Shown here: positions 1 through 64,000 of the stretch, one piece after another
Layout of the letters: every line of letters starts with the position of its first letter
Numbering within the stretch: position 1 is the stretch's first letter
Program-made: the position numbers and the translations under genes
The notes under the pieces: model-generated
Database searches by the model: none
The model's input: the letters and a program-made list of their open reading frames with translations, nothing else
What the model was told of the DNA's origin: nothing
Assembly: GCA_945925985.1 (NCBI GenBank)
Contig: CAMELV010000001.1
Span: 62,001-126,000 of the forward strand
Length of the DNA stretch: 64,000 nt
Direction of reading: 5' to 3'
Source: Comamonas sp. lk
Lineage (GTDB): Bacteria > Pseudomonadota > Gammaproteobacteria > Burkholderiales > Burkholderiaceae_C

Positions 1-1155
1 GCCTGACATATCGGCAGCGCTGTCGGGCCGCGTCATCAGCGTGGCGAGGTCGCGGGCATAGGCTTCGGCTTGTTGCGAGGTGGGGCAGTCGGCACATTCG
101 GTGCGTCGCTGGGGCTCGCCGACCGCGCCGGTAGGCAGCACCAGCGTGAAGGCGGCAATGCCCTGGCGCTGCGGACTGCCGGGTGCAGCAGCAAGCGGCT
201 CGGTGCTGAGCTGCCCGCCATGCAGTCCCACGATGCGCCGCGCCAGCGGCAAGCGCAGGTCGGCGTCAAGGCGCAGGGAAGTCGCTTCGCTGTGGCCTGC
301 CGCCGGGCCCGGGCTGCGCTGTCTGTCACCGCCGTGGCCGGCATAGCGGCTGTTCATCACGACATGGCGGCCGCTCTGGCGTACCCACAGCTCGATCTGG
401 CCGTGCAAGTGCGCCCCCTGGTCCAGGCTTTCTATCAAGGCACGCAGGCCGGTGTTCAGCAGCGTGGCGTGGCCATACAGCATGCCATGCAGACGAACCG
501 GTCCGCCCGGCGCCACCATCAGTGCATAGTCGGCCCGCCGCTGCGGCAGGCTGGCCAGCACGGCTTGCGTCAGCGTCATCAGTGACAGGCGTTCACTTTG
601 GTTGGGCAACTGCTCACTGCGCATTGAGGACAGTTGGTCGAACACCACCAGCAAGCGGCTCAGGCGTTGCGACTGGCCGGCCAGTTCGGCCATGGCAGGC
701 GCCTGCTGCGCCGGTGGTAGGGCTTGGTCAAGCGCGCCGCGCCATTGCGTGAACTCGTGCCGGATGGCCTCGCCGAGCAGGTCAAACAGGCCGGTCTGCG
801 GCTCAGGGGCGGGGTTGGCCAGTGGCTGTCCAGGGGCAATCACCAGCGCGTAGCCCTGTGGGCCATGGCGGCACAGGTGCAGCCCGGGTGCCACCGACGC
901 CCCGGGTGCCATCGACGCCGCTGAGGGCCCGCCAAGCGGCTCGAAGGGTTCAGGCAGCTCGATGGCCACCGGGCCGGGGGCAGGGTGCTTGATCTGTTGT
1001 TGAATCTGCTCAGCCAGCCCAGCCTGCGCCTTGGCGCATGCCGTGAGCCAGGGCCGTGCGGCCCGGTTGAAATCGGTCACCTGACCAGCCCGGTTCAGCA
1101 GCACAACGCCTTCTTGCAAGGCGTTGAGCAGCGACATGTCAATGCTCAGTTCCAT
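1..1155 (-). CDS. PAS/histidine-kinase-like sensor protein (3' end outside window)
   Basis: The minus strand is open from an ATG at 1155 through the left edge, so at least 385 residues are encoded. The N-terminus (about 1-40) looks like a short PAS-type segment (ALQEGVVLLNRAGQV). A possible phospho-acceptor region follows near residue 136 (AIRHEF), then a degenerate ATPase-like C-terminal part whose LARRIVGLHGGQL and FTLVLPTG stretches match the G2 end of histidine kinases. After it comes a CxxCP motif (ECADCP) and a helical tail. The N and G1 boxes are weak, so kinase activity is uncertain. It lies downstream of and co-directional with the sugar ABC transporter, about 395 bases away, so it may be the sensor for that system; a response regulator would be expected beyond the left edge. 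Confidence 0.6.
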   Translation of the reverse strand, partial: MELSIDMSLLNALQEGVVLLNRAGQVTDFNRAARPWLTACAKAQAGLAEQIQQQIKHPAPGPVAIELPEPFEPLGGPSAASMAPGASVAPGLHLCRHGPQGYALVIAPGQPLANPAPEPQTGLFDLLGEAIRHEFTQWRGALDQALPPAQQAPAMAELAGQSQRLSRLLVVFDQLSSMRSEQLPNQSERLSLMTLTQAVLASLPQRRADYALMVAPGGPVRLHGMLYGHATLLNTGLRALIESLDQGAHLHGQIELWVRQSGRHVVMNSRYAGHGGDRQRSPGPAAGHSEATSLRLDADLRLPLARRIVGLHGGQLSTEPLAAAPGSPQRQGIAAFTLVLPTGAVGEPQRRTECADCPTSQQAEAYARDLATLMTRPDSAADMSG

Positions 1156-1549
1156 GCCGCTGCCCACGGGGTGTAAGCCGGTCGAATGGGTGAGCGAGGC
1201 GGAGCGTTCAAGCGAAGTAGGGTTTGGCGAAGTTGACACAATAAAGTGTATAGATTTTGGCGCTAAGCGTGTTAATTATGATCAATTAATATCGGTTGAC
1301 GGTGTATTTTATTGCCGCCGCTTGTGCCTACACTATTGCTCCGCTTGCCCGGCTGCCTGCCAAACCGATTGATCAATCGATCGATTCGCCCAACCAGTTC
1401 ATTCAGGGCATTTTAAAGCGCATCCTCCGAATAGCCAGATTTCCGCTGATGGCGAATGCGCGCACCCAGCCGTCATTGCCGCGAAAGCGGGTATCCAGGA
1501 AGTCATGGATCCCCTCTTTCGCGGGAATGACGTGGCGGGGAGCCTGCCC
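1156..1549. promoter_or_regulatory. Intergenic region: AT-rich regulatory part plus one dispersed repeat
   Basis: This gap of about 390 bases separates the sensor gene from the ABC ATPase gene. The part from about 1230 to 1385 is AT-rich compared with its surroundings and probably holds the sensor-gene promoter (reading leftwards). It includes the imperfect palindrome TTAATTATGATCAATTAA (1270-1287) and a perfect 14-base palindrome CGATTGATCAATCG at 1366-1379. The stretch 1471-1532 is a copy of the CATTCCCGCG-type repeat. No gene is visible. Confidence 0.5.
1471..1532. repeat. dRS3/REP-like inverted repeat, copy 1
   Basis: Inverted arms GTCATTGCCGCGAAAGCGGG and CTTTCGCGGGAATGAC flank a GGATCC-containing centre. 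The same arms and the ATGGATCCCC core recur at 4384-4502, 5908-6003 and 12984-13092. It lies between genes, just after the ATPase stop codon, where it could act as a transcript-end hairpin. Family membership is by eye. Confidence 0.7.
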
Positions 1550-2620
1550 TCAGCTCAGCCGCCGCCCGCTCTCGGTATCAAACCAATTGGCGTGCGCCGC
1601 GCTCACCGCCAGGCCAATGGAGTCTCCCACCCGCACCGGGGTCTGCGGCGCCACCCGCACCGTGACCGGACCGGCGGCGGTTTGCACAACGACAAAGGTG
1701 TCGGCGCCGGTGGGCTCCACCAGCAGCACCTGGCCGCGCCAGGGGGCATCAGCCTGCAGTTGCAGGTGCTCGGGCCGCAGGCCCAAAGTGGCCTGGGCGG
1801 CGGCTGGGCAGGGCAACGCGAACTGCCCACCTTTAAAGGAAAAAAGGCCTCCAGACCCCGTGGTTATTAGGGTTCCAGCTATGAAATTCATAGTGGGTGA
1901 GCCAATGAAGCCGGCCACGTAGGTGTTGGCCGGGCGGCTGTAGATGTCGTCCGGGGTGCCGATTTGTTGCAGCACGCCGTCTTTCATGACGGCAATCCGG
2001 CTGCCCAGGGTCATGGCCTCGATCTGGTCGTGCGTCACATACACGCTGGTGATGCCGCTGAGCTGGTGCAGGCGCTTGATCTCTGCGCGCATCTCCACGC
2101 GCAGCTTGGCGTCCAGGTTGGACAGGGGCTCGTCAAACAAAAACAGCTGCGGGTCGCGCGCCAGCGCCCGCCCCATGGCCACCCGCTGGCGCTGGCCGCC
2201 GGAGAGCTGGGCCGGCCGACGCGCCAGCAGGTGCTCGATCTGCAGCATGGCAGCCACCTCGGCAATACGCTTGGCGCGTGCGGCCTTGGGCACCTTGCGC
2301 ATCTCCAGCGCAAAGCCGATGTTGTCGGCCACGCTCATGGTGGGGTAGAGCGCGTAGCTCTGGAACACCATGGCAATGTCACGCTGAGCCGGGGCCACGC
2401 CCAGCACATTGCGCCCGGCGATGCGCAGCTCGCCCTCGCTGGGTTCTTCCAGGCCGGCGATGATGTTGAGCAGGGTGGACTTGCCGCAGCCCGAGGGCCC
2501 GACCAGAATCAGGAACTCGCCCGGGGCCACGTCGATGTCGATGCGCTTGAGCACCTCCACCGCGCGCTCGCCCTTGCCAAACACCTTGCGGATGCCCGCG
2601 ATCTGCACTGCTGCTGCCAT
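1550..2620 (-). CDS. gtsD: Sugar ABC transporter ATP-binding protein (UgpC/MsmK/GtsD type)
   Basis: This 356-residue CUT1-family ATPase energises the two permeases encoded just upstream. Visible motifs are Walker A GPSGCGKST (about residues 41-49), the Q-loop region FQSYALYP, the signature LSGGQRQR (about 136), Walker B LFLFDEPLSNLD, the H-loop YVTHDQ, and a C-terminal TOBE/MalK-like domain from about residue 235 (LGLRPEHL). The start follows the permease stop by only a few bases, so the genes are co-transcribed. Residues 243-260, in the linker before the TOBE domain, are encoded by a dispersed mini-repeat (1841-1893) that appears to have been inserted in frame. The transported sugar is probably glucose or a related hexose, judged from the binding protein. 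Confidence 0.88.
   Translation of the reverse strand: MAAAVQIAGIRKVFGKGERAVEVLKRIDIDVAPGEFLILVGPSGCGKSTLLNIIAGLEEPSEGELRIAGRNVLGVAPAQRDIAMVFQSYALYPTMSVADNIGFALEMRKVPKAARAKRIAEVAAMLQIEHLLARRPAQLSGGQRQRVAMGRALARDPQLFLFDEPLSNLDAKLRVEMRAEIKRLHQLSGITSVYVTHDQIEAMTLGSRIAVMKDGVLQQIGTPDDIYSRPANTYVAGFIGSPTMNFIAGTLITTGSGGLFSFKGGQFALPCPAAAQATLGLRPEHLQLQADAPWRGQVLLVEPTGADTFVVVQTAAGPVTVRVAPQTPVRVGDSIGLAVSAAHANWFDTESGRRLS
1841..1893. repeat. Dispersed 50-60-nt mini-repeat inside a gene, copy a
   Basis: It contains the shared blocks AGGCCTCCAGACCCCGTGG and a GCTATGAAATTCATAG hairpin. Related copies lie at 6261-6312, 23190-23242, 31388-31442 and 42891-42944. Here it encodes residues 243-260 of the ABC ATPase without breaking the frame. 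Confidence 0.6.
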
Positions 2621-2625
2621 CTTGA

Positions 2626-3480
2626 CTATCCTTTCACGGCGCCGGCCGTGAGCCCTCTGACGAAATACTGGCCAGCCAGCACATAGACCAACATGGTCGG
2701 CAGGCCGGCGATCACGGCTGCCGCCATGTCGACGTTGTAGCTTTTGACGCTGCTCGAGGTGTTGGCCATGTTGTTCAGGCCGACCGTGATCGGTTTGCTG
2801 TCGGCGCTGCTGAAGGCCACGCCGAACAGAAAGTCGTTCCAGATGTTGGTGAACTGCCAGATCAGCGTCACCATCAAAATGGGCGTGGACATGGGCAGCA
2901 CGATGCGCCAGAAGATGCGCCAGAAGCCCGCGCCGTCAATGCGCGCGGCGTTGATCAGCTCTTTGGGAATGGCGGTGTAGTAGTTGCGAAAAAACAGCGT
3001 GGTGCCGGCCAGCCCGGCCAGGCAGTGCACCAGCACCAGCCCTCCCAGCGAGCTGGACAACCCCAGAAAGCCCAGCACCTGGCTCATGGGCAGCAGCACC
3101 ACCTGAAAGGGCATGAACACGCCAAACAGCATGAATCCGAACAACAACTCGCTGCCGCGAAACTTCCACAGGCTCAGCACATAGCCGTTGATGGCGCCCC
3201 AGGCGGTGGAGATCAGCACCGCCGGCACGGCCATCAGCACCGAATTCCAAAAATAGGGCTGCAGGCCCCGGCAGTCCACGCCGGTGCAGGCGGTGGCCCA
3301 GGCCAGCTCCCAGGCCTCAAAGTTGAGCGAGGTGGGCAGGCTGAGCAGGTTGCCCGAGCGGATTTGCGCTGCGTCTTTGAGCGAGGTGACCAGCATCACA
3401 TACAGCGGCGCCAGAAAGAAGCCGGCCGCCAGCAGCAGCAGCGCGTACAGCATGAACCGGGACAGGTGCTTAGCGATCAT
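2626..3480 (-). CDS. gtsC: Sugar ABC transporter permease (GtsC/MalG type)
   Basis: This 284-residue inner-membrane permease has about six transmembrane segments, beginning with LYALLLLAAGFFLAPLYVML near the N-terminus. The cytoplasmic EAA loop (ELINAARIDGAGFWRIFWRI) couples to the ATPase. The start at 3480 (MIAKHL) overlaps the end of the upstream permease gene by 11 bases, which indicates translational coupling; a longer reading would run further into that gene. MalG-like proteins form the second half of a heterodimeric CUT1 channel. The product is typical in length and shows no defects. Confidence 0.88.
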   Translation of the reverse strand: MIAKHLSRFMLYALLLLAAGFFLAPLYVMLVTSLKDAAQIRSGNLLSLPTSLNFEAWELAWATACTGVDCRGLQPYFWNSVLMAVPAVLISTAWGAINGYVLSLWKFRGSELLFGFMLFGVFMPFQVVLLPMSQVLGFLGLSSSLGGLVLVHCLAGLAGTTLFFRNYYTAIPKELINAARIDGAGFWRIFWRIVLPMSTPILMVTLIWQFTNIWNDFLFGVAFSSADSKPITVGLNNMANTSSSVKSYNVDMAAAVIAGLPTMLVYVLAGQYFVRGLTAGAVKG

Positions 3481-4348
3481 GGGGTTTGGCACGCAGTTCG
3501 CTGTACAGGTAGGGGACCACAATCGCCGCCACGGTGGCCAGCATCATGATGGCGCTGGCCGCGCCCAGCCCGATCTGGCCTCGGTTGAAGCTCATCACAA
3601 ACATGAAGGTGGCCGGCACATCGGTGGCAAAGCCGGGGCCGCCGGCGGTCAGGGCCATCACCAGGTCAAAGCTCTTGATGGAGAGGTGCGCCAGCACCAG
3701 GATGGTGGAGAACACCACCGGCCGCAGGATCGGCAAAATAATGCGCCAGTAAATGCGTGGCAGCGAGGCGCCGTCGATCTGCGCGGCCTTGATGATGCTG
3801 TCGTCAATACCGCGCAGACCGGCCAGAAACAGCGCCATGGCAAAACCGGCCGACTGCCAAATGCCGGCAATCACGATGCAATAAATGGCGGTGTCGCTCT
3901 GCACCAGCCAGTCGAACTTAAAACTGGCCCAACCCAGGTCGTGCATCAGCTTTTCCAGCCCGAGGCTGGGGTTCAAAATCCATTTCCAGGCGGTGCCGGT
4001 CACAATGAAAGACAGCGCCATGGGGTACAGGTAGATGGTGCGCAGCACGCCTTCAGCCCGCACCTTCTGGTCCAGCACAATTGCCAGCAGCAGGCCCAGC
4101 AGCAGCGAGCCGCCCACATACAGCCCGCTGAAAATACCCAGGTTCTTCAGCGCCACCCACCAGCGGTCCATTTCCCACAGCCGGCGGTACTGCTCCAGCC
4201 CCACGAACTCGTCGTAATTGGGCAGCATGCGCGAACCGGTCACCGACAACACCCCGTTCCAGACCATGAAACCATAGATGAACGCAAAGCCCAGCACAAA
4301 GCCGGGCGCGACCACCAGTTTAGGAATCAGGGTTTCGAGGGATTTCAT
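3470..4348 (-). CDS. gtsB: Sugar ABC transporter permease (GtsB/MalF type)
   Basis: This 292-residue permease has six predicted membrane segments; the first (LVVAPGFVLGFAFIYGFMVW) follows a short cytoplasmic tail. The EAA loop is DDSIIKAAQIDGASLPRIYW. I chose the ATG at 4348 (MKSLETLIPKL) because upstream codons in this frame run into the repeat block at 4384-4502. It is the MalF-like partner of the next permease. About 160 bases separate it from the binding-protein gene, unusual within such an operon; repeats fill that space and may lower expression of the membrane genes relative to the binding protein. Confidence 0.87.
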   Translation of the reverse strand: MKSLETLIPKLVVAPGFVLGFAFIYGFMVWNGVLSVTGSRMLPNYDEFVGLEQYRRLWEMDRWWVALKNLGIFSGLYVGGSLLLGLLLAIVLDQKVRAEGVLRTIYLYPMALSFIVTGTAWKWILNPSLGLEKLMHDLGWASFKFDWLVQSDTAIYCIVIAGIWQSAGFAMALFLAGLRGIDDSIIKAAQIDGASLPRIYWRIILPILRPVVFSTILVLAHLSIKSFDLVMALTAGGPGFATDVPATFMFVMSFNRGQIGLGAASAIMMLATVAAIVVPYLYSELRAKPHDR

Positions 4349-4383
4349 CGTTGGATTGGCAAGCTCTAAGCAGGTTAGAAGGC

Positions 4384-4502
4384 ATGAATCCCCGGTCGCG
4401 CCGGGGATGACGAGTCTGTCATTCCCGCGCCGCGTACCAGTCATTCCCGCGTACGCGGGAATCCATGCAGCCATGGATCCCCGGTCAAGCCGGGGATGAC
4501 GG
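4384..4502. repeat. dRS3/REP-like repeat cluster, copy 2
   Basis: At least two hairpin units occupy the space between the binding-protein and permease genes. They have CCCCGGTCGCGCCGGGGAT and CATTCCCGCGTACGCGGGAAT arms around an ATGGATCCCCGG core. Being inside an operon, the hairpins could stabilise the upstream (binding-protein) part of the mRNA. Confidence 0.75.
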
Positions 4503-4508
4503 CAAGGC

Positions 4509-5759
4509 TTACTGGGTCGCGGCCGCCTTGGCGATGTTTTTCATGCCGTCGGCGACCGAGATCTTGTCGTCGTTCCAGAACTGGCTGACGGCGTCCTTGA
4601 TGGCGCCTTCAGCGGCTGGCTTGATGGCCATGCCGTGCGCCACCGAGGGCACCAGACCGCCGGTCTTGGCGGTGTCGACAAAGTCTTTGCTGGAGGTCTT
4701 GGCGCAGTCGTCAAACTTGGCCATGCTCATGTTCAGGCGCACCGGGATCGAGCCCTTGTTGAGGTTAAACACTTCCTGGAACTCGGTGCCCATGATGGAT
4801 GCGGCCAAGTCGCCCTGGGCTTTTTGGGCGCCGGCGTCTTTGAGCTTGAACATCGCAAAGGAGTCGACGTTGAAGGTGTAAGCGTTGGCGGTGCCGGGGG
4901 CGGCTGCGCACAGGAAGTCTTTGCCTGGTGCCTTGCCAGCGGCCAGGAACTCGCCCTTGGCCCAGTCGCCCATGAACTGGAAGGCGGCTTTCTCTTGCAT
5001 CACCATGGCGGTGGCCAGGTTCCAGTCGCGGCCGGGGGCGGCGGCGTCGGTGTAGCTCTTGACCTTGCGGAAGGTCTCCAGCGATTTTTTCATGGTGTCG
5101 CTGCCCAGCGCCTTGGCGTCGAGCTTGATCAGCGCGTCGTTGTAGAACTTGGCACCACCCACACCCAGCACCACCGACTCAAAGGTGGTGAAATCCTGCC
5201 AGTTCTGGCCGCCATGGGCGACTGGGATCAGGCCCGCAGCCTTGACCTTGTCGGCAGCTGCAAAAAACTCGTCCCAGGTCTTGGGCATGCCTGCCACGCC
5301 GGCTTTTTTCAGCACGGCAGCGTTGGCCCACATCCAGTTGACGCGGTGCACATTGACCGGTGCGGCCACGTAGTTGCCTTTGTACTTCATCACGTCGGCC
5401 ACGACCTTGGGCAGCAGGCTGTCCCATTTTTCGGCTTTGGCGGTGGCGTCCAGATTGGCCAGCACGCCTTCAGCAGCCCACTCCTGGATGGCCGGGCCCT
5501 TGATCTGGGCGGCGGCCGGCGGGTTGCCCGATACCACACGGCTTTTCAGCACGGTGGCGGCGTTGTCGCCACCGCCACCGGCCACGGCAAAGTCTTTCCA
5601 GACATGGCCCTTGGCCTGCATGATCTTCTTCAGCTCCGCCACGGATTTGGCTTCGCCACCCGAGGTCCAGTAGTGCAGCACCTCGACCTCGCCGGCTTGC
5701 ACCGCGGCCGCCGTGACCACCATCGCCACCGCAGCGGCCAGTTGGGATACCTTGAACAT
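4509..5759 (-). CDS. gtsA: Periplasmic sugar-binding protein (GtsA-like, glucose type)
   Basis: This 416-residue extracellular solute-binding protein has an N-terminal signal peptide (MFKVSQLAAAVAMVVTAAAV, cleavage likely after VQA). The mature start EVEVLHYWTSGGE is characteristic of family-1 binding proteins of the Pseudomonas GtsA glucose/mannose type. The start at 5759 has a good AGGAG site ten bases upstream. It is the first gene after an AT-rich palindrome (5845-5865) that may be an operator. The neighbouring ROK kinase and phosphomannose-isomerase-type cupin fit uptake of an unphosphorylated hexose followed by cytoplasmic phosphorylation. Exact specificity is inferred. Confidence 0.85.
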   Translation of the reverse strand: MFKVSQLAAAVAMVVTAAAVQAGEVEVLHYWTSGGEAKSVAELKKIMQAKGHVWKDFAVAGGGGDNAATVLKSRVVSGNPPAAAQIKGPAIQEWAAEGVLANLDATAKAEKWDSLLPKVVADVMKYKGNYVAAPVNVHRVNWMWANAAVLKKAGVAGMPKTWDEFFAAADKVKAAGLIPVAHGGQNWQDFTTFESVVLGVGGAKFYNDALIKLDAKALGSDTMKKSLETFRKVKSYTDAAAPGRDWNLATAMVMQEKAAFQFMGDWAKGEFLAAGKAPGKDFLCAAAPGTANAYTFNVDSFAMFKLKDAGAQKAQGDLAASIMGTEFQEVFNLNKGSIPVRLNMSMAKFDDCAKTSSKDFVDTAKTGGLVPSVAHGMAIKPAAEGAIKDAVSQFWNDDKISVADGMKNIAKAAATQ

Positions 5760-5844
5760 GTTGTTGTCTCCTGAAGTGGGCTCCGGCGGCGCGACTGGCC
5801 AGACGTGGAGCAGGGTTGCTTCGCGCCATCACCCGATGGCTCAA

Positions 5845-5865
5845 ATTAATTAATTGTTAATTAAT
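5845..5865. promoter_or_regulatory. AT-rich palindrome upstream of gtsA
   Basis: Arms ATTAATTAA (5845-5853) and TTAATTAAT (5857-5865) are perfect inverted repeats around TTG, about 85 bases upstream of gtsA. The block is strikingly AT-rich among GC-rich genes. A regulator site or UP-element-like promoter region is plausible; the regulator is unknown. A related TTAATT...AATTAA motif occurs near 1270 in front of the sensor gene. Confidence 0.45.
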
Positions 5866-5880
5866 TAATGGAAGAGGGCT

Positions 5881-5898
5881 ACTAGGGCTAACCCTAGT
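5881..5898. terminator. Short perfect hairpin downstream of the ROK gene
   Basis: ACTAGGG and CCCTAGT are perfect 7-base arms around a 4-base loop. On the minus strand this lies after the ROK kinase stop and before the gtsA promoter region. No T-run follows, so intrinsic termination is doubtful; it may instead be part of the operator region. Confidence 0.3.
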
Positions 5899-5907
5899 GG
5901 TTCATCC

Positions 5908-6003
5908 CCGACCCCTCCGTCATCCCCGACCAGCCCTCCGTCATCCCCGACCTGATTGGGGATCCATGACTTCCTGGATTCCCGGTCGCGGTGCGGAAAT
6001 GAC
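5908..6003. repeat. dRS3/REP-like repeat cluster, copy 3
   Basis: Repeated CGTCATCCCCGAC units and a GGGGATCCATGACTTCCTGG core ending in GGAAATGAC resemble copies 1, 2 and 4. It sits immediately after the ROK kinase stop codon. Confidence 0.65.
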
Positions 6004-6024
6004 GGGACGGTGAGGGAACGACGG

Positions 6025-7017
6025 CTAGGCCACCAGCGCCAGCGCCCCAAAGTCGCCCACACGTTCGCCCAGCCCGGCGGCCACAATTTCGCAGCCCTCA
6101 GTCAGCGCCGGCAGCTTGCCTGCCACCTCGGCGCGCAGTTTGGGCAGCAGCCAGTCCCGGTGGTGCCAGAACACGCTGCCGCCGATGCTGATGCGCTGCA
6201 GGTCCAAGGTGACAATCAGGTTATAGAGGGTGCGGCCCATGACCCGGCATAAGTCATCAATTAAGGCCCAAGCCCTTGTGTCACCTGCCTTAGCAGCTAT
6301 AAAAAGCGTAGCGGAATCAGGGTAGCCCAGGGGGCTGAATCGGCGGCCGATGGCGTTGCCGCCCACCAGGCCCTCCACGTCGCCCATATTGCCGCAGCCG
6401 CACAGGGCGTCCAAGTTGTCGCTGACAAAGCTGTGACCGGCGTGGCCGGCATTGCCGTTTTTACCGCGCAGCACGTGGCCGTCCACGCACAGGCCCATGC
6501 CGATGCCGGTGCTCCAGGTCAGGTAGGCGCAGTGGTCCAGCGGCCGGCCGTCTTGCTGTAGCGCGCCCCAGCGGCGCTCGGCCTCCAAAGCGGCGATACC
6601 GTCGTTTTCGACCCGGACTCTGGCAAAGTGCTCACGCAGTGGCGCCTCCAGCCGGGCGCTGACCCAGCTGTTGGGCAGGCCCCGCGCCGGCCCGGCCAGG
6701 CCGCCGCAAATATTGGGCGCTGCCAGTTCGATCAGGCCCTGCTGCATGATGAAGGGCCCGCAGGAGGCCACGCCCACGGCCGCGATGTCGGCCATGGCTA
6801 GACGGCTGCTGCTGCAACTTTGGCCAATCAACCGCAGAATTTGCGCCGCCAGGGCGCCCTCGTCGCCGGTGCGGACGGTGGGTTCGGTCACACGGCCGTG
6901 CACGCCGGCGGCAGTGGCCACACTGACCGCCACCTTGGTGCCGCCAATGTCAACACAGGCCACGGGTTTGGCGCCGGCCGACAGACGAAACTCATCGGCC
7001 AAAACATTTGGGCTCAT
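6025..7017 (-). CDS. ROK-family sugar kinase
   Basis: This 330-residue ROK protein should phosphorylate a hexose or N-acetylhexosamine with ATP in the cytoplasm. It shows the phosphate-binding motif DIGGTKVAVSVA near residue 23, the sugar/catalytic region ENDGIAALEAERRWG, and the ROK zinc-motif area GHSFV...CGCGNMGDVE, in which the third cysteine of the usual CxCGxxGCxE is replaced by aspartate. The ATG at 7017 is preferred because an AGGAG lies nine bases upstream. No helix-turn-helix is present, so this is a kinase and not a ROK repressor. Residues 236-253 are encoded by a dispersed mini-repeat (6261-6312). A glucokinase role fits the transporter next door but is inferred. Confidence 0.8.
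   Translation of the reverse strand: MSPNVLADEFRLSAGAKPVACVDIGGTKVAVSVATAAGVHGRVTEPTVRTGDEGALAAQILRLIGQSCSSSRLAMADIAAVGVASCGPFIMQQGLIELAAPNICGGLAGPARGLPNSWVSARLEAPLREHFARVRVENDGIAALEAERRWGALQQDGRPLDHCAYLTWSTGIGMGLCVDGHVLRGKNGNAGHAGHSFVSDNLDALCGCGNMGDVEGLVGGNAIGRRFSPLGYPDSATLFIAAKAGDTRAWALIDDLCRVMGRTLYNLIVTLDLQRISIGGSVFWHHRDWLLPKLRAEVAGKLPALTEGCEIVAAGLGERVGDFGALALVA
6261..6312. repeat. Dispersed mini-repeat inside a gene, copy b
   Basis: Blocks AAGGCCCAAGCCCTTGTG and GCTATAAAAAGCGTAGC match the general plan of copies a, c, d and e. It is in frame within the ROK kinase gene. Confidence 0.5.
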
Positions 7018-7053
7018 TGGCAAAAACTCCTGGAATGGGCGAACCGGCAGGGC

Positions 7054-7446
7054 TTAGGCGCGGCCGTAGGCGTCTTGCAGGCGCACGATATCGTTCTCGC
7101 CCAGGTAGGCGCCAAATTGCACTTCAATGATTTCAAGTGGCCCCGGTCCCGGATTGGCCAGCCGGTGCACCTCGCCCAGGGCAATGTCGACGTGCTGCCC
7201 CGGCAGCAGGTCCAGCACGCGCTCCCCCAAGGTGACACGGCCAACGCCGACCACACCCACCCAGTGCTCGGCGCGCTGATGGTGTTTTTGCAAACTGAGT
7301 TGCTGGCCAGGCGCGACGCCAATGCGTTTGACCTTGTAGCCCGGTGCCTCGGTCAGGGTCTCGTACCAGCCCCAAGGCCGCAGGGTGCGTTCGAAGGCGG
7401 GCTCGGCGGCGAAGGCGCCAGCAGGGGAGGTGACGGGGGTCGGCAT
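7054..7446 (-). CDS. Cupin-type mannose-6-phosphate isomerase-like protein
   Basis: This 130-residue single cupin domain has the metal-site motif QKHHQRAEHWV (about residues 53-63) followed by the second-half histidine in GEVHRLANPG. Both are typical of the C-terminal isomerase domain of type II phosphomannose isomerases and of small stand-alone versions. It would interconvert mannose-6-P and fructose-6-P. The ATG at 7446 is chosen; a GTG at 7497 would add 17 residues without similarity. It lies 36 bases upstream of the ROK kinase in the same direction, so it probably leads the sugar operon. Residue-level function is not certain. Confidence 0.7.
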   Translation of the reverse strand: MPTPVTSPAGAFAAEPAFERTLRPWGWYETLTEAPGYKVKRIGVAPGQQLSLQKHHQRAEHWVGVVGVGRVTLGERVLDLLPGQHVDIALGEVHRLANPGPGPLEIIEVQFGAYLGENDIVRLQDAYGRA

Positions 7447-7528
7447 GGTGGTGGTCAGCAGGGGGCGGGCCCCGATGCTACCGCGCCATGCCGCCACGGG
7501 TTACATCGGCGATACCTGCCGGCCGGGT

Positions 7529-7963
7529 TCACAGGTGGGCGCGGGTCCAGCGCACGATGTCGGCCGCACCCATAGCGCCGGGCTGGCGCGCCAGCTCGCG
7601 GCCGTTGGCAAACAGGGCCAGCGTCGGGATGCTGCGGATATTGAAGCGCGCCCCCAGGGCCTGCTCGGCCTCGGTGTCCACCTTCACCAGGCGCACCTGG
7701 GGTTCAAGCTGGGCGGCGGCCTGCTCGAAAGCCGGCGCCATTTGCCGACAGGGGCCGCACCAGGGCGCCCAGAAATCGACCAAAAGGGGAATCTGGCTGC
7801 GGCTGACGTGGCGGTCAAACAGCGTCTCGGTCAAGGCCAGCGAGTGCGCCACGAACAGCGGCTTGTGGCAGCCGCCGCAGTCCGGCGCTTGGCCCAGGTC
7901 GGCCTGGCGGACCCGGTTGGTGGTGTGGCAGTGCGGGCAGACGATGTGCAGGGGGTCGGTCAT
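7529..7963 (-). CDS. trxC: Thioredoxin 2 (TrxC)
   Basis: The 144-residue product has the TrxC-specific N-terminal zinc ribbon, with two CxxC pairs (CPHC and CGGC, residues 9-33), followed by a thioredoxin fold with the active site WCGPC near residue 70. It reduces disulfides in the cytoplasm, mainly under oxidative stress. An AAGGA site lies just upstream of the ATG. It shares direction with the preceding sugar genes but a gap of about 80 bases and its function suggest an independent unit. Confidence 0.93.
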   Translation of the reverse strand: MTDPLHIVCPHCHTTNRVRQADLGQAPDCGGCHKPLFVAHSLALTETLFDRHVSRSQIPLLVDFWAPWCGPCRQMAPAFEQAAAQLEPQVRLVKVDTEAEQALGARFNIRSIPTLALFANGRELARQPGAMGAADIVRWTRAHL

Positions 7964-8318
7964 GGCGGGGTCCTTTCATTGTCTAGATGGAGGCGGTTTC
8001 AGGTGCTTCAACGGGTGGTGGACTGTCGAGTCATTCGAAACCACAGTCGGGCACGGTTCCTGCTGGATCAGGCCGGCGGGGCATTCGGCTCCGCGGCTGT
8101 CCTCCGCCCTGCGGGCTCCCCCTTGATGCCGCTGCGCCGAACGCCCCACCGGCCTGATCTTGCGGTGTGATTGGTTCGCTGCGTACTAACCACCATCGCT
8201 GCTGCAGGGGCCGATGGCGTGTTGCGGCGAGGTCAAGGAAGGAGCCCGCAGGGCGGAGGGACACGAGCGGCAGCACGTCGTCGGTCCCTGCAGCTTGCCC
8301 AAGCTCAACACGTCGATC
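7964..8318. other. Gene-free region with a 19-base perfect inverted repeat
   Basis: About 355 bases between trxC and the DUF2905 gene hold no credible gene. The arms CCTCCGCCCTGCGGGCTCC (8101-8119) and GGAGCCCGCAGGGCGGAGG (8241-8259) are exact inverted repeats 121 bases apart, with weaker similarity continuing outward (a TCAAGG block). The ends resemble those of a small palindromic mobile unit, but no target duplication is evident. Confidence 0.6.
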
Positions 8319-8513
8319 TCAGAAAAACCGCGCCAGTGCCGCCGCCAGTAGGCTCAGCAAAATGGTGCTGGTGAAGGGCAGAAACAGCTCGCGGCCAAAC
8401 AGCTTGAAGCGCACATCGCCGGGGAGTTTGCCTACGCCCAGTTTGCGCACCCAGGGGGTCAAGATGTTGACCAGCATCAAGACCAAAAAAATCACCAGCA
8501 GCCAACGGATCAT
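8319..8513 (-). CDS. DUF2905 small membrane protein
   Basis: This 64-residue protein has two hydrophobic segments (residues 4-20 and 46-62) flanking a basic, glycine-rich middle (GVGKLPGDVRFK...GRELFLP), which is the hallmark of the DUF2905 family. It should be an inner-membrane protein of unknown function. The gene lies directly downstream of the NDUFAF7-like methyltransferase on the same strand, about 50 bases apart. Confidence 0.8.
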   Translation of the reverse strand: MIRWLLVIFLVLMLVNILTPWVRKLGVGKLPGDVRFKLFGRELFLPFTSTILLSLLAAALARFF

Positions 8514-8562
8514 GAATGGGCCTTGTTCGGGGTTGGATGGGGTTGCATGGGCTTAGACAGGC

Positions 8563-9699
8563 TTAGAGGGTATGGGTGCGGTCGCCCTGGGCAAAGCCCA
8601 GCGCGTCCCAGGGCTGGCCCCGGCCCAGGCCGATGACTTTGAACAACTCGCCCATCTCGTGCTCTTGCAGCAGGTGTTGGGCCTGGGCCCGTTGGGTCAG
8701 GGGCGCGGCATCCAGCCTGGGGCCGATGCCGCAGTTGATCAAAAAGCGCGCCTGGCTGCAGTAGCCCAGCACCGTCAGCCCAGCGTCTTGCGCCGCCAGC
8801 GCGATGCCGGTGAAGTTGACGTGGGCGGTGATGTCCTTGTGCCCGACCAGCACCAGCGGGTCAGGGTCAGCCTGGTGGGCGCGGTGGCACATCACCGTGC
8901 CCATGTGCCGCTGCGGGTGGTAGTACTCGTGCTCGGGAAAGCCGTAGTCGATGAAAAACGCCGCGCCGGTCACCAGTCGCTCAGCCAGGGTGCGGATGAA
9001 GGCCTCGGCCTGCGGGTGGATTTCGGTCAGGTAGTCGTGCTCACCCGCAATCTCACAGGGGGGCCGCAGCGCGGTGGGTCGGTCTTGCCAAGCCCAGCCG
9101 GCGCCAGCCGGGGCGGCCGCCACGCCGCGCTCAAACCAGGCGCCGCCCACGCGGGCCAGCAGCTTGACCGGCATCGCATCCAGCACCTCGTTGCCCAAGA
9201 GCACGCCTGTCAGTTGCTCGGGCAGGGCGTCGACCCACTGCACTTGCCCGGCAAATGGGGCCAGTTTGGCTTGTTGCCGGGCCCGCAGCGTGGCCGACAG
9301 CTCGACGATGCGGTACTGCGGCAGTGGCTGGCCCTGCTCGGCCCAACTGCCCAGCAGCTGCAGCGCCAGTGCACCGGAGCCTGCACCAAACTCCCAGAGG
9401 GTGTCTGTTTGTGTTTGCTGCAGCGCCTGCTTAAGTTGGCCTGCCAACGTCTGGCCAAACAAAGGGGATATTTCGGGTGCGGTCACGAAATCGCTGCCGG
9501 CCACTGCTCGCCCATCTTGCCGTTGGTAGGGCAGGGCGCCAAACTTCAGGCTGTCGCGGGCGTAGTAGCCCAGGCCCGGTGCGTAGAGGGCCAGCGCCAT
9601 GAAGGTGTCAAAGCCGATCCAGCCGGCAGCAGCCGTCAGCGCATCCCCGATAATTCGGCGAAGACCGGGCGAAACCTCTTCGTCGGGCAAGTCATTCAT
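8563..9699 (-). CDS. SAM-dependent methyltransferase, NDUFAF7/MidA (DUF185) family
   Basis: This 378-residue protein has the SAM-binding motif EFGAGSGALA near residue 100 and the family signature LLGNEVLDAMPVKLL. In eukaryotes and some bacteria this family methylates an arginine of a complex I subunit; that role is not demonstrated for this protein. The C-terminal part contains GAAFFIDYGFPEHEYYHPQR, also conserved in the family. The start at 9699 is divergent from the SDR gene at 9745, with a 45-base shared promoter gap. Confidence 0.85.
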   Translation of the reverse strand: MNDLPDEEVSPGLRRIIGDALTAAAGWIGFDTFMALALYAPGLGYYARDSLKFGALPYQRQDGRAVAGSDFVTAPEISPLFGQTLAGQLKQALQQTQTDTLWEFGAGSGALALQLLGSWAEQGQPLPQYRIVELSATLRARQQAKLAPFAGQVQWVDALPEQLTGVLLGNEVLDAMPVKLLARVGGAWFERGVAAAPAGAGWAWQDRPTALRPPCEIAGEHDYLTEIHPQAEAFIRTLAERLVTGAAFFIDYGFPEHEYYHPQRHMGTVMCHRAHQADPDPLVLVGHKDITAHVNFTGIALAAQDAGLTVLGYCSQARFLINCGIGPRLDAAPLTQRAQAQHLLQEHEMGELFKVIGLGRGQPWDALGFAQGDRTHTL

Positions 9700-9744
9700 A
9701 GTTCAATTGATGTTAACAGTCAGCTTCTTTGTGACAGGCGACCC

Positions 9745-10545
9745 ATGCTCAAGCACGCGCTGGTGACCGGTGGCTCGCAGCGCCTGGGCGCGCTGCTGTG
9801 CCGGCAGTTTGCCCAGGCCGGCTGGCAGGTTTGGTGCCATTACCAGCACTCGGCGGATCCGGCCCAGGCCCTGTGCGCCGAGCTGCGCCAGCTGGGGGTG
9901 CAGGCGCGCCCGATCCAGGCTGACCTGGCCGACGCCGCGGCACGGCGCCGCCTGATGGCCACGATCCTGGCCGACACCGGGCCCCTGCACGCGCTGGTCA
10001 ACAATGCGTCGAGTTTTGAGCCCGACAGCGCTGCGGCCATGGATGAGGCCGGCGCGCGCAGCCAATTAGAGGTGAATTTGCTGGCGCCGCTGGCGCTGGC
10101 CGGCCTGATGGCGCAAAGCCTGGCCAAGATGCCGCCGGATGAGCCTGTGGGCCTGCGCAGCGTGATCCATGTGCTGGACCAAAAGGTGTTCAACCTGAAC
10201 CCCGATTACTTTTCTTACACGGTGAGCAAACTGGCGCTGGAGCGGGCGGTGGCTCTGCAGGCGCAGGCGCTGGCGCCCGCGCTGCGGGTGTGTGGCGTGG
10301 CACCCGGCCTGATGTTTTTGAGTGGGCCGCAGTCGCAGGCCAATTTTGACCAAGCCGGCCGCGTCAACCTGATGCGCCAGGCCACCGACCCGGCGCAAGT
10401 GGCGGCGAGTTGCGTGTTTTTAGCTGACAACCCCTGCATCACCGGCGTCACGCTGACCGTGGACAACGGCCAGCACCTGGTCCCGCTGCCCCGCGATGTG
10501 ATGTTTGTGGTGGACGCCCTCAAGCAGGAGCCTGAGCATGGTTGA
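9745..10545 (+). CDS. SDR oxidoreductase, pteridine-reductase/FolM-like
   Basis: This 266-residue short-chain dehydrogenase has the cofactor-binding motif TGGSQRLGALLCRQF (residues 8-22), NNASSF and the catalytic YTVSK. The TGGSqRLG version and the strand of folB genes immediately downstream suggest a dihydropteridine/dihydrofolate reductase of the FolM/PTR1 type. The ATG at 9745 is chosen because the sequence before it is not SDR-like. The stop overlaps the start of the next gene, so the three genes SDR-folB-folB form a coupled folate/pterin unit. Confidence 0.8.
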   Translation: MLKHALVTGGSQRLGALLCRQFAQAGWQVWCHYQHSADPAQALCAELRQLGVQARPIQADLADAAARRRLMATILADTGPLHALVNNASSFEPDSAAAMDEAGARSQLEVNLLAPLALAGLMAQSLAKMPPDEPVGLRSVIHVLDQKVFNLNPDYFSYTVSKLALERAVALQAQALAPALRVCGVAPGLMFLSGPQSQANFDQAGRVNLMRQATDPAQVAASCVFLADNPCITGVTLTVDNGQHLVPLPRDVMFVVDALKQEPEHG

Positions 10546-10954
10546 TCACCCTTTGCCCCCTGATCCGCTGACCCGGCTTGCCCTGAGCTGCCGTCGGCTG
10601 TTCCTGCGCAACCATGTGCTGCCGGTGCACATCGGCGCCCATGATTTCGAAAAAGGCGTGGCGCAGCGCCTGGTCTTCAACGTCGAGCTGTTCGTGCCCT
10701 ACAGCGCCTCCACCCCGCAGTCGGACCGGCTGGCCGAGGTGGTGGATTACGACTTTGTTCGCCACCTGATCGCCGAGCGGGTGCAGCGCGGCCATGTCGA
10801 GTTGCAGGAAACCCTGTGCGACGAATTGGCGGCCGCCCTGTTGTCCCACCCGCAAGTCCAGGCGGTGCGCCTGTCCACCTGCAAGCCCGACGTCTACCCG
10901 GATTGCGACGGGGTGGGGGTCGAAGTATTTCGCCTAAAAGGTTCACCGCTATGA
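10538..10954 (+). CDS. folB: Dihydroneopterin aldolase-like protein 1
   Basis: This 138-residue FolB/FolX-family protein contains IGAHDFEKG, VVDYDFV, LQETLCDELAAALL and CKPDVYPDCDGVGVEV, which correspond to the conserved substrate-binding glutamate regions and the catalytic-lysine strand. It would convert dihydroneopterin to 6-hydroxymethyl-dihydropterin, or epimerise a dihydroneopterin derivative. Its start overlaps the SDR gene by eight bases, and its stop overlaps the next folB by ATGA. It differs clearly from its neighbour, so the pair is an old duplication or two specialised activities. Confidence 0.75.
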   Translation: MVDHPLPPDPLTRLALSCRRLFLRNHVLPVHIGAHDFEKGVAQRLVFNVELFVPYSASTPQSDRLAEVVDYDFVRHLIAERVQRGHVELQETLCDELAAALLSHPQVQAVRLSTCKPDVYPDCDGVGVEVFRLKGSPL

Positions 10955-11322
10955 CCGCCAACACGGGTTACCAAACCCTCACGCTCACTGGCCTGCGCTT
11001 TGAGGCCAGCCTGGGTATTCTCGAATCGGAGAAGCTGGCGCCCCAGCCGATCCAGGTTGACGCCGAACTGAGCCTGGGCGCCCAGCCGCTGTTGCCGCGC
11101 AACGACGAGATCAACCATGTGCTGGATTACCGCAAGGTGCGCAAGATCATCATTGACGAATGCACGGCCGAGCATGTGAACCTGCTCGAAACCCTGATCG
11201 GCAAGCTGGCCAACCGCCTGATGCAGTTGCCCGGGGTGCAGGGCGTGCGGGTGAAAATTGCCAAGCTTGAGATTTTTGACGATTGTGAAGTTGCCATCCG
11301 GGTCGAAACCGGCCGCTGGTGA
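10951..11322 (+). CDS. Dihydroneopterin aldolase-like protein 2
   Basis: This 123-residue FolB-fold protein has [29 protein letters not shown] and [19 protein letters not shown]. The lysine of the final motif is present, so it may be active. It is coupled to the first folB by an ATGA overlap and followed 16 bases later by ttcA. Which of the two is the true FolB cannot be decided from sequence alone. Confidence 0.72.
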
Positions 11323-11338
11323 CCCAAGAAAGCACGCC

Positions 11339-12283
11339 ATGAATGCCGTCTGGATAGACACTGAAACCGCCGAAGCCCCTACCGCCACACCTGCGCCCGA
11401 GCCGGGCCGTGCCCTCAAGATCGAGCGCGAAACCCACAAGCTGGAAAAGCGCTTGTGCCGCCAGGTGGGGCAGGCGATTGTCGACTTCAACATGATTGAG
11501 GCTGGCGACCGGGTCATGGTCTGCGTCTCGGGCGGCAAGGACAGTTACGGCATGCTGGACATTTTGCTCAAGCTCAAGGCCCGCGCGCCGATTGACTTTG
11601 AGCTGATTGCCGTCAACCTCGACCAAAAGCAGCCCGGTTTTCCAGACCACATCCTGCCGGCTTACCTGAAGCAACTGGGCGTGCCGTTTCACATTGAGAC
11701 CCAGGACACCTACAGCATCGTCAAAAAGGTGATCCCCGAGGGCAAGACCATGTGCAGCCTGTGCAGCCGACTGCGCCGAGGCATTTTGTACCGCGTGGCG
11801 GACGAGCTCAAGGTGACCAAGATCGCGCTGGGCCACCACCGTGACGACATGCTGCAAACCTTTTTTCTGAACATGTTCTTTGGCGGCAAGCTCAAGGGCA
11901 TGCCGCCCAAGTTGGTGAGCGACGACGGCGGGCACATCGTGATCCGGCCGCTGGCCAATGTGGCTGAGAAAGACCTGACGCGCTGGGCCGCGCACCGCCA
12001 GTTCCCCATCATCCCCTGCACCCTGTGTGGCAGCCAGGAGAACCTGCAGCGCAAGCAGATCGGCAACATGCTGCGTGACTGGGAAAAACAGTACCCGGGC
12101 CGCATCGAGAGCATGTTCACCGCCTTGCACAACGTGGTGCCCTCGCACCTGATGGACCACAGCCGGCACAATTTCAAGGACATCAAAACCACCGGCCTGC
12201 CCAGTGACGACGGCGACAAGGGCTTTGACATTGAGAGCTTCGCCCTGCCCACCTTGCCCGGCCTGCAACTTGTCAGTGCCTGA
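11339..12283 (+). CDS. ttcA: tRNA 2-thiocytidine(32) synthetase TtcA
   Basis: This 314-residue PP-loop ATPase thiolates cytidine 32 of certain tRNAs. The PP-loop motif [10 protein letters not shown] is at about residue 64, and the two CxxC pairs that bind the Fe-S cluster are CSLCSR and CTLCGS. The length matches the family. The start ATG at 11339 gives the usual variable N-terminal extension before [13 protein letters not shown]. It is co-directional with the folB pair, an arrangement I recall from other Burkholderiales. Confidence 0.92.
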
Positions 12284-12329
12284 GCCCCAAGCCCTGCCCT
12301 CCACGCCCTCCACGCCATCCTCTACCCCC

Positions 12330-12971
12330 ATGCAAGCCACCCGCATCATTGCCATTCGCCACGGCGAGACCGCCTGGAATGTGGCCACCCGCATCCAGGG
12401 GCAACTCGACATCGGCCTCAATGCCCGCGGCCGCTGGCAGGCGGCCCAAGTGGCACAGGCGCTGCGCGGCGAGCCGCTGCACGCGGTGTACGCCAGTGAC
12501 CTGGCCCGGGCTTGGGACACGGCGCAGGCGATTGCCCAGGCCAGCGCCGTTGTCTTGACCGCATACACCGGTCTGCGCGAGCGGGGTTTTGGCGAATTTG
12601 AGGGCCAGACCCATGCCGACATGGAGGCCAACTGGCCCGAGCATGCTCTGCGCTGGCGTCAACGCGACCCCCATTGGGCGCCGCCCGGCGGCGAATCTTT
12701 GGCTGAGTTGCGGGACCGCATCCGCCACGCCGTGGATGAACTGGCCTCGGCCCACGTTGGCCAACAGATCGTGCTGGTGGCCCATGGCGGCGTGCTCGAT
12801 GTGCTCTACCGACTGGCCACTGGCCAGGCCGTCCAGGCACCACGCAGTTGGCAGCTGGGTAATGCCACCATCAACCGCCTGCTCTGGACCCCAGAGGGCC
12901 TGTCACTGGTAGGCTGGTCCGACGCCACCCACCTGGAGTCTGAGCCGCCGCTCGACGAGAGCAGCGACTAA
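12330..12971 (+). CDS. Histidine phosphatase family protein (phosphoglycerate-mutase-like)
   Basis: This 213-residue protein begins almost at the catalytic RHGETAWN motif (residues 10-17); the second catalytic histidine is in VLVAHGGVLDVL. It belongs to the GpmB/CobC-like branch, which act mostly as phosphatases; the substrate is unknown. The ATG at 12330 is the natural start because the fold begins there. It follows ttcA by 46 bases on the same strand. Confidence 0.85.
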   Translation: MQATRIIAIRHGETAWNVATRIQGQLDIGLNARGRWQAAQVAQALRGEPLHAVYASDLARAWDTAQAIAQASAVVLTAYTGLRERGFGEFEGQTHADMEANWPEHALRWRQRDPHWAPPGGESLAELRDRIRHAVDELASAHVGQQIVLVAHGGVLDVLYRLATGQAVQAPRSWQLGNATINRLLWTPEGLSLVGWSDATHLESEPPLDESSD

Positions 12972-12983
12972 GTCGGTGTTTTC

Positions 12984-13092
12984 GTCATTCCCGGCCCCGA
13001 CCGGGGATCCAGGAGCGCATGGATCCCCGGTCGTAGCCGAGGATGACGGGTCGTAGCCGGGGATGACGCTAGATGTGTCGGAGATGACGATC
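12984..13092. repeat. dRS3/REP-like repeat cluster, copy 4
   Basis: CGTCATTCCCGGCCCCGACC, a GGGATCCAGGAGCGCATGGA centre and repeated GTAGCCGGGGATGACG tails fill the space between the phosphatase gene and the nucleotidyltransferase gene. The copies are degenerate toward the right end. Confidence 0.65.
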
Positions 13093-13100
13093 CGATGTGA

Positions 13101-13145
13101 AACTTTCCAAGTAAAATTTGAAAATGGTATTTAACTTGGAAAGTT
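13101..13145. promoter_or_regulatory. 12-base inverted repeat spanning the start codon of the nucleotidyltransferase gene
   Basis: AACTTTCCAAGT (13101-13112) and ACTTGGAAAGTT (13134-13145) are perfect inverted repeats separated by 21 bases; the ATG at 13124 lies in the spacer. The block is AT-rich. Centre-to-centre distance is 33 bases, near three helical turns, so a dimeric regulator could hold both arms. Alternatively an mRNA hairpin could expose or mask the start. Confidence 0.6.
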
Positions 13146-14104
13146 TGGCGCTGGACCCAGACGCTGCGCGGCAGTACATCGACGCGCATGCGGCCTTTTT
13201 GGAGTACGAGCGCAGCAAGAAAAATGCGCTGCAAGTCCGGGGCGGGATGGTCTGGAAAACGGTCGATGGCAAGGCCTACCTGATTCGCACCAGCCCGTCC
13301 GGCGGACAGCGGAGTTTGGGCAGGCGATCGGCGGACACGGAACTCGTCTACCAAAACTTCATCGAAAAAAAGCAGTCGCTGCAGGAGCGGCTTGGCAGTC
13401 TGAAAGCCGTCATGGTCAAGCATGAGCGTATGAATCGGGCGCTCAGAGTCGGGCGCATGCCCAATATTGCCGTGGCAATTCTGGGTCGGCTTGCCGATGC
13501 TGGCCTGTCAGACTATTTCAAGGTGGTAGGAACGCACGCACTCTACGCCTATGAAGCGGCTGCCGGCGTGCGTTTTGCCTCTGCGATCACGGCCACCCGC
13601 GATATTGACCTGCTGTGGGACACCCGCAAGCGGGTCATGTTTTCTGAGAGGCTGCTACGTGACTCGCCGTCCATGCTGGCGGCCCTGCAAAAAGTGGACA
13701 AGACGTTTCAGATCATTGAGGACCAAAAGTACACGGCCATCAACCAGGACGGCTTTGAGGTCGACATCATCCGCCGAGTTGCCACCCCCGAGGACCCGCA
13801 CCCGATTCGCCTGAGTGACGCGGCAGACGACTTTTGGGTGGTGCAGGCCAAGCGGGCCGATGAACTGATGAATGCGCCAGAGCTCACTGAGATCGTGGTG
13901 GCGGAGAACGGCGCGATGGCCAGGATGACCACCATTCACCCCTCGGTCTTCGTCAGCTTCAAGCGATGGATGGCCAAGGAGCCGGACCGCGACCCCCTCA
14001 AGTGCCGGCGTGACGCGCTGCAGGCCGACGCCGTGGAATGGGCGCTGAATGAGCGCCTGCCTCATCTGCTGGCGCCGCTCGTACCTCGGGGCGGCAGGAC
14101 CTGA
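13124..14104 (+). CDS. GSU2403-type nucleotidyltransferase-fold protein
   Basis: This 326-residue protein has a nucleotidyltransferase core: VVGTHALYAYEAAAGVRF followed by a DID metal motif in TRDIDLLWD (about residues 134-163). It matches the layout of the GSU2403/NTP_transf_8 group, which is related in fold to AbiEii-type toxins. The N-terminal part (1-110) is mostly helical. No partner gene is adjacent: the next gene is a divergently unrelated GST. ATG 13124 is chosen; a TTG two codons earlier is possible. The inverted repeat over the start suggests self-regulation or regulation by an unlinked factor. Substrate and role are unknown. Confidence 0.7.
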   Translation: MVFNLESLALDPDAARQYIDAHAAFLEYERSKKNALQVRGGMVWKTVDGKAYLIRTSPSGGQRSLGRRSADTELVYQNFIEKKQSLQERLGSLKAVMVKHERMNRALRVGRMPNIAVAILGRLADAGLSDYFKVVGTHALYAYEAAAGVRFASAITATRDIDLLWDTRKRVMFSERLLRDSPSMLAALQKVDKTFQIIEDQKYTAINQDGFEVDIIRRVATPEDPHPIRLSDAADDFWVVQAKRADELMNAPELTEIVVAENGAMARMTTIHPSVFVSFKRWMAKEPDRDPLKCRRDALQADAVEWALNERLPHLLAPLVPRGGRT

Positions 14105-14119
14105 CGATCTTGCCTGGAT

Positions 14120-14806
14120 TTACTCTCGCCGCAGCCGGTGCGGTTCTTCGAAATCGAGGAAATCGTTCTCGGCCAGCGCGTCGCTGATCCAGGCCTGCAC
14201 ACCGGGCAGGGCGCAGACCCGGGCCACGTAGGCGGCGATCTGGGTGGGTACGGGCAGGGCATAGGTTTTCAGGCGCATGCAGACGGGGGCGTAGTAGGCG
14301 TCGGCAATGGAGAAGTCGCCGAACAACATCGGGCCGCCATGCTCGCGCAGCAGCGCTTGCCACATGGCCACCAGCCGCGCCACATCGCTGCGCACGCCGG
14401 GTTTGTCGCGCCAGATGAGGGCGCCTGTGCCAGGCAGCGAGGCCTCGATGTTCATCGGGCACTGGCTGCGCAGGTTGCCAAAGCCGCTGTGCATCTCGGC
14501 GCAGATGCTGCGCGCCCGGGCCCGCGACGCCACGGCCTGCGGCCAGAGGTGGTGCTCGGGGAATTGTTCGGCCAGGTACTCGGCAATCGCCAGGGTGTCC
14601 CAGACCGCCAGGTCTCCGTCTTGCAGCAGCGGTACTTTGCCGGTCGGGCTGATCGGGTCCATGGTGTGGCGGAAGGTCGAGCCGGGCGCGAAAGAGTCAA
14701 AGCGCACCATCACTTCTTCAAACGGGATACCGGCCTGCTTCAGCAGCACCCAGGGCCGCATTGACCAGGAGGAGTAATTTTTGTTGCCGACATAAAGTTT
14801 GAGCAT
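14120..14806 (-). CDS. Glutathione S-transferase
   Basis: This 228-residue GST has the N-terminal thioredoxin-like domain with the start LYVGNKNYSSWSMRPWVLL, whose serine cluster fits zeta/beta-like active sites, the cis-proline segment GKVPLLQDG and the ESxAI-like DTLAIAEYL. An all-helical C-terminal domain follows. It conjugates or isomerises substrates with glutathione in the cytoplasm; the substrate is not predictable. The start at 14806 gives the canonical N-terminus. It is convergent with the nucleotidyltransferase gene, 15 bases apart. Confidence 0.88.
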   Translation of the reverse strand: MLKLYVGNKNYSSWSMRPWVLLKQAGIPFEEVMVRFDSFAPGSTFRHTMDPISPTGKVPLLQDGDLAVWDTLAIAEYLAEQFPEHHLWPQAVASRARARSICAEMHSGFGNLRSQCPMNIEASLPGTGALIWRDKPGVRSDVARLVAMWQALLREHGGPMLFGDFSIADAYYAPVCMRLKTYALPVPTQIAAYVARVCALPGVQAWISDALAENDFLDFEEPHRLRRE

Positions 14807-14844
14807 GGTGAGTCCTGTGGTGTTAGCTCGGGTTAGCTGGGGGG

Positions 14845-16848
14845 TCAGGGCAGATCGGTGGCGACCTCGGGTGCTCCGGCGCCGCGCGGACCGACCAGGC
14901 CGAGCCGGCTCTTGAGCGATTGAGGCTGGCCGGTGATCAGGGCCGCGTAGATGGTGGTGTTGGACAGCACCTTTTTGACGTAGTCGCGCGTTTCCGCAAA
15001 GGGAATATTTTCGGCCCAAATGGCGGCATCCAGGGTGGGGCTGCCGCTGGTGCCGCGCCAGTTGCGCGGCCGGCTGGGCCCCGCGTTGTAGGCGGCGGCG
15101 GCCATGGGTAGGGAGCCGGCAAAGTCGTCCAGCACCAGCTTGAGGTAGCCGGTGCCAATGGCAATATTGGTGTCGCGGTCGGTGATTTGGTGCGGTTTGA
15201 AGTCGGTCAGGCCGATTTTCTTGGCGGTCCAGCGTGCGGTGGGCGGCATCACCTGCATCAGGCCGGCGGCGCCCACGTGGGACTGGGCGTCCATGATGAA
15301 TCGGCTTTCCTGCCGGATCAGGCCGAACACATAGGCCGGGTCCAGCCCGATCTGGTTGGCGCGTGCGAGTACGGCGTCCTTGAAGGGCATGGGAAAGCGC
15401 TGCTGAAAATCGAGGACCGCTTTGGTCCGCTCACTGGTGTTGATGCAGCGGTCCCAGACCTCACGGCTACAGGCCAGGTCAGCCGCCGCCAGCAGTTCGC
15501 GGTCGCTCATGCCGCCGCGTTGGTGCAAATTGGCGCTGTAGTTCCACTCGCGCACGCCGTCGCTGCGCAGGCCGATCTGGATCGCGTACAGACCGCGTTG
15601 CAGCCCTGGGTTCTGCCTGGCCGTATCTTTCTCTAGCTCGGTCAGGGCATCGGGGCGAGGTGGGGCCGTCACGCGCTGGCCCAACTCGTCGAGCGCGAGC
15701 TGCTCGTAAAAGCCGCGTACGCCCGCGATGCTTTCAAACAGGCGGGTGGCTTCGGCGCGGTCGACCTCGGTTTTTGCCAATTGCAGCAGGGCGCGGGCGC
15801 GCCAGTAGACCCAGATCGACTCCTGACGAGCCTCGGGGCTCATGGCCAGGGTGGCCGCGAGCACGTCTTTCCAGCGGGCAAAGCGCATGGCGGCGCGCAC
15901 TTTCCAGCCCAGGTGCTCGTCGCTGAGCTCGCTGTCACGCGCCTTGGCAAAGTGCTCGTTGGCTGTATCAGATAGTTTTTGTGCCGAGTGCTTGCCAATG
16001 ACGCCCCAGGCCCAGGAGCGTTGCTCCGGCGTCAGGTGCACGCTCCAGTGGTTCTCAAGCAGGCTGGCTGCTGCTTCCGGTTCGGTCGAGGCCAGCCGGA
16101 TCAGGGCCAGCACCACCCATTCCTTGGCGTTGCGGCTGATGGCGCCGACCCGCTTGGCCAGAAAACGTGTTGGGCCACTGCTGATCTCATCCAGGGGTTT
16201 GCCGGCTTCTGCAGAGATGATCTCCGCCGCTTGCCTGGCCGCGCGCGGCCGGTTGTTCTCCATGGCCAGTCGGGCTTTGCGCCAGATGTCGCTGTCGGCG
16301 AGCTTTTTGGCGGTGTGCAGTTGGCCTGCGGTCTGGGTGCAGCCGTCGTCGGCCTCTTTTTGGGCGTACCACTGCCGCTTGAGCTCTTGCGCCACCTCTT
16401 CGGCTGGGCGGGTGGTGTCCAGGCCCAGGGCATAACAACGCACTTCACGGTCGTCATTCATGCGGAAATGCGTTAGTTCGGTGGCAAAGGCGGTCCAGTC
16501 ACGACGCTGGCCCAGCACCAGCAGCCAGTCGTTGCGCAAGCGGTCTTCTTGGTAGGTGCCGGCAAAACGGCTGAAAAACCCCTGCACCTCGCTGGCCGAG
16601 GCCACATCCAGCCGGGCCCGCAGTTCCCAGTACGCGGCCCAGGGCTCCAGCACATGGCCGCGCGCCTGGGGCAGCAGCACGGTCAAGCGCTTTCGGTCCC
16701 CCTGTTTGAAGGCCTGGCTCATCTCGACGATGGCGTCGTCGGTGCTGGCTTTGACCTGGGTCTTGCTTTGGGTCTGTGCCGCGCTGGCCGACGAGCCCAA
16801 CGATCCGGTCAGCAGTGCGATCGATGTCAAAATGGTAATGAACTGCAT
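14845..16848 (-). CDS. Soluble lytic murein transglycosylase (Slt family)
   Basis: This 667-residue periplasmic protein cleaves peptidoglycan glycan strands. It has an N-terminal signal peptide (residues 1-23, ending SASA), a long helical superhelix domain and a C-terminal SLT domain. The catalytic glutamate is in GLIRQESRF, followed by VGAAGLMQVMPPTA and AAAAYNAGPSRPRNW. The ATG at 16848 is chosen because it starts the signal peptide directly. It is head-to-head with the 5-formyl-THF cyclo-ligase gene with only nine bases between the start codons. Confidence 0.9.
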   Translation of the reverse strand: MQFITILTSIALLTGSLGSSASAAQTQSKTQVKASTDDAIVEMSQAFKQGDRKRLTVLLPQARGHVLEPWAAYWELRARLDVASASEVQGFFSRFAGTYQEDRLRNDWLLVLGQRRDWTAFATELTHFRMNDDREVRCYALGLDTTRPAEEVAQELKRQWYAQKEADDGCTQTAGQLHTAKKLADSDIWRKARLAMENNRPRAARQAAEIISAEAGKPLDEISSGPTRFLAKRVGAISRNAKEWVVLALIRLASTEPEAAASLLENHWSVHLTPEQRSWAWGVIGKHSAQKLSDTANEHFAKARDSELSDEHLGWKVRAAMRFARWKDVLAATLAMSPEARQESIWVYWRARALLQLAKTEVDRAEATRLFESIAGVRGFYEQLALDELGQRVTAPPRPDALTELEKDTARQNPGLQRGLYAIQIGLRSDGVREWNYSANLHQRGGMSDRELLAAADLACSREVWDRCINTSERTKAVLDFQQRFPMPFKDAVLARANQIGLDPAYVFGLIRQESRFIMDAQSHVGAAGLMQVMPPTARWTAKKIGLTDFKPHQITDRDTNIAIGTGYLKLVLDDFAGSLPMAAAAYNAGPSRPRNWRGTSGSPTLDAAIWAENIPFAETRDYVKKVLSNTTIYAALITGQPQSLKSRLGLVGPRGAGAPEVATDLP

Positions 16849-16857
16849 GGTGGGATT

Positions 16858-17457
16858 ATGGATAACTCTGCTCGAGACAAGGCGTTGGACAAAAAAGCCC
16901 TGCGCCAGCTTTTGATTGAACAACGTTTGAGCCTGCCAGACCGCCTACAGCGATCTGATTTGTTGCAACGCGCCATGCGCATCTGGCTGGTGGGCCGTCC
17001 GGACACGGTGATTGGCGCCTACTGGCCCATCAAAGGCGAGTTTGACCCCCTGCCGGCGCTGCACCGCTGGAAAGAAGATGGCGAGTTGATCGAGCAGCCG
17101 CAGCCGCGCCGGATCGGTCTGCCGGTGGTCGACAAGGTGCACAAGACCATGCGTTTTCACGCCTGGTACCCGGGCTGCCCGATGGAGGAAGACGCCTACG
17201 GCATCCCTAAGCCTAAGGACACCGAGGTGATCGTGCCCACCCTGCTGTTTGTGGCCTGCGTCGGCTACGCGCCAGGCGGCTACCGGCTGGGCTACGGCGG
17301 TGGCTTTTACGACCGCATGCTGGCCACCCTGACGCCGCGCCCCTTCACCGTCGGCCTGGGTTTTGCCAACGCCTATGTGCCCGATTTCGAGCCCGAAGCC
17401 CATGATTTGCCACTGAATGCCATCCTGAACGACAACGGCGTGGTCTGGCCGGTTTGA
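16858..17457 (+). CDS. 5-formyltetrahydrofolate cyclo-ligase
   Basis: This 199-residue protein converts 5-formyl-THF to 5,10-methenyl-THF with ATP. The family signature GYGGGFYDRML is at about residues 143-153 and the N-terminal RQLLIEQRLSL helix is typical. ATG 16858 gives a family-length product. The divergent partner starts nine bases away, so at least one promoter must lie inside the other gene. Confidence 0.88.
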   Translation: MDNSARDKALDKKALRQLLIEQRLSLPDRLQRSDLLQRAMRIWLVGRPDTVIGAYWPIKGEFDPLPALHRWKEDGELIEQPQPRRIGLPVVDKVHKTMRFHAWYPGCPMEEDAYGIPKPKDTEVIVPTLLFVACVGYAPGGYRLGYGGGFYDRMLATLTPRPFTVGLGFANAYVPDFEPEAHDLPLNAILNDNGVVWPV

Positions 17458-17469
17458 GGCCAGGCCGGC

Positions 17470-17483
17470 TGCATGCGTATGCA
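17470..17483. promoter_or_regulatory. Probable LacI-family operator O1
   Basis: TGCATGCGTATGCA is a near-perfect palindrome with the central CG typical of LacI-family operators. It differs at one position from the perfect copy at 18681. It lies about 80 bases upstream of the first NTF2-like gene and after the cyclo-ligase stop, where the promoter of the 16-kb locus is expected. Confidence 0.65.
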
Positions 17484-17562
17484 AGCTGGCTTGATATAGT
17501 CGCGCCCTGCGGTTGGCGGCATGGGCTGCGGCCGAACCACCCGTTCCAAGGAGCTCCAAGCC

Positions 17563-18624
17563 ATGATGACTGACGCGCTGAATCTTGCCAATAAACAGGC
17601 CGTACGCCGCCTGATGGACGCCTTGGCCGAAGCCAAGCCGGATGCGGTGGAGCGCCAGTTGGCGCAGGCCTACCACCCGGACGCCCAGTGGCGCGGCTCG
17701 CACCCCTGGAATGAAGCGCAGGGCGTGCAAGCCATCGCGCAGACGTTCTGGCAGCCCCTGTTGCAAGCGTTCCCGGATCTGGAGCGGCGCGACAGCCTGC
17801 TGCTTGGCGGGCACTACCAGGGGCGCGATTATGTGGGCGCCGTGGGCCACCTGTGCGGCCGTTTTCAGCGCGACTGGCTTGGCCTGCCGGCCACCGGTCA
17901 ACTGCTGTATTTGCGTTACGGCGAGTTTCACCAGATGGTCGACGGCCGCATTGTGCAGAGCACGGTGCTGCTCGATGTGCTGGACGCAATTCGCCAGATG
18001 GGCTTCTGGCCGCTGCCGCCCAGCCCGGGCTTTGAGGGCATGTGGCCCGGTCCCTTGGCGGGTGACGGCCTGGTGCTGACTGCCCAGGACCCGGCGCAAT
18101 CCGCTGCCAGCCTGGCGTTGACGCTGGCGATGCAGGGCTCGCTGGGCACGTATGACGACACGCTCAGTTTAGGGCGCGACGGCCTGCTGGCGATGCCGCA
18201 GCGTGATTTTTGGCACCCGCACATGATGTGGTTTGGCCCCAGCGGCATTGGCACTTCGCGCGGGCTCGATGGGTTTGTCGATGTGCACCAACTGCCGTTT
18301 CGCAATGCCTTCCCGCGCGACCCTAAGCTGCCCCAGCCTGTGGGCATGGGCCAGCATGGCGGCAGCCACTACGTACGCATTGGCGACGGCCGTTTCTCGG
18401 CCACCGGCGGCTGGCCCAGCCGGCATATGCTGCACCAGGGCGGTGGCTGGCTGGGCTTGCCGCCCACCGGGCGCGCCATCACCATGCGGGTGATGGATTT
18501 TTACAGCGCCGAGCAGGGGCTGATCCGCGAGAACTGGGTGCCGATCGACCTGCTCAACGTGCTGCTGCAACTCGACGTGGACGTGCTGGCACGGGTGCGC
18601 AGCCAGTTCGCCCGGCGCGGCTAG
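17563..18624 (+). CDS. Tandem SnoaL/NTF2-like protein 1
   Basis: This 353-residue protein consists of two NTF2-fold halves (about 10-150 and 170-350). The second half has WHPHMMWFGPSGIGTSRGL and LIRENWVPIDLLN; similar blocks recur in the proteins at 27673 and 28737. NTF2/SnoaL-like enzymes are small cone-shaped barrels that act as isomerases, dehydratases or epoxide hydrolases; the reaction here is unknown. There is no signal peptide, so it should be cytoplasmic. ATG 17563 is preferred because AAGGAG (17548-17553) is nine bases upstream; an ATG three bases later is also possible. It opens the locus and is separated from the next gene by 109 bases containing an operator. Confidence 0.75.
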   Translation: MMTDALNLANKQAVRRLMDALAEAKPDAVERQLAQAYHPDAQWRGSHPWNEAQGVQAIAQTFWQPLLQAFPDLERRDSLLLGGHYQGRDYVGAVGHLCGRFQRDWLGLPATGQLLYLRYGEFHQMVDGRIVQSTVLLDVLDAIRQMGFWPLPPSPGFEGMWPGPLAGDGLVLTAQDPAQSAASLALTLAMQGSLGTYDDTLSLGRDGLLAMPQRDFWHPHMMWFGPSGIGTSRGLDGFVDVHQLPFRNAFPRDPKLPQPVGMGQHGGSHYVRIGDGRFSATGGWPSRHMLHQGGGWLGLPPTGRAITMRVMDFYSAEQGLIRENWVPIDLLNVLLQLDVDVLARVRSQFARRG

Positions 18625-18680
18625 TCGGGTCCGGCTTAGGGGAAACTACGTATGCCCAAGCGCCTTATTTCGGGTTACAT

Positions 18681-18694
18681 TGCATACGTATGCA
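18681..18694. promoter_or_regulatory. Probable LacI-family operator O2
   Basis: TGCATACGTATGCA is a perfect 14-base palindrome with central CG, 40 bases upstream of the HisD-like gene, in the only sizeable gap among the first genes of the locus. With O1, about 1.2 kb away, it could allow repression by looping by the LacI-type protein encoded at 21374. Confidence 0.75.
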
Positions 18695-18733
18695 TAAATT
18701 TCTTTGTGTCAAATCAAACAAGGTGCACGGCAC

Positions 18734-20062
18734 ATGATTCGTTATCTCAAACGCGGTAAGGATGCCCAGGGCCGGGCCGACGACGATGCCCAGGTGCGTG
18801 CCACCGTGGCTGGCATCCTGAAAGACATTGAGCAACGCGGCGACGAGGCAGTGCGGGCCTACAGCCGCCAGTTCGACAGTTGGGACCCGGCCAGCTTCAC
18901 CCTGTCGCAGGCCGACATCGAGGCGGCGGTGCGCAAGCTGTCCGCCCGCGAAGTCGAAGACATCCGTTTTGCCCAAACGCAAATCCGCCAGTTTGCCCAG
19001 ATCCAGCGCGACAGCATGCGCGACGTTGAGGTCGAGACCCTGCCCGGCGTGGTGCTCGGGCACCGGCACATCCCGGTCAACGCGGCCGGCTGCTATGTGC
19101 CCGGCGGCAAGTACCCCTTGATTGCATCGGCCCACATGAGCGTGCTCACCGCCAAGGTGGCCGGCGTGCCGCGCGTGGTGTCGACCGCGCCACCCTACCA
19201 GGGCGCGCCACACCCAGCCATCGTGGCGGCCATGCACTTTGCTGGCGCCGATCAGATTTTGGTGCTGGGCGGCGTGCAGGCGGTGGCGGCCATGGCGATT
19301 GGCACCGAGTCGGTGGCGGCAGTGGACATGCTGGTCGGGCCGGGCAATATGTTCGTGGCCGAGGCCAAGCGCCAGTTGTACGGCCGGGTCGGCATCGACC
19401 TGTTCGCCGGGCCGACCGAAACCCTGGTGATCGCCGACGAATCGGTCGATGGCGAAATGTGCGCAGTCGACCTGCTGGGCCAGGCCGAGCACGGCCCCAC
19501 CTCGCCGGCAGTGCTGCTGACCACCTCTGAGAAACTGGCGCGCGACACCATGGCCGAGGTTGAACGCCAGCTCAAGATCCTGCCGACGGCGGCCATTGCC
19601 GGAAAGGCCTGGGAGATCTACGGCGAGGTGATCGTCTGCGACAGCGACGAGGAAATGCTGGCCAAGGCCGACGAGCTCGCCTCCGAGCATGTGCAGGTGA
19701 TGACGCGCGACCCGGACTACTTTCTTAAAGGCATGACCAACTATGGCGCGCTGTTCCTCGGGCCGCGCACCAACGTCAGCTTCGGCGACAAGGTGATCGG
19801 CACCAACCACACCCTGCCCACCAACAAGAACGCCCGCTACACCGGCGGCCTGTGGGTTGGCAAGTTCCTCAAAACCTGCACCTACCAGCGGGTGCTGACC
19901 GATGAAGCCAGTGCCAGTATTGGCGCGGTCTGCTCGCGCCTGTGTCACATGGAAAACTTTGCCGGCCACGGCGAACAGGCCAACCTGCGGGTCCGCCGCT
20001 ACGGCCAGCGCGCCGAGGTGCCCTGGTACCAGCCGGTGCCGGCGCTGGACGGACCCGCATGA
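18734..20062 (+). CDS. Histidinol-dehydrogenase-family oxidoreductase (HpsN-like)
   Basis: This 442-residue protein has the full HisD fold. Recognisable blocks are [34 protein letters not shown], the metal/substrate region [16 protein letters not shown] and [11 protein letters not shown], and the C-terminal [13 protein letters not shown]. Members outside his operons oxidise an alcohol via aldehyde to carboxylate with NAD; sulfopropanediol 3-dehydrogenase HpsN is one described case. No histidine genes are nearby and the context is catabolic, so I do not call it hisD. Its stop overlaps the next start by ATGA. The substrate is unknown. Confidence 0.8.
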
Positions 20063-20595
20063 AAGGGGCCCGCCCCGAACAGGCGGCGCTCACGCGCGAC
20101 AACGACCTGACCCAGACCGAGGCCACCCGCCGTGTCGTGGAGGGCATGGTCGATGGCCTGAACGACCACACCATCGACGGCATTGAGGCGTTTTTTGCCA
20201 AAGACTTTCGCTGGATGGGCAACGCCGGCTGTGGCACCAAGCTGGGTGTCAAGGCGTTCCAGGACAACTGGCAGCGCCCGTTCCAGGCGGCGTTCTCTGA
20301 CAAGGTCTGCATTGACGAGGCCCGCATCGTCCAAGGCGAGTGGATGGCCGCCTTCGGGCGCCAAGAGGCCACGCACTCAGGCACCTTCATGGGCATCGCG
20401 CCCACGGGCAAACGCATCGAGATCCGCTACATGGATTTCTGGAAGGTGCAGGACGGCAAGATTGTGGACAACTGGGTGTCGGTGGATTTTCCGCACGTGA
20501 TGCAGCAGCTCGGCGTGGACCCGTTCCAGGGCGAGGGCTGGGAGGCCTTTGACCGTGGCGAGCGCGCCCCGCCGCGCCCGGGCCTGGCCCCATGA
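20059..20595 (+). CDS. Single-domain SnoaL/NTF2-like protein 2
   Basis: This 178-residue protein is a single NTF2-like domain. It has the pattern [18 protein letters not shown] in the first strand region and [21 protein letters not shown], then [19 protein letters not shown], typical of SnoaL-like ester-cyclase annotations. It overlaps the HisD-like gene by four bases and the SDR gene by four bases, so its product is probably made in step with both. Function unknown; dehydratase or isomerase activity is a family-based guess. Confidence 0.75.
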
Positions 20596-21377
20596 GCCAG
20601 CCCGCGCCGGCCATGCTCAACCCGGTGACGCCTTCGCTCCGGCTGGATGGCCGCAGCGCCCTGGTGACAGGTGCTGGCCGAGGCATTGGCCTGGCCGCTG
20701 CCCATGCGCTGGCGCAGGCCGGGGCTGTGGTGACGCTGGCAGCCCGAACCGATACCGAGTTACAGACTGCGGCCGCTGCCATGCGAGCCTATGGGGCCAG
20801 GGCCGAGGTGATGGTGCTGGATGTCACAGACCCGGTGGCCGTGAAACAGGCCCTGGCCGATGCCGGGCCATTCCAGGTTTTGGTCAACAGCGCCGGCACC
20901 AACCGCCCCGCGCTGATCACCGAGACCCTGGACGCCGACTTTGACGCTGTGGTGAACCTCAACCTGAAGGCCGCCTTTTACCTGGCCCGCGAGGTGGCGC
21001 GTGGGCTGATCGGTGCGGGCCTGCCGGGCTCGCTGATCCAGATTTCCTCTCAAATGGGCCATGTGGGTGGCCCGAAGCGCTCGGTGTACTGCGCCACCAA
21101 GCATGCGGTGGAGGGCATGACCCGGGCCCTGGCCTGGGAACTGGGGCCGCACCAGATTAGGGCCAACACCCTGTGCCCGACCTTCATCGAGACAGCGATG
21201 ACCCGCCCGGCGCTGGCCGACCCGGAGTTTCGCCAGTTTGTGACCTCTCGCATTGCGCTGGGCCGGCTGGGTCAGTTGGAGGACATCATGGGTGCGGTGG
21301 TGTTCTTGGCCAGCGATGCCTCGGCCATGGTGACTGGCAGCGCGCTGATGGTTGATGGCGGCTGGACGGCGCAATGA
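20592..21377 (+). CDS. Short-chain dehydrogenase/reductase
   Basis: This 261-residue classical SDR has the cofactor motif TGAGRGIGLAAA near residue 28, NSAGTN, the catalytic serine in QISSQMGHVGG and YCATK as the YxxxK pair. The C-terminal GSALMVDGGW is typical of sugar or polyol dehydrogenases. It would oxidise a hydroxyl of the imported compound with NAD(P). It is coupled by ATGA overlaps both to the NTF2-like gene before it and to the LacI gene after it. Confidence 0.85.
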   Translation: MSQPAPAMLNPVTPSLRLDGRSALVTGAGRGIGLAAAHALAQAGAVVTLAARTDTELQTAAAAMRAYGARAEVMVLDVTDPVAVKQALADAGPFQVLVNSAGTNRPALITETLDADFDAVVNLNLKAAFYLAREVARGLIGAGLPGSLIQISSQMGHVGGPKRSVYCATKHAVEGMTRALAWELGPHQIRANTLCPTFIETAMTRPALADPEFRQFVTSRIALGRLGQLEDIMGAVVFLASDASAMVTGSALMVDGGWTAQ

Positions 21378-22408
21378 AGACACAGGCCACTTCGCTGGAT
21401 GTGGCGCGCCTGGCCGGCGTGTCGCAGTCGGCAGTGAGCCGCTGCTTTACGGCGGGTGCCAGCGTGTCGGAGGCCATGCGCGACAAGGTGCAAGAGGCCG
21501 CACGCAAGCTGGGCTACCAGCCCAACGCCCATGCCCGCAGCCTGATCACCGGGCGCTCCCGCATCATTGGCCTGGTGCTGTCGGCCCTTGAAAACCTGTA
21601 TTACCCGGCGGTGCTGGAGCGGCTGGCCAAGCGGCTGCAGCAAGACGGTTACCACCTGCTGATCTTCATTGGCGACAACGCCAACTCCGACGACCTGGTG
21701 GAAGAAATCCTGCAGTACAACGTGGACGGCATTGTGCTGGGCGCCACCACCCTGTCCTCGGCCCTGGCGCAACGCTGTGCCGATGCGAGCATTCCGGTGG
21801 TGTTGTTCAACCGCATCATGGCCTCGGGCAGCGCGGGCGCTGTCAGCTCGGTGCGTTCTGACAACGTGGGTGGCGGCCGTGACATTGCACGATTTTTAGT
21901 GGCTGGCGGCCACCAGCGCATAGCCTACATTGCCGGGCGTGAAGACTCGTCGACCAACCTGGAGCGGGAGCGCGGCTTTCGCGACGGTTTGGCGGAGCTG
22001 GGGCAACGCATTTATGCCCGTGCCATCGGCAATTACGACGTGGCGCAGGCCCGCCAGGCGGCCCGTGACCTGTTTGGCGACGCGACCGACCGGCCCGACG
22101 CGGTGTTTGTGGCGGGCGACCAGATGGCGATTGCCGTGCTCGACACCCTGCGCCACGAGCTGGGTCTGGCCGTGCCACAGGACGTGTCGGTGGTGGGCTT
22201 TGACAACGTGCCGCAAGCTGGCTGGGCCTCGTATGAGTTGACCACTTTTGAGCAACCGGTGGAGCCGATGGTGGAGGCCACGGTGGCCCTGTTGCAGGGT
22301 TATTTGCGTGAGGCTCAGACGCCGCCGAGTCGTAACCTGGTGGTGCCTGGGCAATTGATCATCCGTCAGTCGGCGCGCGTGAGCGCGCCAGGGAGCCAGC
22401 AGACATGA
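21374..22408 (+). CDS. LacI-family transcriptional regulator
   Basis: This 344-residue repressor has an N-terminal helix-turn-helix (LDVARLAGVSQSAVSRCFT, residues 5-23) and hinge helix (YQPNAHARSLITGRS), then a periplasmic-binding-protein-like effector domain (VVGFDNVPQAGW near the C-terminus). It most likely binds the TGCATACGTATGCA palindromes at 17470 and 18681 and releases them when the imported compound or an intermediate is present. The gene is embedded in the middle of the operon with ATGA overlaps on both sides, so it should be autoregulated. Confidence 0.9.
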   Translation: MKTQATSLDVARLAGVSQSAVSRCFTAGASVSEAMRDKVQEAARKLGYQPNAHARSLITGRSRIIGLVLSALENLYYPAVLERLAKRLQQDGYHLLIFIGDNANSDDLVEEILQYNVDGIVLGATTLSSALAQRCADASIPVVLFNRIMASGSAGAVSSVRSDNVGGGRDIARFLVAGGHQRIAYIAGREDSSTNLERERGFRDGLAELGQRIYARAIGNYDVAQARQAARDLFGDATDRPDAVFVAGDQMAIAVLDTLRHELGLAVPQDVSVVGFDNVPQAGWASYELTTFEQPVEPMVEATVALLQGYLREAQTPPSRNLVVPGQLIIRQSARVSAPGSQQT

Positions 22409-23376
22409 AGGGTTTTGACGCCGAGTTCAGCAACCTGGACCACTACATCCGGGTGATTACCGCCCGCATCTGGGAGGGTCGCCGCATTGACGATATCCGT
22501 TTGTATTACAGCGACCCCTGCGTGGTAGAAACACCCATGTCGGTCAGTAGCGCGGTCGAAGACGTGGTCACCGGCACCCGCGCCACCCTGGCCATGTTCC
22601 CGAACCGTCGCCTGCTGGCGGAAGACGTGATTCAGTCGGGGGACGACGAAGGCGGGTTCCTCAGCTCACACCGCATCATTTCGACCATGACCCATTTGGG
22701 CGACGGCAGCTTCGGCCCGGCCAGCGGTGCCCAGGTGCACGCGCGCACCGTTGCCGATTGCTTGTGCAAAGACAACCGCGTGATCCACGAGTGGCTGGTG
22801 CGCGACCAGGCGGCCATTGCCTTGCAGATTGGCAGCACGCCGCAGGCGCTGGCGCAGAGATGGCTGAACCAGCGGGGTGGCTGGAACAAGCCCGTGGTGC
22901 CTCCGGCACCGTCAGGCTATGTGTCGCACATCAGCCAGCACCCGTTGGCTCAAGCCTACGCCGGTGTTATCGAGGCCCTGGCGCAGGGCGAGGGCGATGT
23001 CACGGCGATCTATGACGAGGCGGCCCAGCAGATCAGCCCGGGGGAACACACCAGCTATGGCCATGACGAGATCACCGGTTTCTGGCACAGTGTGTTCGGT
23101 GCCCTGCGGGTGAAGCAGTTCACGGTGGAGCACCTGGCCTGGCAGCAAGACCAGGCCCAGAGCGGCCGCAGTGACAGGCTGGCCCTGCGTTTTAGAGCCA
23201 AAACAGTCCACAGCCCCCGTGATAGCTCACTTCTTCGCTATGGAAAAGAGAGCGGACGCGAGGTGGAGGTGATGGGCATTGTGCACGCTGAGCTGGTGCA
23301 GGGCCGGGTCCTGCGCGAGTGGGTGTTGATCGATGACGTGGCGCTGTGGATGCAAGTCCTGGTGCCGCAAGCCTGA
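22405..23376 (+). CDS. Tandem SnoaL/NTF2-like protein 3
   Basis: This 323-residue protein appears to contain two NTF2-like halves (about 15-150 and 180-320). The first has LYYSDPCVVETPMSV and VIHEWLVRDQAAIALQIG; the second HISQHPLAQAYAGVIEALAQ and VLREWVLIDDVALWMQ. It diverges more from the other family members in this locus. A dispersed mini-repeat encodes residues 262-279 (VHSPRDSSLLRYG). It is coupled to the LacI gene and followed nine bases later by the ABC ATPase gene. Function unknown. Confidence 0.7.
   Translation: MKGFDAEFSNLDHYIRVITARIWEGRRIDDIRLYYSDPCVVETPMSVSSAVEDVVTGTRATLAMFPNRRLLAEDVIQSGDDEGGFLSSHRIISTMTHLGDGSFGPASGAQVHARTVADCLCKDNRVIHEWLVRDQAAIALQIGSTPQALAQRWLNQRGGWNKPVVPPAPSGYVSHISQHPLAQAYAGVIEALAQGEGDVTAIYDEAAQQISPGEHTSYGHDEITGFWHSVFGALRVKQFTVEHLAWQQDQAQSGRSDRLALRFRAKTVHSPRDSSLLRYGKESGREVEVMGIVHAELVQGRVLREWVLIDDVALWMQVLVPQA
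23190..23242. repeat. Dispersed mini-repeat inside a gene, copy c
   Basis: It carries TTTTAGAGCC, CAGCCCCCGTG and the ATAGC...GCTAT stem. It is in frame inside the NTF2-like gene at 22405 and shares AGCCCCCGTG with copy d at 31388. Confidence 0.55.
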
Positions 23377-23385
23377 GGTTTTGAC

Positions 23386-24450
23386 ATGGCGCGTGTGCTG
23401 CTGAACAACATTTCCAAGTCCTGGGGCAGCGCCGTGGGCGTGAAGCACATGTCGCTTGACATTGCCGACGGCGAATTTCTGGTGTTGCTAGGCCCCAGCG
23501 GTTGTGGCAAAACCACCACCATGCGCATGGTGGCCGGGCTGGAAGACCCCAGCACCGGCGAGGTCTGGATTGGCGACCGCTGCGTGAATGGCCTGGAACC
23601 CAAGGACCGCGATGTGGCGATGGTGTTCCAGAGCTACGGCCTGTACCCGAACATGACGGTGTTTGAAAACATCAGCTTTCCGCTGCGCATCCGCGGCATG
23701 CCGGCAGCTCAAATCAAGCCGGCCGTACTCAAAGCCGCGGCGCAGGTGGAACTGACCGACTTCCTGGATCGTAGGCCCAAGGAGCTGTCGGGCGGCCAGC
23801 GGCAACGGGTGGCGCTGGCCCGCGCCATCGTGCGCCAGCCCAAGGTGTTTTTGATGGACGAGCCACTCAGCAATCTGGACGCCAAGCTGCGCGTCACCAT
23901 GCGCTCGCACATCAAGCACCTGCACCACTCGCTCGGGGTGACCACCATTTACGTCACGCACGACCAGATCGAGGCCATGACCTTGGCCGACCGGGTGGTG
24001 GTGATGAGCCGGGCCGAGATCCAGCAGATTGGCACGCCCGAGGTCATCTACAACCAGCCCGCCAACCTGTTTGTGGCCGGCTTCATTGGCTCGCCCTCGA
24101 TGAACCTGATTGCCGGGGCCCTGCGCGAAGGCGTGTTTGAGGCGCCCGGTGTGTCGGTGCCCGGTTTTGGCACGCTCAGCCTGCCGGATGTGGTGCTGGG
24201 CGTGCGTGCCGAGGACATGGCGGTCACGGCACCTGAGCAGGCCCAGATTCGCGCCGAGGTGTTCAGCTTTGAGCTGACCGGCGACTCCACCCTGGTGATG
24301 GTGCGCATCGGCGAGCAGGTGGTCACCGCGCGCGCCGGCAAGGACTACCGCGCCCGCATTGGCGACCCGGCAGGCTTTGCCGTCAGCGCCCAACAATGTC
24401 ACATTTTTGATGGCAAGACGCAGAACCGGCTGCGTCTAGAAGCCAATTAA
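23386..24450 (+). CDS. ABC transporter ATP-binding protein (CUT1 type)
   Basis: This 354-residue ATPase powers the importer encoded by the next three genes. Motifs are GPSGCGKTT (about 37-45), FQSYGLYPNM, LSGGQRQRVALARAI, FLMDEPLSNLDA and YVTHDQIEAMTLADR, followed by a MalK/UgpC-like regulatory domain with LGVRAEDM. It is related to but distinct from the ATPase at 1550. A run of eight C residues follows its stop codon (24451-24458). Confidence 0.92.
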   Translation: MARVLLNNISKSWGSAVGVKHMSLDIADGEFLVLLGPSGCGKTTTMRMVAGLEDPSTGEVWIGDRCVNGLEPKDRDVAMVFQSYGLYPNMTVFENISFPLRIRGMPAAQIKPAVLKAAAQVELTDFLDRRPKELSGGQRQRVALARAIVRQPKVFLMDEPLSNLDAKLRVTMRSHIKHLHHSLGVTTIYVTHDQIEAMTLADRVVVMSRAEIQQIGTPEVIYNQPANLFVAGFIGSPSMNLIAGALREGVFEAPGVSVPGFGTLSLPDVVLGVRAEDMAVTAPEQAQIRAEVFSFELTGDSTLVMVRIGEQVVTARAGKDYRARIGDPAGFAVSAQQCHIFDGKTQNRLRLEAN

Positions 24451-24477
24451 CCCCCCCCGGCCTTTTTGGAGAATGTC

Positions 24478-25746
24478 ATGACATCACGTACCCTGCGTCG
24501 ATCCCTGCTGGCAACAGCGGTTCTGCTGGCCACCCTTCCCGGCGTTTCAATGGCCCGCTGCGACAATCTGGCCGACGCCAAGCCTGGACAAATCAACATC
24601 GTTGGCAACACCTTTCCGGCGCTGACCCACATCGCCAAGGAAATGGAGTCTTGCACCCGCGGCGGTCTGAAGGTGCAGTACAAGCTGGTGCCTTCGCCAC
24701 AAAACGAGACTGAAACCCTGCAGGCCTTCGGCTCCAGCGGCAAGTCGGCGTTTGATGGCGCCGTGGTGTCCATGGGCACCTTCACCAAGCTGCAAAGTGC
24801 CGGCCAGCTGCAATCTATGACCGATCTGGTCAATAAGTACAAGGCCAAGTACAAGATTGAAGACAACATGCTGGTCAAGGTCAATGGCGAGGTGATGGCC
24901 ATTGCCTTCATGCAGAACGCCCAAAACCTGTTCTACCGCAAAGACCTGTTTGACAAGCACGGCATCAAGGTGCCCGCCACCTATGCCGACATGATGGCAG
25001 CGGCCAAGACCCTCAAAGAGAAAGAGCCGAGCATCGAGTTCCCCATTGCCCAAACCTTTGCCAAGGGTTGGGACAGCGCCACCGAGTTCAGCAATATTTT
25101 TGCCGGCTACGGCGGTCGCTTCTTCAAAGCCGGCTCAGCCGCGCCGGATTTCAACAGCGACGCTGGCGTCAAAGCGCTGGAAACCATGAAGGCCATGACC
25201 GCCTACATGACGCCCAACTACCTGGCATCGGGTTCCGACGACGTGATGAACCAGTACCAGCAGGGCAAGGCCGCCATGGGCGTGCTCTGGGCCAGCCGTG
25301 CCTCGCGCATGGATGATCCCGCCGCCTCTAAGATTGTGGGCAAGATGGAGTTCACCGCGGCACCGGCAGTGATGTCGGGCGGCAAGTCGGCCACCCACCT
25401 GTGGTGGGACGGCGTGGTGATGCCCAAGAACCTGGGTGGCGACCGCGAGACGGTGTTCCAGGTGCTGATGGAGGCGCTGGACGAGGAAACCACCGCCAAG
25501 GGCAATGACCTGACCATCTGGGTCCGTTCGAGCTACAAGCCCACGCGCTTTGCGAACGGTGTGGCCGCTTCGGCCAAGGCCGGTGCACCGCAGTGGCCTT
25601 CGGAGCCTTACTTTGGTTTGGCCCACGGCGAGATTGGCAAGATCATCCCTGATGTGATGACCGGTGCCATGACACCGAAAGCCGCCCTGGATGCGGCGGC
25701 CGTGGCGTATTCCAAGTCCGCCGCTGAAAAAGGCTTCCTGAAGTAA
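24478..25746 (+). CDS. Periplasmic solute-binding protein of the locus ABC importer
   Basis: This 422-residue family-1 extracellular binding protein has a signal peptide (MTSRTLRRSLLATAVLLATL, cleavage near SMA). The mature protein has the usual two-lobed pattern (FYRKDLFDKHGIKVPATYAD; YQQGKAAMGVLWASR). ATG 24478 has GGAG five bases upstream. It defines substrate choice for the system; similarity is to sugar-, polyol- and glycerol-phosphate-type binders, but the ligand is unknown. The four transporter genes are contiguous. Confidence 0.88.
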   Translation: MTSRTLRRSLLATAVLLATLPGVSMARCDNLADAKPGQINIVGNTFPALTHIAKEMESCTRGGLKVQYKLVPSPQNETETLQAFGSSGKSAFDGAVVSMGTFTKLQSAGQLQSMTDLVNKYKAKYKIEDNMLVKVNGEVMAIAFMQNAQNLFYRKDLFDKHGIKVPATYADMMAAAKTLKEKEPSIEFPIAQTFAKGWDSATEFSNIFAGYGGRFFKAGSAAPDFNSDAGVKALETMKAMTAYMTPNYLASGSDDVMNQYQQGKAAMGVLWASRASRMDDPAASKIVGKMEFTAAPAVMSGGKSATHLWWDGVVMPKNLGGDRETVFQVLMEALDEETTAKGNDLTIWVRSSYKPTRFANGVAASAKAGAPQWPSEPYFGLAHGEIGKIIPDVMTGAMTPKAALDAAAVAYSKSAAEKGFLK

Positions 25747-25756
25747 GACCTGCCGC

Positions 25757-26794
25757 GTGCGCTTCTCCACCTTCCTTCGTTTCGTCGGGCCGTCGGCAGC
25801 GCTGATGCTGCTGCTGCTGGCGCTGCCGCTGGCGGTCACCTTTTACCTGTCGGTGCGCAGCTGTGCACTGCAGATGGAGGTGGTCACGGTGACGGAAAGC
25901 AGCCCGTTTGGCACGAAGGAGGTGGTGACGCAGCGCGCGGTGATGGGGCCTGATGGCCGCGCACTGAGGGTGTGTCGTTTTGTCGGGCTGGAGTACTTCC
26001 GCAAGGTGCTGGGGCTGGACGTCGGCGACGGCGACCAGGCCGCCAGCAGCGCCCCGCCCGATGCCAGTGGTGCGGGCGCAGCACCGGCGGCGGATTCACC
26101 CCAGCGCGCCACCGAATTCATGGGTGCGCTGCGTTTTACCCTGCTGTACACCTTTGCCACCACCCCCTTTGTGCTGCTCTTGGGCTTTGCGCTGGCGCTG
26201 GGCGTGAACCAGGTCGGACAACGCTGGCGGCCGATCTACATCAGTGCCTCGCTCCTGCCCTTCATCATCACGCCAGTGGTGGGTGCCTTGGCGATCAAGT
26301 GGCTGTTTCGCGACAACGGCCTGGTGCCGTATTTCTTGTCGCAGTTTGGTATTTCGCTATTTTGGATGGCGCAGGCCTGGTCGGCCCGGCTGCTGATTAT
26401 TCTGTACGGCATCTGGCACGTGGTGCCCTTTGCCTTTATTGTGTTTTATGCCGGCTTGCAGTCGGTGCCGCAGGACAGCCTGGAGGCGGCCCGCATCGAT
26501 GGCGCCAACGCCTGGCAGCGCCTGCGCTATGTCACGCTGCCGCATCTGGCGCCCCTGTTTGTGTTTGTGACGCTGATCCACCTGATGGACGCCTACCGGG
26601 TGTTTGAGCCGGTGATGGTGCTCACGCAGGGCGCCTTCACCACCAGCGTGCAGTACCTCACCTATTACATCCTGCTGCAGGAAAACAACCCCTACAAGGC
26701 CAGTGCGGCCGCCGTGCTGACCACCGCCGGCATTGCCGTGCTGCTCATTCCCCTGCTGGTGCGCACCTGGAAAGAACAAAGGCGCGGAGGATGA
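25757..26794 (+). CDS. ABC transporter permease with extended first periplasmic loop
   Basis: This 345-residue MalF-type permease begins at GTG 25757, ten bases after the binding-protein gene. After the first membrane segment (ALMLLLLALPLAVTFYLSV) comes a loop of roughly 80 residues (about 32-115) rich in Ala, Ser, Pro and Asp before the second segment (FTLLYTFATTPFVLLLGFAL). MalF has an enlarged loop at a comparable place that contacts the binding protein. The EAA loop is DSLEAARIDGANAWQRL. It pairs with the permease at 26799. Confidence 0.88.
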   Translation: MRFSTFLRFVGPSAALMLLLLALPLAVTFYLSVRSCALQMEVVTVTESSPFGTKEVVTQRAVMGPDGRALRVCRFVGLEYFRKVLGLDVGDGDQAASSAPPDASGAGAAPAADSPQRATEFMGALRFTLLYTFATTPFVLLLGFALALGVNQVGQRWRPIYISASLLPFIITPVVGALAIKWLFRDNGLVPYFLSQFGISLFWMAQAWSARLLIILYGIWHVVPFAFIVFYAGLQSVPQDSLEAARIDGANAWQRLRYVTLPHLAPLFVFVTLIHLMDAYRVFEPVMVLTQGAFTTSVQYLTYYILLQENNPYKASAAAVLTTAGIAVLLIPLLVRTWKEQRRGG

Positions 26795-26798
26795 CACC

Positions 26799-27629
26799 AT
26801 GAAAAGACCTGCACGCGTCTGGAGCTTGTTGCTGCACCTGGCCTTGTTCGCCTGGCTGGTGATAGCTTGCCTGCCCATTGTCTGGACGGCCATCATCTCC
26901 CTGCGCCAGTACGTGGACGCGTTCTCGGTACCGGTCAAGTGGCTGGCACCGGTGACCTTTGAGAACTACAGCCGGCTGTGGATCGACAAGGCTTTTTACC
27001 GTAACTTTCTCAACACGGCTATCGTCACCTTTGGCACCGTGAGCGTCTCGCTCACGGTCGGTTGCCTGGCCGGCTATGCGCTGTCGCGCTATCGGGGTGC
27101 GGTGGGCTTTTGGCTGTTAATCACGGCCCTGGTGTTCCGCTCGCTGCCGCATTCCACACTGCTGCCCTCGTTCTACGTGATGTTTGACGCGCTGGGCGTG
27201 CGCAATGAATACTTCACGCTGATCCTGGTGCTGGTGGCGATCAACCAGCCCTTCACGATCTGGATGCTGCGCTCGTTCTTTGTCAACATCCCGCAGGAAC
27301 TGGACGAGGCAGCGTTGGTGGATGGCTGCAGCCGCTTCCAGGCCTTTCGCCGCGTCATCATCCCGGTGATGTGGCCGGGCGTGGTCACCACCGGCCTGTT
27401 CAGCTTTTTGTTGGCCTACAACGACTTTCTGCTCAGCTCATCCCTGGTCAACGCCGAGCGCATGACCATGCCCGCCGCCATTGCCAACGCCATCTCGGCC
27501 GACAGTGAAGCGTTTTTGATGCAGGGCGTAGCCGGCGCGGTCAGCATCACCATCCCCCTGATCATTTTGGTGCTGCTGTTCCAACGGCAAATCGTCTCTG
27601 GGTTGACCCAGGGCGCCGTCAAGGGCTGA
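26799..27629 (+). CDS. ABC transporter permease (MalG type)
   Basis: This 276-residue permease has six membrane segments and the EAA loop ELDEAALVDGCSRFQAFRRV. The ATG at 26799 follows GCGGAGG at a good distance and lies just past the stop of the previous permease. The C-terminus QRQIVSGLTQGAVKG is typical of MalG-like subunits. It completes the importer. Confidence 0.9.
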   Translation: MKRPARVWSLLLHLALFAWLVIACLPIVWTAIISLRQYVDAFSVPVKWLAPVTFENYSRLWIDKAFYRNFLNTAIVTFGTVSVSLTVGCLAGYALSRYRGAVGFWLLITALVFRSLPHSTLLPSFYVMFDALGVRNEYFTLILVLVAINQPFTIWMLRSFFVNIPQELDEAALVDGCSRFQAFRRVIIPVMWPGVVTTGLFSFLLAYNDFLLSSSLVNAERMTMPAAIANAISADSEAFLMQGVAGAVSITIPLIILVLLFQRQIVSGLTQGAVKG

Positions 27630-27672
27630 GCGCACGCCGTAACTCACGTCCCCATTACGAAACAACGCACCG

Positions 27673-28740
27673 ATGCCCACCACCTCACTCCCCGTCACGC
27701 CGGTTGCCAATCAAGCCGCGAAGCAGGCGGTGTGGGAATGGTGGGCGGCACTGGACGGCGCTGATGCGGTGGCGGCTCAAGCCAGCCGCCAGCTGCTGCA
27801 CCCCGATCTGGTGTTCCACGGGCACGACCCGGTCAACCAGCTGCAGGGGGTGGACGGGTTTCTGGATGGCTTCTGGCGGCCGCTGCGTGCTGCCTTCCCG
27901 GACCTGCAGCGGCACACCCATTTGTTGTTGGGCGGTGCCTCGCACGGCCGGCGCGACGGCAATGCCAGCCGTGACGGCCGGCATTGGGTCAGCGGCATGG
28001 GTTTGATGAACGGCCGCTTTCAGGCGGACTACCTCGGCATCCGCGCCACTGGCCAACAGGTCAGCCTGCGCTGGGGCGAGTTCTGCCGCATCGAGCAGGG
28101 CCGCGTGGTCGAAATTTTTTTCCTGATCGACCTGGTCGACCTGCTGCAGCAGCTTGGCATGGCGGTGTTGCCGCCGGCGCGTGGCGTCGATGGCATCTGG
28201 CCGGCGCCGCGCGCCGGCGACGGCGTCATGCTGCAGCCGCAGGACGAGGCGCAGACCCGGCACAGCCTGGACCACATTTGGCGCTTCATTTACCAGGGCC
28301 TGAACCGCTACGACCAGAGCGAACTGCGCAGCATGGGCATGGCCGACTGGTTCCACCCGCGCGTGCACTGGTTTGGTCCGGGCGGCATCGGCGCCTGCCT
28401 GGATTTCGCCGCTTTCGAGACCCTGCACCAGCAGCCCTGGCTGGTTGCCTTTCCCGACCGCTCGGTGCAGGACCTGGACGCGCTGATTGCCGAGGGCCCC
28501 TACAGCGGCGCGCCGGGTTGGGCCGGCGTCATGGCTACCCACAGCGGTCCCTACCTGGAAAGCCCGGCGACCGGGCGGCGCATTGCGGTCAATGGCCTGG
28601 ACTGGTGGAAGCGCGAGGGCGAGGTCTACACCGAGAACTGGGTGTTTGTCGACATGGTGCATTTGTTCCGCCAGTTCGGGGTGGACTTGCTGGCGCGCGC
28701 CCGTGACCAGCAAACCCAGCAGGCTGGGGCTGCGCCATGA
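27673..28740 (+). CDS. Tandem SnoaL/NTF2-like protein 4
   Basis: This 355-residue protein has two NTF2-like halves. It shares with the proteins at 17563 and 28737 the blocks WFHPRVHWFGPGGIGACL and PATGRRIAVNGLDWWKREG, then ENWVFVDMVHLFRQFGVDLL. It begins 43 bases after the last permease gene and ends in an ATGA overlap with the next paralogue. The conserved His/Trp/Gly-Pro block is a candidate active-site region. Function unknown. Confidence 0.75.
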   Translation: MPTTSLPVTPVANQAAKQAVWEWWAALDGADAVAAQASRQLLHPDLVFHGHDPVNQLQGVDGFLDGFWRPLRAAFPDLQRHTHLLLGGASHGRRDGNASRDGRHWVSGMGLMNGRFQADYLGIRATGQQVSLRWGEFCRIEQGRVVEIFFLIDLVDLLQQLGMAVLPPARGVDGIWPAPRAGDGVMLQPQDEAQTRHSLDHIWRFIYQGLNRYDQSELRSMGMADWFHPRVHWFGPGGIGACLDFAAFETLHQQPWLVAFPDRSVQDLDALIAEGPYSGAPGWAGVMATHSGPYLESPATGRRIAVNGLDWWKREGEVYTENWVFVDMVHLFRQFGVDLLARARDQQTQQAGAAP

Positions 28741-29777
28741 ATGCTGCCGATGTGCATGCTTTGAACAAGGCCGCGCTGGCGCCGCTGCGGGCGGCGCTGT
28801 ACGACTACCAGGCCGACGCCTTGCAAGCGGCGCTCAGGCAGCTGTTCCGGCCCGACGCGGTGGTGCAACTGGCCACGCCCTTGGAAGACCTGGCCGGGCC
28901 CGAGGGCCTGTACCAACAGGCTTACGCCCCCTTGCAGCAGGCCCTGCCCGATCTGGAGCGACGCGACACCATCGTCATGGCCGGTCCGAGCCCGCAGGGG
29001 CACCACTGGGTCGGCTGCTGCGGTTATTACACCGGAACCTTTGTACGGCCCTGGCTCGATATCCCGCCCACCGGCCACCAGGTGGCGATGCGCTTCCATG
29101 AGTTCTACCGCATGGTGGACGGCCAGGTGGTGGAGATGCAGGCGCTGTGGGACATCCCCGAGCTGATGCTGCAGGCCGGCGCCTGGCCAATGGCCCCCAG
29201 CCTGGGGCGCGAATGGCAGGTGCCGGGACCGGCCACGCAGGATGGGCTGGCGCTCGGGCCGCGCGACGGCCCGCGTTCCGACAGCAGCCAGCAGCTGGTG
29301 CTGGACATGCTGGCCGGTCTGTCGCGCTATGCCAGTGGCGGCGTGGCGGCGATGCAACTGGAGCGCTATTGGCACCCCAAGATGAATTGGTATGGGCCGG
29401 CCGGCATCGGTACCGCGCGCGGCTTGGCGGCATTCCGGCATTGGCACCAGATTCCATTTCTCAATGGCATGCCCAACCGCCGGGGTACCGGTGGCAAGGG
29501 CGAGTTCCTTGCCGACGGCGACTATGTGGCGGTGACGGGCTGGCCCAATATGTACGCCACCATCAGCGGTGACGGCTGGCTGGGCATTGCGCCGGCCGGG
29601 CAACAGATCACCATGCGCAGCCTGGATTTCTGGCGCTGCGAGCGCGGCCTGATTCGTGAAAATTGGGTGCTGGTGGACCTGCTGCATGTGTACCGGCAGG
29701 TTGGCGTCGATGTGCTGGCACGGCTGCGCGAGTTCAACAAGGCCCGCGCGCCACTGACCCTGCAGGACTGGGCATGA
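28737..29777 (+). CDS. Tandem SnoaL/NTF2-like protein 5
   Basis: This 346-residue tandem NTF2-like protein is closest by eye to protein 1: YWHPKMNWYGPAGIGTARGL, LGIAPAGQQITMRSLDFW and LIRENWVLVDLLHVYRQVGVDVLARL all have direct counterparts there. It overlaps the upstream paralogue and the downstream hydrolase gene by ATGA each, so the three are made together. The family resemblance across three large members suggests duplication within this locus followed by specialisation. Confidence 0.75.
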   Translation: MNAADVHALNKAALAPLRAALYDYQADALQAALRQLFRPDAVVQLATPLEDLAGPEGLYQQAYAPLQQALPDLERRDTIVMAGPSPQGHHWVGCCGYYTGTFVRPWLDIPPTGHQVAMRFHEFYRMVDGQVVEMQALWDIPELMLQAGAWPMAPSLGREWQVPGPATQDGLALGPRDGPRSDSSQQLVLDMLAGLSRYASGGVAAMQLERYWHPKMNWYGPAGIGTARGLAAFRHWHQIPFLNGMPNRRGTGGKGEFLADGDYVAVTGWPNMYATISGDGWLGIAPAGQQITMRSLDFWRCERGLIRENWVLVDLLHVYRQVGVDVLARLREFNKARAPLTLQDWA

Positions 29778-30466
29778 AACCGACACTGCTGTTGTTGCCG
29801 GGCACCCTGTGCGATTCGCGGATTTTCCGGCACCAGTGCCGGTCCTTGCGTGACTTGGCGGACCTGCGTGCGCTCGACTACGCCGGTCTGGACCGGTCGG
29901 GCGCCTGGCTCGACCGCCTGTTGGGCGAGCTGCCCGAACAGTTCTCGATTGCCGGGTTTTCGCTGGGCGGCCTGTGGGCGCTGGAGCTGCTGCGCCGCGC
30001 GCCGCAGCGGGTGCAGCGGCTGGCCCTGATCGCCAGCAATGCCCGGCCCGCCAGTGGGCGTGCCCGCCGCCGCAGCGCCAGCCAGTGGCGCGTCTGGCAG
30101 CGCGAGGGACCGGCGGTCGTGGCGCGCGGCGCCAAGCCGGCGTACTTTCACCACCCGAGTCAGCGCCAGCGCCATGGGCCGCTGGTGCGGGCCATGGCCG
30201 ATGCCACGCCGCGTCACGTGGCACGCGCTGAGTTCGCGTGGGCCGCCGCACGCCCCGACAGTCTGCCGGACCTGCACGATTTTGGTGGGCCGCTGCTGCT
30301 CGTCAGCGGCGAACACGACCGCCTGTGCCCTGCCGCCTGGCAGCGCGAAATGCAGCAGGCCCAACCGGCTGCGCGCTGGCTGGAACTGCCCCGCGTTGGG
30401 CACTTTGTGCCGCTCGAAGCCCCCGGGCGCTTGAGTCTGGCCCTGCGGCAGTGGCTGCAGGCCTGA
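29774..30466 (+). CDS. Alpha/beta hydrolase
   Basis: This 230-residue alpha/beta hydrolase has the oxyanion region LLLPGTLCDSRIFRHQ at the N-terminus, the nucleophile elbow GFSLGG (about residues 60-65), an acid in VSGEHDRLC and the catalytic histidine in LPRVGHFVPLEAP. It should cleave an ester, lactone or C-C bond in the cytoplasm. It is translationally coupled to NTF2-like protein 5. A lactonase or esterase step fits a sugar-acid type pathway, by inference only. Confidence 0.85.
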   Translation: MKPTLLLLPGTLCDSRIFRHQCRSLRDLADLRALDYAGLDRSGAWLDRLLGELPEQFSIAGFSLGGLWALELLRRAPQRVQRLALIASNARPASGRARRRSASQWRVWQREGPAVVARGAKPAYFHHPSQRQRHGPLVRAMADATPRHVARAEFAWAAARPDSLPDLHDFGGPLLLVSGEHDRLCPAAWQREMQQAQPAARWLELPRVGHFVPLEAPGRLSLALRQWLQA

Positions 30467-30510
30467 CCCAGCAGCGCCCGTCACCAACCCTTTTCACTCA
30501 AGGCACCCCC

Positions 30511-31674
30511 ATGTTGACCGAAGCCCAAATCCGCGAACGTTTTATCCCTTTCAGCAGCCTGCGCTACAGCACCGAGGCCTTTATTGACTACCGCATCCCG
30601 GGCTGCGCGCCCAAGAAGAACTACGCCCTGATCGGGCCTGGCGTGTCACAAAACCCGAACCAGCCGGTGAGCCTGCGAGAAAAGCATGGTTTCCAGGTGG
30701 GCGGCGTGGCCATGCCGCCAGGCAAAATCAACCCGCCGCACATGCACTTCACGGCTGAAGTCTTCATCTGCACCAAGGGCCGCTGGGACCTGCACTGGGG
30801 CTTCAACCCCGAGCCACTCAAAGCCGAGATCGGCGCAGGCGACATCGCCAGCATGCCGACCTGGATCTACCGCGGCTTTCAAAACGTGGGCGATGACGAG
30901 GGCTTCATGTTCACCGCACTCGGCCAGGACGACACCGGTGGCATTCTCTGGGGCCCGCAAACCCTGCAGGCAGCCCAGGAGCAGGGCGTGCACCTGACCG
31001 AGGACTACCAGATCATCGACGAGCAGCTTGGCCAGACCTGGGACGAGCACACCATGCGCCGGCTGCAACCCATGACGCCCCAGGAGATTTCGCAACTGCG
31101 CCGCTGGACGCCCGAGCAGATGGGCCAGCGCGTGGTGCGCCACGCTGATCTGCAGTGGTCGAGTCGCGCGCTGCTTGACGCCGCGCTACCGGGTTGCGGC
31201 GCCCAAATGGCCCCGGTGATCGGCTTGGGGCTGAGCCAAGACCGTAACCACCAAGCGCCCATCGGCAATGCGCACGGTTTCTCCATCGAGTGGCTCAAAA
31301 TCCCGGCCGGCGGCCAGGTGTCGCATCACCGTCTGGCCTGCCAGCAGGTGCTCACGGTGCACCGGGGTACGGTGGCCATTGAGGTATCAAATCAGGCTCT
31401 AGCCCCCGTGGATATTGAAGGTAATGCTATTACATCAATAGCAAATGGCCACGTCGAGGGTTGGGACAGCTTTGCCATGCCGCCCGAGGTCTGGCGCAGT
31501 TACCGCAACATCGGTGACACTGAGGCACTGCTGCTGCTGATGACACCGGGCGACGGCCGCAAAACCATCGACTGGGCGCCGGCGGTGGTCAGCGCTGCTG
31601 CCGAGGCCGGTGACGCCATCGACGCCAACGGTTACCTTGCCCTTAAACGTTTCACTGACAGGTCTCAACGATGA
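30511..31674 (+). CDS. Bicupin protein
   Basis: This 387-residue protein has two cupin halves. The first (about 60-150) shows PPHMHFTAEVFICTKGRWDL, with metal-type His and Glu; the second (about 230-360) shows SHHRLACQQVLTVHRGTVAIE. Bicupins are often dioxygenases, isomerases or decarboxylases. It starts 44 bases after the hydrolase gene and overlaps the MetE-like gene by ATGA. A mini-repeat (31388-31442) encodes residues 293-311 within the second half, so that loop is probably not essential. Reaction unknown. Confidence 0.75.
   Translation: MLTEAQIRERFIPFSSLRYSTEAFIDYRIPGCAPKKNYALIGPGVSQNPNQPVSLREKHGFQVGGVAMPPGKINPPHMHFTAEVFICTKGRWDLHWGFNPEPLKAEIGAGDIASMPTWIYRGFQNVGDDEGFMFTALGQDDTGGILWGPQTLQAAQEQGVHLTEDYQIIDEQLGQTWDEHTMRRLQPMTPQEISQLRRWTPEQMGQRVVRHADLQWSSRALLDAALPGCGAQMAPVIGLGLSQDRNHQAPIGNAHGFSIEWLKIPAGGQVSHHRLACQQVLTVHRGTVAIEVSNQALAPVDIEGNAITSIANGHVEGWDSFAMPPEVWRSYRNIGDTEALLLLMTPGDGRKTIDWAPAVVSAAAEAGDAIDANGYLALKRFTDRSQR
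31388..31442. repeat. Dispersed mini-repeat inside a gene, copy d
   Basis: TCTAGCCCCCGTGGATATTG plus a GCTATTACATCAATAGC hairpin. It is in frame within the bicupin gene and the clearest copy of the family here. Confidence 0.6.
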
Positions 31675-32867
31675 ACACCTCGCCGCGCCACACGTCGCCA
31701 CAACGCATCCTCACCACCCACGTCGGCAGCCTGCCCCGGCCGGAACACGTCGTCACGCAGCTGTTTGCCCAGGACAGCGGCCTCAATTACATCGAGGCCG
31801 AGTTCGACACCATCATGGCCGCCGAGGTCAGCGGCGTGGTGGCCCGGCAGGCGGCGTCCCGCGTTGATGTGGTGAGCGATGGCGAAATGAGCAAGATCTC
31901 TTACGCCACCTACATCCGGCATCGTCTGACCGGTTTTGAGCTAGGCGAAATGCCCCGCGCCACGCCGCGTGACCTGGATGACTTTCCTGATTTCAAGGAG
32001 CGCCTGGCCAAGCTGGGCGCCACACCCAAATACCAGCGCCCGATCTGCACCGGCCCGATTGCGGTCAAAGACCTGGCTGGCTTGCACAAGGACATTGCCA
32101 ACCTGCAGACGGCGGTGGCCGCTGCTGGCAGCACGGCCACACCGCCGGTGCGCGCTTTCATGAACAGCGCCTCGCCTGGCGTGATTGCGGTGTTTCAGCC
32201 CAACCGCTATTACGCCAGCACCGAGCAGTACCTGCAGGCCCTGGCCGAGGCCATGGCGACCGAGTACGAGGCCATCGTGGCCGCCGGGCTGGACCTGCAG
32301 ATTGACGCGCCCGACCTGGCCATGGGCCGGCACATCAAGTTTCGGGACGTGGACGATAACGAGTTCTTGCGCAACGCGCATTTGCAGGTGGAGGCGCTCA
32401 ACCACGCCCTGCGCAACATCCCGGCCGAGCGCATCCGCATGCATGTGTGCTGGGGCAACTATGAGGGGCCGCACCACTTTGACATCGGGCTGGAGAAGAT
32501 CCTCGACGTGGTGCTGAAGGCCAAGCCGGCCACGGTGCTGTTCGAGGGCGCCAACCCGCGCCACGCCCATGAATGGGAGGTTTGGGCCAAGGCCGGGCGC
32601 GAGGGCAAAATAGCCGACCACAAGGTGCTGGCGCCCGGGGTACTGGACACGGTCAACAACTTTATTGAGCACCCGCGGCTGGTGGCGCAGCGCCTGCTGA
32701 CCTATGCCAACATTGTGGGCCGCGAGCGTGTGATGGCCGCCACCGACTGCGGCTTTGGCACCTTTGCTGGGTTTGGTGCCATCCACCCGCCGATCTGTTT
32801 TGCCAAACTGGCCAGCATGGCCGAAGGCGCCAAAATGGCCAGCGACGAACTGTGGGGCCGGGCATGA
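31671..32867 (+). CDS. MetE C-terminal-domain-like protein (cobalamin-independent methionine-synthase family II)
   Basis: This 398-residue protein corresponds to the C-terminal catalytic barrel of MetE without the N-terminal half. It begins ILTTHVGSLPRP, carries the zinc-ligand regions HVCWGNYEGPHHFD and TDCGFGTFAG, and has DLQIDAPDLAMG in the middle. Stand-alone members include methyltransferases and the epoxyalkane:coenzyme M transferase, so thiol or methyl transfer to a substrate of this pathway is possible. It is coupled by ATGA overlaps to the bicupin and aldolase genes. True methionine synthesis is less likely in this setting. Confidence 0.78.
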   Translation: MNTSPRHTSPQRILTTHVGSLPRPEHVVTQLFAQDSGLNYIEAEFDTIMAAEVSGVVARQAASRVDVVSDGEMSKISYATYIRHRLTGFELGEMPRATPRDLDDFPDFKERLAKLGATPKYQRPICTGPIAVKDLAGLHKDIANLQTAVAAAGSTATPPVRAFMNSASPGVIAVFQPNRYYASTEQYLQALAEAMATEYEAIVAAGLDLQIDAPDLAMGRHIKFRDVDDNEFLRNAHLQVEALNHALRNIPAERIRMHVCWGNYEGPHHFDIGLEKILDVVLKAKPATVLFEGANPRHAHEWEVWAKAGREGKIADHKVLAPGVLDTVNNFIEHPRLVAQRLLTYANIVGRERVMAATDCGFGTFAGFGAIHPPICFAKLASMAEGAKMASDELWGRA

Positions 32868-33667
32868 GCGCCGCCCACATGCCGCTGGACACCCGCCTGC
32901 ATGAGCTGCTGCGCAGCGGTCGGCGCCTGCGGGGCATCTTCAATGGCATTCCCTCACCGGCACTGGTGGAGATGTGCGCCTTTGCCGGCTTTGATTTCCT
33001 CATCATCGACAACGAGCACGGCAGCGCCGGCATCGAAACCACCGAGCACATGCTGAGGGCCGCCCGCGCCAGCGGCCTGCCCGCACTGGTGCGCTGCCTG
33101 GAGCACGACATTGCCCGCACGCTGGATATCGGCGCCGGCGGCGTGCAGATCCCGATGGTCAACACCGCCGCCCACGCCGCCGCGCTGGTGCAACGCGTCA
33201 AGTACCCCTTGCCCCCCGGCGCCGAGGGCATCAGCGGGCAGCGTGGCAGTGCGTTTTCGACCCGCGCCGCCGGCTACGGCGCCTTTGGCGGGCCAGCACA
33301 CACCCAACGCAGCAACGAGGGTGTGGTGCTGGTGGTGATGGTGGAAACGCCTGAGGGTGTGGCCAATGCCGCCGCCATTGCCGCCGTGCCCGGGGTGGAC
33401 GCGGTGTTTGTTGGCCCGAACGACCTGGCGCACAGCATGGGCCATGAGAACCGCTTCCACGATGCGCCGGTGCAGGCCGCGATCGAGCGCACGATCAAGG
33501 CCGTGGCCGCTGCCGGCAAGTGCCCGGGTGTGCTGGCGCTGACCCATGAGGACGAAGACCGCTACGCCGACTGGGGCGCCCGCTATTTCGCCACCGTGAC
33601 CACGGGTGTGATCAACAAGGCGCTCAAGGAAGCCGCGCAGGGTGGCCGCGCCGCGCTCAACTACTGA
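32864..33667 (+). CDS. HpcH/HpaI-family aldolase
   Basis: This 267-residue class II aldolase has LIIDNEHGSAG (catalytic His/metal region near residue 51), VQIPMVNTAAHAAALV, and VDAVFVGPNDLAHSMG, a family signature. Such enzymes cleave 2-keto-3-deoxy acids or related compounds to pyruvate, or a related 2-keto acid, and an aldehyde. As the last gene of the locus it suggests the pathway ends in retro-aldol cleavage. The stop precedes a convergent ABC exporter gene by 15 bases. Confidence 0.85.
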   Translation: MSAAHMPLDTRLHELLRSGRRLRGIFNGIPSPALVEMCAFAGFDFLIIDNEHGSAGIETTEHMLRAARASGLPALVRCLEHDIARTLDIGAGGVQIPMVNTAAHAAALVQRVKYPLPPGAEGISGQRGSAFSTRAAGYGAFGGPAHTQRSNEGVVLVVMVETPEGVANAAAIAAVPGVDAVFVGPNDLAHSMGHENRFHDAPVQAAIERTIKAVAAAGKCPGVLALTHEDEDRYADWGARYFATVTTGVINKALKEAAQGGRAALNY

Positions 33668-33682
33668 GCCCGACTCAGAGCC

Positions 33683-35524
33683 CTACTGAGCCGCCAGAAA
33701 ATCGCCGGTCTGGCGGCGCCACAGGTCGGCATACAAGCCACCCTGAGCCAGCAACTCGGCGTGGCTGCCGGCTTCAACGATGCGGCCCTGGTCCAGCACC
33801 AGCAGCCGGTCCATGCGGGCTATGGTGGACAAGCGGTGAGCAATGGCGATCACGGTCTTGCCCTGCATCAGGTCCAGCAGCTGCGCCTGGATGGCCTGTT
33901 CCACCTCGCTGTCAAGGGCCGATGTCGCCTCGTCCAGCACCAGCAGTGGCGCATCCTTCAGCACTACCCGGGCAATCGCGATGCGCTGGCGCTGGCCGCC
34001 AGACAGCTTGACGCCGCGCTCGCCGACGCGGGCGTCCAGCCCGGTGCGGCCGTCGGGGTCGCGCAGGCCCTGCACAAAATCCAGCGCCTGCGCTTTGGCG
34101 GCGGCTGCCGTCACCTGCGCGCGGCTGGCACCGGGCCGGCCGTAGGCGATGTTGTCGGCTACCGAGCGATGCAGCAGCGAGGTGTCTTGCGTCACCATGC
34201 CGATCTGTGCGCGCACGCTGTCCTGGCTGCAGGCCGCGGCGTCCTGCCCGTCGATCAGGATGCGGCCGCTGCTGGGCTCAAAAAAGCGCAACAACAGGTG
34301 AACCAGTGTGGACTTGCCGGCGCCCGAGCGGCCGACCAGCCCGATGCGCTCGCCCGGGCGGATGGTGAGCGTGATGTCCTGCAGTACCGGGCGGCCAGCC
34401 GAGTAGGCAAAGCTGAGCTGCTCAAAGCGGATCTCGCCCTGGGTCACCTGCAGCGCCGGCGCACCGGGGCGGTCGGGCTGGCCCAGCGGGCGGGCGATGC
34501 TGTCCATACCCTCCTGCACCACGCCCACGTTCTCAAAAATGCCGGCCACCTCCCACGACACCCAGCCCGCCGTGCTGGTGATCTGCCAGGCCAGCGGCAG
34601 CGCCATGGCAAACACGCCCACCTCCAGCCGCTGGGCCTGCCACAGCCACAGGCCCACCGCGGCGGTGGCCACCATCAGCAGCGCGTTCATCAGCCACAGG
34701 GTCCAGATGAAGCGCGTCACCATCCGCATGTGGCCGGCCATCGAGCCCTGGTGCGCCGTGATCACCTCGCGCACATGCTGGTCCTCGTCGCTGGGGCGCG
34801 CGAACAGCTTCACCGTCAGGATGTTGCTGTAGCTGTCCACCACCCGGGCCATCACGCGCGAGCGGTCGGCCGAGCTGGCTCGGGCCAGGTCGCGCAGCCG
34901 GGGCACAAAGTAGCGCAGAAACAGCACATAGCCGGCAAACCAGGCCAGCGTGGGCAGCGCCAGCCGCCAGTCGGCCTGCGCCAGCAGCACCAGGCTGGCC
35001 AGCCCGTAGATCAGGATGTACCAGACCGAGCGCACGCCCTGCACCGCGCTCTCGCGCAGGGCGTTGCCGGTCTGCATCACCCGGTTGGCGATGCGCCCGG
35101 CAAAGTCGTCCTGAAAAAACGGCCAGCTTTGCCGCACCACGTGCCAGTGGTTCTGCCAGCGCACCAGACTGGTGAAACCCGGCATCACCGCATTGAAGCG
35201 CAGCAGGCTGTCCAGCAGCAAAATCAGTGGACGCACCACCAGCATGAAGACCAGCATGGCCAGCAGCGTCGGCCCGGCCTGCGCCAGCGCGGCGGCCCGA
35301 TCGCTCGCGCCCATCAAGGCCACCAGCCGGCCCAGCAACACCGGCAGCACGGTGTCGCTCAGCGCCACCAGCAAGCAGCTCAGCAGCATGGCGGCAAACA
35401 AACCGCGTGCCTGGCGCACAAAATGCCAGTAAAACGCCAGCAGCCCCGGTGGCGGCGCTTCGGGCGGAGGGGTGGCCGTGGCTTGGATGCCGGCTTCGAA
35501 GCGGCGAAACAGTGCGCTGAACAT
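33683..35524 (-). CDS. ABC exporter, fused membrane and ATPase domains
   Basis: This 613-residue half-transporter has an N-terminal six-helix membrane domain (about 30-340) and a C-terminal nucleotide-binding domain. Motifs are GRSGAGKST, the signature LSGGQRQRIAIARVVL, Walker B PLLVLDEATSALD and the H-loop AHRLSTIAR. It works as a homodimer exporting a lipid, peptide or drug-like molecule; substrate unknown. The downstream end is convergent with the catabolic locus. The upstream lipoprotein gene is co-directional, so the two may share a transcript. Confidence 0.9.
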   Translation of the reverse strand: MFSALFRRFEAGIQATATPPPEAPPPGLLAFYWHFVRQARGLFAAMLLSCLLVALSDTVLPVLLGRLVALMGASDRAAALAQAGPTLLAMLVFMLVVRPLILLLDSLLRFNAVMPGFTSLVRWQNHWHVVRQSWPFFQDDFAGRIANRVMQTGNALRESAVQGVRSVWYILIYGLASLVLLAQADWRLALPTLAWFAGYVLFLRYFVPRLRDLARASSADRSRVMARVVDSYSNILTVKLFARPSDEDQHVREVITAHQGSMAGHMRMVTRFIWTLWLMNALLMVATAAVGLWLWQAQRLEVGVFAMALPLAWQITSTAGWVSWEVAGIFENVGVVQEGMDSIARPLGQPDRPGAPALQVTQGEIRFEQLSFAYSAGRPVLQDITLTIRPGERIGLVGRSGAGKSTLVHLLLRFFEPSSGRILIDGQDAAACSQDSVRAQIGMVTQDTSLLHRSVADNIAYGRPGASRAQVTAAAAKAQALDFVQGLRDPDGRTGLDARVGERGVKLSGGQRQRIAIARVVLKDAPLLVLDEATSALDSEVEQAIQAQLLDLMQGKTVIAIAHRLSTIARMDRLLVLDQGRIVEAGSHAELLAQGGLYADLWRRQTGDFLAAQ

Positions 35525-35530
35525 CGGCGC

Positions 35531-36412
35531 TCAGCGCCGCTGCGCCATCAAGGCCCGCAGGTCGGTCTCGTAGCCTTTCAGGGTCTCCAGTGCCTTACTG
35601 CGCTGGCCGGGGCTGGTGCTGTTGTGCAACGCTGCGTAAGTGCGGCAGTTTTCTTGAAGGAGCTTGATTTGTTGGCTGCGATAGATGGGGTCGGGTGAGC
35701 TCACGGCGCGATCGAGCAGACCACGCGCCTCCAAGCGGTTGCGCTCGGCGCCAAGCCCGCCGCTCTGGATCAGGCGCAGGGTTTGCAGGGTGTCGGTATG
35801 GCGCCGCTGCGATTCGCGGTAGCTCATTTCGGCGTCATATCGGGATGCGGCCACGGCCTCGCGCACGATGGCACGCTGTGTCGCATCGAGCCGGCCGTAC
35901 AGGCCCTCAGCTCGGTCTACCAGCCGCTTGACGTGACGCGCGCGTCTCTCGCCCTGGGTGCCGTCCAGCCATTCCTCGCGCCAGGTTTCGCTGCGCTTGT
36001 CGAGCTGACGCGCCAGTTGCGCCAGCTGCTCGGGCTTGAGCAACAGGGTGACCGCGCTCAGGGTCGGCTCGGCCTGCTCGGCGGCCGCATTGAGCCGAGG
36101 CAGAAATTCGTTGTAGAGCTCGCACAGTTGTTCGGGCGTGACGTTCCCAGGCGTCAGGCGTTGCAACTTGTCGAGCAAACCCAAGTAGATGGGCAGCTCG
36201 TTGTTGCGGTGCCAGGCGTGCAAAGCGACCAGGTCCGCCCTGACCCGAGTGGTTTGTGCCTCAGAGAAATCAAAGTAGCTGTCTAGCCACCAGTAAGCCA
36301 GCTCTGGGGCCTGGCTGTAGCCGAGCCGTACCGCGCTGCAGCCTGACAGCAGCAGCGCCAGCAGCAGGCCGATAATGCGGAAAACGCGGACACTGAAAAG
36401 GGTGGCATTCAT
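35531..36412 (-). CDS. DUF6279-type lipoprotein
   Basis: This 293-residue protein has a lipoprotein signal peptide with lipobox LLLSGC (about residues 20-25), followed by LAYWWLDSYFDFSEAQTTRV, a block I associate with the DUF6279 family. The rest is mostly helical and charged. Function unknown; location is probably outer membrane. The start at 36412 is the one that gives a lipoprotein signal, and its CAT overlaps the ATG of glmU (36411) so that the two starts share CATG. Confidence 0.7.
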   Translation of the reverse strand: MNATLFSVRVFRIIGLLLALLLSGCSAVRLGYSQAPELAYWWLDSYFDFSEAQTTRVRADLVALHAWHRNNELPIYLGLLDKLQRLTPGNVTPEQLCELYNEFLPRLNAAAEQAEPTLSAVTLLLKPEQLAQLARQLDKRSETWREEWLDGTQGERRARHVKRLVDRAEGLYGRLDATQRAIVREAVAASRYDAEMSYRESQRRHTDTLQTLRLIQSGGLGAERNRLEARGLLDRAVSSPDPIYRSQQIKLLQENCRTYAALHNSTSPGQRSKALETLKGYETDLRALMAQRR

Positions 36413-37847
36413 GGCGAGAAGCATTTCAGACATAGGCACAGGGCAAGGTCCCGTGGATGTGGTCATTATGGCCGCGGGCAAAGGTACCCGTATGAAGAGC
36501 CGCCTGCCCAAGGTCTTGCACCGTTTGGCGGGGCGCTCTCTGGTGCAGCATGTGGTGGACACGGCGGCTGAGTTACAGGCCCGTCAGGTGGTGCTGGTCA
36601 CCGGCCACGGCGCTATAGAAGTTGAAGCGCACTTGGCCCAATCCACGCGGCCTGGCGCCCTATTTAATCCCCAATTTGTACGTCAGGAGCCGCAGCTGGG
36701 CACGGGTCACGCGGTGATGCAGGCGCTGCCCTGCCTGGCCGATGACGGCACGGTGGTGGTCTTGTCGGGTGACGTACCACTGACGCGAGCGGACACCTTG
36801 CGCCTGCTGCTGTCTGCCAGTGGCGGCACCCGGCTGGCCCTGCTGACCATCGACTTCGCCAACCCGACCGGCTATGGCCGCATCGTGCGCGTTGGTGATG
36901 CCGTGCAGGCCATCGTCGAACACAAAGACGCCAGCCCCGCGCAACGCCAGATCACCGAGGTTTACAGCGGCATCATGGCGGTGCCGGCCCACATGCTCAA
37001 GGGCTGGCTGGGCCGGTTGGACACCCACAACGCCCAGGGCGAGTACTACCTGACCGACATCGTCAAGTTTGCTGTGGCAGATGGCGTGCCGGTGGTGGCG
37101 CACCGCATTGACGACGCGCTGGAGGTGGCCGGCGTCAACAGCCCGGTGCAACTGGCCGAGCTGGAGCGGGCCTGGCAAAAGCAGGTGGCGCTGCAGCTGA
37201 TGACCGACGGTGTGCGCCTGGCCGACCCGGCGCGGCTGGATGTGCGCGGCACTCTGACCTGCGGCCAGGATGTGTCAATTGACGTGAATTGCGTGTTTGA
37301 GGGCCAGGTGTCGTTGGGCGAGGGTGTGAGCATCGGCGCCAATTGCGTGATCATCAATGCCAGCATAGCCGCCGGCGCGGTGATTCACCCTTTCACGCAC
37401 ATTGAAGGTGGTGCGCCTGGTAGCAAGGATACGGTTGAGGTCGGCACCGGTGCGCTGGTCGGCCCCTTTGCGCGGCTGCGCCCAGGCGCCCGGCTGGGCG
37501 AGCAGGTGCACATCGGTAATTTTGTCGAAGTTAAAAACTCCACCCTGGCCAAGGGCGCCAAGGCCAACCACCTGGCCTACCTGGGCGACGCGGTGGTGGG
37601 TGAGCGCGTCAACTACGGCGCCGGCAGCATCACCGCCAACTACGACGGCGCCTTCAAACACCGCACCACCATCGAGGCGGATGTGCACATTGGCAGCAAC
37701 TGTGTGCTGATTGCACCGGTCACCATCGGCGCCGGCGGTACGGTAGGCGGTGGCTCCACCGTTACCAAAGACACGCCGCCCGGCGCGCTGACGGTGGCCC
37801 GTGGCAAGCAGGTCAGCATCCCCAACTGGCAGCGCCCCAGCAAATGA
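36411..37847 (+). CDS. glmU: Bifunctional N-acetylglucosamine-1-P uridyltransferase / glucosamine-1-P acetyltransferase
   Basis: This 478-residue cytoplasmic enzyme makes UDP-GlcNAc for cell wall and LPS. The N-terminal uridyltransferase domain has VVIMAAGKGTRMKSRLPKVL, QLGTGHAV and SGDVPL; the C-terminal left-handed beta-helix acetyltransferase has VGPFARLRPGA and NYGAGSITANYDG. The first about 18 residues before VVIMAAG are longer than usual, so a start at a GTG just before that motif (about 36456) is an alternative; that would also remove the overlap with the divergent lipoprotein gene. glmS lies 1.4 kb downstream. Confidence 0.93.
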   Translation: MARSISDIGTGQGPVDVVIMAAGKGTRMKSRLPKVLHRLAGRSLVQHVVDTAAELQARQVVLVTGHGAIEVEAHLAQSTRPGALFNPQFVRQEPQLGTGHAVMQALPCLADDGTVVVLSGDVPLTRADTLRLLLSASGGTRLALLTIDFANPTGYGRIVRVGDAVQAIVEHKDASPAQRQITEVYSGIMAVPAHMLKGWLGRLDTHNAQGEYYLTDIVKFAVADGVPVVAHRIDDALEVAGVNSPVQLAELERAWQKQVALQLMTDGVRLADPARLDVRGTLTCGQDVSIDVNCVFEGQVSLGEGVSIGANCVIINASIAAGAVIHPFTHIEGGAPGSKDTVEVGTGALVGPFARLRPGARLGEQVHIGNFVEVKNSTLAKGAKANHLAYLGDAVVGERVNYGAGSITANYDGAFKHRTTIEADVHIGSNCVLIAPVTIGAGGTVGGGSTVTKDTPPGALTVARGKQVSIPNWQRPSK

Positions 37848-38608
37848 GCCAGGCCGCAGAGCCGCCCGATCAGCGTATTGAACGGCTGGAGCGCGAGTTG
37901 CGCCTGGCCCGTGCCGAACTGGACGAGTTCACCCGCGCCGTCTCGCACGACCTGCGAGCCCCCTTGCGCCACCTGGGTGCCTACACCCAGATTCTGCGCG
38001 AAGACCTGCCGGAACCCCAATTGGCGCAGGCACTGCCGCACCTGGACCGCATCAGCGAGGCGGCGCGCTTGATGGGGCAACAGATTGACGGGCTGATGCG
38101 GTTGGCCCAACGCGGGCAAGCCCCCTTGCAGCCCGAGCCGGTGGATGTCGGCGCCCTGGCGCAGGCGGTTTACACCGCGCTGCGGTCTGAGCCCGGGCCA
38201 GACACCGCCGACGGGCCTGCCGCGCGGTCGATTGATTGGCAGGTGGCGCCAGGCATCCCATCAATGCTGGCCGACGCCACCCTGATGCGCGACGCCCTGA
38301 CGCAGTTGCTGGCCAACGCGCTCAAGTTCACCCGGCCGCGTCCGCAGGCGCGCATCAGTCTGACTGGCCGCCAAGAGATTGGTCAGTGTGTGCTCACAGT
38401 GGCGGATAACGGCGTCGGCTTTAACCCAGCGTACGAGGCCCGGCTGTTCCAGCCCTTTTCTAGGCTGCACAGTCCCAAGGCTTTTGAGGGCCTGGGCCTG
38501 GGCCTGGCCATCACCCGCAAGATCATCGAACGCCATGGTGGTCACATCGAGGCCAGCGGTGTGCCAGACGGCGGCTGCCGGATTAGCGTTACCTTGCCGT
38601 TGGCTTGA
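37844..38608 (+). CDS. Sensor histidine kinase (small, soluble)
   Basis: This 254-residue protein has no membrane segment. It starts with a coiled coil (RIERLERELRLARAELDEF), has the H-box AVSHDLRAPLRHL (His about residue 36) and an HATPase domain with LANALKFT (N box), ADNGVGF (G1) and GLGLAITRKIIERHGG (G2). It resembles the phytochrome-like or bacteriophytochrome-type HWE/HisKA cores without the sensor domain. It overlaps glmU by ATGA. No response regulator is adjacent. Confidence 0.85.
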   Translation: MSQAAEPPDQRIERLERELRLARAELDEFTRAVSHDLRAPLRHLGAYTQILREDLPEPQLAQALPHLDRISEAARLMGQQIDGLMRLAQRGQAPLQPEPVDVGALAQAVYTALRSEPGPDTADGPAARSIDWQVAPGIPSMLADATLMRDALTQLLANALKFTRPRPQARISLTGRQEIGQCVLTVADNGVGFNPAYEARLFQPFSRLHSPKAFEGLGLGLAITRKIIERHGGHIEASGVPDGGCRISVTLPLA

Positions 38609-38620
38609 GCAGGGTGTCAC

Positions 38621-39109
38621 TCAGGCCGTGGGCAGTGGCAACACCGCGCCAAACTTGCTGCGCTTGACGCTGAAAAACGCCTTGACGTTGCGCACATTGG
38701 CATCTGCAGTGAACAGTCGCTGCGTCAGCGCCAGGTAGGCGGGCATGTTGGCGGTGTGCACCACCAAGCAAAAATCCGGCCCGGGTGAGACGCGGTAGCA
38801 CTGTTGCACCGCGTCGTCGGGTGCCACCTTGGCCTCAAAAGCCTCCAGCGCAGCCTGGTCTTGCCGGTCCAGCGTCACCTCTACCACGGCGCACAGGCCG
38901 TGGCCGGCCACGCCTGCAAGTTTGTCCACACTGAGCACGGCCACCTGACGCTCGATCCAACCGGCATCAAGCAGACGCTTGACGCGCCGCAGGCAGGTGG
39001 GGGGTGACACATGCACCCGCTCGGCCAGCGCCAGATTGCTCAGTGAGGCATCAAGCTGCAGTTGTGCGAGCAGGGCCAAGTCAATCGCATCAAGTGTGAT
39101 TTGTTCCAT
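38621..39109 (-). CDS. Lrp/AsnC-family transcriptional regulator
   Basis: This 162-residue regulator has an N-terminal winged helix-turn-helix (LSNLALAERVHVSPPTCLRRV, residues about 23-43, DNA contact) and a C-terminal RAM/AsnC ligand domain (YRVSPGPDFCLVVHTANM). It senses an amino acid and controls metabolism genes. The gene is divergent from glmS, with a strongly AT-rich shared region between (39110-39242). Confidence 0.88.
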   Translation of the reverse strand: MEQITLDAIDLALLAQLQLDASLSNLALAERVHVSPPTCLRRVKRLLDAGWIERQVAVLSVDKLAGVAGHGLCAVVEVTLDRQDQAALEAFEAKVAPDDAVQQCYRVSPGPDFCLVVHTANMPAYLALTQRLFTADANVRNVKAFFSVKRSKFGAVLPLPTA

Positions 39110-39242
39110 ATAAACTATACATTTGAAATAATTATACTGATTCAGAGATCTATGAAATTATTAATCAAAAAAATATAAATTTAGATCATTTATTTCATAA
39201 ATGTGTGGCTAACATCGACTCCAAATTCAAGGAGGATGGCTG
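39110..39242. promoter_or_regulatory. AT-rich promoter region between lrp-type gene and glmS
   Basis: This 133-base divergent region is much more AT-rich than its neighbours, as expected for Lrp-type binding and two promoters. CATTTGAAATA (39119-39129) has an imperfect inverted counterpart TATTTCATAAATG at about 39191-39203. The glmS ribosome site AAGGAGG is at 39229-39235. Confidence 0.5.
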
Positions 39243-41111
39243 ATGTGTGGCATTGTTGCTGCGGTCTCGACCCGCAATATCGTTCCGATTCTGGTGCAGG
39301 GCCTGCAGCGGCTGGAATACCGGGGTTATGACTCTTGTGGCGTGGCGGTGCACACCAGCGGCCTGCAGCGGGCGCGCAGCACCGAGCGCGTGGCCGAGTT
39401 ACTGGGTCAAGTGACACAGAATCATCTGGAAGGCGCGACCGGCATCGCCCACACGCGATGGGCCACCCATGGCGCACCGGTGGTGCACAACGCCCACCCC
39501 CACTTCAGCCACGGCCCCGGGGCTGATGCCGCCAGCCGCCCTGGCCGGGTGGCCTTGGTGCACAACGGCATCATTGAAAACCATGATGAACTGCGCGCCA
39601 GCCTGCAGGCGCGCGGCTATGTGTTTCAGAGCCAGACCGACACCGAGGTCATTGCTCATCTGGTGGACAGTCTGTACGACGGCGACCTGTTTGAGGCCGT
39701 CAAGGCCGCCATCAGTCAGTTGCAAGGCGCCTACGCCATCGCGGTGTTTTGCAAGGACGAGCCACACCGGTTGATAGGCGCGCGCGCCGGCTCTCCGCTC
39801 ATCCTGGGCGTGGGCCATGGCGTCGCTGAACATTTTCTGGCCAGCGACGCCATGGCCCTGGCCGGCGTGACCGACCAGATCGTGTACCTGGAAGAAGGCG
39901 ACGTGGTCGACCTGCAGCTGGGCAAATACTGGCTGGTGGACAAGGCACACAAGCCGCTCACGCCTGCGCAACGTCCTGTGAAAACTGTGCTGGCGCACAG
40001 CGGTGCGGCCGAGCTGGGCCCCTACCGGCATTACATGCAAAAAGAGATTTTTGAGCAGCCGCGGGCCATTGCCGACACGCTGGAGGGGGTGGAGGGCATT
40101 GCGCCTGAGCTGTTTGACGGCAGCCAGACCAGCGCGGCGCGCGTGTTCAAGGGCATTGATTCGGTGCTGATCCTGGCCTGTGGCACCAGCTACTACAGCG
40201 GCTGCACCGCCAAGTACTGGCTGGAGAGCATTGCCAAAATACCGACCCAGGTGGAGGTGGCCAGCGAATACCGCTACCGCGACTCGGTGCCCAACCCGCG
40301 CACGCTGGTGGTCACCATCACCCAGTCAGGCGAAACGGCCGACACCCTGGCTGCGCTGCGCCACGCGCAAAGCCTGGGCATGACGCACACCCTGACCATC
40401 TGCAACGTGGCCACCAGCGCCATGGTGCGCGAATGCGAGTTGGCCTACATCACCCGAGCCGGGGTCGAGATCGGCGTGGCCAGCACCAAGGCCTTCACCG
40501 CCCAGCTGGCTGGCCTGTTCTTGCTGACACTGGCGCTGGCGCAGGCGCGCGGCCACTTGAACGATGCCGAAGAGGCGCGCCACCTCAAGGCCATGCGCCA
40601 CCTGCCTGCCGCGTTACAGGCCGTACTGGCGCTGGAGCCCCAGCTGATGGCCTGGGCCGACGACTTCGCCACCAAGGACAACGCCCTGTTTCTGGGCCGC
40701 GGCCTGCATTACCCGATTGCCTTGGAGGGTGCGCTCAAGCTCAAGGAAATCAGCTACATCCATGCCGAGGCCTATCCGGCCGGCGAGCTCAAGCATGGCC
40801 CGCTGGCGCTGGTGACGGCCGCCATGCCGGTGGTGACGGTGGCACCCAACGACGCACTGCTGGAAAAGCTGAAAAGCAATATGCACGAGGTGCGCGCCCG
40901 CGGCGGCGTGCTGTATGTGCTGGCCGACGCCGACACCCGGCTGGAAAGCAGCGAGGGCCTGCACGTGATCCGCATGCCCGAGCACTACGGCGAGCTCTCA
41001 CCCCTGCTGCATGTGGTGCCCCTGCAATTGCTGGCTTATCACACCGCCTGTGTGCGCGGTACGGATGTGGACAAGCCGAGGAACCTGGCCAAGAGTGTGA
41101 CGGTGGAGTAA
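39243..41111 (+). CDS. glmS: Glutamine-fructose-6-phosphate aminotransferase (isomerizing)
   Basis: This 622-residue enzyme makes glucosamine-6-P from fructose-6-P and glutamine. The catalytic N-terminal Cys2 follows the initiator (MCGIVAAV). The glutaminase domain has [13 protein letters not shown] AHTRWATHG and GVVHNG-like VHNGIIEN, and two SIS domains follow with GTSYYSG and QSGETADT. The C-terminus ends [10 protein letters not shown] strong AAGGAGG precedes the ATG. The final 147 bases (40965-41111) are repeated at 43158-43304 with about 13 differences, which marks an insertion at the gene's end. No glmS ribozyme-like leader was seen. Confidence 0.95.
40965..41111 (+). repeat. glmS 3' end, direct repeat copy L
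   Basis: It matches 43158-43304 at about 134 of 147 positions by eye; both end at a stop codon in the same frame. See the copy R entry. Confidence 0.9.
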
Positions 41112-41205
41112 GTTTCTTTTGACCTTTTTTAGGGTCAAGACGGTTCCTACTTCCTACCTGGAAGTTCAGTTCAAGGTCAGGACCAAAGCGTTGTCCTTAG
41201 TTTGG

Positions 41206-41421
41206 ATGGATGACGAACATCAGTCGCTTGTTCAGCACATGTTGAGTCTTCAATCGGAAGGTATCAACTGCCGCCAGTTCTCAGAACTGCTGAACGCATC
41301 CGGTGCCACGAGTTGGACAGGGAAAAAGTTCTATCCAGAACTTATTCTGAAAAAACTACTATTTCAGCTCTTTCCATACGTCTGGTCGCTCTTGGAAAAG
41401 TCTATCCAAAACCTCGGCTAA
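41206..41421 (+). CDS. Small hypothetical protein
   Basis: This 71-residue reading frame (ATG 41206; a TTG start at 41119 would give 100 residues) begins shortly after glmS in lower-GC DNA. The core HQSLVQHMLSLQSEGINC...LNASGATSWTGKKF vaguely recalls helical segments of resolvase-type recombinase proteins, where a repeated LL..G....I...LN pattern occurs, but it is too short to assign. Its last 63 bases overlap the convergent GIY-YIG gene, so it may be a remnant. Confidence 0.35.
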   Translation: MDDEHQSLVQHMLSLQSEGINCRQFSELLNASGATSWTGKKFYPELILKKLLFQLFPYVWSLLEKSIQNLG

Positions 41422-41892
41422 TATTAGCTTTGGCATTTTTCGTAAGTGCTCCCAGAGATCTGAGCTATTCCGAACCAAGATCTTATCCAAAAAATTATTA
41501 GGCGGTAGAGCAAACCATATCTGTTCTGCAAATTGTTTTAGTTCCTCATCATCCCAATTCTGTAATTCAGATGATAGCCGCTCAAATCTTATTTTGCGTA
41601 GTCGTCTTACTGCTGTTTCCGGGGAAAGACTAAAGAATTCACGATTGCCGTTAACTCGGTGTTCTGCGAATTCGTCGTGTAAATAAAACTCTAACTCCTT
41701 GGGATTTTCAATTAGCAAGGAATATTCGATATGAAAAGGTGTAGGTACGCCTGTTGTAGATGAAAGCTCTGATACACGCTCTCTGACATTGCGCTCCGTT
41801 GGGCCAATCTTGACTATATTTGGCATAGACGGATTTGATAAAATATATATAAAGCCAGCAGTCGAGTTGTGTTCGTTCTGAATTATTTTCAT
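41359..41892 (-). CDS. GIY-YIG/T5orf172-like nuclease-domain protein
   Basis: This 177-residue protein has the T5orf172 variant of the GIY-YIG fold: FIYILSNPSMPNIVKIGPT (residues about 14-32) followed by VRERVSEL and an EFAEHRVNGNREFFSLS region with the metal-type Glu. The C-terminal 70 residues are helical and unassigned. Such proteins are typical accessory genes of phages, islands and defence loci. Codon use and GC are lower than the surrounding genome, supporting horizontal origin. It lies alone between the glmS 3' repeats. Confidence 0.75.
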   Translation of the reverse strand: MKIIQNEHNSTAGFIYILSNPSMPNIVKIGPTERNVRERVSELSSTTGVPTPFHIEYSLLIENPKELEFYLHDEFAEHRVNGNREFFSLSPETAVRRLRKIRFERLSSELQNWDDEELKQFAEQIWFALPPNNFLDKILVRNSSDLWEHLRKMPKLILAEVLDRLFQERPDVWKELK

Positions 41893-42245
41893 GTTATTCC
41901 ATCCCCGATGTAATCATGATCCCATGATTATTTTTAATAATACTGGTTAACTTCATACTTTGTTATTTTTCTCTATAAAACTTTAGCAGATAATTTTCTG
42001 CAGGGCCAGTGCATTTTTTGTGTACTTTCGATAGTCAATATGATGGTGAATCCGCCCAAATCGCTCAACAACTTTAGTGATCTCAGGAAACGTCTCCTTC
42101 AGAACCAATGAATTTCGCAGAGTACCTTCTCGCACAGGTCTGAGCAAGCGAAACCTCCCCACTGCCCGACAAGATCCGACAACCTGGCGTCGATTGCAAC
42201 CGGCCCGCCGGCCGCTGAAAATCACGCAAACCCATCAGCCGACCT
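41893..42245. other. Island spacer, AT-rich then GC-rich, no assignable gene
   Basis: This spacer of about 350 bases changes abruptly from AT-rich (to about 42110) to GC-rich DNA near 42120. An 80-codon minus-strand reading frame (41983-42225) includes RNSLVLKETFPEITKVVERF and could be a gene fragment, but nothing is recognisable and codon use shifts midway. The composition break suggests a recombination joint. Confidence 0.4.
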
Positions 42246-42821
42246 ATGCCACGACGCGCCACCACCCTCCACACCCAGCGCCTGCGCCTGGAGCCTTTCG
42301 ACGCGCGCCACCTCGATGGACTGAACGCCATGAACCGCATGCCAGAGGTGATGCGGTTTTTGGGTGGTGAGCCCGAGACCCGAGACCAGACCGCATCGGT
42401 CATCACAAGGGTGCAGCGGTGCTGGGCGGCATGGGGAACCAGCTGGTGGGCCTTTATCGAAATCAGTTCCGGACAGTTGGCGGGAGCAGGGTGCGTCCAG
42501 TACCTGCGCAGGGACGCCGTGGCACCCGAAGACCTCGAAAGCCTCGTGGGCAAGCCCCTCGAAATCGGCTGGCGACTCCACCCGGACTTCTGGCGGCAAG
42601 GTTTGGCCAGCGAGGCGGCTCGTGGCATGGCTGCCTTCGCCTTCGAGCGGTTTCCCATCCCGGAACTGCTGGCGGTCCGCCATCCTGATAACGTGGAATC
42701 GGGCCGCGTCATGGATCGCCTGGGCATGCACCAGCGGGGCCTGGAGCCTTGGTACGGCACCACGGTCGCAACGCACGTCATCTCGCGCGCCGAATGGCTG
42801 CGCACCCGATCGGGCGCGTGA
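42246..42821 (+). CDS. GNAT acetyltransferase (RimJ/RimL type)
   Basis: This 191-residue GCN5-like acetyltransferase begins TLHTQRLRLEPFDARHLDGL, the standard RimJ/RimL start. It has EIGWRLHPDFWRQGLASEA (acetyl-CoA-binding region, about residues 105-123) and NVESGRVMDRLGM. The target is unknown (protein N-terminus, antibiotic or small amine). GC content is like the core genome, unlike the GIY-YIG gene in the same insert, so the insert is a composite. Confidence 0.85.
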   Translation: MPRRATTLHTQRLRLEPFDARHLDGLNAMNRMPEVMRFLGGEPETRDQTASVITRVQRCWAAWGTSWWAFIEISSGQLAGAGCVQYLRRDAVAPEDLESLVGKPLEIGWRLHPDFWRQGLASEAARGMAAFAFERFPIPELLAVRHPDNVESGRVMDRLGMHQRGLEPWYGTTVATHVISRAEWLRTRSGA

Positions 42822-43157
42822 GAGGCCCAGCCCTTCTTCCTGGCCCAGAACCCAAGGGCCGTATCTGGCAGGTCAGAGAAGTTAATGGTCAAATTGGCCT
42901 CAAGCCCTTATGGAATATGGCTTTATAGCTATATAAACCATAGCAATTCTGAGGCTCGACAAATCAAGCGGGTGCGGGGCCAACGCTTGCGCTTGGACCT
43001 TGCAGAACGCAACTGCCGATTGGTTTTGGCCAGTTGCAGCATGGCGCCCGATGCGAAGATGGACCGGGCGCTGTTGGCGCCGCGCTGGGCAACAAGGCCT
43101 ATCAGCACCTGCGTCAACTGCGCCAGGACGAGGGCGGTGGCGAGCACGGTCACCCGG
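42822..43157. other. Island spacer with a dispersed mini-repeat
   Basis: About 335 bases between the GNAT stop and the second glmS end hold no recognisable gene. The mini-repeat copy e lies at 42891-42944. From 42945 to 43157 reading frames exist on both strands but none shows a known domain; a minus-strand frame beginning at 43153 has a hydrophobic stretch ([19 protein letters not shown]) and may be a gene fragment cut at the repeat border. Confidence 0.4.
42891..42944. repeat. Dispersed mini-repeat between genes, copy e
   Basis: TTGGCCTCAAGCCCTTATGG followed by an AGCTATATAAACCATAGC hairpin. It has the same plan as copies a-d, here in non-coding DNA. Confidence 0.6.
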
Positions 43158-43304
43158 GTGATCCGAATGCCGGAACACTACGGCGAGCTCTCACCCCTTC
43201 TGCACGTGGTGCCCCTGCAACTGCTGGCTTATCACACCGCCTGTGTGCGCGGCACCGATGTGGATAACCCGAGGAACTTGGCGAAGAGTGTGACGGTGGA
43301 GTGA
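43158..43304 (+). pseudogene. Second copy of the glmS 3' end (direct repeat copy R)
   Basis: It encodes [20 protein letters not shown] through NLAKSVTVE and a stop, i.e. the last 48 residues of GlmS, in the same orientation as the intact gene. About 13 of 147 bases differ, nearly all at synonymous positions (one K to N change), which argues for descent from two different glmS alleles and not a fresh duplication. It probably marks the far boundary of an insert that arrived with its own glmS end. No promoter or ribosome site is evident. Confidence 0.85.
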
Positions 43305-43353
43305 TTGCAACGGTTTGCGATCAGCAGCCGTTCCATTGATAATCCTCGAGCTT

Positions 43354-44277
43354 ATGGCCACCTCCAGTTTTTTTGCCCTGCTTGACGACATTGCTACGCT
43401 GCTTGATGACGTGGCTCTCATGACCAAGGTGGCGGCCAAGAAAACCGCGGGCGTGTTGGGCGACGACCTGGCGCTCAATGCCCAGCAGGTCGCCGGCGTC
43501 AACGCGGACCGCGAGCTGCCAGTGGTGTGGGCAGTGGCCAAGGGCTCGATGCGCAACAAGGCGATCCTGGTCCCGGCGGCCCTGCTGATCAGTGCCCTGC
43601 TGCCCGCGTTGATCACCCCGCTGCTCATGCTCGGTGGCCTGTTCTTGTGCTTTGAGGGCACCGAAAAAGTCGTTCATTTGCTGCTGCACCGCTCGGGCGG
43701 TGACGCGAAACACAATGACGAGCTGCGGCAGGCCATCGCGGACGAGACCGTGGACATCGTGGCCTTTGAGCAGGGCAAGATCAAGGGCGCGGTGCGCACC
43801 GATTTCATTCTGTCGGCCGAAATCATCGTCATCACCCTGGGCACCGTGGCCAGCGCCAGCATGGCGCAGCGCGTCTCGGTGTTGGTGGGTATTTCGCTGT
43901 TGATGACCGTGGGCGTCTATGGGTTGGTGGCGGGCATCGTCAAGCTCGACGATGCCGGGCTTTACCTCAGCCGTCAGGCGGCACGCTGGCAGCAGGCCCT
44001 GGGCCGGGCGGTGGTGTGGACCGCGCCATGGCTGATGAGGGCATTGTCAACCCTTGGCACTGCGGCGATGTTCATGGTGGGTGGTGGCATTTTGGTCCAT
44101 GGCGTGCCGGCCGTTGGCCACGGCATTGACGACTTTGCTGCCAGCCTGGGCTGGGCCGCCCCTTTGGTGGCTAGCCTGGCGGGCGCACTGGTGGGGCTGA
44201 TCGCCGGCGGGGTGGTGCTGGGCCTGCTGCGCGGCGTGCAGCGCCTGTATCGCCGGGGCAAGCCCGATGCGGTTTGA
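43354..44277 (+). CDS. DUF808 (YedI-like) membrane protein
   Basis: This 307-residue inner-membrane protein has the DUF808 start [20 protein letters not shown] and [20 protein letters not shown], then several hydrophobic segments ([54 protein letters not shown]). Function is unknown. ATG 43354 matches the family start. Its end overlaps, in convergent orientation, the small membrane-protein gene of the photosynthesis cluster by 107 bases. Confidence 0.85.
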
Positions 44278-44545
44278 TGCGCCAGCGGGTACGCATGTCG
44301 GCACCATGGGCCAGCCCGGCGGTAACTAAAAACAGCGCCATGCCCGGCCAAAAGCCCGGCGTCAGTGCGCAGCGCAGAGCCAGCATCAAAGACAAGCCCG
44401 AGAGCACGGTGAGCCCGTAGTCAGGCCATGCCAAGCCACGACCTGTTAGCCGGTGCAGCACACACAGAGCCACGGTTTCAAGCGTAATGAAGGCGATGGC
44501 AATGTCCACCACCAGCGGGGTTTGGTAGACCTGCTCGAGGTTCAC
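44171..44545 (-). CDS. Small membrane protein at the edge of the photosynthesis cluster
   Basis: This 124-residue product starts at GTG 44545, overlapping the bchP stop as GTGA. Three hydrophobic segments (about residues 11-31, 43-61 and 66-81) make an integral membrane protein. The last about 35 residues are Arg/Pro-rich and are read entirely from the antisense of the DUF808 gene, so the native C-terminus has probably been altered at the cluster boundary. Function unknown; coupling to bchP suggests a role linked to photosynthesis. Confidence 0.55.
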
Positions 44546-45750
44546 ACCTTGGCCAGGCCGAGCAGATGGCCCATGTCTTTCAGGAAGATACGCACATGGG
44601 CCATGGGTTTCTTGCGCACCAGCTGCTTGTTCATATACGACTCGAAGGTGAGTTGTTGCACGTCGCGGTCTTCGCAGATTTTGACGAAACGCTCGCGACG
44701 CTTTTCATTGCAGTACCAGAACCACTGCATGATGCCCAGCACGGTAAAGACGGTGCGGTGCGCCTTCATGAACTGTTTGCGCGCCAGGCGCAGGCTTTTC
44801 ACCTCACCCGTTTTAAGCAGCGTCTCTACCGCATGCGCGGCCAACTCGCCACCGTACATGGCGTAGTAAATGCCTTCGCCCGAGGCGGGGGCCACCACAC
44901 CCGCTGCGTCCCCAGCCAGGACCACATCGCGCCCGTTGTCCCAGCGTTTCAGTGGCTTCATGGGCAGTGGTGCGCCTTCGCGACGCAGTACCTCGGCCTG
45001 GCCCAGGCCGGACGCATCGCGCAAGGCGCCCACAGCGCTACGCAGTGAGAAGCCCTTGTCTGCGCTGCCGGTGCCAATGCTCAGGGTATCGCCGTGAGGA
45101 AACACCCAGCCATAAAAATCAGGCGACAGGCGGCCCTGGTAGTACACATCGCAGCGGCTGGCGTCATAACCGGAGGGCTTGATCGCCGGGGCTTTGACGA
45201 TCTCATGGTAGGCGAACACATACTGAGTGTCAGCGGCGCCATCGACCTCGGCCTGTCGCGCGACCTGTGATTTGGCCCCGTCGGCACCGATGATGGCCCG
45301 TGCCCGAACGCTTGCCGGTTGTCCCTCGGCGCGTTGCTGTCGTTCGCGCGCCTGGTAGTGCACCACGCTGATGCCGTCGGCATCGCGCGTCAGCTTGTCA
45401 AAGGTGCCGATGCGCCGCACGGCGCCGGCGCTGGCGGCGCGCTCGCGCAGCCACTCGTCAAATTCGGCGCGGTCCACCATGCCGACAAAACCGTTATCGA
45501 TGGGGATATCTACGGTGTGGTTGCTGGGCGCGATCATGCGCGCTGACCTGGCCTTGGCCACCAGCAGGTGGTCGGGGATGGCGTAGTCTTTGATCAACCG
45601 GGGCGGAATGGCGCCGCCACAGGGCTTCACGCGCCCGGCCCGGTCGAGCAGCAGCACTGAATAGCCGCGCTGTGCCAGCGTATGGGCGGCCGTGGCGCCT
45701 GCCGGGCCGCCGCCCACCACCACCACGTCAAATGTTTCTGTTGAATTCAT
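44542..45750 (-). CDS. bchP: Geranylgeranyl diphosphate/bacteriochlorophyll reductase
   Basis: This 402-residue flavoprotein reduces the geranylgeranyl tail of bacteriochlorophyll to phytyl. The FAD-binding GxGxxG motif is VVVGGGPAGATAAHTLAQRG at residues 10-29; PCGGAIPPRLI and the second FAD motif VVLAGDAAGVVAPASGEGIY follow. Length is normal. It lies between bchG (45 bases upstream) and the small membrane-protein gene on the minus strand, as one bchG-bchP transcript. Confidence 0.94.
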   Translation of the reverse strand: MNSTETFDVVVVGGGPAGATAAHTLAQRGYSVLLLDRAGRVKPCGGAIPPRLIKDYAIPDHLLVAKARSARMIAPSNHTVDIPIDNGFVGMVDRAEFDEWLRERAASAGAVRRIGTFDKLTRDADGISVVHYQARERQQRAEGQPASVRARAIIGADGAKSQVARQAEVDGAADTQYVFAYHEIVKAPAIKPSGYDASRCDVYYQGRLSPDFYGWVFPHGDTLSIGTGSADKGFSLRSAVGALRDASGLGQAEVLRREGAPLPMKPLKRWDNGRDVVLAGDAAGVVAPASGEGIYYAMYGGELAAHAVETLLKTGEVKSLRLARKQFMKAHRTVFTVLGIMQWFWYCNEKRRERFVKICEDRDVQQLTFESYMNKQLVRKKPMAHVRIFLKDMGHLLGLAKV

Positions 45751-45795
45751 GGCATCACCTACTAAGGGTTAAGGTTTGGGGAGAGTCGTTTGTGT

Positions 45796-46683
45796 TCATT
45801 GGCCGGCCACGATCAGGCCGCGCAGCGCAAAAGCGCTGACCATCATGCCGGCGACAAAAAATGGCACGCCAAAGCCGCTGTACCACAGCGCGCGCTGCGT
45901 CACGCGGGTTAGAAAAAAGTCCATCATGAGCAATTGAACGCCCAGCAACAAGGCAACGGCCAGCCCGTGCCCCGGCTGCCCCCAGGCAAACAGCAAGACG
46001 ATCACCACCACTTGCGATAAGCCCATGAACCAGCAGGCCACACCCGCCGCCGACTGGACGCCGAGTTGCACCGGCAGTGAGCGCACGCCCATCTCCCGGT
46101 CACCTTGGACGGCCTTGAAATCGTTGAGCGTCATGATCCCGTGCGTGCCAACGCTGTACAAGAAGGCCAGCCAAAGGGAGCGCGGGTCAGGCATCTGGCC
46201 GCCGGCCATCACGGCTGCCCCAGTGGTCCAGGCAATGCCTTCGTAACTGATGCCACAGGCCGCATTGCCCCACCAGCCGTTTTGCTTGAGCCGCAAGGGC
46301 GGCGCGCTGTAGGCCCAGGCCAGCAGCAGACCCACGACGCAGGCCGCAAACCCCCAGGCGCCTAAAAAACTGGCTACGCCAAGGGACACCACGGTCCACA
46401 GCACGGCAATGTACAAGCCCCATCGGCCTGGCATGCGGCCTGAGGGAATCGGGCGTTGCGGCTCATTGATGGCGTCGACATGACGGTCGAACCAGTCGTT
46501 AACGGCCTGGCTGGTAGCGCAGACAAAGGGTCCTGCCAAGGCAATGCCGACCACGGCCAGCAGCCACCTGTTCTCCATCGGTAGGCCCGAAGCCACGACG
46601 CCACAGGCAAAGGCCCACATGGGTGGGAACCAGGTGATCGGCTTGAACAGCTCGGTAACCGCGGACAGTTGGGGCAATACCAT
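45796..46683 (-). CDS. bchG: Bacteriochlorophyll synthase (geranylgeranyl transferase)
   Basis: This 295-residue UbiA-family membrane prenyltransferase esterifies bacteriochlorophyllide a with the isoprenoid tail. The first Mg-prenyl-diphosphate motif is NDWFDRHVDAINEPQRPIPS (about residues 63-82). The start LFKPITWFPPMWAFACGVVA is typical of BchG/ChlG. It is first in its operon, and a PpsR-type box and 10-base inverted repeat lie just upstream (46697-46731). Confidence 0.94.
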   Translation of the reverse strand: MVLPQLSAVTELFKPITWFPPMWAFACGVVASGLPMENRWLLAVVGIALAGPFVCATSQAVNDWFDRHVDAINEPQRPIPSGRMPGRWGLYIAVLWTVVSLGVASFLGAWGFAACVVGLLLAWAYSAPPLRLKQNGWWGNAACGISYEGIAWTTGAAVMAGGQMPDPRSLWLAFLYSVGTHGIMTLNDFKAVQGDREMGVRSLPVQLGVQSAAGVACWFMGLSQVVVIVLLFAWGQPGHGLAVALLLGVQLLMMDFFLTRVTQRALWYSGFGVPFFVAGMMVSAFALRGLIVAGQ

Positions 46684-46696
46684 GCCTCAAGTTTTG

Positions 46697-46731
46697 CACT
46701 TGACACATTGAAGTGTCAAGTGAAATTTACA
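46697..46731. promoter_or_regulatory. PpsR/CrtJ-type box and inverted repeat upstream of bchG
   Basis: TGTCAAGTGAAATTTACA at 46714-46731 fits the PpsR/CrtJ consensus TGT-N12-ACA exactly. It overlaps a perfect 10-base inverted repeat, CACTTGACAC (46697-46706) and GTGTCAAGTG (46713-46722). The block lies 14-48 bases upstream of the bchG start, where binding would block the promoter. The hairpin could also help end the ppsR transcript. Confidence 0.7.
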
Positions 46732-46784
46732 CTCCCTATGGTTTCCCCTAGTCTGAAGGGAAACAAAGGGAAGTAAAAGTGGCG

Positions 46785-48251
46785 TCAGGCGTCCGTGTCG
46801 GAGCCCGAATCACCCATGCCAAAGCGGCGCAGTTTCACATACAGGCTTTGACGCGACAGGCCAAGCATTTCAGCAGCCGATGCGCGGTTGTCCCCCGTCA
46901 ATTCCAGGGCTGCCTCAATGCACAGTTGTTCAATCAGATCGGTCGTGTCACGCACGATATCTTTCAGCGGCACGCGACCCACCAACTCGGTCATTTGGCT
47001 GGTCGAACGAGGTATTTCACGGCTGGGTTTCGTCTCTTTACCCATGCGCAGGCCAATGTCGCGGATGGTGAAGCCCAGGCAGCGCTGTGCACCACTGGTG
47101 ACCGCCACGGCTGAAATTTCTACCTCGGTGGTGGACCCGTAAGCGCCCCGCATGCGGGTGGCAAACAAGCGAACCACGTCGCGCTGGCGCAAATTGGAAA
47201 TCAAGACGCTCATGTCCACCCCGGCCCGGCCAAGCCAGCGTTCCAGCGATTCACCCCGCACCAGGGCTTCGTTACTGACCTGAGCCAATTGCAAAAATGC
47301 CCGGTTGGCCGAAAGCACACGCCCACCGATATCCGTGACAACCAGCGCATCGGGGGCGCTTTCCATCACGTCGGCCAGCATTTGCCGGGCCTGGTCGCCG
47401 GTTGACTTGTCGGCCGCTGCCCGGACAGGGATCAGGCGAACCAGGAAATGAGACGAGTGTTCTTGCCGGAACAGTGAGACCGAGGCCGTGACTTCGGAGC
47501 CGTCCTGGGAGAGTCGAATGTTCACTGGTTGTGCCTGGCCACTGGCGCGCAAGCCGGCGAATACCTGGCTCAGACCGGCAAAGCTGCTTTTGTCCATGCT
47601 TTGGGCCAAGGTCCAACCGGTTCTGGACAGGGCCTCACCCAGCAAAGCCTGTGCCGCCGGATTGCTGTCCTCGAGTTTCTCACTGTCTGCATCGAGAATC
47701 AGCATGGCCTCCGATGACACCTGAAACAACAGGCGGTAGCGGGTTTCGACATGCTTGAGCTGCCAGTAATCACGCTCCACGGAGCGTTGCGCGTTGAGCA
47801 ACTTTTGCTGCAGTGCCGCCTGTGGCCGCAAGTCGCGCCCGAAAGCCAGTGCACTCGGTCGGCCATTTGCGACGCTCGGGGGAATCTGGATCAGGGAGTA
47901 AGACAGGGGTAACTCAGTGCCGCTTTGCGTTGACTGGTTCACGTGTCGCCAGCGGCCACTGCTGTCGCCGCCCATGTCCTTCAACATCGCGGTGATCTTG
48001 GGGACGCTTTCTTCAGTAACCGTTTGCCCCCAATGCTTACCGAGCCAATCCAAGCACCCGTGGTTGAGAAATTCCTGGCTGCCAAAGGCGGCATCTTGGA
48101 TCACCCCCGATTCATCCATGACGAGCACAACGTCAGCCGCTGCTGTGACCAAGGTGGACACAACGCCGGCATCCATATGGGCAAAAATACGTTGCGCATT
48201 TTCAAAACGTCCGGGAATTGGCTCCCGTGCTGTCTGAAGAGTTTGGTTCAT
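46785..48251 (-). CDS. ppsR: Photosynthesis transcriptional regulator PpsR/CrtJ
   Basis: This 488-residue regulator has PAS-type sensor domains (about residues 30-140, 165-270 and 290-400) and a C-terminal Fis-type helix-turn-helix (NRASAAEMLGLSRQSLYVKL, ending near the C-terminus). A cysteine just before it (IEQLCIEAALEL) is at the position of the conserved redox cysteine. PpsR represses bch, crt and puc genes under oxygen and light; in Rubrivivax-type bacteria it can also activate. It is followed after 101 bases by bchG and preceded by the antirepressor gene 10 bases upstream. Confidence 0.94.
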   Translation of the reverse strand: MNQTLQTAREPIPGRFENAQRIFAHMDAGVVSTLVTAAADVVLVMDESGVIQDAAFGSQEFLNHGCLDWLGKHWGQTVTEESVPKITAMLKDMGGDSSGRWRHVNQSTQSGTELPLSYSLIQIPPSVANGRPSALAFGRDLRPQAALQQKLLNAQRSVERDYWQLKHVETRYRLLFQVSSEAMLILDADSEKLEDSNPAAQALLGEALSRTGWTLAQSMDKSSFAGLSQVFAGLRASGQAQPVNIRLSQDGSEVTASVSLFRQEHSSHFLVRLIPVRAAADKSTGDQARQMLADVMESAPDALVVTDIGGRVLSANRAFLQLAQVSNEALVRGESLERWLGRAGVDMSVLISNLRQRDVVRLFATRMRGAYGSTTEVEISAVAVTSGAQRCLGFTIRDIGLRMGKETKPSREIPRSTSQMTELVGRVPLKDIVRDTTDLIEQLCIEAALELTGDNRASAAEMLGLSRQSLYVKLRRFGMGDSGSDTDA

Positions 48252-48261
48252 TAAGTTTCAG

Positions 48262-49194
48262 TCAATGGTTGAAGACGCGGGCTTTTTGGTTCCCATAACC
48301 AGCTCCGATATGCAACTGCGCCAGTTCAGGCGCCGAGCTTGCGTCTTGGACGAGGAGATCCGCACCCACATGCGTAACCTGATCCGGGTGGGCTGTAAAA
48401 AACGGCCCACCGACGATGATGCACACGGGTGATGGTGCGGCGGCAGCACGCACAGCGGTGATGCAGTCCTTGAGACGGTTTAAGCCCATCGAGGTGGCCA
48501 GGGAGAACCCGACAGCATCGTAGGCCCGCTTTTTGACCAGCACGACCGGATCGTCGCTGGCGGCATAGGGCCCCCCAGCCACTTCCCAGCCCGCGCGCTG
48601 GAAAAAATCGGAGACCATGGTCAGCCCCAGGGTGTGTTGTTCGCCGGGCGCGGGCATCAACAGCACGCTCAGTCCGTTCGGCACGGGGTATTGATGCCGG
48701 TCGTTCTCGTCATGCAGAATGTGCAAGATTTTGTGCAACTGCCCCAACCCAATGGTGACGTCGGTGAAGTCACACAAATCCTCGACCCACAGGTCGCCCA
48801 GGTGTCGGGCCGCCGGCGCGAGCAGGTCAAGATAAAGGGTCTCTACGCTACTGCCCTTGCGACGCAAATTTTCGACCCACTGCAGGGCATCGGCTTCTGT
48901 GCCTTTCAAGAGCACGCTGGCAAAATCACGCACATCAGCCGGACTGATGGCCTCTGCGATGTTGTTGTAAGGGCCTGAGCACTCGACGGGTGTGCGATGT
49001 GCCAGCATCAGCCGTGGAATGATTTCGTGCTGAATGGCTTGTGCCAGCACAGACACCACGCTGTCGGGGGCCGTGGCTTCACCGGGTGCCGTGCTCGCGG
49101 CATCCGGCCCACTCTTTCCCGGGCGGTGCTCGGACTGGCCAGCGTCGGTCGATCCCGTGCCGCGGACCAACGAGATGTGATTTGAAGAACTCAT
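48262..49194 (-). CDS. B12-binding PpsR antirepressor AerR/PpaA
   Basis: This 310-residue protein contains a SCHIC/B12-binding domain. Key blocks are VLLMPAPGEQHTLGLTMVSD and FFQRAGWEVAGGPY, then VCIIVGGPFFTAHPD. AerR/PpaA proteins bind cobalamin and tune PpsR by redox and light. ATG 49194 has GGAG eight bases upstream; a GTG four codons earlier is possible. It is divergent from bchF and probably co-transcribed with ppsR. Confidence 0.88.
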   Translation of the reverse strand: MSSSNHISLVRGTGSTDAGQSEHRPGKSGPDAASTAPGEATAPDSVVSVLAQAIQHEIIPRLMLAHRTPVECSGPYNNIAEAISPADVRDFASVLLKGTEADALQWVENLRRKGSSVETLYLDLLAPAARHLGDLWVEDLCDFTDVTIGLGQLHKILHILHDENDRHQYPVPNGLSVLLMPAPGEQHTLGLTMVSDFFQRAGWEVAGGPYAASDDPVVLVKKRAYDAVGFSLATSMGLNRLKDCITAVRAAAAPSPVCIIVGGPFFTAHPDQVTHVGADLLVQDASSAPELAQLHIGAGYGNQKARVFNH

Positions 49195-49482
49195 TTTTGT
49201 CTCCACTTTGAGGGACCCTTAATCCTGATTCAGGCGCCGGGCCTATGCCGGTCAGCATTGTTTGTTGGGGATGACTCCCCAGCGCGCTTCAATTTTTGCA
49301 AGCCGACTAGATCAGCTACGCAGCGCTGAACACGACGTCGAGACCTTTTTAAGCGTGTATCAAATCAAAGTCAAAGCATTTCGGGTGCCCTTGAAGTTTA
49401 GTCAAGTATCTGCTGATGTGTCAAATAAAAATGACGTAACAAAAAGTTGACATTTTTGGCCAAGGCGGATAAATTGAGGCCT
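49195..49482. promoter_or_regulatory. Divergent control region between aerR/ppaA and bchF
   Basis: This 288-base region holds the promoters for the two halves of the photosynthesis cluster. TTGACA (49447-49452), a 17-base gap and TAAATT (49470-49475) make a good sigma-70 promoter for bchF. Two near-consensus PpsR boxes of the form TGT-N12-ACG, in inverted orientation, abut at 49419-49436 and 49435-49452; the second covers the -35 element. The upstream half (49201-49400) shows no clear elements. Confidence 0.6.
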
Positions 49483-51329
<1,847 letters not shown>

Positions 51330-51339
51330 GGGAAGCACT

Positions 51340-52936
51340 ATGCAACTCACGCTCTGGACTTACGAAGGACCGCCGCACGTGGGCGCGATGCGCATTGCCA
51401 CGGCGATGGAAGACGTGCACTATGTGTTGCATGCGCCCCAGGGCGACACCTATGCCGACCTGTTGTTCACCATGATCGAGCGGCTGCAAAAGCGCCCGCC
51501 CGTCACCTACACCACCTTTCAGGCGAGGGATCTCGGGGGCGACACCGCAGAGCTTTTCAAGACTGCGGCCAGGCAGGCCTTCGAGCGTTTTTCCCCCAAG
51601 GCCATGCTGGTGGGTTCCTCATGTACAGCCGAACTGATTCAAGATGACCCAGGCGGTCTGTGCAAAGCACTGCAACTGCCCATTCCGGTGGTGGCGCTGG
51701 AGCTTCCGTCTTACCAGCGTAAGGAAAACTGGGGTGCGTCAGAGACCTTCTATCAACTGGTTCGCCACCTGGCATTGCCAGCCCAGCGCACTGGGGAAAA
51801 CACCGAGTCCAAAAAACAACGCTGCAACATCCTTGGCCCCACTGCATTGGGTTTCAGGCACCGTGACGACCTGACCGAAATCCGCAAGCTGTTGACCGAC
51901 ATGGGGATTGACATCAACGTGGTCGCCCCATTGACGGCGACACCCGCAGACCTGGCCCGCTTGGCTGATGCGGATTTCAACGTGGTGCTGTATCCAGAGA
52001 TTGCCAACTTGTCGGCACAGTGGCTACAACGCAGTTTTGGCCAGCCCTTCACCAAAGTTATTCCCATTGGCCGGGGTGCCACCCGTGCCTTCATTCGGGA
52101 AGTCGCCCAGTTGGCTGGACTCGATGCCGATGCAGCCCTGGCCAAAGCGGACGCCCGTGCCGCATGGTATGCACGCTCGGTGGACTCCACATACCTGACA
52201 AATAAACGTGTTTTTGTGTTTGGCGACGCGACGCATGCTGTTGCCGCCGCCAAGGTGGCCGCCGAAGAAATGGGCTTTACCGTCGTGGGCATAGGTACCT
52301 ACAGCCGTGAGTTTGCCCGTGAAGTGCGTGACGCTGCCAAGCTTTACGGTGTCGATCCCCTGATCAGTGACGACTATCTAGAAATCGAAGCGCGCATCGC
52401 CGAGCTGCAGCCCGAACTGGTCTTGGGCACGCAGATGGAGCGCCACATTGCCAAACGCCTTGGCGTGCCCTGTGCTGTGATTTCAGCACCGGTCCATGTG
52501 CAGGATTTCCCAGCCCGCTATTCCCCGCAAATGGGCTTTGAGGGTGCCAACGTGCTGTTTGACACCTGGGTGCACCCGCTCATGATGGGCTTGGAAGAGC
52601 ACCTGATCGGCATGTTCCGGGGTGACGCCGAATTCCATGAAGACGCAGCACCGTCGCACCTGGGCGGCGCGGCGCGCATGCAGTCGGCGCCACAGCCGAC
52701 ACCGCAGCCCGCTTTGACGCATGAAATATCCCAACAGCCCGAACAGTCCGAAGAGCCAGCGGCCAGACCCGTAGCGGTTAGCGCAGCTACTGCCAGTGTT
52801 GTGACCTCGGCATGGGATCTAGACGCAGAAAAAGAATTGAGAAAAATACCATTTTTCGTCCGTGGCAAAGCCAGGCGAAATACCGAGCGTTACGCCTCTG
52901 AGCGTGGCCTCTCGGTGATCACGACGGAGACTCTGT

Positions 52937-52965
<29 letters not shown>
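51340..52965 (+). CDS. bchB: Dark-operative protochlorophyllide reductase subunit B
   Basis: This 541-residue subunit starts [20 protein letters not shown], diagnostic for BchB; the aspartate ligand of the NB cluster is usually near residue 36. [17 protein letters not shown] and [20 protein letters not shown] are conserved. The C-terminal region (about 445-500) carries a Pro/Ala/Gln-rich linker before the small terminal domain [20 protein letters not shown]. Its end overlaps the bchH start by 29 bases. Confidence 0.95.
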
Positions 52966-57633
<4,668 letters not shown>

Positions 57634-57644
57634 GGCCTGGGACC

Positions 57645-58343
57645 ATGAGTGATGTGACTTACCAAGAGCGACGTGGCCAGATTGAAAACTATTTCGATCG
57701 GACCGCCGCTGCAGCCTGGGCCAAACTGACTTCTGATGCGCCAGTGGGCCGTATTCGAGCCACCGTGCGTGCGGGGCGAGACCGCATGCGCAGCACGCTT
57801 CTGTCCTGGCTGGGTGAAGACTTGACGGGTCAGAGAATTTTGGATGCCGGCTGCGGCACCGGCGCGCTGGCTGTTGAAGCGGCCCGCCGCGGGGCTCATG
57901 TGGTGGCTATTGATTTGTCCCCGACGCTGGTTGACTTGGCGCGCGAACGGATCCCCAAAGAAGTTGCACACTTGGTCGAGTTTCACAGCGGCGACATGCT
58001 AGATCCGTCATTGGGCTATTTCGACCATGTCGTTGCCATGGATTCCATCATCCATTACCAGACCGACGACGCTGTTCACGCGCTGGCGCAGTTGGCTGGC
58101 CGTACCCGTGGCTCAATTGTGTTTACGTTTGCGCCGCGAACGCCCCTGCTGGCCGCCATGATTTCAATTGGTCGCCTGTTCCCGCAGCGTGACCGTGCGC
58201 CTTGGCTGGAGCCCATGGCCGAGAAGCGCATCGCGCGTCTGATGAAGGTGCATACCGAGCTTGACCCGTGGCGTTGCGCGCGCACCCAGCGTATCTCCAG
58301 TGGCTTCTATAAATCCCAAGCGATGGAGTGGCTGCGCACATGA
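57645..58343 (+). CDS. bchM: Mg-protoporphyrin IX O-methyltransferase
   Basis: This 232-residue SAM-dependent methyltransferase has the SAM motif LDAGCGTGALAVEAARRG near residue 65 and the typical N-terminal YFDRTAAAAWAKLTSD. It makes the monomethyl ester, the substrate of AcsF encoded downstream. It starts 11 bases after bchL and overlaps lhaA by ATGA. Confidence 0.95.
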   Translation: MSDVTYQERRGQIENYFDRTAAAAWAKLTSDAPVGRIRATVRAGRDRMRSTLLSWLGEDLTGQRILDAGCGTGALAVEAARRGAHVVAIDLSPTLVDLARERIPKEVAHLVEFHSGDMLDPSLGYFDHVVAMDSIIHYQTDDAVHALAQLAGRTRGSIVFTFAPRTPLLAAMISIGRLFPQRDRAPWLEPMAEKRIARLMKVHTELDPWRCARTQRISSGFYKSQAMEWLRT

Positions 58344-59776
58344 AGGTGAATACCTTTACCAAATACGCCAAGCAAATGCCAGTCAGCTGGCTGCCGTTTG
58401 CGGACGTTGCCAGCGCCGGTTTGCCGTTGCCACGGCTGCTGCGTCTGACTCTGTTCAAGTTCACGATGGGTCTGACTACTGCCCTGATGATTGGTACTTT
58501 GAACCGGGTGATGATCGTCGAGTTGGGTGTTCAGGCTTGGCTGGTGTCGCTGATGCTCGCACTGCCTTTGCTGGTTGCGCCCTTTCGTGCTGTCACCGGC
58601 TTCCAATCCGATGTGCATGTTTCTGCCTTTGGGTGGCGCCGCGTGCCCTATATGTGGGGCGGTACCTTGATCCAATTCCTTGGGCTGGCTGTGATGCCGT
58701 TTGCGCTCTTGGTGTTGTCCGGCGGCGGCCAAGTTCCGGTCCCTGACTGGGTCGGGCAGGGTGCTGCCGCGATCGCCTTCCTGTTGGTTGGGGCCGGCTT
58801 GCAGACATCCCAGACCGCTGGCCTGGCCTTGGCGACTGACCAAGCCAGTGAAGAAACCCGGCCCCGTGTCGTGGCCCTGCTGTACACCATGTTGTTGGTC
58901 GGAGCGGTTAGCGGCAGTTTGATTTACAGTTTTCTGCTGGCTGATTTCACCCCTGAGCGCCTGGTTCAGGTGGTGCAGGGGACAGCGCTGGTGGTTCTTG
59001 CGCTCAACGGTATTGCCTTATGGAAGCAGGAGCCTCGCGACCCCAAGCGGGCGGCGGCACTCAAGACGGCAGTGCAACCCCGCTTCAGAGAAGTTTGGGC
59101 CGAGTTTATTGCTTTGCCCCAGGCCCGTCGTTTTCTTTGGGTTACCGCTTTTGGTACCGCGGCCTTCAATATGCAGGACATTATCTTGGAGCCCTATGGT
59201 GGCGAAATCCTCAAACTCAGCGTTGGCGCCACCAGTGCGCTGACGGCGATGCTGGCTGCTGGCGGTCTGCTCGGGTTCTACGTGGCTGGCCGCCGCTTGG
59301 CCAAGGGTGTTGACCCGATGCGCCTTGCGGCTTATGGCGCCCTGGCAGGCTTGCCTGCATTCTCGGCGGTCATTTTTTCTGCACCGCTTGAAGCTGGCTG
59401 GCTATTCCGGGCTGGCGCGCTGGGCATTGGTTTCGGCGGCGGCATGTTTGCGGTGGGAACCTTGTTCACAGCGATGCGCATGGAAGCAGGTTTTGTTGGA
59501 CTAGCCCTCGGTGCCTGGGGCGCTGTTCAATCCGCTGCTACGGGTATCTCCATGTTTCTCGGCGGGGCTCTGCGCGACGCGATCACAGGCATCACCACTC
59601 AGGGTTTGTGGGGCCCAGCCATGGCCGACCCATCGGTCGCTTACAGCATGGTTTACCACGTGGAAATGCTGCTTCTGTTTATCACCCTGATTGCCATCGG
59701 CCCGATGGTCAGTCGCCAACCCATCGTTTCACCCTTTGTCCCACCAACCCTCGGATTGACCGAGTCACACGCTTAG
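58340..59776 (+). CDS. lhaA: LhaA/PucC-family assembly transporter (BCD family)
   Basis: This 478-residue MFS-like protein has about 12 membrane segments and the family blocks LPRLLRLTLFKFTMGLTTAL and FGWRRVPYMWGGTLIQFLG. LhaA is needed for light-harvesting 1 assembly, probably by delivering bacteriochlorophyll. ATG 58340 is chosen for the ATGA overlap with bchM. Confidence 0.92.
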   Translation: MKVNTFTKYAKQMPVSWLPFADVASAGLPLPRLLRLTLFKFTMGLTTALMIGTLNRVMIVELGVQAWLVSLMLALPLLVAPFRAVTGFQSDVHVSAFGWRRVPYMWGGTLIQFLGLAVMPFALLVLSGGGQVPVPDWVGQGAAAIAFLLVGAGLQTSQTAGLALATDQASEETRPRVVALLYTMLLVGAVSGSLIYSFLLADFTPERLVQVVQGTALVVLALNGIALWKQEPRDPKRAAALKTAVQPRFREVWAEFIALPQARRFLWVTAFGTAAFNMQDIILEPYGGEILKLSVGATSALTAMLAAGGLLGFYVAGRRLAKGVDPMRLAAYGALAGLPAFSAVIFSAPLEAGWLFRAGALGIGFGGGMFAVGTLFTAMRMEAGFVGLALGAWGAVQSAATGISMFLGGALRDAITGITTQGLWGPAMADPSVAYSMVYHVEMLLLFITLIAIGPMVSRQPIVSPFVPPTLGLTESHA

Positions 59777-59798
59777 TTGTCATTAAGGAGAAGTCGCC

Positions 59799-60560
59799 AT
59801 GCAAACTATTGGAAACATTACCGGCTACGTGGATCTTGCCCAAATACTCTTGTATGTGTTCTGGATCTTTTTCGCCGGCCTCATCTACTACATTGCCCAG
59901 GAAAATCACCGTGAGGGTTACCCGATGGAATCGGATAACGGTGGCCGAGCAGCGGTCAAAGGTTTCCCGATACCCGCCCCCAAGACCTTTTTGTTGGAAG
60001 GTGGAAGAAGCGTCACCGTACCCGATCTGACGCGTAAAGAGCCACCGGTTAATGCACTGCCAAAGGGTCCTACTTTGGGTATGCCCATCGTTCCTGCTGG
60101 TGACGCCATGCTTGCAGGCGTTGGCGCGGGTGCGTATGTCAACCGCGAAGATGTGCCTGAGCGCAGCCACTCAGGTGCACCCTTGCTGCAGCCATTGCGC
60201 ATTGCCAGTGACTACACCGTTGCTGCTCAGGATGTGGATCCTCGTGGCCTGCCGGTGATGGCCGGCGACGGCAAGCAAGGCGGTACGGTCAAAGACATCT
60301 GGATTGATTCGGCCGAGATGATGTTCCGCTACCTTGAGGTTGAGATCACTGGTGGCAGGACGGTATTACTGCCCATCCCATTTGCCTTGATCCGTCGTAA
60401 CCAAGTGGAAGTCTACGCGATCTATGCGCGTCATTTTGCGGCTGTGCCCGCATTGAACCACCCCGACCAGGTGACGAAACTGGAAGAAGACAAGATCAGC
60501 GCCTACTACGGCGGTGGCACTCTGTATGCCGATGCCAAACGCAGCGAGCCATTGATCTGA
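59799..60560 (+). CDS. puhA: Photosynthetic reaction centre H subunit
   Basis: This 253-residue subunit has one N-terminal membrane helix (LAQILLYVFWIFFAGLIYYI, residues about 13-32) and a cytoplasmic beta-barrel domain with AGDGKQGGTVKDIWIDSAE. It caps the LM core and tunes electron and proton transfer to QB. AAGGAG lies 10 bases before the ATG. It follows lhaA by 22 bases. Confidence 0.96.
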   Translation: MQTIGNITGYVDLAQILLYVFWIFFAGLIYYIAQENHREGYPMESDNGGRAAVKGFPIPAPKTFLLEGGRSVTVPDLTRKEPPVNALPKGPTLGMPIVPAGDAMLAGVGAGAYVNREDVPERSHSGAPLLQPLRIASDYTVAAQDVDPRGLPVMAGDGKQGGTVKDIWIDSAEMMFRYLEVEITGGRTVLLPIPFALIRRNQVEVYAIYARHFAAVPALNHPDQVTKLEEDKISAYYGGGTLYADAKRSEPLI

Positions 60561-60597
60561 CACCCCAGCTGAAACAAGCTTTTCTTTCCGACGAGAA

Positions 60598-61272
60598 ATG
60601 ACCATGACGATCCAAAATCAAGGCCACGAGCACGAGTTTGAACCCCAGTACGGTCTGCCCGAGCGCCTGCCCGCTGACGAGCGAATTTTGTGGCAGGGGT
60701 CCCCAGATGCCAAGACGCTGGCGGTGTCGGCCTTTCATATGCGCAAGTTGGTCGTTTATTTCGTGCTTTTGACACTGGCCTGTGCCTGGCCGGCGTTTGA
60801 AGCCGGCGCGGAACCTTGGGCAATGCTGTTGGCCGTCAAATGGATTGTTCCCCTCACCGTGGTGGCTTTGGTCTCAGTCTGGTTATTGGCGCTCATGACG
60901 GCGCGCACCACCGTGTACACACTGACCAACAAGCGCGTGGTGATGCGGTTGGGAATCGTGTTGACAGTGACATTCAATCTGCCGTTAAAGCGCATGAGCG
61001 CAGCCGACGTCAGAGACATACCCGGTGGCTTTGGTGATATTTCACTGGCACTTACTGGGGAGGACCACATTGCTTGGGTACACCTTTGGCCCAGCGTGCG
61101 TCCATGGCGCATCAAAAAGACCGAACCCACTTTGCGGGCTGTACCTGATGCTCGCGCCGTCGCGGTTCAGTTGCGGGACGCATGGTCTCAGGCAACTGGA
61201 TTGTCGGCAGTGGCCGTTGCGCCGGTAGAGGCTGGCCGCGACACGCGGGCTTTTCAAGTCAGCCCCACATGA
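60598..61272 (+). CDS. puhB: Photosynthetic complex assembly protein PuhB
   Basis: This 224-residue membrane protein has the block LPADERILWQGSPDAKTLAV followed by membrane helices and TLTNKRVVMRLGI, a bacterial PH-like pattern found in PuhB. PuhB helps reaction-centre and LH1 assembly. The start may be 60598 or the ATG six bases later. It overlaps puhC by ATGA. Confidence 0.9.
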   Translation: MTMTIQNQGHEHEFEPQYGLPERLPADERILWQGSPDAKTLAVSAFHMRKLVVYFVLLTLACAWPAFEAGAEPWAMLLAVKWIVPLTVVALVSVWLLALMTARTTVYTLTNKRVVMRLGIVLTVTFNLPLKRMSAADVRDIPGGFGDISLALTGEDHIAWVHLWPSVRPWRIKKTEPTLRAVPDARAVAVQLRDAWSQATGLSAVAVAPVEAGRDTRAFQVSPT

Positions 61273-61739
61273 GCAGCTTGAACTTGGCCGCTAAGCCTTC
61301 TAGCGCTGCCGTTGACACCTTTCCAAGGTGGGTCCTTTTTTGCGCCGGCGGAATCATTGCCTTCTCTCTGATAGCCGTCGGGCTGGTTCGGATCACGGGC
61401 AACGGACCAGACCAACGGGCAGCGGCACCAACCGTGCAGCGTTCCTTGGTGTTCCTGGACCAAAAAGACGGTGGTGTCTTGGTGGGCGACGGCCTTACAG
61501 GCGAGACGCTGACCGTGCTGCACGGCGAGCAGGGCTTCGTGCGGGGCGCTCTGAGAGCCTTGTCCCGCGAACGGCACGCCCGTGGACTTGGCTCCAACCT
61601 GCCTTTTGACCTGGTCGCCCGGGTTGATGGGCGCGTCACTTTGATGGATCCAAGCACAGGACATCGTGTGGACTTGGAGTCATTCGGGCCAACCAACACG
61701 GCAGAATTTGCCCGCTTCCTGGCCATGCGGCCGGAATAG
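61269..61739 (+). CDS. puhC: Photosynthetic complex assembly protein PuhC
   Basis: This 156-residue protein has one N-terminal membrane anchor ([20 protein letters not shown], about residues 21-40) and a periplasmic domain with [15 protein letters not shown] and [14 protein letters not shown], typical for PuhC. It aids LH1/reaction-centre assembly. It is coupled to puhB. Confidence 0.9.
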
Positions 61740-61780
61740 ACCTAGAACTTCATCCGACTCCATTTACCGAGCAATTTTCC

Positions 61781-62857
61781 ATGCAAGCCTCCTCGACCAT
61801 TGATTCTGCCGAAAAAGCCTCTCAAAAGGCGGTAGAGAGCACCATGCTCAGCCCGCGCTTCTATACCACTGACTTTGCCGCAATGGATCGTCTTGACATC
61901 TCTTCGATGCGCAGTGAGTGGGACACCATGATGGCTGAGTACGAGGGAGACAACAACCATGATCACTTTCAGAGAACGCCTGAGTTCGCTAAGGAAGTGG
62001 CGGAGCGCTTCTCTCAGGTGAGCCCGGAAATGCGCCAGGAGTTTCTTGATTTCTTGATCTCCTCACTCACCTCGGAGTTCTCGGGTTGTATTTTGTACAA
62101 CGAGATTTTCAAGAACGTTGAAAACCCGGACATCAAGCAATTGATGCGTTTCATGGCGCGTGATGAGTCGCGCCACGCCAGCTTTATCAACCAGTCGCTC
62201 AAGGACTTCGGTTTGGGTATTGATCTGGGTGACCTCAAGCGCACCAAGGCATACACCTATTTCAAACCCAAGTACATTTTCTATGCGACCTACTTGTCCG
62301 AAAAAATCGGTTATGCGCGCTACATCACCATTTTTCGTCAACTAGAAAAAAATCCGGACAAACGATTCCATCCGATCTTCCGCTGGTTTGAGCGCTGGTG
62401 CAATGATGAGTTCCGCCATGGGGAATCTTTCGCCCTGATCATGCGTGCCAACCCGCACCTGCTGCGTGGCGGAAACGTCTACTGGATTCGTTTCTTTTTG
62501 CTGGCGGTTTACGCCACCATGTACGTGCGCGACCATACCCGCCCTATGTTGCACCAAGAGATGGGGCTTGAGTCTGACTCATACGATTACGACGTATTCC
62601 GTATCACCAATGACATCACCCGGCAGGTGTTCCCGATCAGCCTAGATATCGATCATCCCGCTTTTCGCGAAGGCTTGGCGACGCTCTTCAAGGTGCAGAC
62701 CGAGATGAACAAGGCCAAGAGCAGGGGTGGACTGATCGGCGGTTTGCAGCGGGCTCGCTGGGCTATCACAGGGGCCGCAACTTTTGTTCGTCTGTATTTT
62801 TTACCAGTCCAACGGCACGAGCTTCCGGCACAGGTTCGCATGCTTCCCGCTTGGTAA
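61781..62857 (+). CDS. acsF: Aerobic Mg-protoporphyrin IX monomethyl ester cyclase
   Basis: This 358-residue di-iron enzyme forms ring E using O2. Iron-ligand motifs are [20 protein letters not shown] and [10 protein letters not shown]. The N-terminal [20 protein letters not shown] agrees with Rubrivivax-type AcsF and with its usual length. No strong ribosome site precedes the ATG at 61781. Its presence shows bacteriochlorophyll can be made with oxygen; the anaerobic BchE is not in this window. Confidence 0.95.
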
Positions 62858-62888
62858 AAAACGCGCGCTTGCCGATTGAAAGCCAAGG

Positions 62889-63731
62889 ATGAACGATGCC
62901 GTCATAGCTCTGGGATTCGCGATTTTTATCTGGTGGTTTAGCACGGGGATCGTGATTCTGCTCAATCGGATGTCGCGCTCGACGGTTGTGTTGAGCTTGG
63001 CTCTGTCGTCTCTTCTTGGTGCTGCTGCACTGTTGGGTCTAGCGCATACCGCGCAGCAATCGAGCATGACCGGTGCCTATTGCGCCTTCACTTGTGCACT
63101 ATTGGCTTGGGGCTGGAATGAGCTGAGCTTCCTGACCGGGTGGATCACCGGCCCGCGCACCACGGCCTTGCCTAAGGGGGCAAGGGGATGGCGCCGCTTT
63201 GTGGAGTCCTTTCGGGCCGTGCTGTGGCATGAACTCGCCATCTTGCTTGTCGGTGTGGCGATCCTTGTGATGACATGGGATGCACCCAACCAAGTCGGGA
63301 CCGGCACCTACCTGGTGCTTTGGGTGATGCGGACCAGCGCCAAGCTCAACCTTTTCTTTGGAGTGCGCAATTTGAGTGAGGCGTTTCTACCTGTACATCT
63401 GGCGTATTTGGAAAGTTTCTTCCGCCGCCGGCCTATGAACGCCTTCTTCCCCTTTTCAGTGGCCGCTGCCAGTGTTGTCCTGCTGATGCTGGTCAACTTT
63501 GCCTCGAGCCCCTTCACGAATCCAGCCCAAGTGGTTGGTGCCACATTGGTGGGTACCCTGCTGGCGCTGGCCATTGTGGAGCACCTGATGCTGGTTCTGC
63601 CGCTTGACACCACGGCGCTATGGCGTTGGGCCATACGCAAACGCCAGGGCACAGGAGCCGATGACCCATTTGGAGCCAAGGGGTCAGTCCCCAATCTGGA
63701 AAAACATGACAAGTTACTTCAAATCCGTTGA
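62889..63731 (+). CDS. puhE: Photosynthetic complex assembly protein PuhE
   Basis: This 280-residue protein has about seven membrane segments, starting ALGFAIFIWWFSTGIVILLN, and contains LSFLTGWITGPRTTALPKGA and LNLFFGVRNLSEAFLPVHL, hallmarks of PuhE (DUF3623). It modulates bacteriochlorophyll production and complex assembly. Its end overlaps the crtI start by 26 bases. Confidence 0.92.
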   Translation: MNDAVIALGFAIFIWWFSTGIVILLNRMSRSTVVLSLALSSLLGAAALLGLAHTAQQSSMTGAYCAFTCALLAWGWNELSFLTGWITGPRTTALPKGARGWRRFVESFRAVLWHELAILLVGVAILVMTWDAPNQVGTGTYLVLWVMRTSAKLNLFFGVRNLSEAFLPVHLAYLESFFRRRPMNAFFPFSVAAASVVLLMLVNFASSPFTNPAQVVGATLVGTLLALAIVEHLMLVLPLDTTALWRWAIRKRQGTGADDPFGAKGSVPNLEKHDKLLQIR

Positions 63732-64000
63732 TGGGCTCGGGGGGGGTGGCGGTGTCAGTGTCAGTGGCGGATCACTCACGGTCGGGTTGCGTACCGGAGC
63801 AAGTGCGCCTACAGCGGTCGTCATAGGGACTGGCTTCGGGGGTCTGGCTGCGGCCATCAGGCTCAGTGTCAAGGGCTACCGTGTGCAAATGCTTGAGAAG
63901 CTGGATGCGCCCGGCGGGCGAGCTTATGTGCATAAGCAAGACGGGTTTACCTTCGATGCTGGCCCGACGATCATCACTTTGCCTCACTTGATCGAGGAAC
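63706..64000 (+). CDS. crtI: Phytoene desaturase (3' end outside window)
   Basis: The first 98 residues are visible. The FAD motif VVIGTGFGGLAAAIRLSVKG (about residues 42-61) and LEKLDAPGGRAYVHKQDGF with FDAGPTIIT place it in the CrtI/CrtD desaturase group; the initial PTIIT and position after puhE make CrtI more likely than CrtD. An unusual Gly-rich leader (residues 10-32) contains a run of eight G bases (63739-63746), where slippage would change the frame. It begins inside puhE. Confidence 0.8.
   Translation, partial: MTSYFKSVDGLGGGGGVSVSGGSLTVGLRTGASAPTAVVIGTGFGGLAAAIRLSVKGYRVQMLEKLDAPGGRAYVHKQDGFTFDAGPTIITLPHLIEE

Follow-up and report, generated by a model that had tools for sequence, protein, structure and literature searches.

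A putative LacI-controlled catabolic operon encoding five SnoaL/NTF2-like proteins in Comamonas sp. lk

Sixteen genes, all on the + strand, occupy positions 17563–33667 of the window (the whole stretch of 64,000 nucleotides of Comamonas sp. lk DNA that was analysed); in our judgement there is about an even chance that they form an operon of two layers, controlled by LacI and dedicated to the catabolism of an imported compound that resembles a sugar or polyol. Comparison of related loci suggests that the first layer is composed of a HisD-like dehydrogenase and an SDR oxidoreductase, in some loci with an aldolase, since these are found also without SnoaL proteins, and that the second is an added module, comprising SnoC, a bicupin, a hydrolase and a MetE-like protein, and then SnoA, SnoB, SnoD and SnoE. 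The evidence consists of gene content, its conservation, a common operator sequence, the separate clades of the SnoaL proteins and conserved catalytic residues, all of which are directly observed. Literature searches aimed at the gene set returned no description of it among openly licensed papers, in agreement with the initial annotation, to which no described pathway of this composition was known.

Gene content and regulation

All sixteen frames are open, and four-base ATGA overlaps are found at 8 of the 15 gene junctions; the overlaps, by which the genes had been described as mostly joined, are thus real, although some starts needed correction (HisD-like gene to 18734, bicupin to 30511, HpaI-type aldolase to 32864), while that of the second permease, read from the translation, is probably 26799. 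The gene families initially proposed were borne out by Pfam. Starting from the 5' end, the operon encodes the tandem SnoaL/NTF2 protein SnoA (17563–18624, 353 aa), the HisD-like protein (18734–20062; Histidinol_dh), SnoB, which has a single SnoaL domain (20059–20595, 178 aa), the SDR (20592–21377; adh_short_C2, with NCBIfam matches below the cut-offs shown), the LacI-family regulator (21374–22408) and the tandem SnoaL protein SnoC (22405–23376). The CUT1-type importer follows, with its ATPase (23386–24450; ABC_tran), a sugar/polyol-type solute-binding protein (24478–25746; SBP_bac_1), for which SmoF and a sorbitol-named protein are among the PDB matches, and two BPD_transp_1 permeases (25757–26794 and 26799–27629); together with the regulator, these are the components of a LacI-regulated CUT1 catabolic operon. 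The tandem SnoaL proteins SnoD (27673–28740) and SnoE (28737–29777), an alpha/beta hydrolase (29774–30466), the bicupin (30511–31674; cupin), the core-MetE-like protein (31671–32867) and an HpaI-type class II aldolase (32864–33667; HpcH_HpaI, below every NCBIfam cut-off) complete the set. In the bicupin, H78, H80 and E84 are invariant (numbered from 30508), and Arg122 stands at the usual position of the third His; among the 50 matches listed for the structure model (pLDDT 80.7) there were generic bicupins only, vicilin and oxalate decarboxylase being examples.

A LacI-type palindrome with the consensus TTGCATACGTATGCAA occurs twice in the operon, upstream of SnoA as CTGCATGCGTATGCAA (17469–17484, two mismatches) and upstream of the HisD-like gene as TTGCATACGTATGCAT (18680–18695, one mismatch). 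Its core, NTGCATNCGTATGCAN, has two exact matches in the 4.29 Mb genome, both within the operon, against none for the control; in shuffled windows 0.15 copies were expected and two were never reached. The palindrome was found in 47 rows of the fetched loci (two of which are one site), compared with 2 for the reversed pattern, the consensus having been derived from many of the loci later counted and many of these being closely related. Its presence follows the regulator: of the 42 loci whose LacI protein reaches 47% identity, 36 carry it, compared with 1 of the 14 in which LacI is more distant and 8 of the 36 that gave no LacI match. The position relative to HisD is the same in L002, L003, L134, L136, L137 and others. 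These observations suggest that the LacI protein binds the palindrome and that the operon is probably switched by its own repressor. A scan for sigma-70 promoters and terminators gave counts close to those of shuffled sequences (2 vs 1.8, and 16 vs 13.1 with sd 3.7, respectively).

Related loci and the role of the SnoaL proteins

Related loci (L001–L080) were collected for SnoD, a protein with 847 relatives: of 151 matching stretches, 96 were found to encode a relative, and the best 80 of the 96 were kept; in GC-rich loci, ORF calls resembling antisense frames were dropped. The anticipated association of HisD-like, tandem SnoaL and MetE-like genes recurs in the 39 loci that span 18 kb or more, with three or more SnoaL matches in 36, MetE in 33, SnoC and the bicupin in 32 each and HisD in 30; these counts are conditional on SnoD, for which the loci were chosen and which is therefore itself uninformative, and many of the 39 loci are close relatives of one another. 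Co-occurrence of the gene set is greater than expected by chance. Similar sets are present in six phyla, on plasmids and, partly, in a haloarchaeon, Halobellus, where five ester cyclases and a MetE-like protein are encoded in a stretch without a HisD match; the set is common in part to many water and soil bacteria.

A second sample, of 14 new stretches (L136–L149), was taken from the 45 genomes with a HisD-like protein. LacI, SDR and operator accompany HisD in five of them (L136, L137, L138, L140 and L141), while the other nine gave no LacI or operator match. In L136, L137, L138 and L140 the HisD-SDR-LacI arrangement and the operator occur in a stretch without any SnoaL match; two of these four carry HpaI or RraA, together with TctC, whereas neither aldolase was matched nearby in L136 and L138. 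The aldolase is exchanged between loci, being HpaI in some and RraA in others. Two further relatives, L133 (genome G175) and L134 (genome G137), have SnoC as the only SnoaL protein seen, with no SnoD-like match at 1e-10 in either genome. The order in L134 is Amidohydro_2-HisD-SDR-LacI-SnoC-importer-CUP-HpaI (CUP being the bicupin), whereas L133 has operator, LacI, SnoC, importer and bicupin in a stretch with no HisD or SDR match; the best HisD-like match elsewhere in G175 shows 49–50% identity, so that HisD is not always part of the system and the two-layer explanation is held less firmly.

According to the initial annotation the locus was built around five NTF2 proteins, and absence of these from homologous loci would speak against it. 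In part such absence was indeed observed, in the four loci lacking them and the two reduced to SnoC, and that emphasis was overstated. The catabolic reading itself keeps its footing in the layout (LacI, CUT1 importer, dehydrogenases, aldolase), in the cross-phylum gene set and in the separate SnoaL clades; what has to be given up is the centring of the locus on SnoaL.

The five genes pass the Pfam cut-off for SnoaL or SnoaL_2, with nine domains in total, four proteins being tandem and SnoB single, and all five pass that of the SnoaL-like cyclase family PF07366; the second domain of SnoC matches SnoaL_2 alone. In a tree of tandem proteins of 300–420 aa, drawn from the window, from L081 and L085 and from 19 of the 80 loci, with SnoB excluded, SnoC, SnoD and SnoE form separate clades, each spanning phyla, and are therefore not recent duplicates. 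By fold and sequence the nearest proteins are SnoaL, IdmH and SnoaL2, polyketide cyclases of the same fold; the tandem layout is shared with the epoxide hydrolase 3RGA. Unlike these, the operon proteins are found in a catabolic setting, and identities are about 13–24% among the structure matches listed. The model of SnoD, with pLDDT 70.0, is weak and is trusted for its first domain alone, and SnoB gave a profile match to SnoaL-type structures. A catabolic cluster with an NTF2/SnoaL-like protein is known in Pseudomonas NGC7, where MgaD is an NTF2-family protein of syringate breakdown with a predicted isomerase role; it differs in belonging to an aromatic pathway and in its pfam13577 domain (PMC12314914).

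It is possible, if rather less probable than not, that these proteins, instead of acting in succession, are alternatives that serve different stereoisomers or related compounds, or that they are binding proteins. Indeed, loci carry differing SnoaL subsets, relatives run without most of the SnoaL proteins, SnoC being the one retained, and the tandem copies of Halobellus form a clade of their own, as if one clade had multiplied independently; against this, the same clades recur jointly across phyla, and the Asp aligned to the acid-base position of the SnoaL family does not vary among 19 SnoB sequences or, in either half of the protein, among 16 SnoD sequences. It is unlikely, in turn, that the operon encodes a known sugar-acid or polyol pathway, described outside the open-access literature with its SnoaL proteins annotated differently. 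The HisD-like protein is common: of 300 genomes from the order to which the window belongs, 45 encode it at E 1e-150 or better, the window's own genome being one of them; on the other side stand the openly licensed literature, in which the set was not found, and NCBIfam, none of whose models is matched above cut-off by the SnoaL proteins, the MetE-like protein, the bicupin or the aldolase.

The HisD-like dehydrogenase

The predicted Zn/NAD alcohol dehydrogenase retains Q251, H254, E319, H320, D353 and H413 (invariant in 15 sequences) and matches TIGR00069, histidinol dehydrogenase, with 444.8 bits (cut-off 243.8); the HisD motif G-S-A-P-L is absent, GKYPL being found instead (within GGKYPL), and other hisD-family matches are present elsewhere in the genome. 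Its nearest solved structure is that of HpsN, the R-DHPS 3-dehydrogenase of hpsNOP pathways (385 bits, vs 250 for the best histidinol dehydrogenase), with which it shares the HisD fold and the catalytic residues (PMC11382572). This similarity, together with a nearby sulfatase gene in L012 and a member of the same ORF cluster in L024, would fit breakdown of the organosulfonate DHPS with the HisD-like protein acting as HpsN. HpsN, however, has the motif G-R-Y-A/S-H, ending in His126 (PMC11382572), replaced here by GKYPL/M: the final His is L or M in all 43 sequences read among the 50 loci with a HisD match (7 not read). The same holds for 17 of the 18 rows obtained from genomes belonging to the window's order; the remaining row was not read, and L110 and L135 represent a single gene. 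An SDR with the hpsO-type domain PF13561 is present in the operon, but Pfam found neither an hpsP-type gene (PF00107/PF08240) nor a sulfolyase among the sixteen, an ABC importer and SnoaL genes being there instead. DHPS breakdown, which we consider very unlikely, was dropped because of the motif mismatch and the missing sulfolyases. A biosynthetic, polyketide-like cluster, to which analogy with the SnoaL, IdmH and SnoaL2 cyclases might point, is less credible still, Pfam having found no polyketide synthase gene among the sixteen while a LacI regulator and a sugar-type importer are present.

The MetE-like protein and the proposed pathway

The MetE-like protein is a single barrel without a folate domain (Meth_synt_2, 34.5 bits, cut-off 21). 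The zinc residues H258, C260, E292 and C360 and the homocysteine residues S20, E72 and D212 are invariant in 16 sequences; these residues, taken from the list for core methionine synthases (PMC7857596), and the single barrel are shared with MesA-MesD (PMC7857596) and core-MetE (PMC7005905), from which the operon protein differs in that its gene is located in a catabolic locus. All NCBIfam methionine synthase models fall below cut-off, phmmer against PDB at 1e-3 gave no match, the solved MesD 3RPD included, and 3RPD was reached by profile search only; the protein did not qualify as a member of MesD, and a separate MesD-like protein is encoded in the same genome.

Retention of all seven residues without a folate domain hints at a methylated substrate. 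In G175 and G137 the operator precedes a metE-like gene on contigs other than that of the LacI locus, so that this gene appears to belong to the regulon; conversely, no metE-like gene lies near the set in Paracoccus L082 and Ensifer L086, and the methyl step is thus not universal. The proposal that the MetE-like protein moves a substrate methyl is the weakest element of the explanation and is put forward only tentatively. In L109 and L112, the genes around the separate metE-like gene gave no consistent picture (Aldolase_II, thioesterase, MR_MLE, Sua5 and PurK; CobW, an amidohydrolase and a phosphonate-binding protein). Replacement of MetE by a corrinoid system was considered from L018, where Pterin_bind adjoins SnoD and URO-D is near; L018 being a single MAG with no HisD or CUP match in the stretch, this is not leaned on. 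Mycosporine-type substrates, considered because of the methyl group and the habitats, were set aside: no gene favours them over other methylated compounds, and a literature search listed no title on their bacterial breakdown.

As to the two-layer operon, we infer its reactions, their order and the substrate, which is most likely an imported sugar-like compound, perhaps methylated. In the upper layer, the CUT1 importer, SnoC, the bicupin, the alpha/beta hydrolase and the MetE-like protein would convert a larger, probably methylated compound into the substrate of the lower layer, the methyl group being passed to homocysteine by the MetE-like protein, while SnoA, SnoB, SnoD and SnoE may be further distinct acid-base enzymes catalysing enolisation, isomerisation or elimination. 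In the lower layer, a secondary alcohol would be oxidised by the SDR, a terminal CH2OH would be converted to carboxylate by the HisD-like enzyme, with zinc and NAD, and the resulting oxo-acid would be cleaved by an aldolase, HpaI here and RraA, or perhaps a class II aldolase, elsewhere. A bolder version, to which we attach a low probability, starts from an O-methylated sugar, polyol or cyclitol of algal or cyanobacterial origin: along a new pathway, several SnoaL enzymes would carry out successive eliminations or isomerisations, and the methyl of the substrate would be taken to homocysteine, directly or via one carrier, by core methionine synthases of a further family, so that demethylation would feed methionine.

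If the two-layer explanation is true, a catabolic route would be spread over several phyla and plasmids, tandem SnoaL proteins, which at present carry no annotation other than ester cyclase, would acquire a catabolic role, and a third kind of HisD-like dehydrogenase would stand beside HisD and HpsN; the regulator and its candidate operator would, moreover, offer a handle to the inducer, and hence to the substrate.

Gene content of the operon and its recurrence

The sixteen genes of the operon run head to tail on the + strand (17563-33667), all with open frames, and eight of their 15 junctions are four-base ATGA overlaps. According to the Pfam domains, they encode in order SnoA (tandem), the HisD-like enzyme, SnoB (single), an SDR, a LacI regulator, SnoC (tandem) and a CUT1 ATPase, then the binding protein, two permeases, SnoD and SnoE (both tandem), an alpha/beta hydrolase, a bicupin, a MetE-like protein and an HpaI aldolase; the names SnoA-SnoF were coined in this analysis. 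Among named records, those closest to the operon are betaproteobacterial (L001-L005), and on this basis the genome's order is taken to be Burkholderiales. On the 3' side (35531-37847) a gene, read by eye, adjoins a glmU-like gene; in another genome, G137, Pfam shows DUF6279 and glmU-like genes (L112:9232-11627) about 8 kb from a separate metE-like gene.

A protein search with SnoD returned 847 relatives; among the best 120 of these, identities of about 60% occur in proteins whose names point to Chloroflexota, Bacteroidota and Acidimicrobiales. By scanning genome contigs for a SnoD homologue, 80 loci were obtained, in which co-occurrence was counted by tblastn at 60 bits, SnoD being excluded as evidence because it was the selection gene. 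The initial annotation had proposed a gene-neighbourhood search for co-occurrence, and the gene set does recur in relatives: at least three SnoaL matches (tblastn, 60 bits) are present in 36 of the 39 loci of at least 18 kb, together with MetE (33), SnoC (32), the bicupin (32), HisD (30), SnoB (30), LacI (29), each importer gene (26) and the SDR (26). Among 61 loci of at least 10 kb, a HisD or MetE match is found in 39/48 from Pseudomonadota, 4/4 from Actinomycetota, 3/4 from Chloroflexota, 2/2 from Myxococcota, 1/1 from Acidobacteriota and 1/2 from Bacteroidota.

The gene set is plasmid-borne with MetE in Ruegeria conchae, and with no MetE near in Paracoccus alcaliphilus and Ensifer adhaerens (the latter record unannotated); RraA stands in HpaI's place in Ruegeria, Paracoccus and Ensifer. 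On a haloarchaeal plasmid of Halobellus limi (L085:8143-14536), five ester cyclases, four of them tandem and one single, are followed by a MetE-like gene; genes for an ABC importer and an aldehyde dehydrogenase precede them, and no HisD match was found within the stretch. Other neighbourhoods were also observed: a pterin-binding methyltransferase-type gene lies beside the SnoD homologue of L018 (991-9990), with SDR, HpaI, URO-D, fucose-isomerase-like, creatininase and Ldh_2 genes on the other strand; in two MAGs of gammaproteobacteria the SnoD homologue has a sulfatase gene and a TonB receptor nearby (L012:14306-16588, by Pfam; L024:13747, the same ORF cluster); and in genome G069 LacI and TonB-receptor matches (L108:9826-10748 and 6536-9311) are each scattered across several frames.

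The candidate operator

A palindrome, TTGCATACGTATGCAA, was derived from intergenic stretches of the window and its relatives; the window has copies at 17469-17484 (two mismatches) and 18680-18695 (one mismatch), and 100 shuffles of the window, which itself has two, gave a mean of 0.15 and never reached that number. In the whole genome (94.8% complete) NTGCATNCGTATGCAN is exact only at these two copies and occurs with one mismatch at two further places (reversed control, 0). Across fetched loci, a search for TTGCANNCGNNTGCAA that tolerated a single mismatch gave 47 rows (two being the same site) versus 2 for the reversed pattern; most sites lie upstream of HisD or importer genes, and a few, for example in L024, fall inside genes and are chance-like.

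The operator is present in 36/42 loci with a LacI of 47% or higher identity to that of the operon (21374-22408), in 1/14 with a more distant LacI and in 8/36 with no LacI match, counting loci of at least 9 kb, some of which share one genome, many being close relatives, and with a consensus built from many of them. Of the six loci with such a close LacI in which the operator was missed, L033, L041, L065, L079 and L110 start at or within the operon (the site of L110 being found in the adjoining L135), and L034 is a real miss. We infer that LacI binds the candidate operator.

Partial gene sets and the SnoaL proteins

In two genomes, G175 and G137, the metE-like gene lies on a different contig from LacI, yet bears the operator: one of the two exact TTGCATNCGNATGCAN places of G175 is by LacI and the other by the metE-like gene, as are two of the three in G137. 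The gene is at a contig end in G137; in G175 it is deep within its contig, and is therefore truly apart from LacI. The MetE-like protein is found at 1e-60 in 16/300 genomes of the window's order, own included. G137 (L134) has Amidohydro_2, operator, HisD, SDR, LacI, SnoC, importer, bicupin and HpaI; G175 (L133) has LacI, with an adjoining class II aldolase, SnoC, importer and bicupin, with no HisD or SDR match within the stretch and HisD-like matches elsewhere of only 49-50%. Neither genome has a SnoD-like match at 1e-10. The operator, HisD, SDR and LacI are found in L136, L137, L138 and L140, with no SnoaL, bicupin or MetE match within the stretch; HpaI is also present in L137 and RraA in L140, each accompanied by a TctC receptor, and neither aldolase was found near in L136 and L138.

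Our reading of these partial sets is that HisD, SDR and aldolase form a lower layer, on which an upper layer was added; G175 is an exception to this reading. The most recurrent associations, not without exception, are LacI with the operator and HisD with the SDR; the SnoaL genes make up an added module. The earlier description of a locus built around five NTF2 proteins is not supported, given the four loci with no SnoaL match within the stretch. The HisD-like enzyme has other settings too, since neither LacI nor the operator was found near those of L139 and L142-L149.

In a quick tree built from 62 tandem SnoaL proteins (SH-aLRT only, midpoint root; 21/59 inner branches open, and three long-branched rows of unsure placement), SnoD belongs to a clade of 18 (SH-aLRT 99) from six phyla, SnoE to one of 8 (99) from three and SnoC to one of 13 (100) from four; SnoA groups with two other proteins (98), all from Pseudomonadota, and a further clade of 13 (100), SnoF, has no member in the window. 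By sequence, the SnoaL genes thus appear mostly old and distinct, at least SnoC, SnoD and SnoE being distinct old paralogues; the four Halobellus copies form a clade of their own (98), reflecting a separate expansion. With a threshold of 1e-30, the window's own genome was the only one of 300 from its order to give a SnoB match.

In SnoaL, the acid-base Asp is a catalytic residue; D143 of SnoB and, one per half, D153 and D327 of SnoD align to this family position and are invariant in 19 and 16 sequences, respectively. In the predicted SnoD model, one domain resembles IdmH and SnoaL2. A loose parallel is offered by syringate breakdown, for which PMC12314914 describes a predicted SnoaL-like isomerase.

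Predicted chemistry and substrate

The nearest solved structure to the HisD-like enzyme is HpsN (also by profile). Residues E319, H320, D353 and H413 (numbered from 18731) are kept, and Q251 and H254 are, after HisD, presumably the remaining zinc ligands. In the profile alignment, the four kept residues stand opposite Glu318, His319, Asp352 and His411 of CpHpsN (PMC11382572). Where HpsN has the motif G-R-Y-A/S-H, however, the operon's enzyme has G-K-Y-P-L, and the last-place His is absent from every one of the 43 loci, out of 50, in which the motif could be read, and from 17/18 rows from the order's genomes (1 not read; L110 and L135 share the gene); by its sequence it is neither a typical HisD (GSAPL) nor HpsN. 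Further histidinol dehydrogenase-family matches of the window's genome lie at C35:25300-26487, C53:20487-21176 and C49:5-493, the last two apparently one gene split by contig ends.

E. coli MetE has zinc residues H641, C643, E665 and C726 and substrate residues S433, E484 and D599 (PMC7857596); in profile alignments with 1YPX, 3RPD and Arabidopsis MetE, the MetE-like protein has H258, C260, E292 and C360 at the former positions and S20, E72 and D212 at the latter, all seven invariant in 16 sequences. No folate domain was detected in it by Pfam, and core enzymes lacking that domain use other methyl donors (PMC7005905 and PMC12366255). Since a MesD-like protein (419 bits to 3RPD) is encoded separately in the genome, which gave no match to a B12-dependent activation domain, the copy in the window is unlikely to be the ordinary methionine synthase of the cell. 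Three more Meth_synt_2 matches were seen in this genome (C3:106665-107645, the MesD-like one, C9:2554-3546 and C1:153953-154945).

Novosphingobium plasmid pLA3 (L083:9995-19254) carries MetE-like and NTF2 genes with LigAB-type dioxygenase, aminomethyltransferase-family and folate C1 genes. On a Rhodococcus NJ-530 plasmid (L084:9989-14351), a MetE-like gene adjoins a 2-oxoglutarate oxygenase gene; nearby are genes for a phytanoyl-CoA dioxygenase and an HD-domain protein, a pair reminiscent of phosphonate oxidation. The residues of the MetE-like protein, its genome context and the neighbours of its Novosphingobium relative hint, with low confidence, at a substrate carrying a methyl group.

The usual cupin motif includes a third His; in the bicupin, H78, H80 and E84 are kept and Arg122 (numbered from 30508) takes that place. 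The nearest matches of the binding protein are sugar and polyol binders (best, 58.7 bits), including SmoF and a sorbitol-named protein. Searches of the open-access literature aimed at the gene set gave no description of it, an absence of little weight as subscription papers lay outside the scope. The chemistry and substrate of the HisD/SnoaL operon are predictions from sequence and conservation; the finding itself is real, and wider than the first reading could see.
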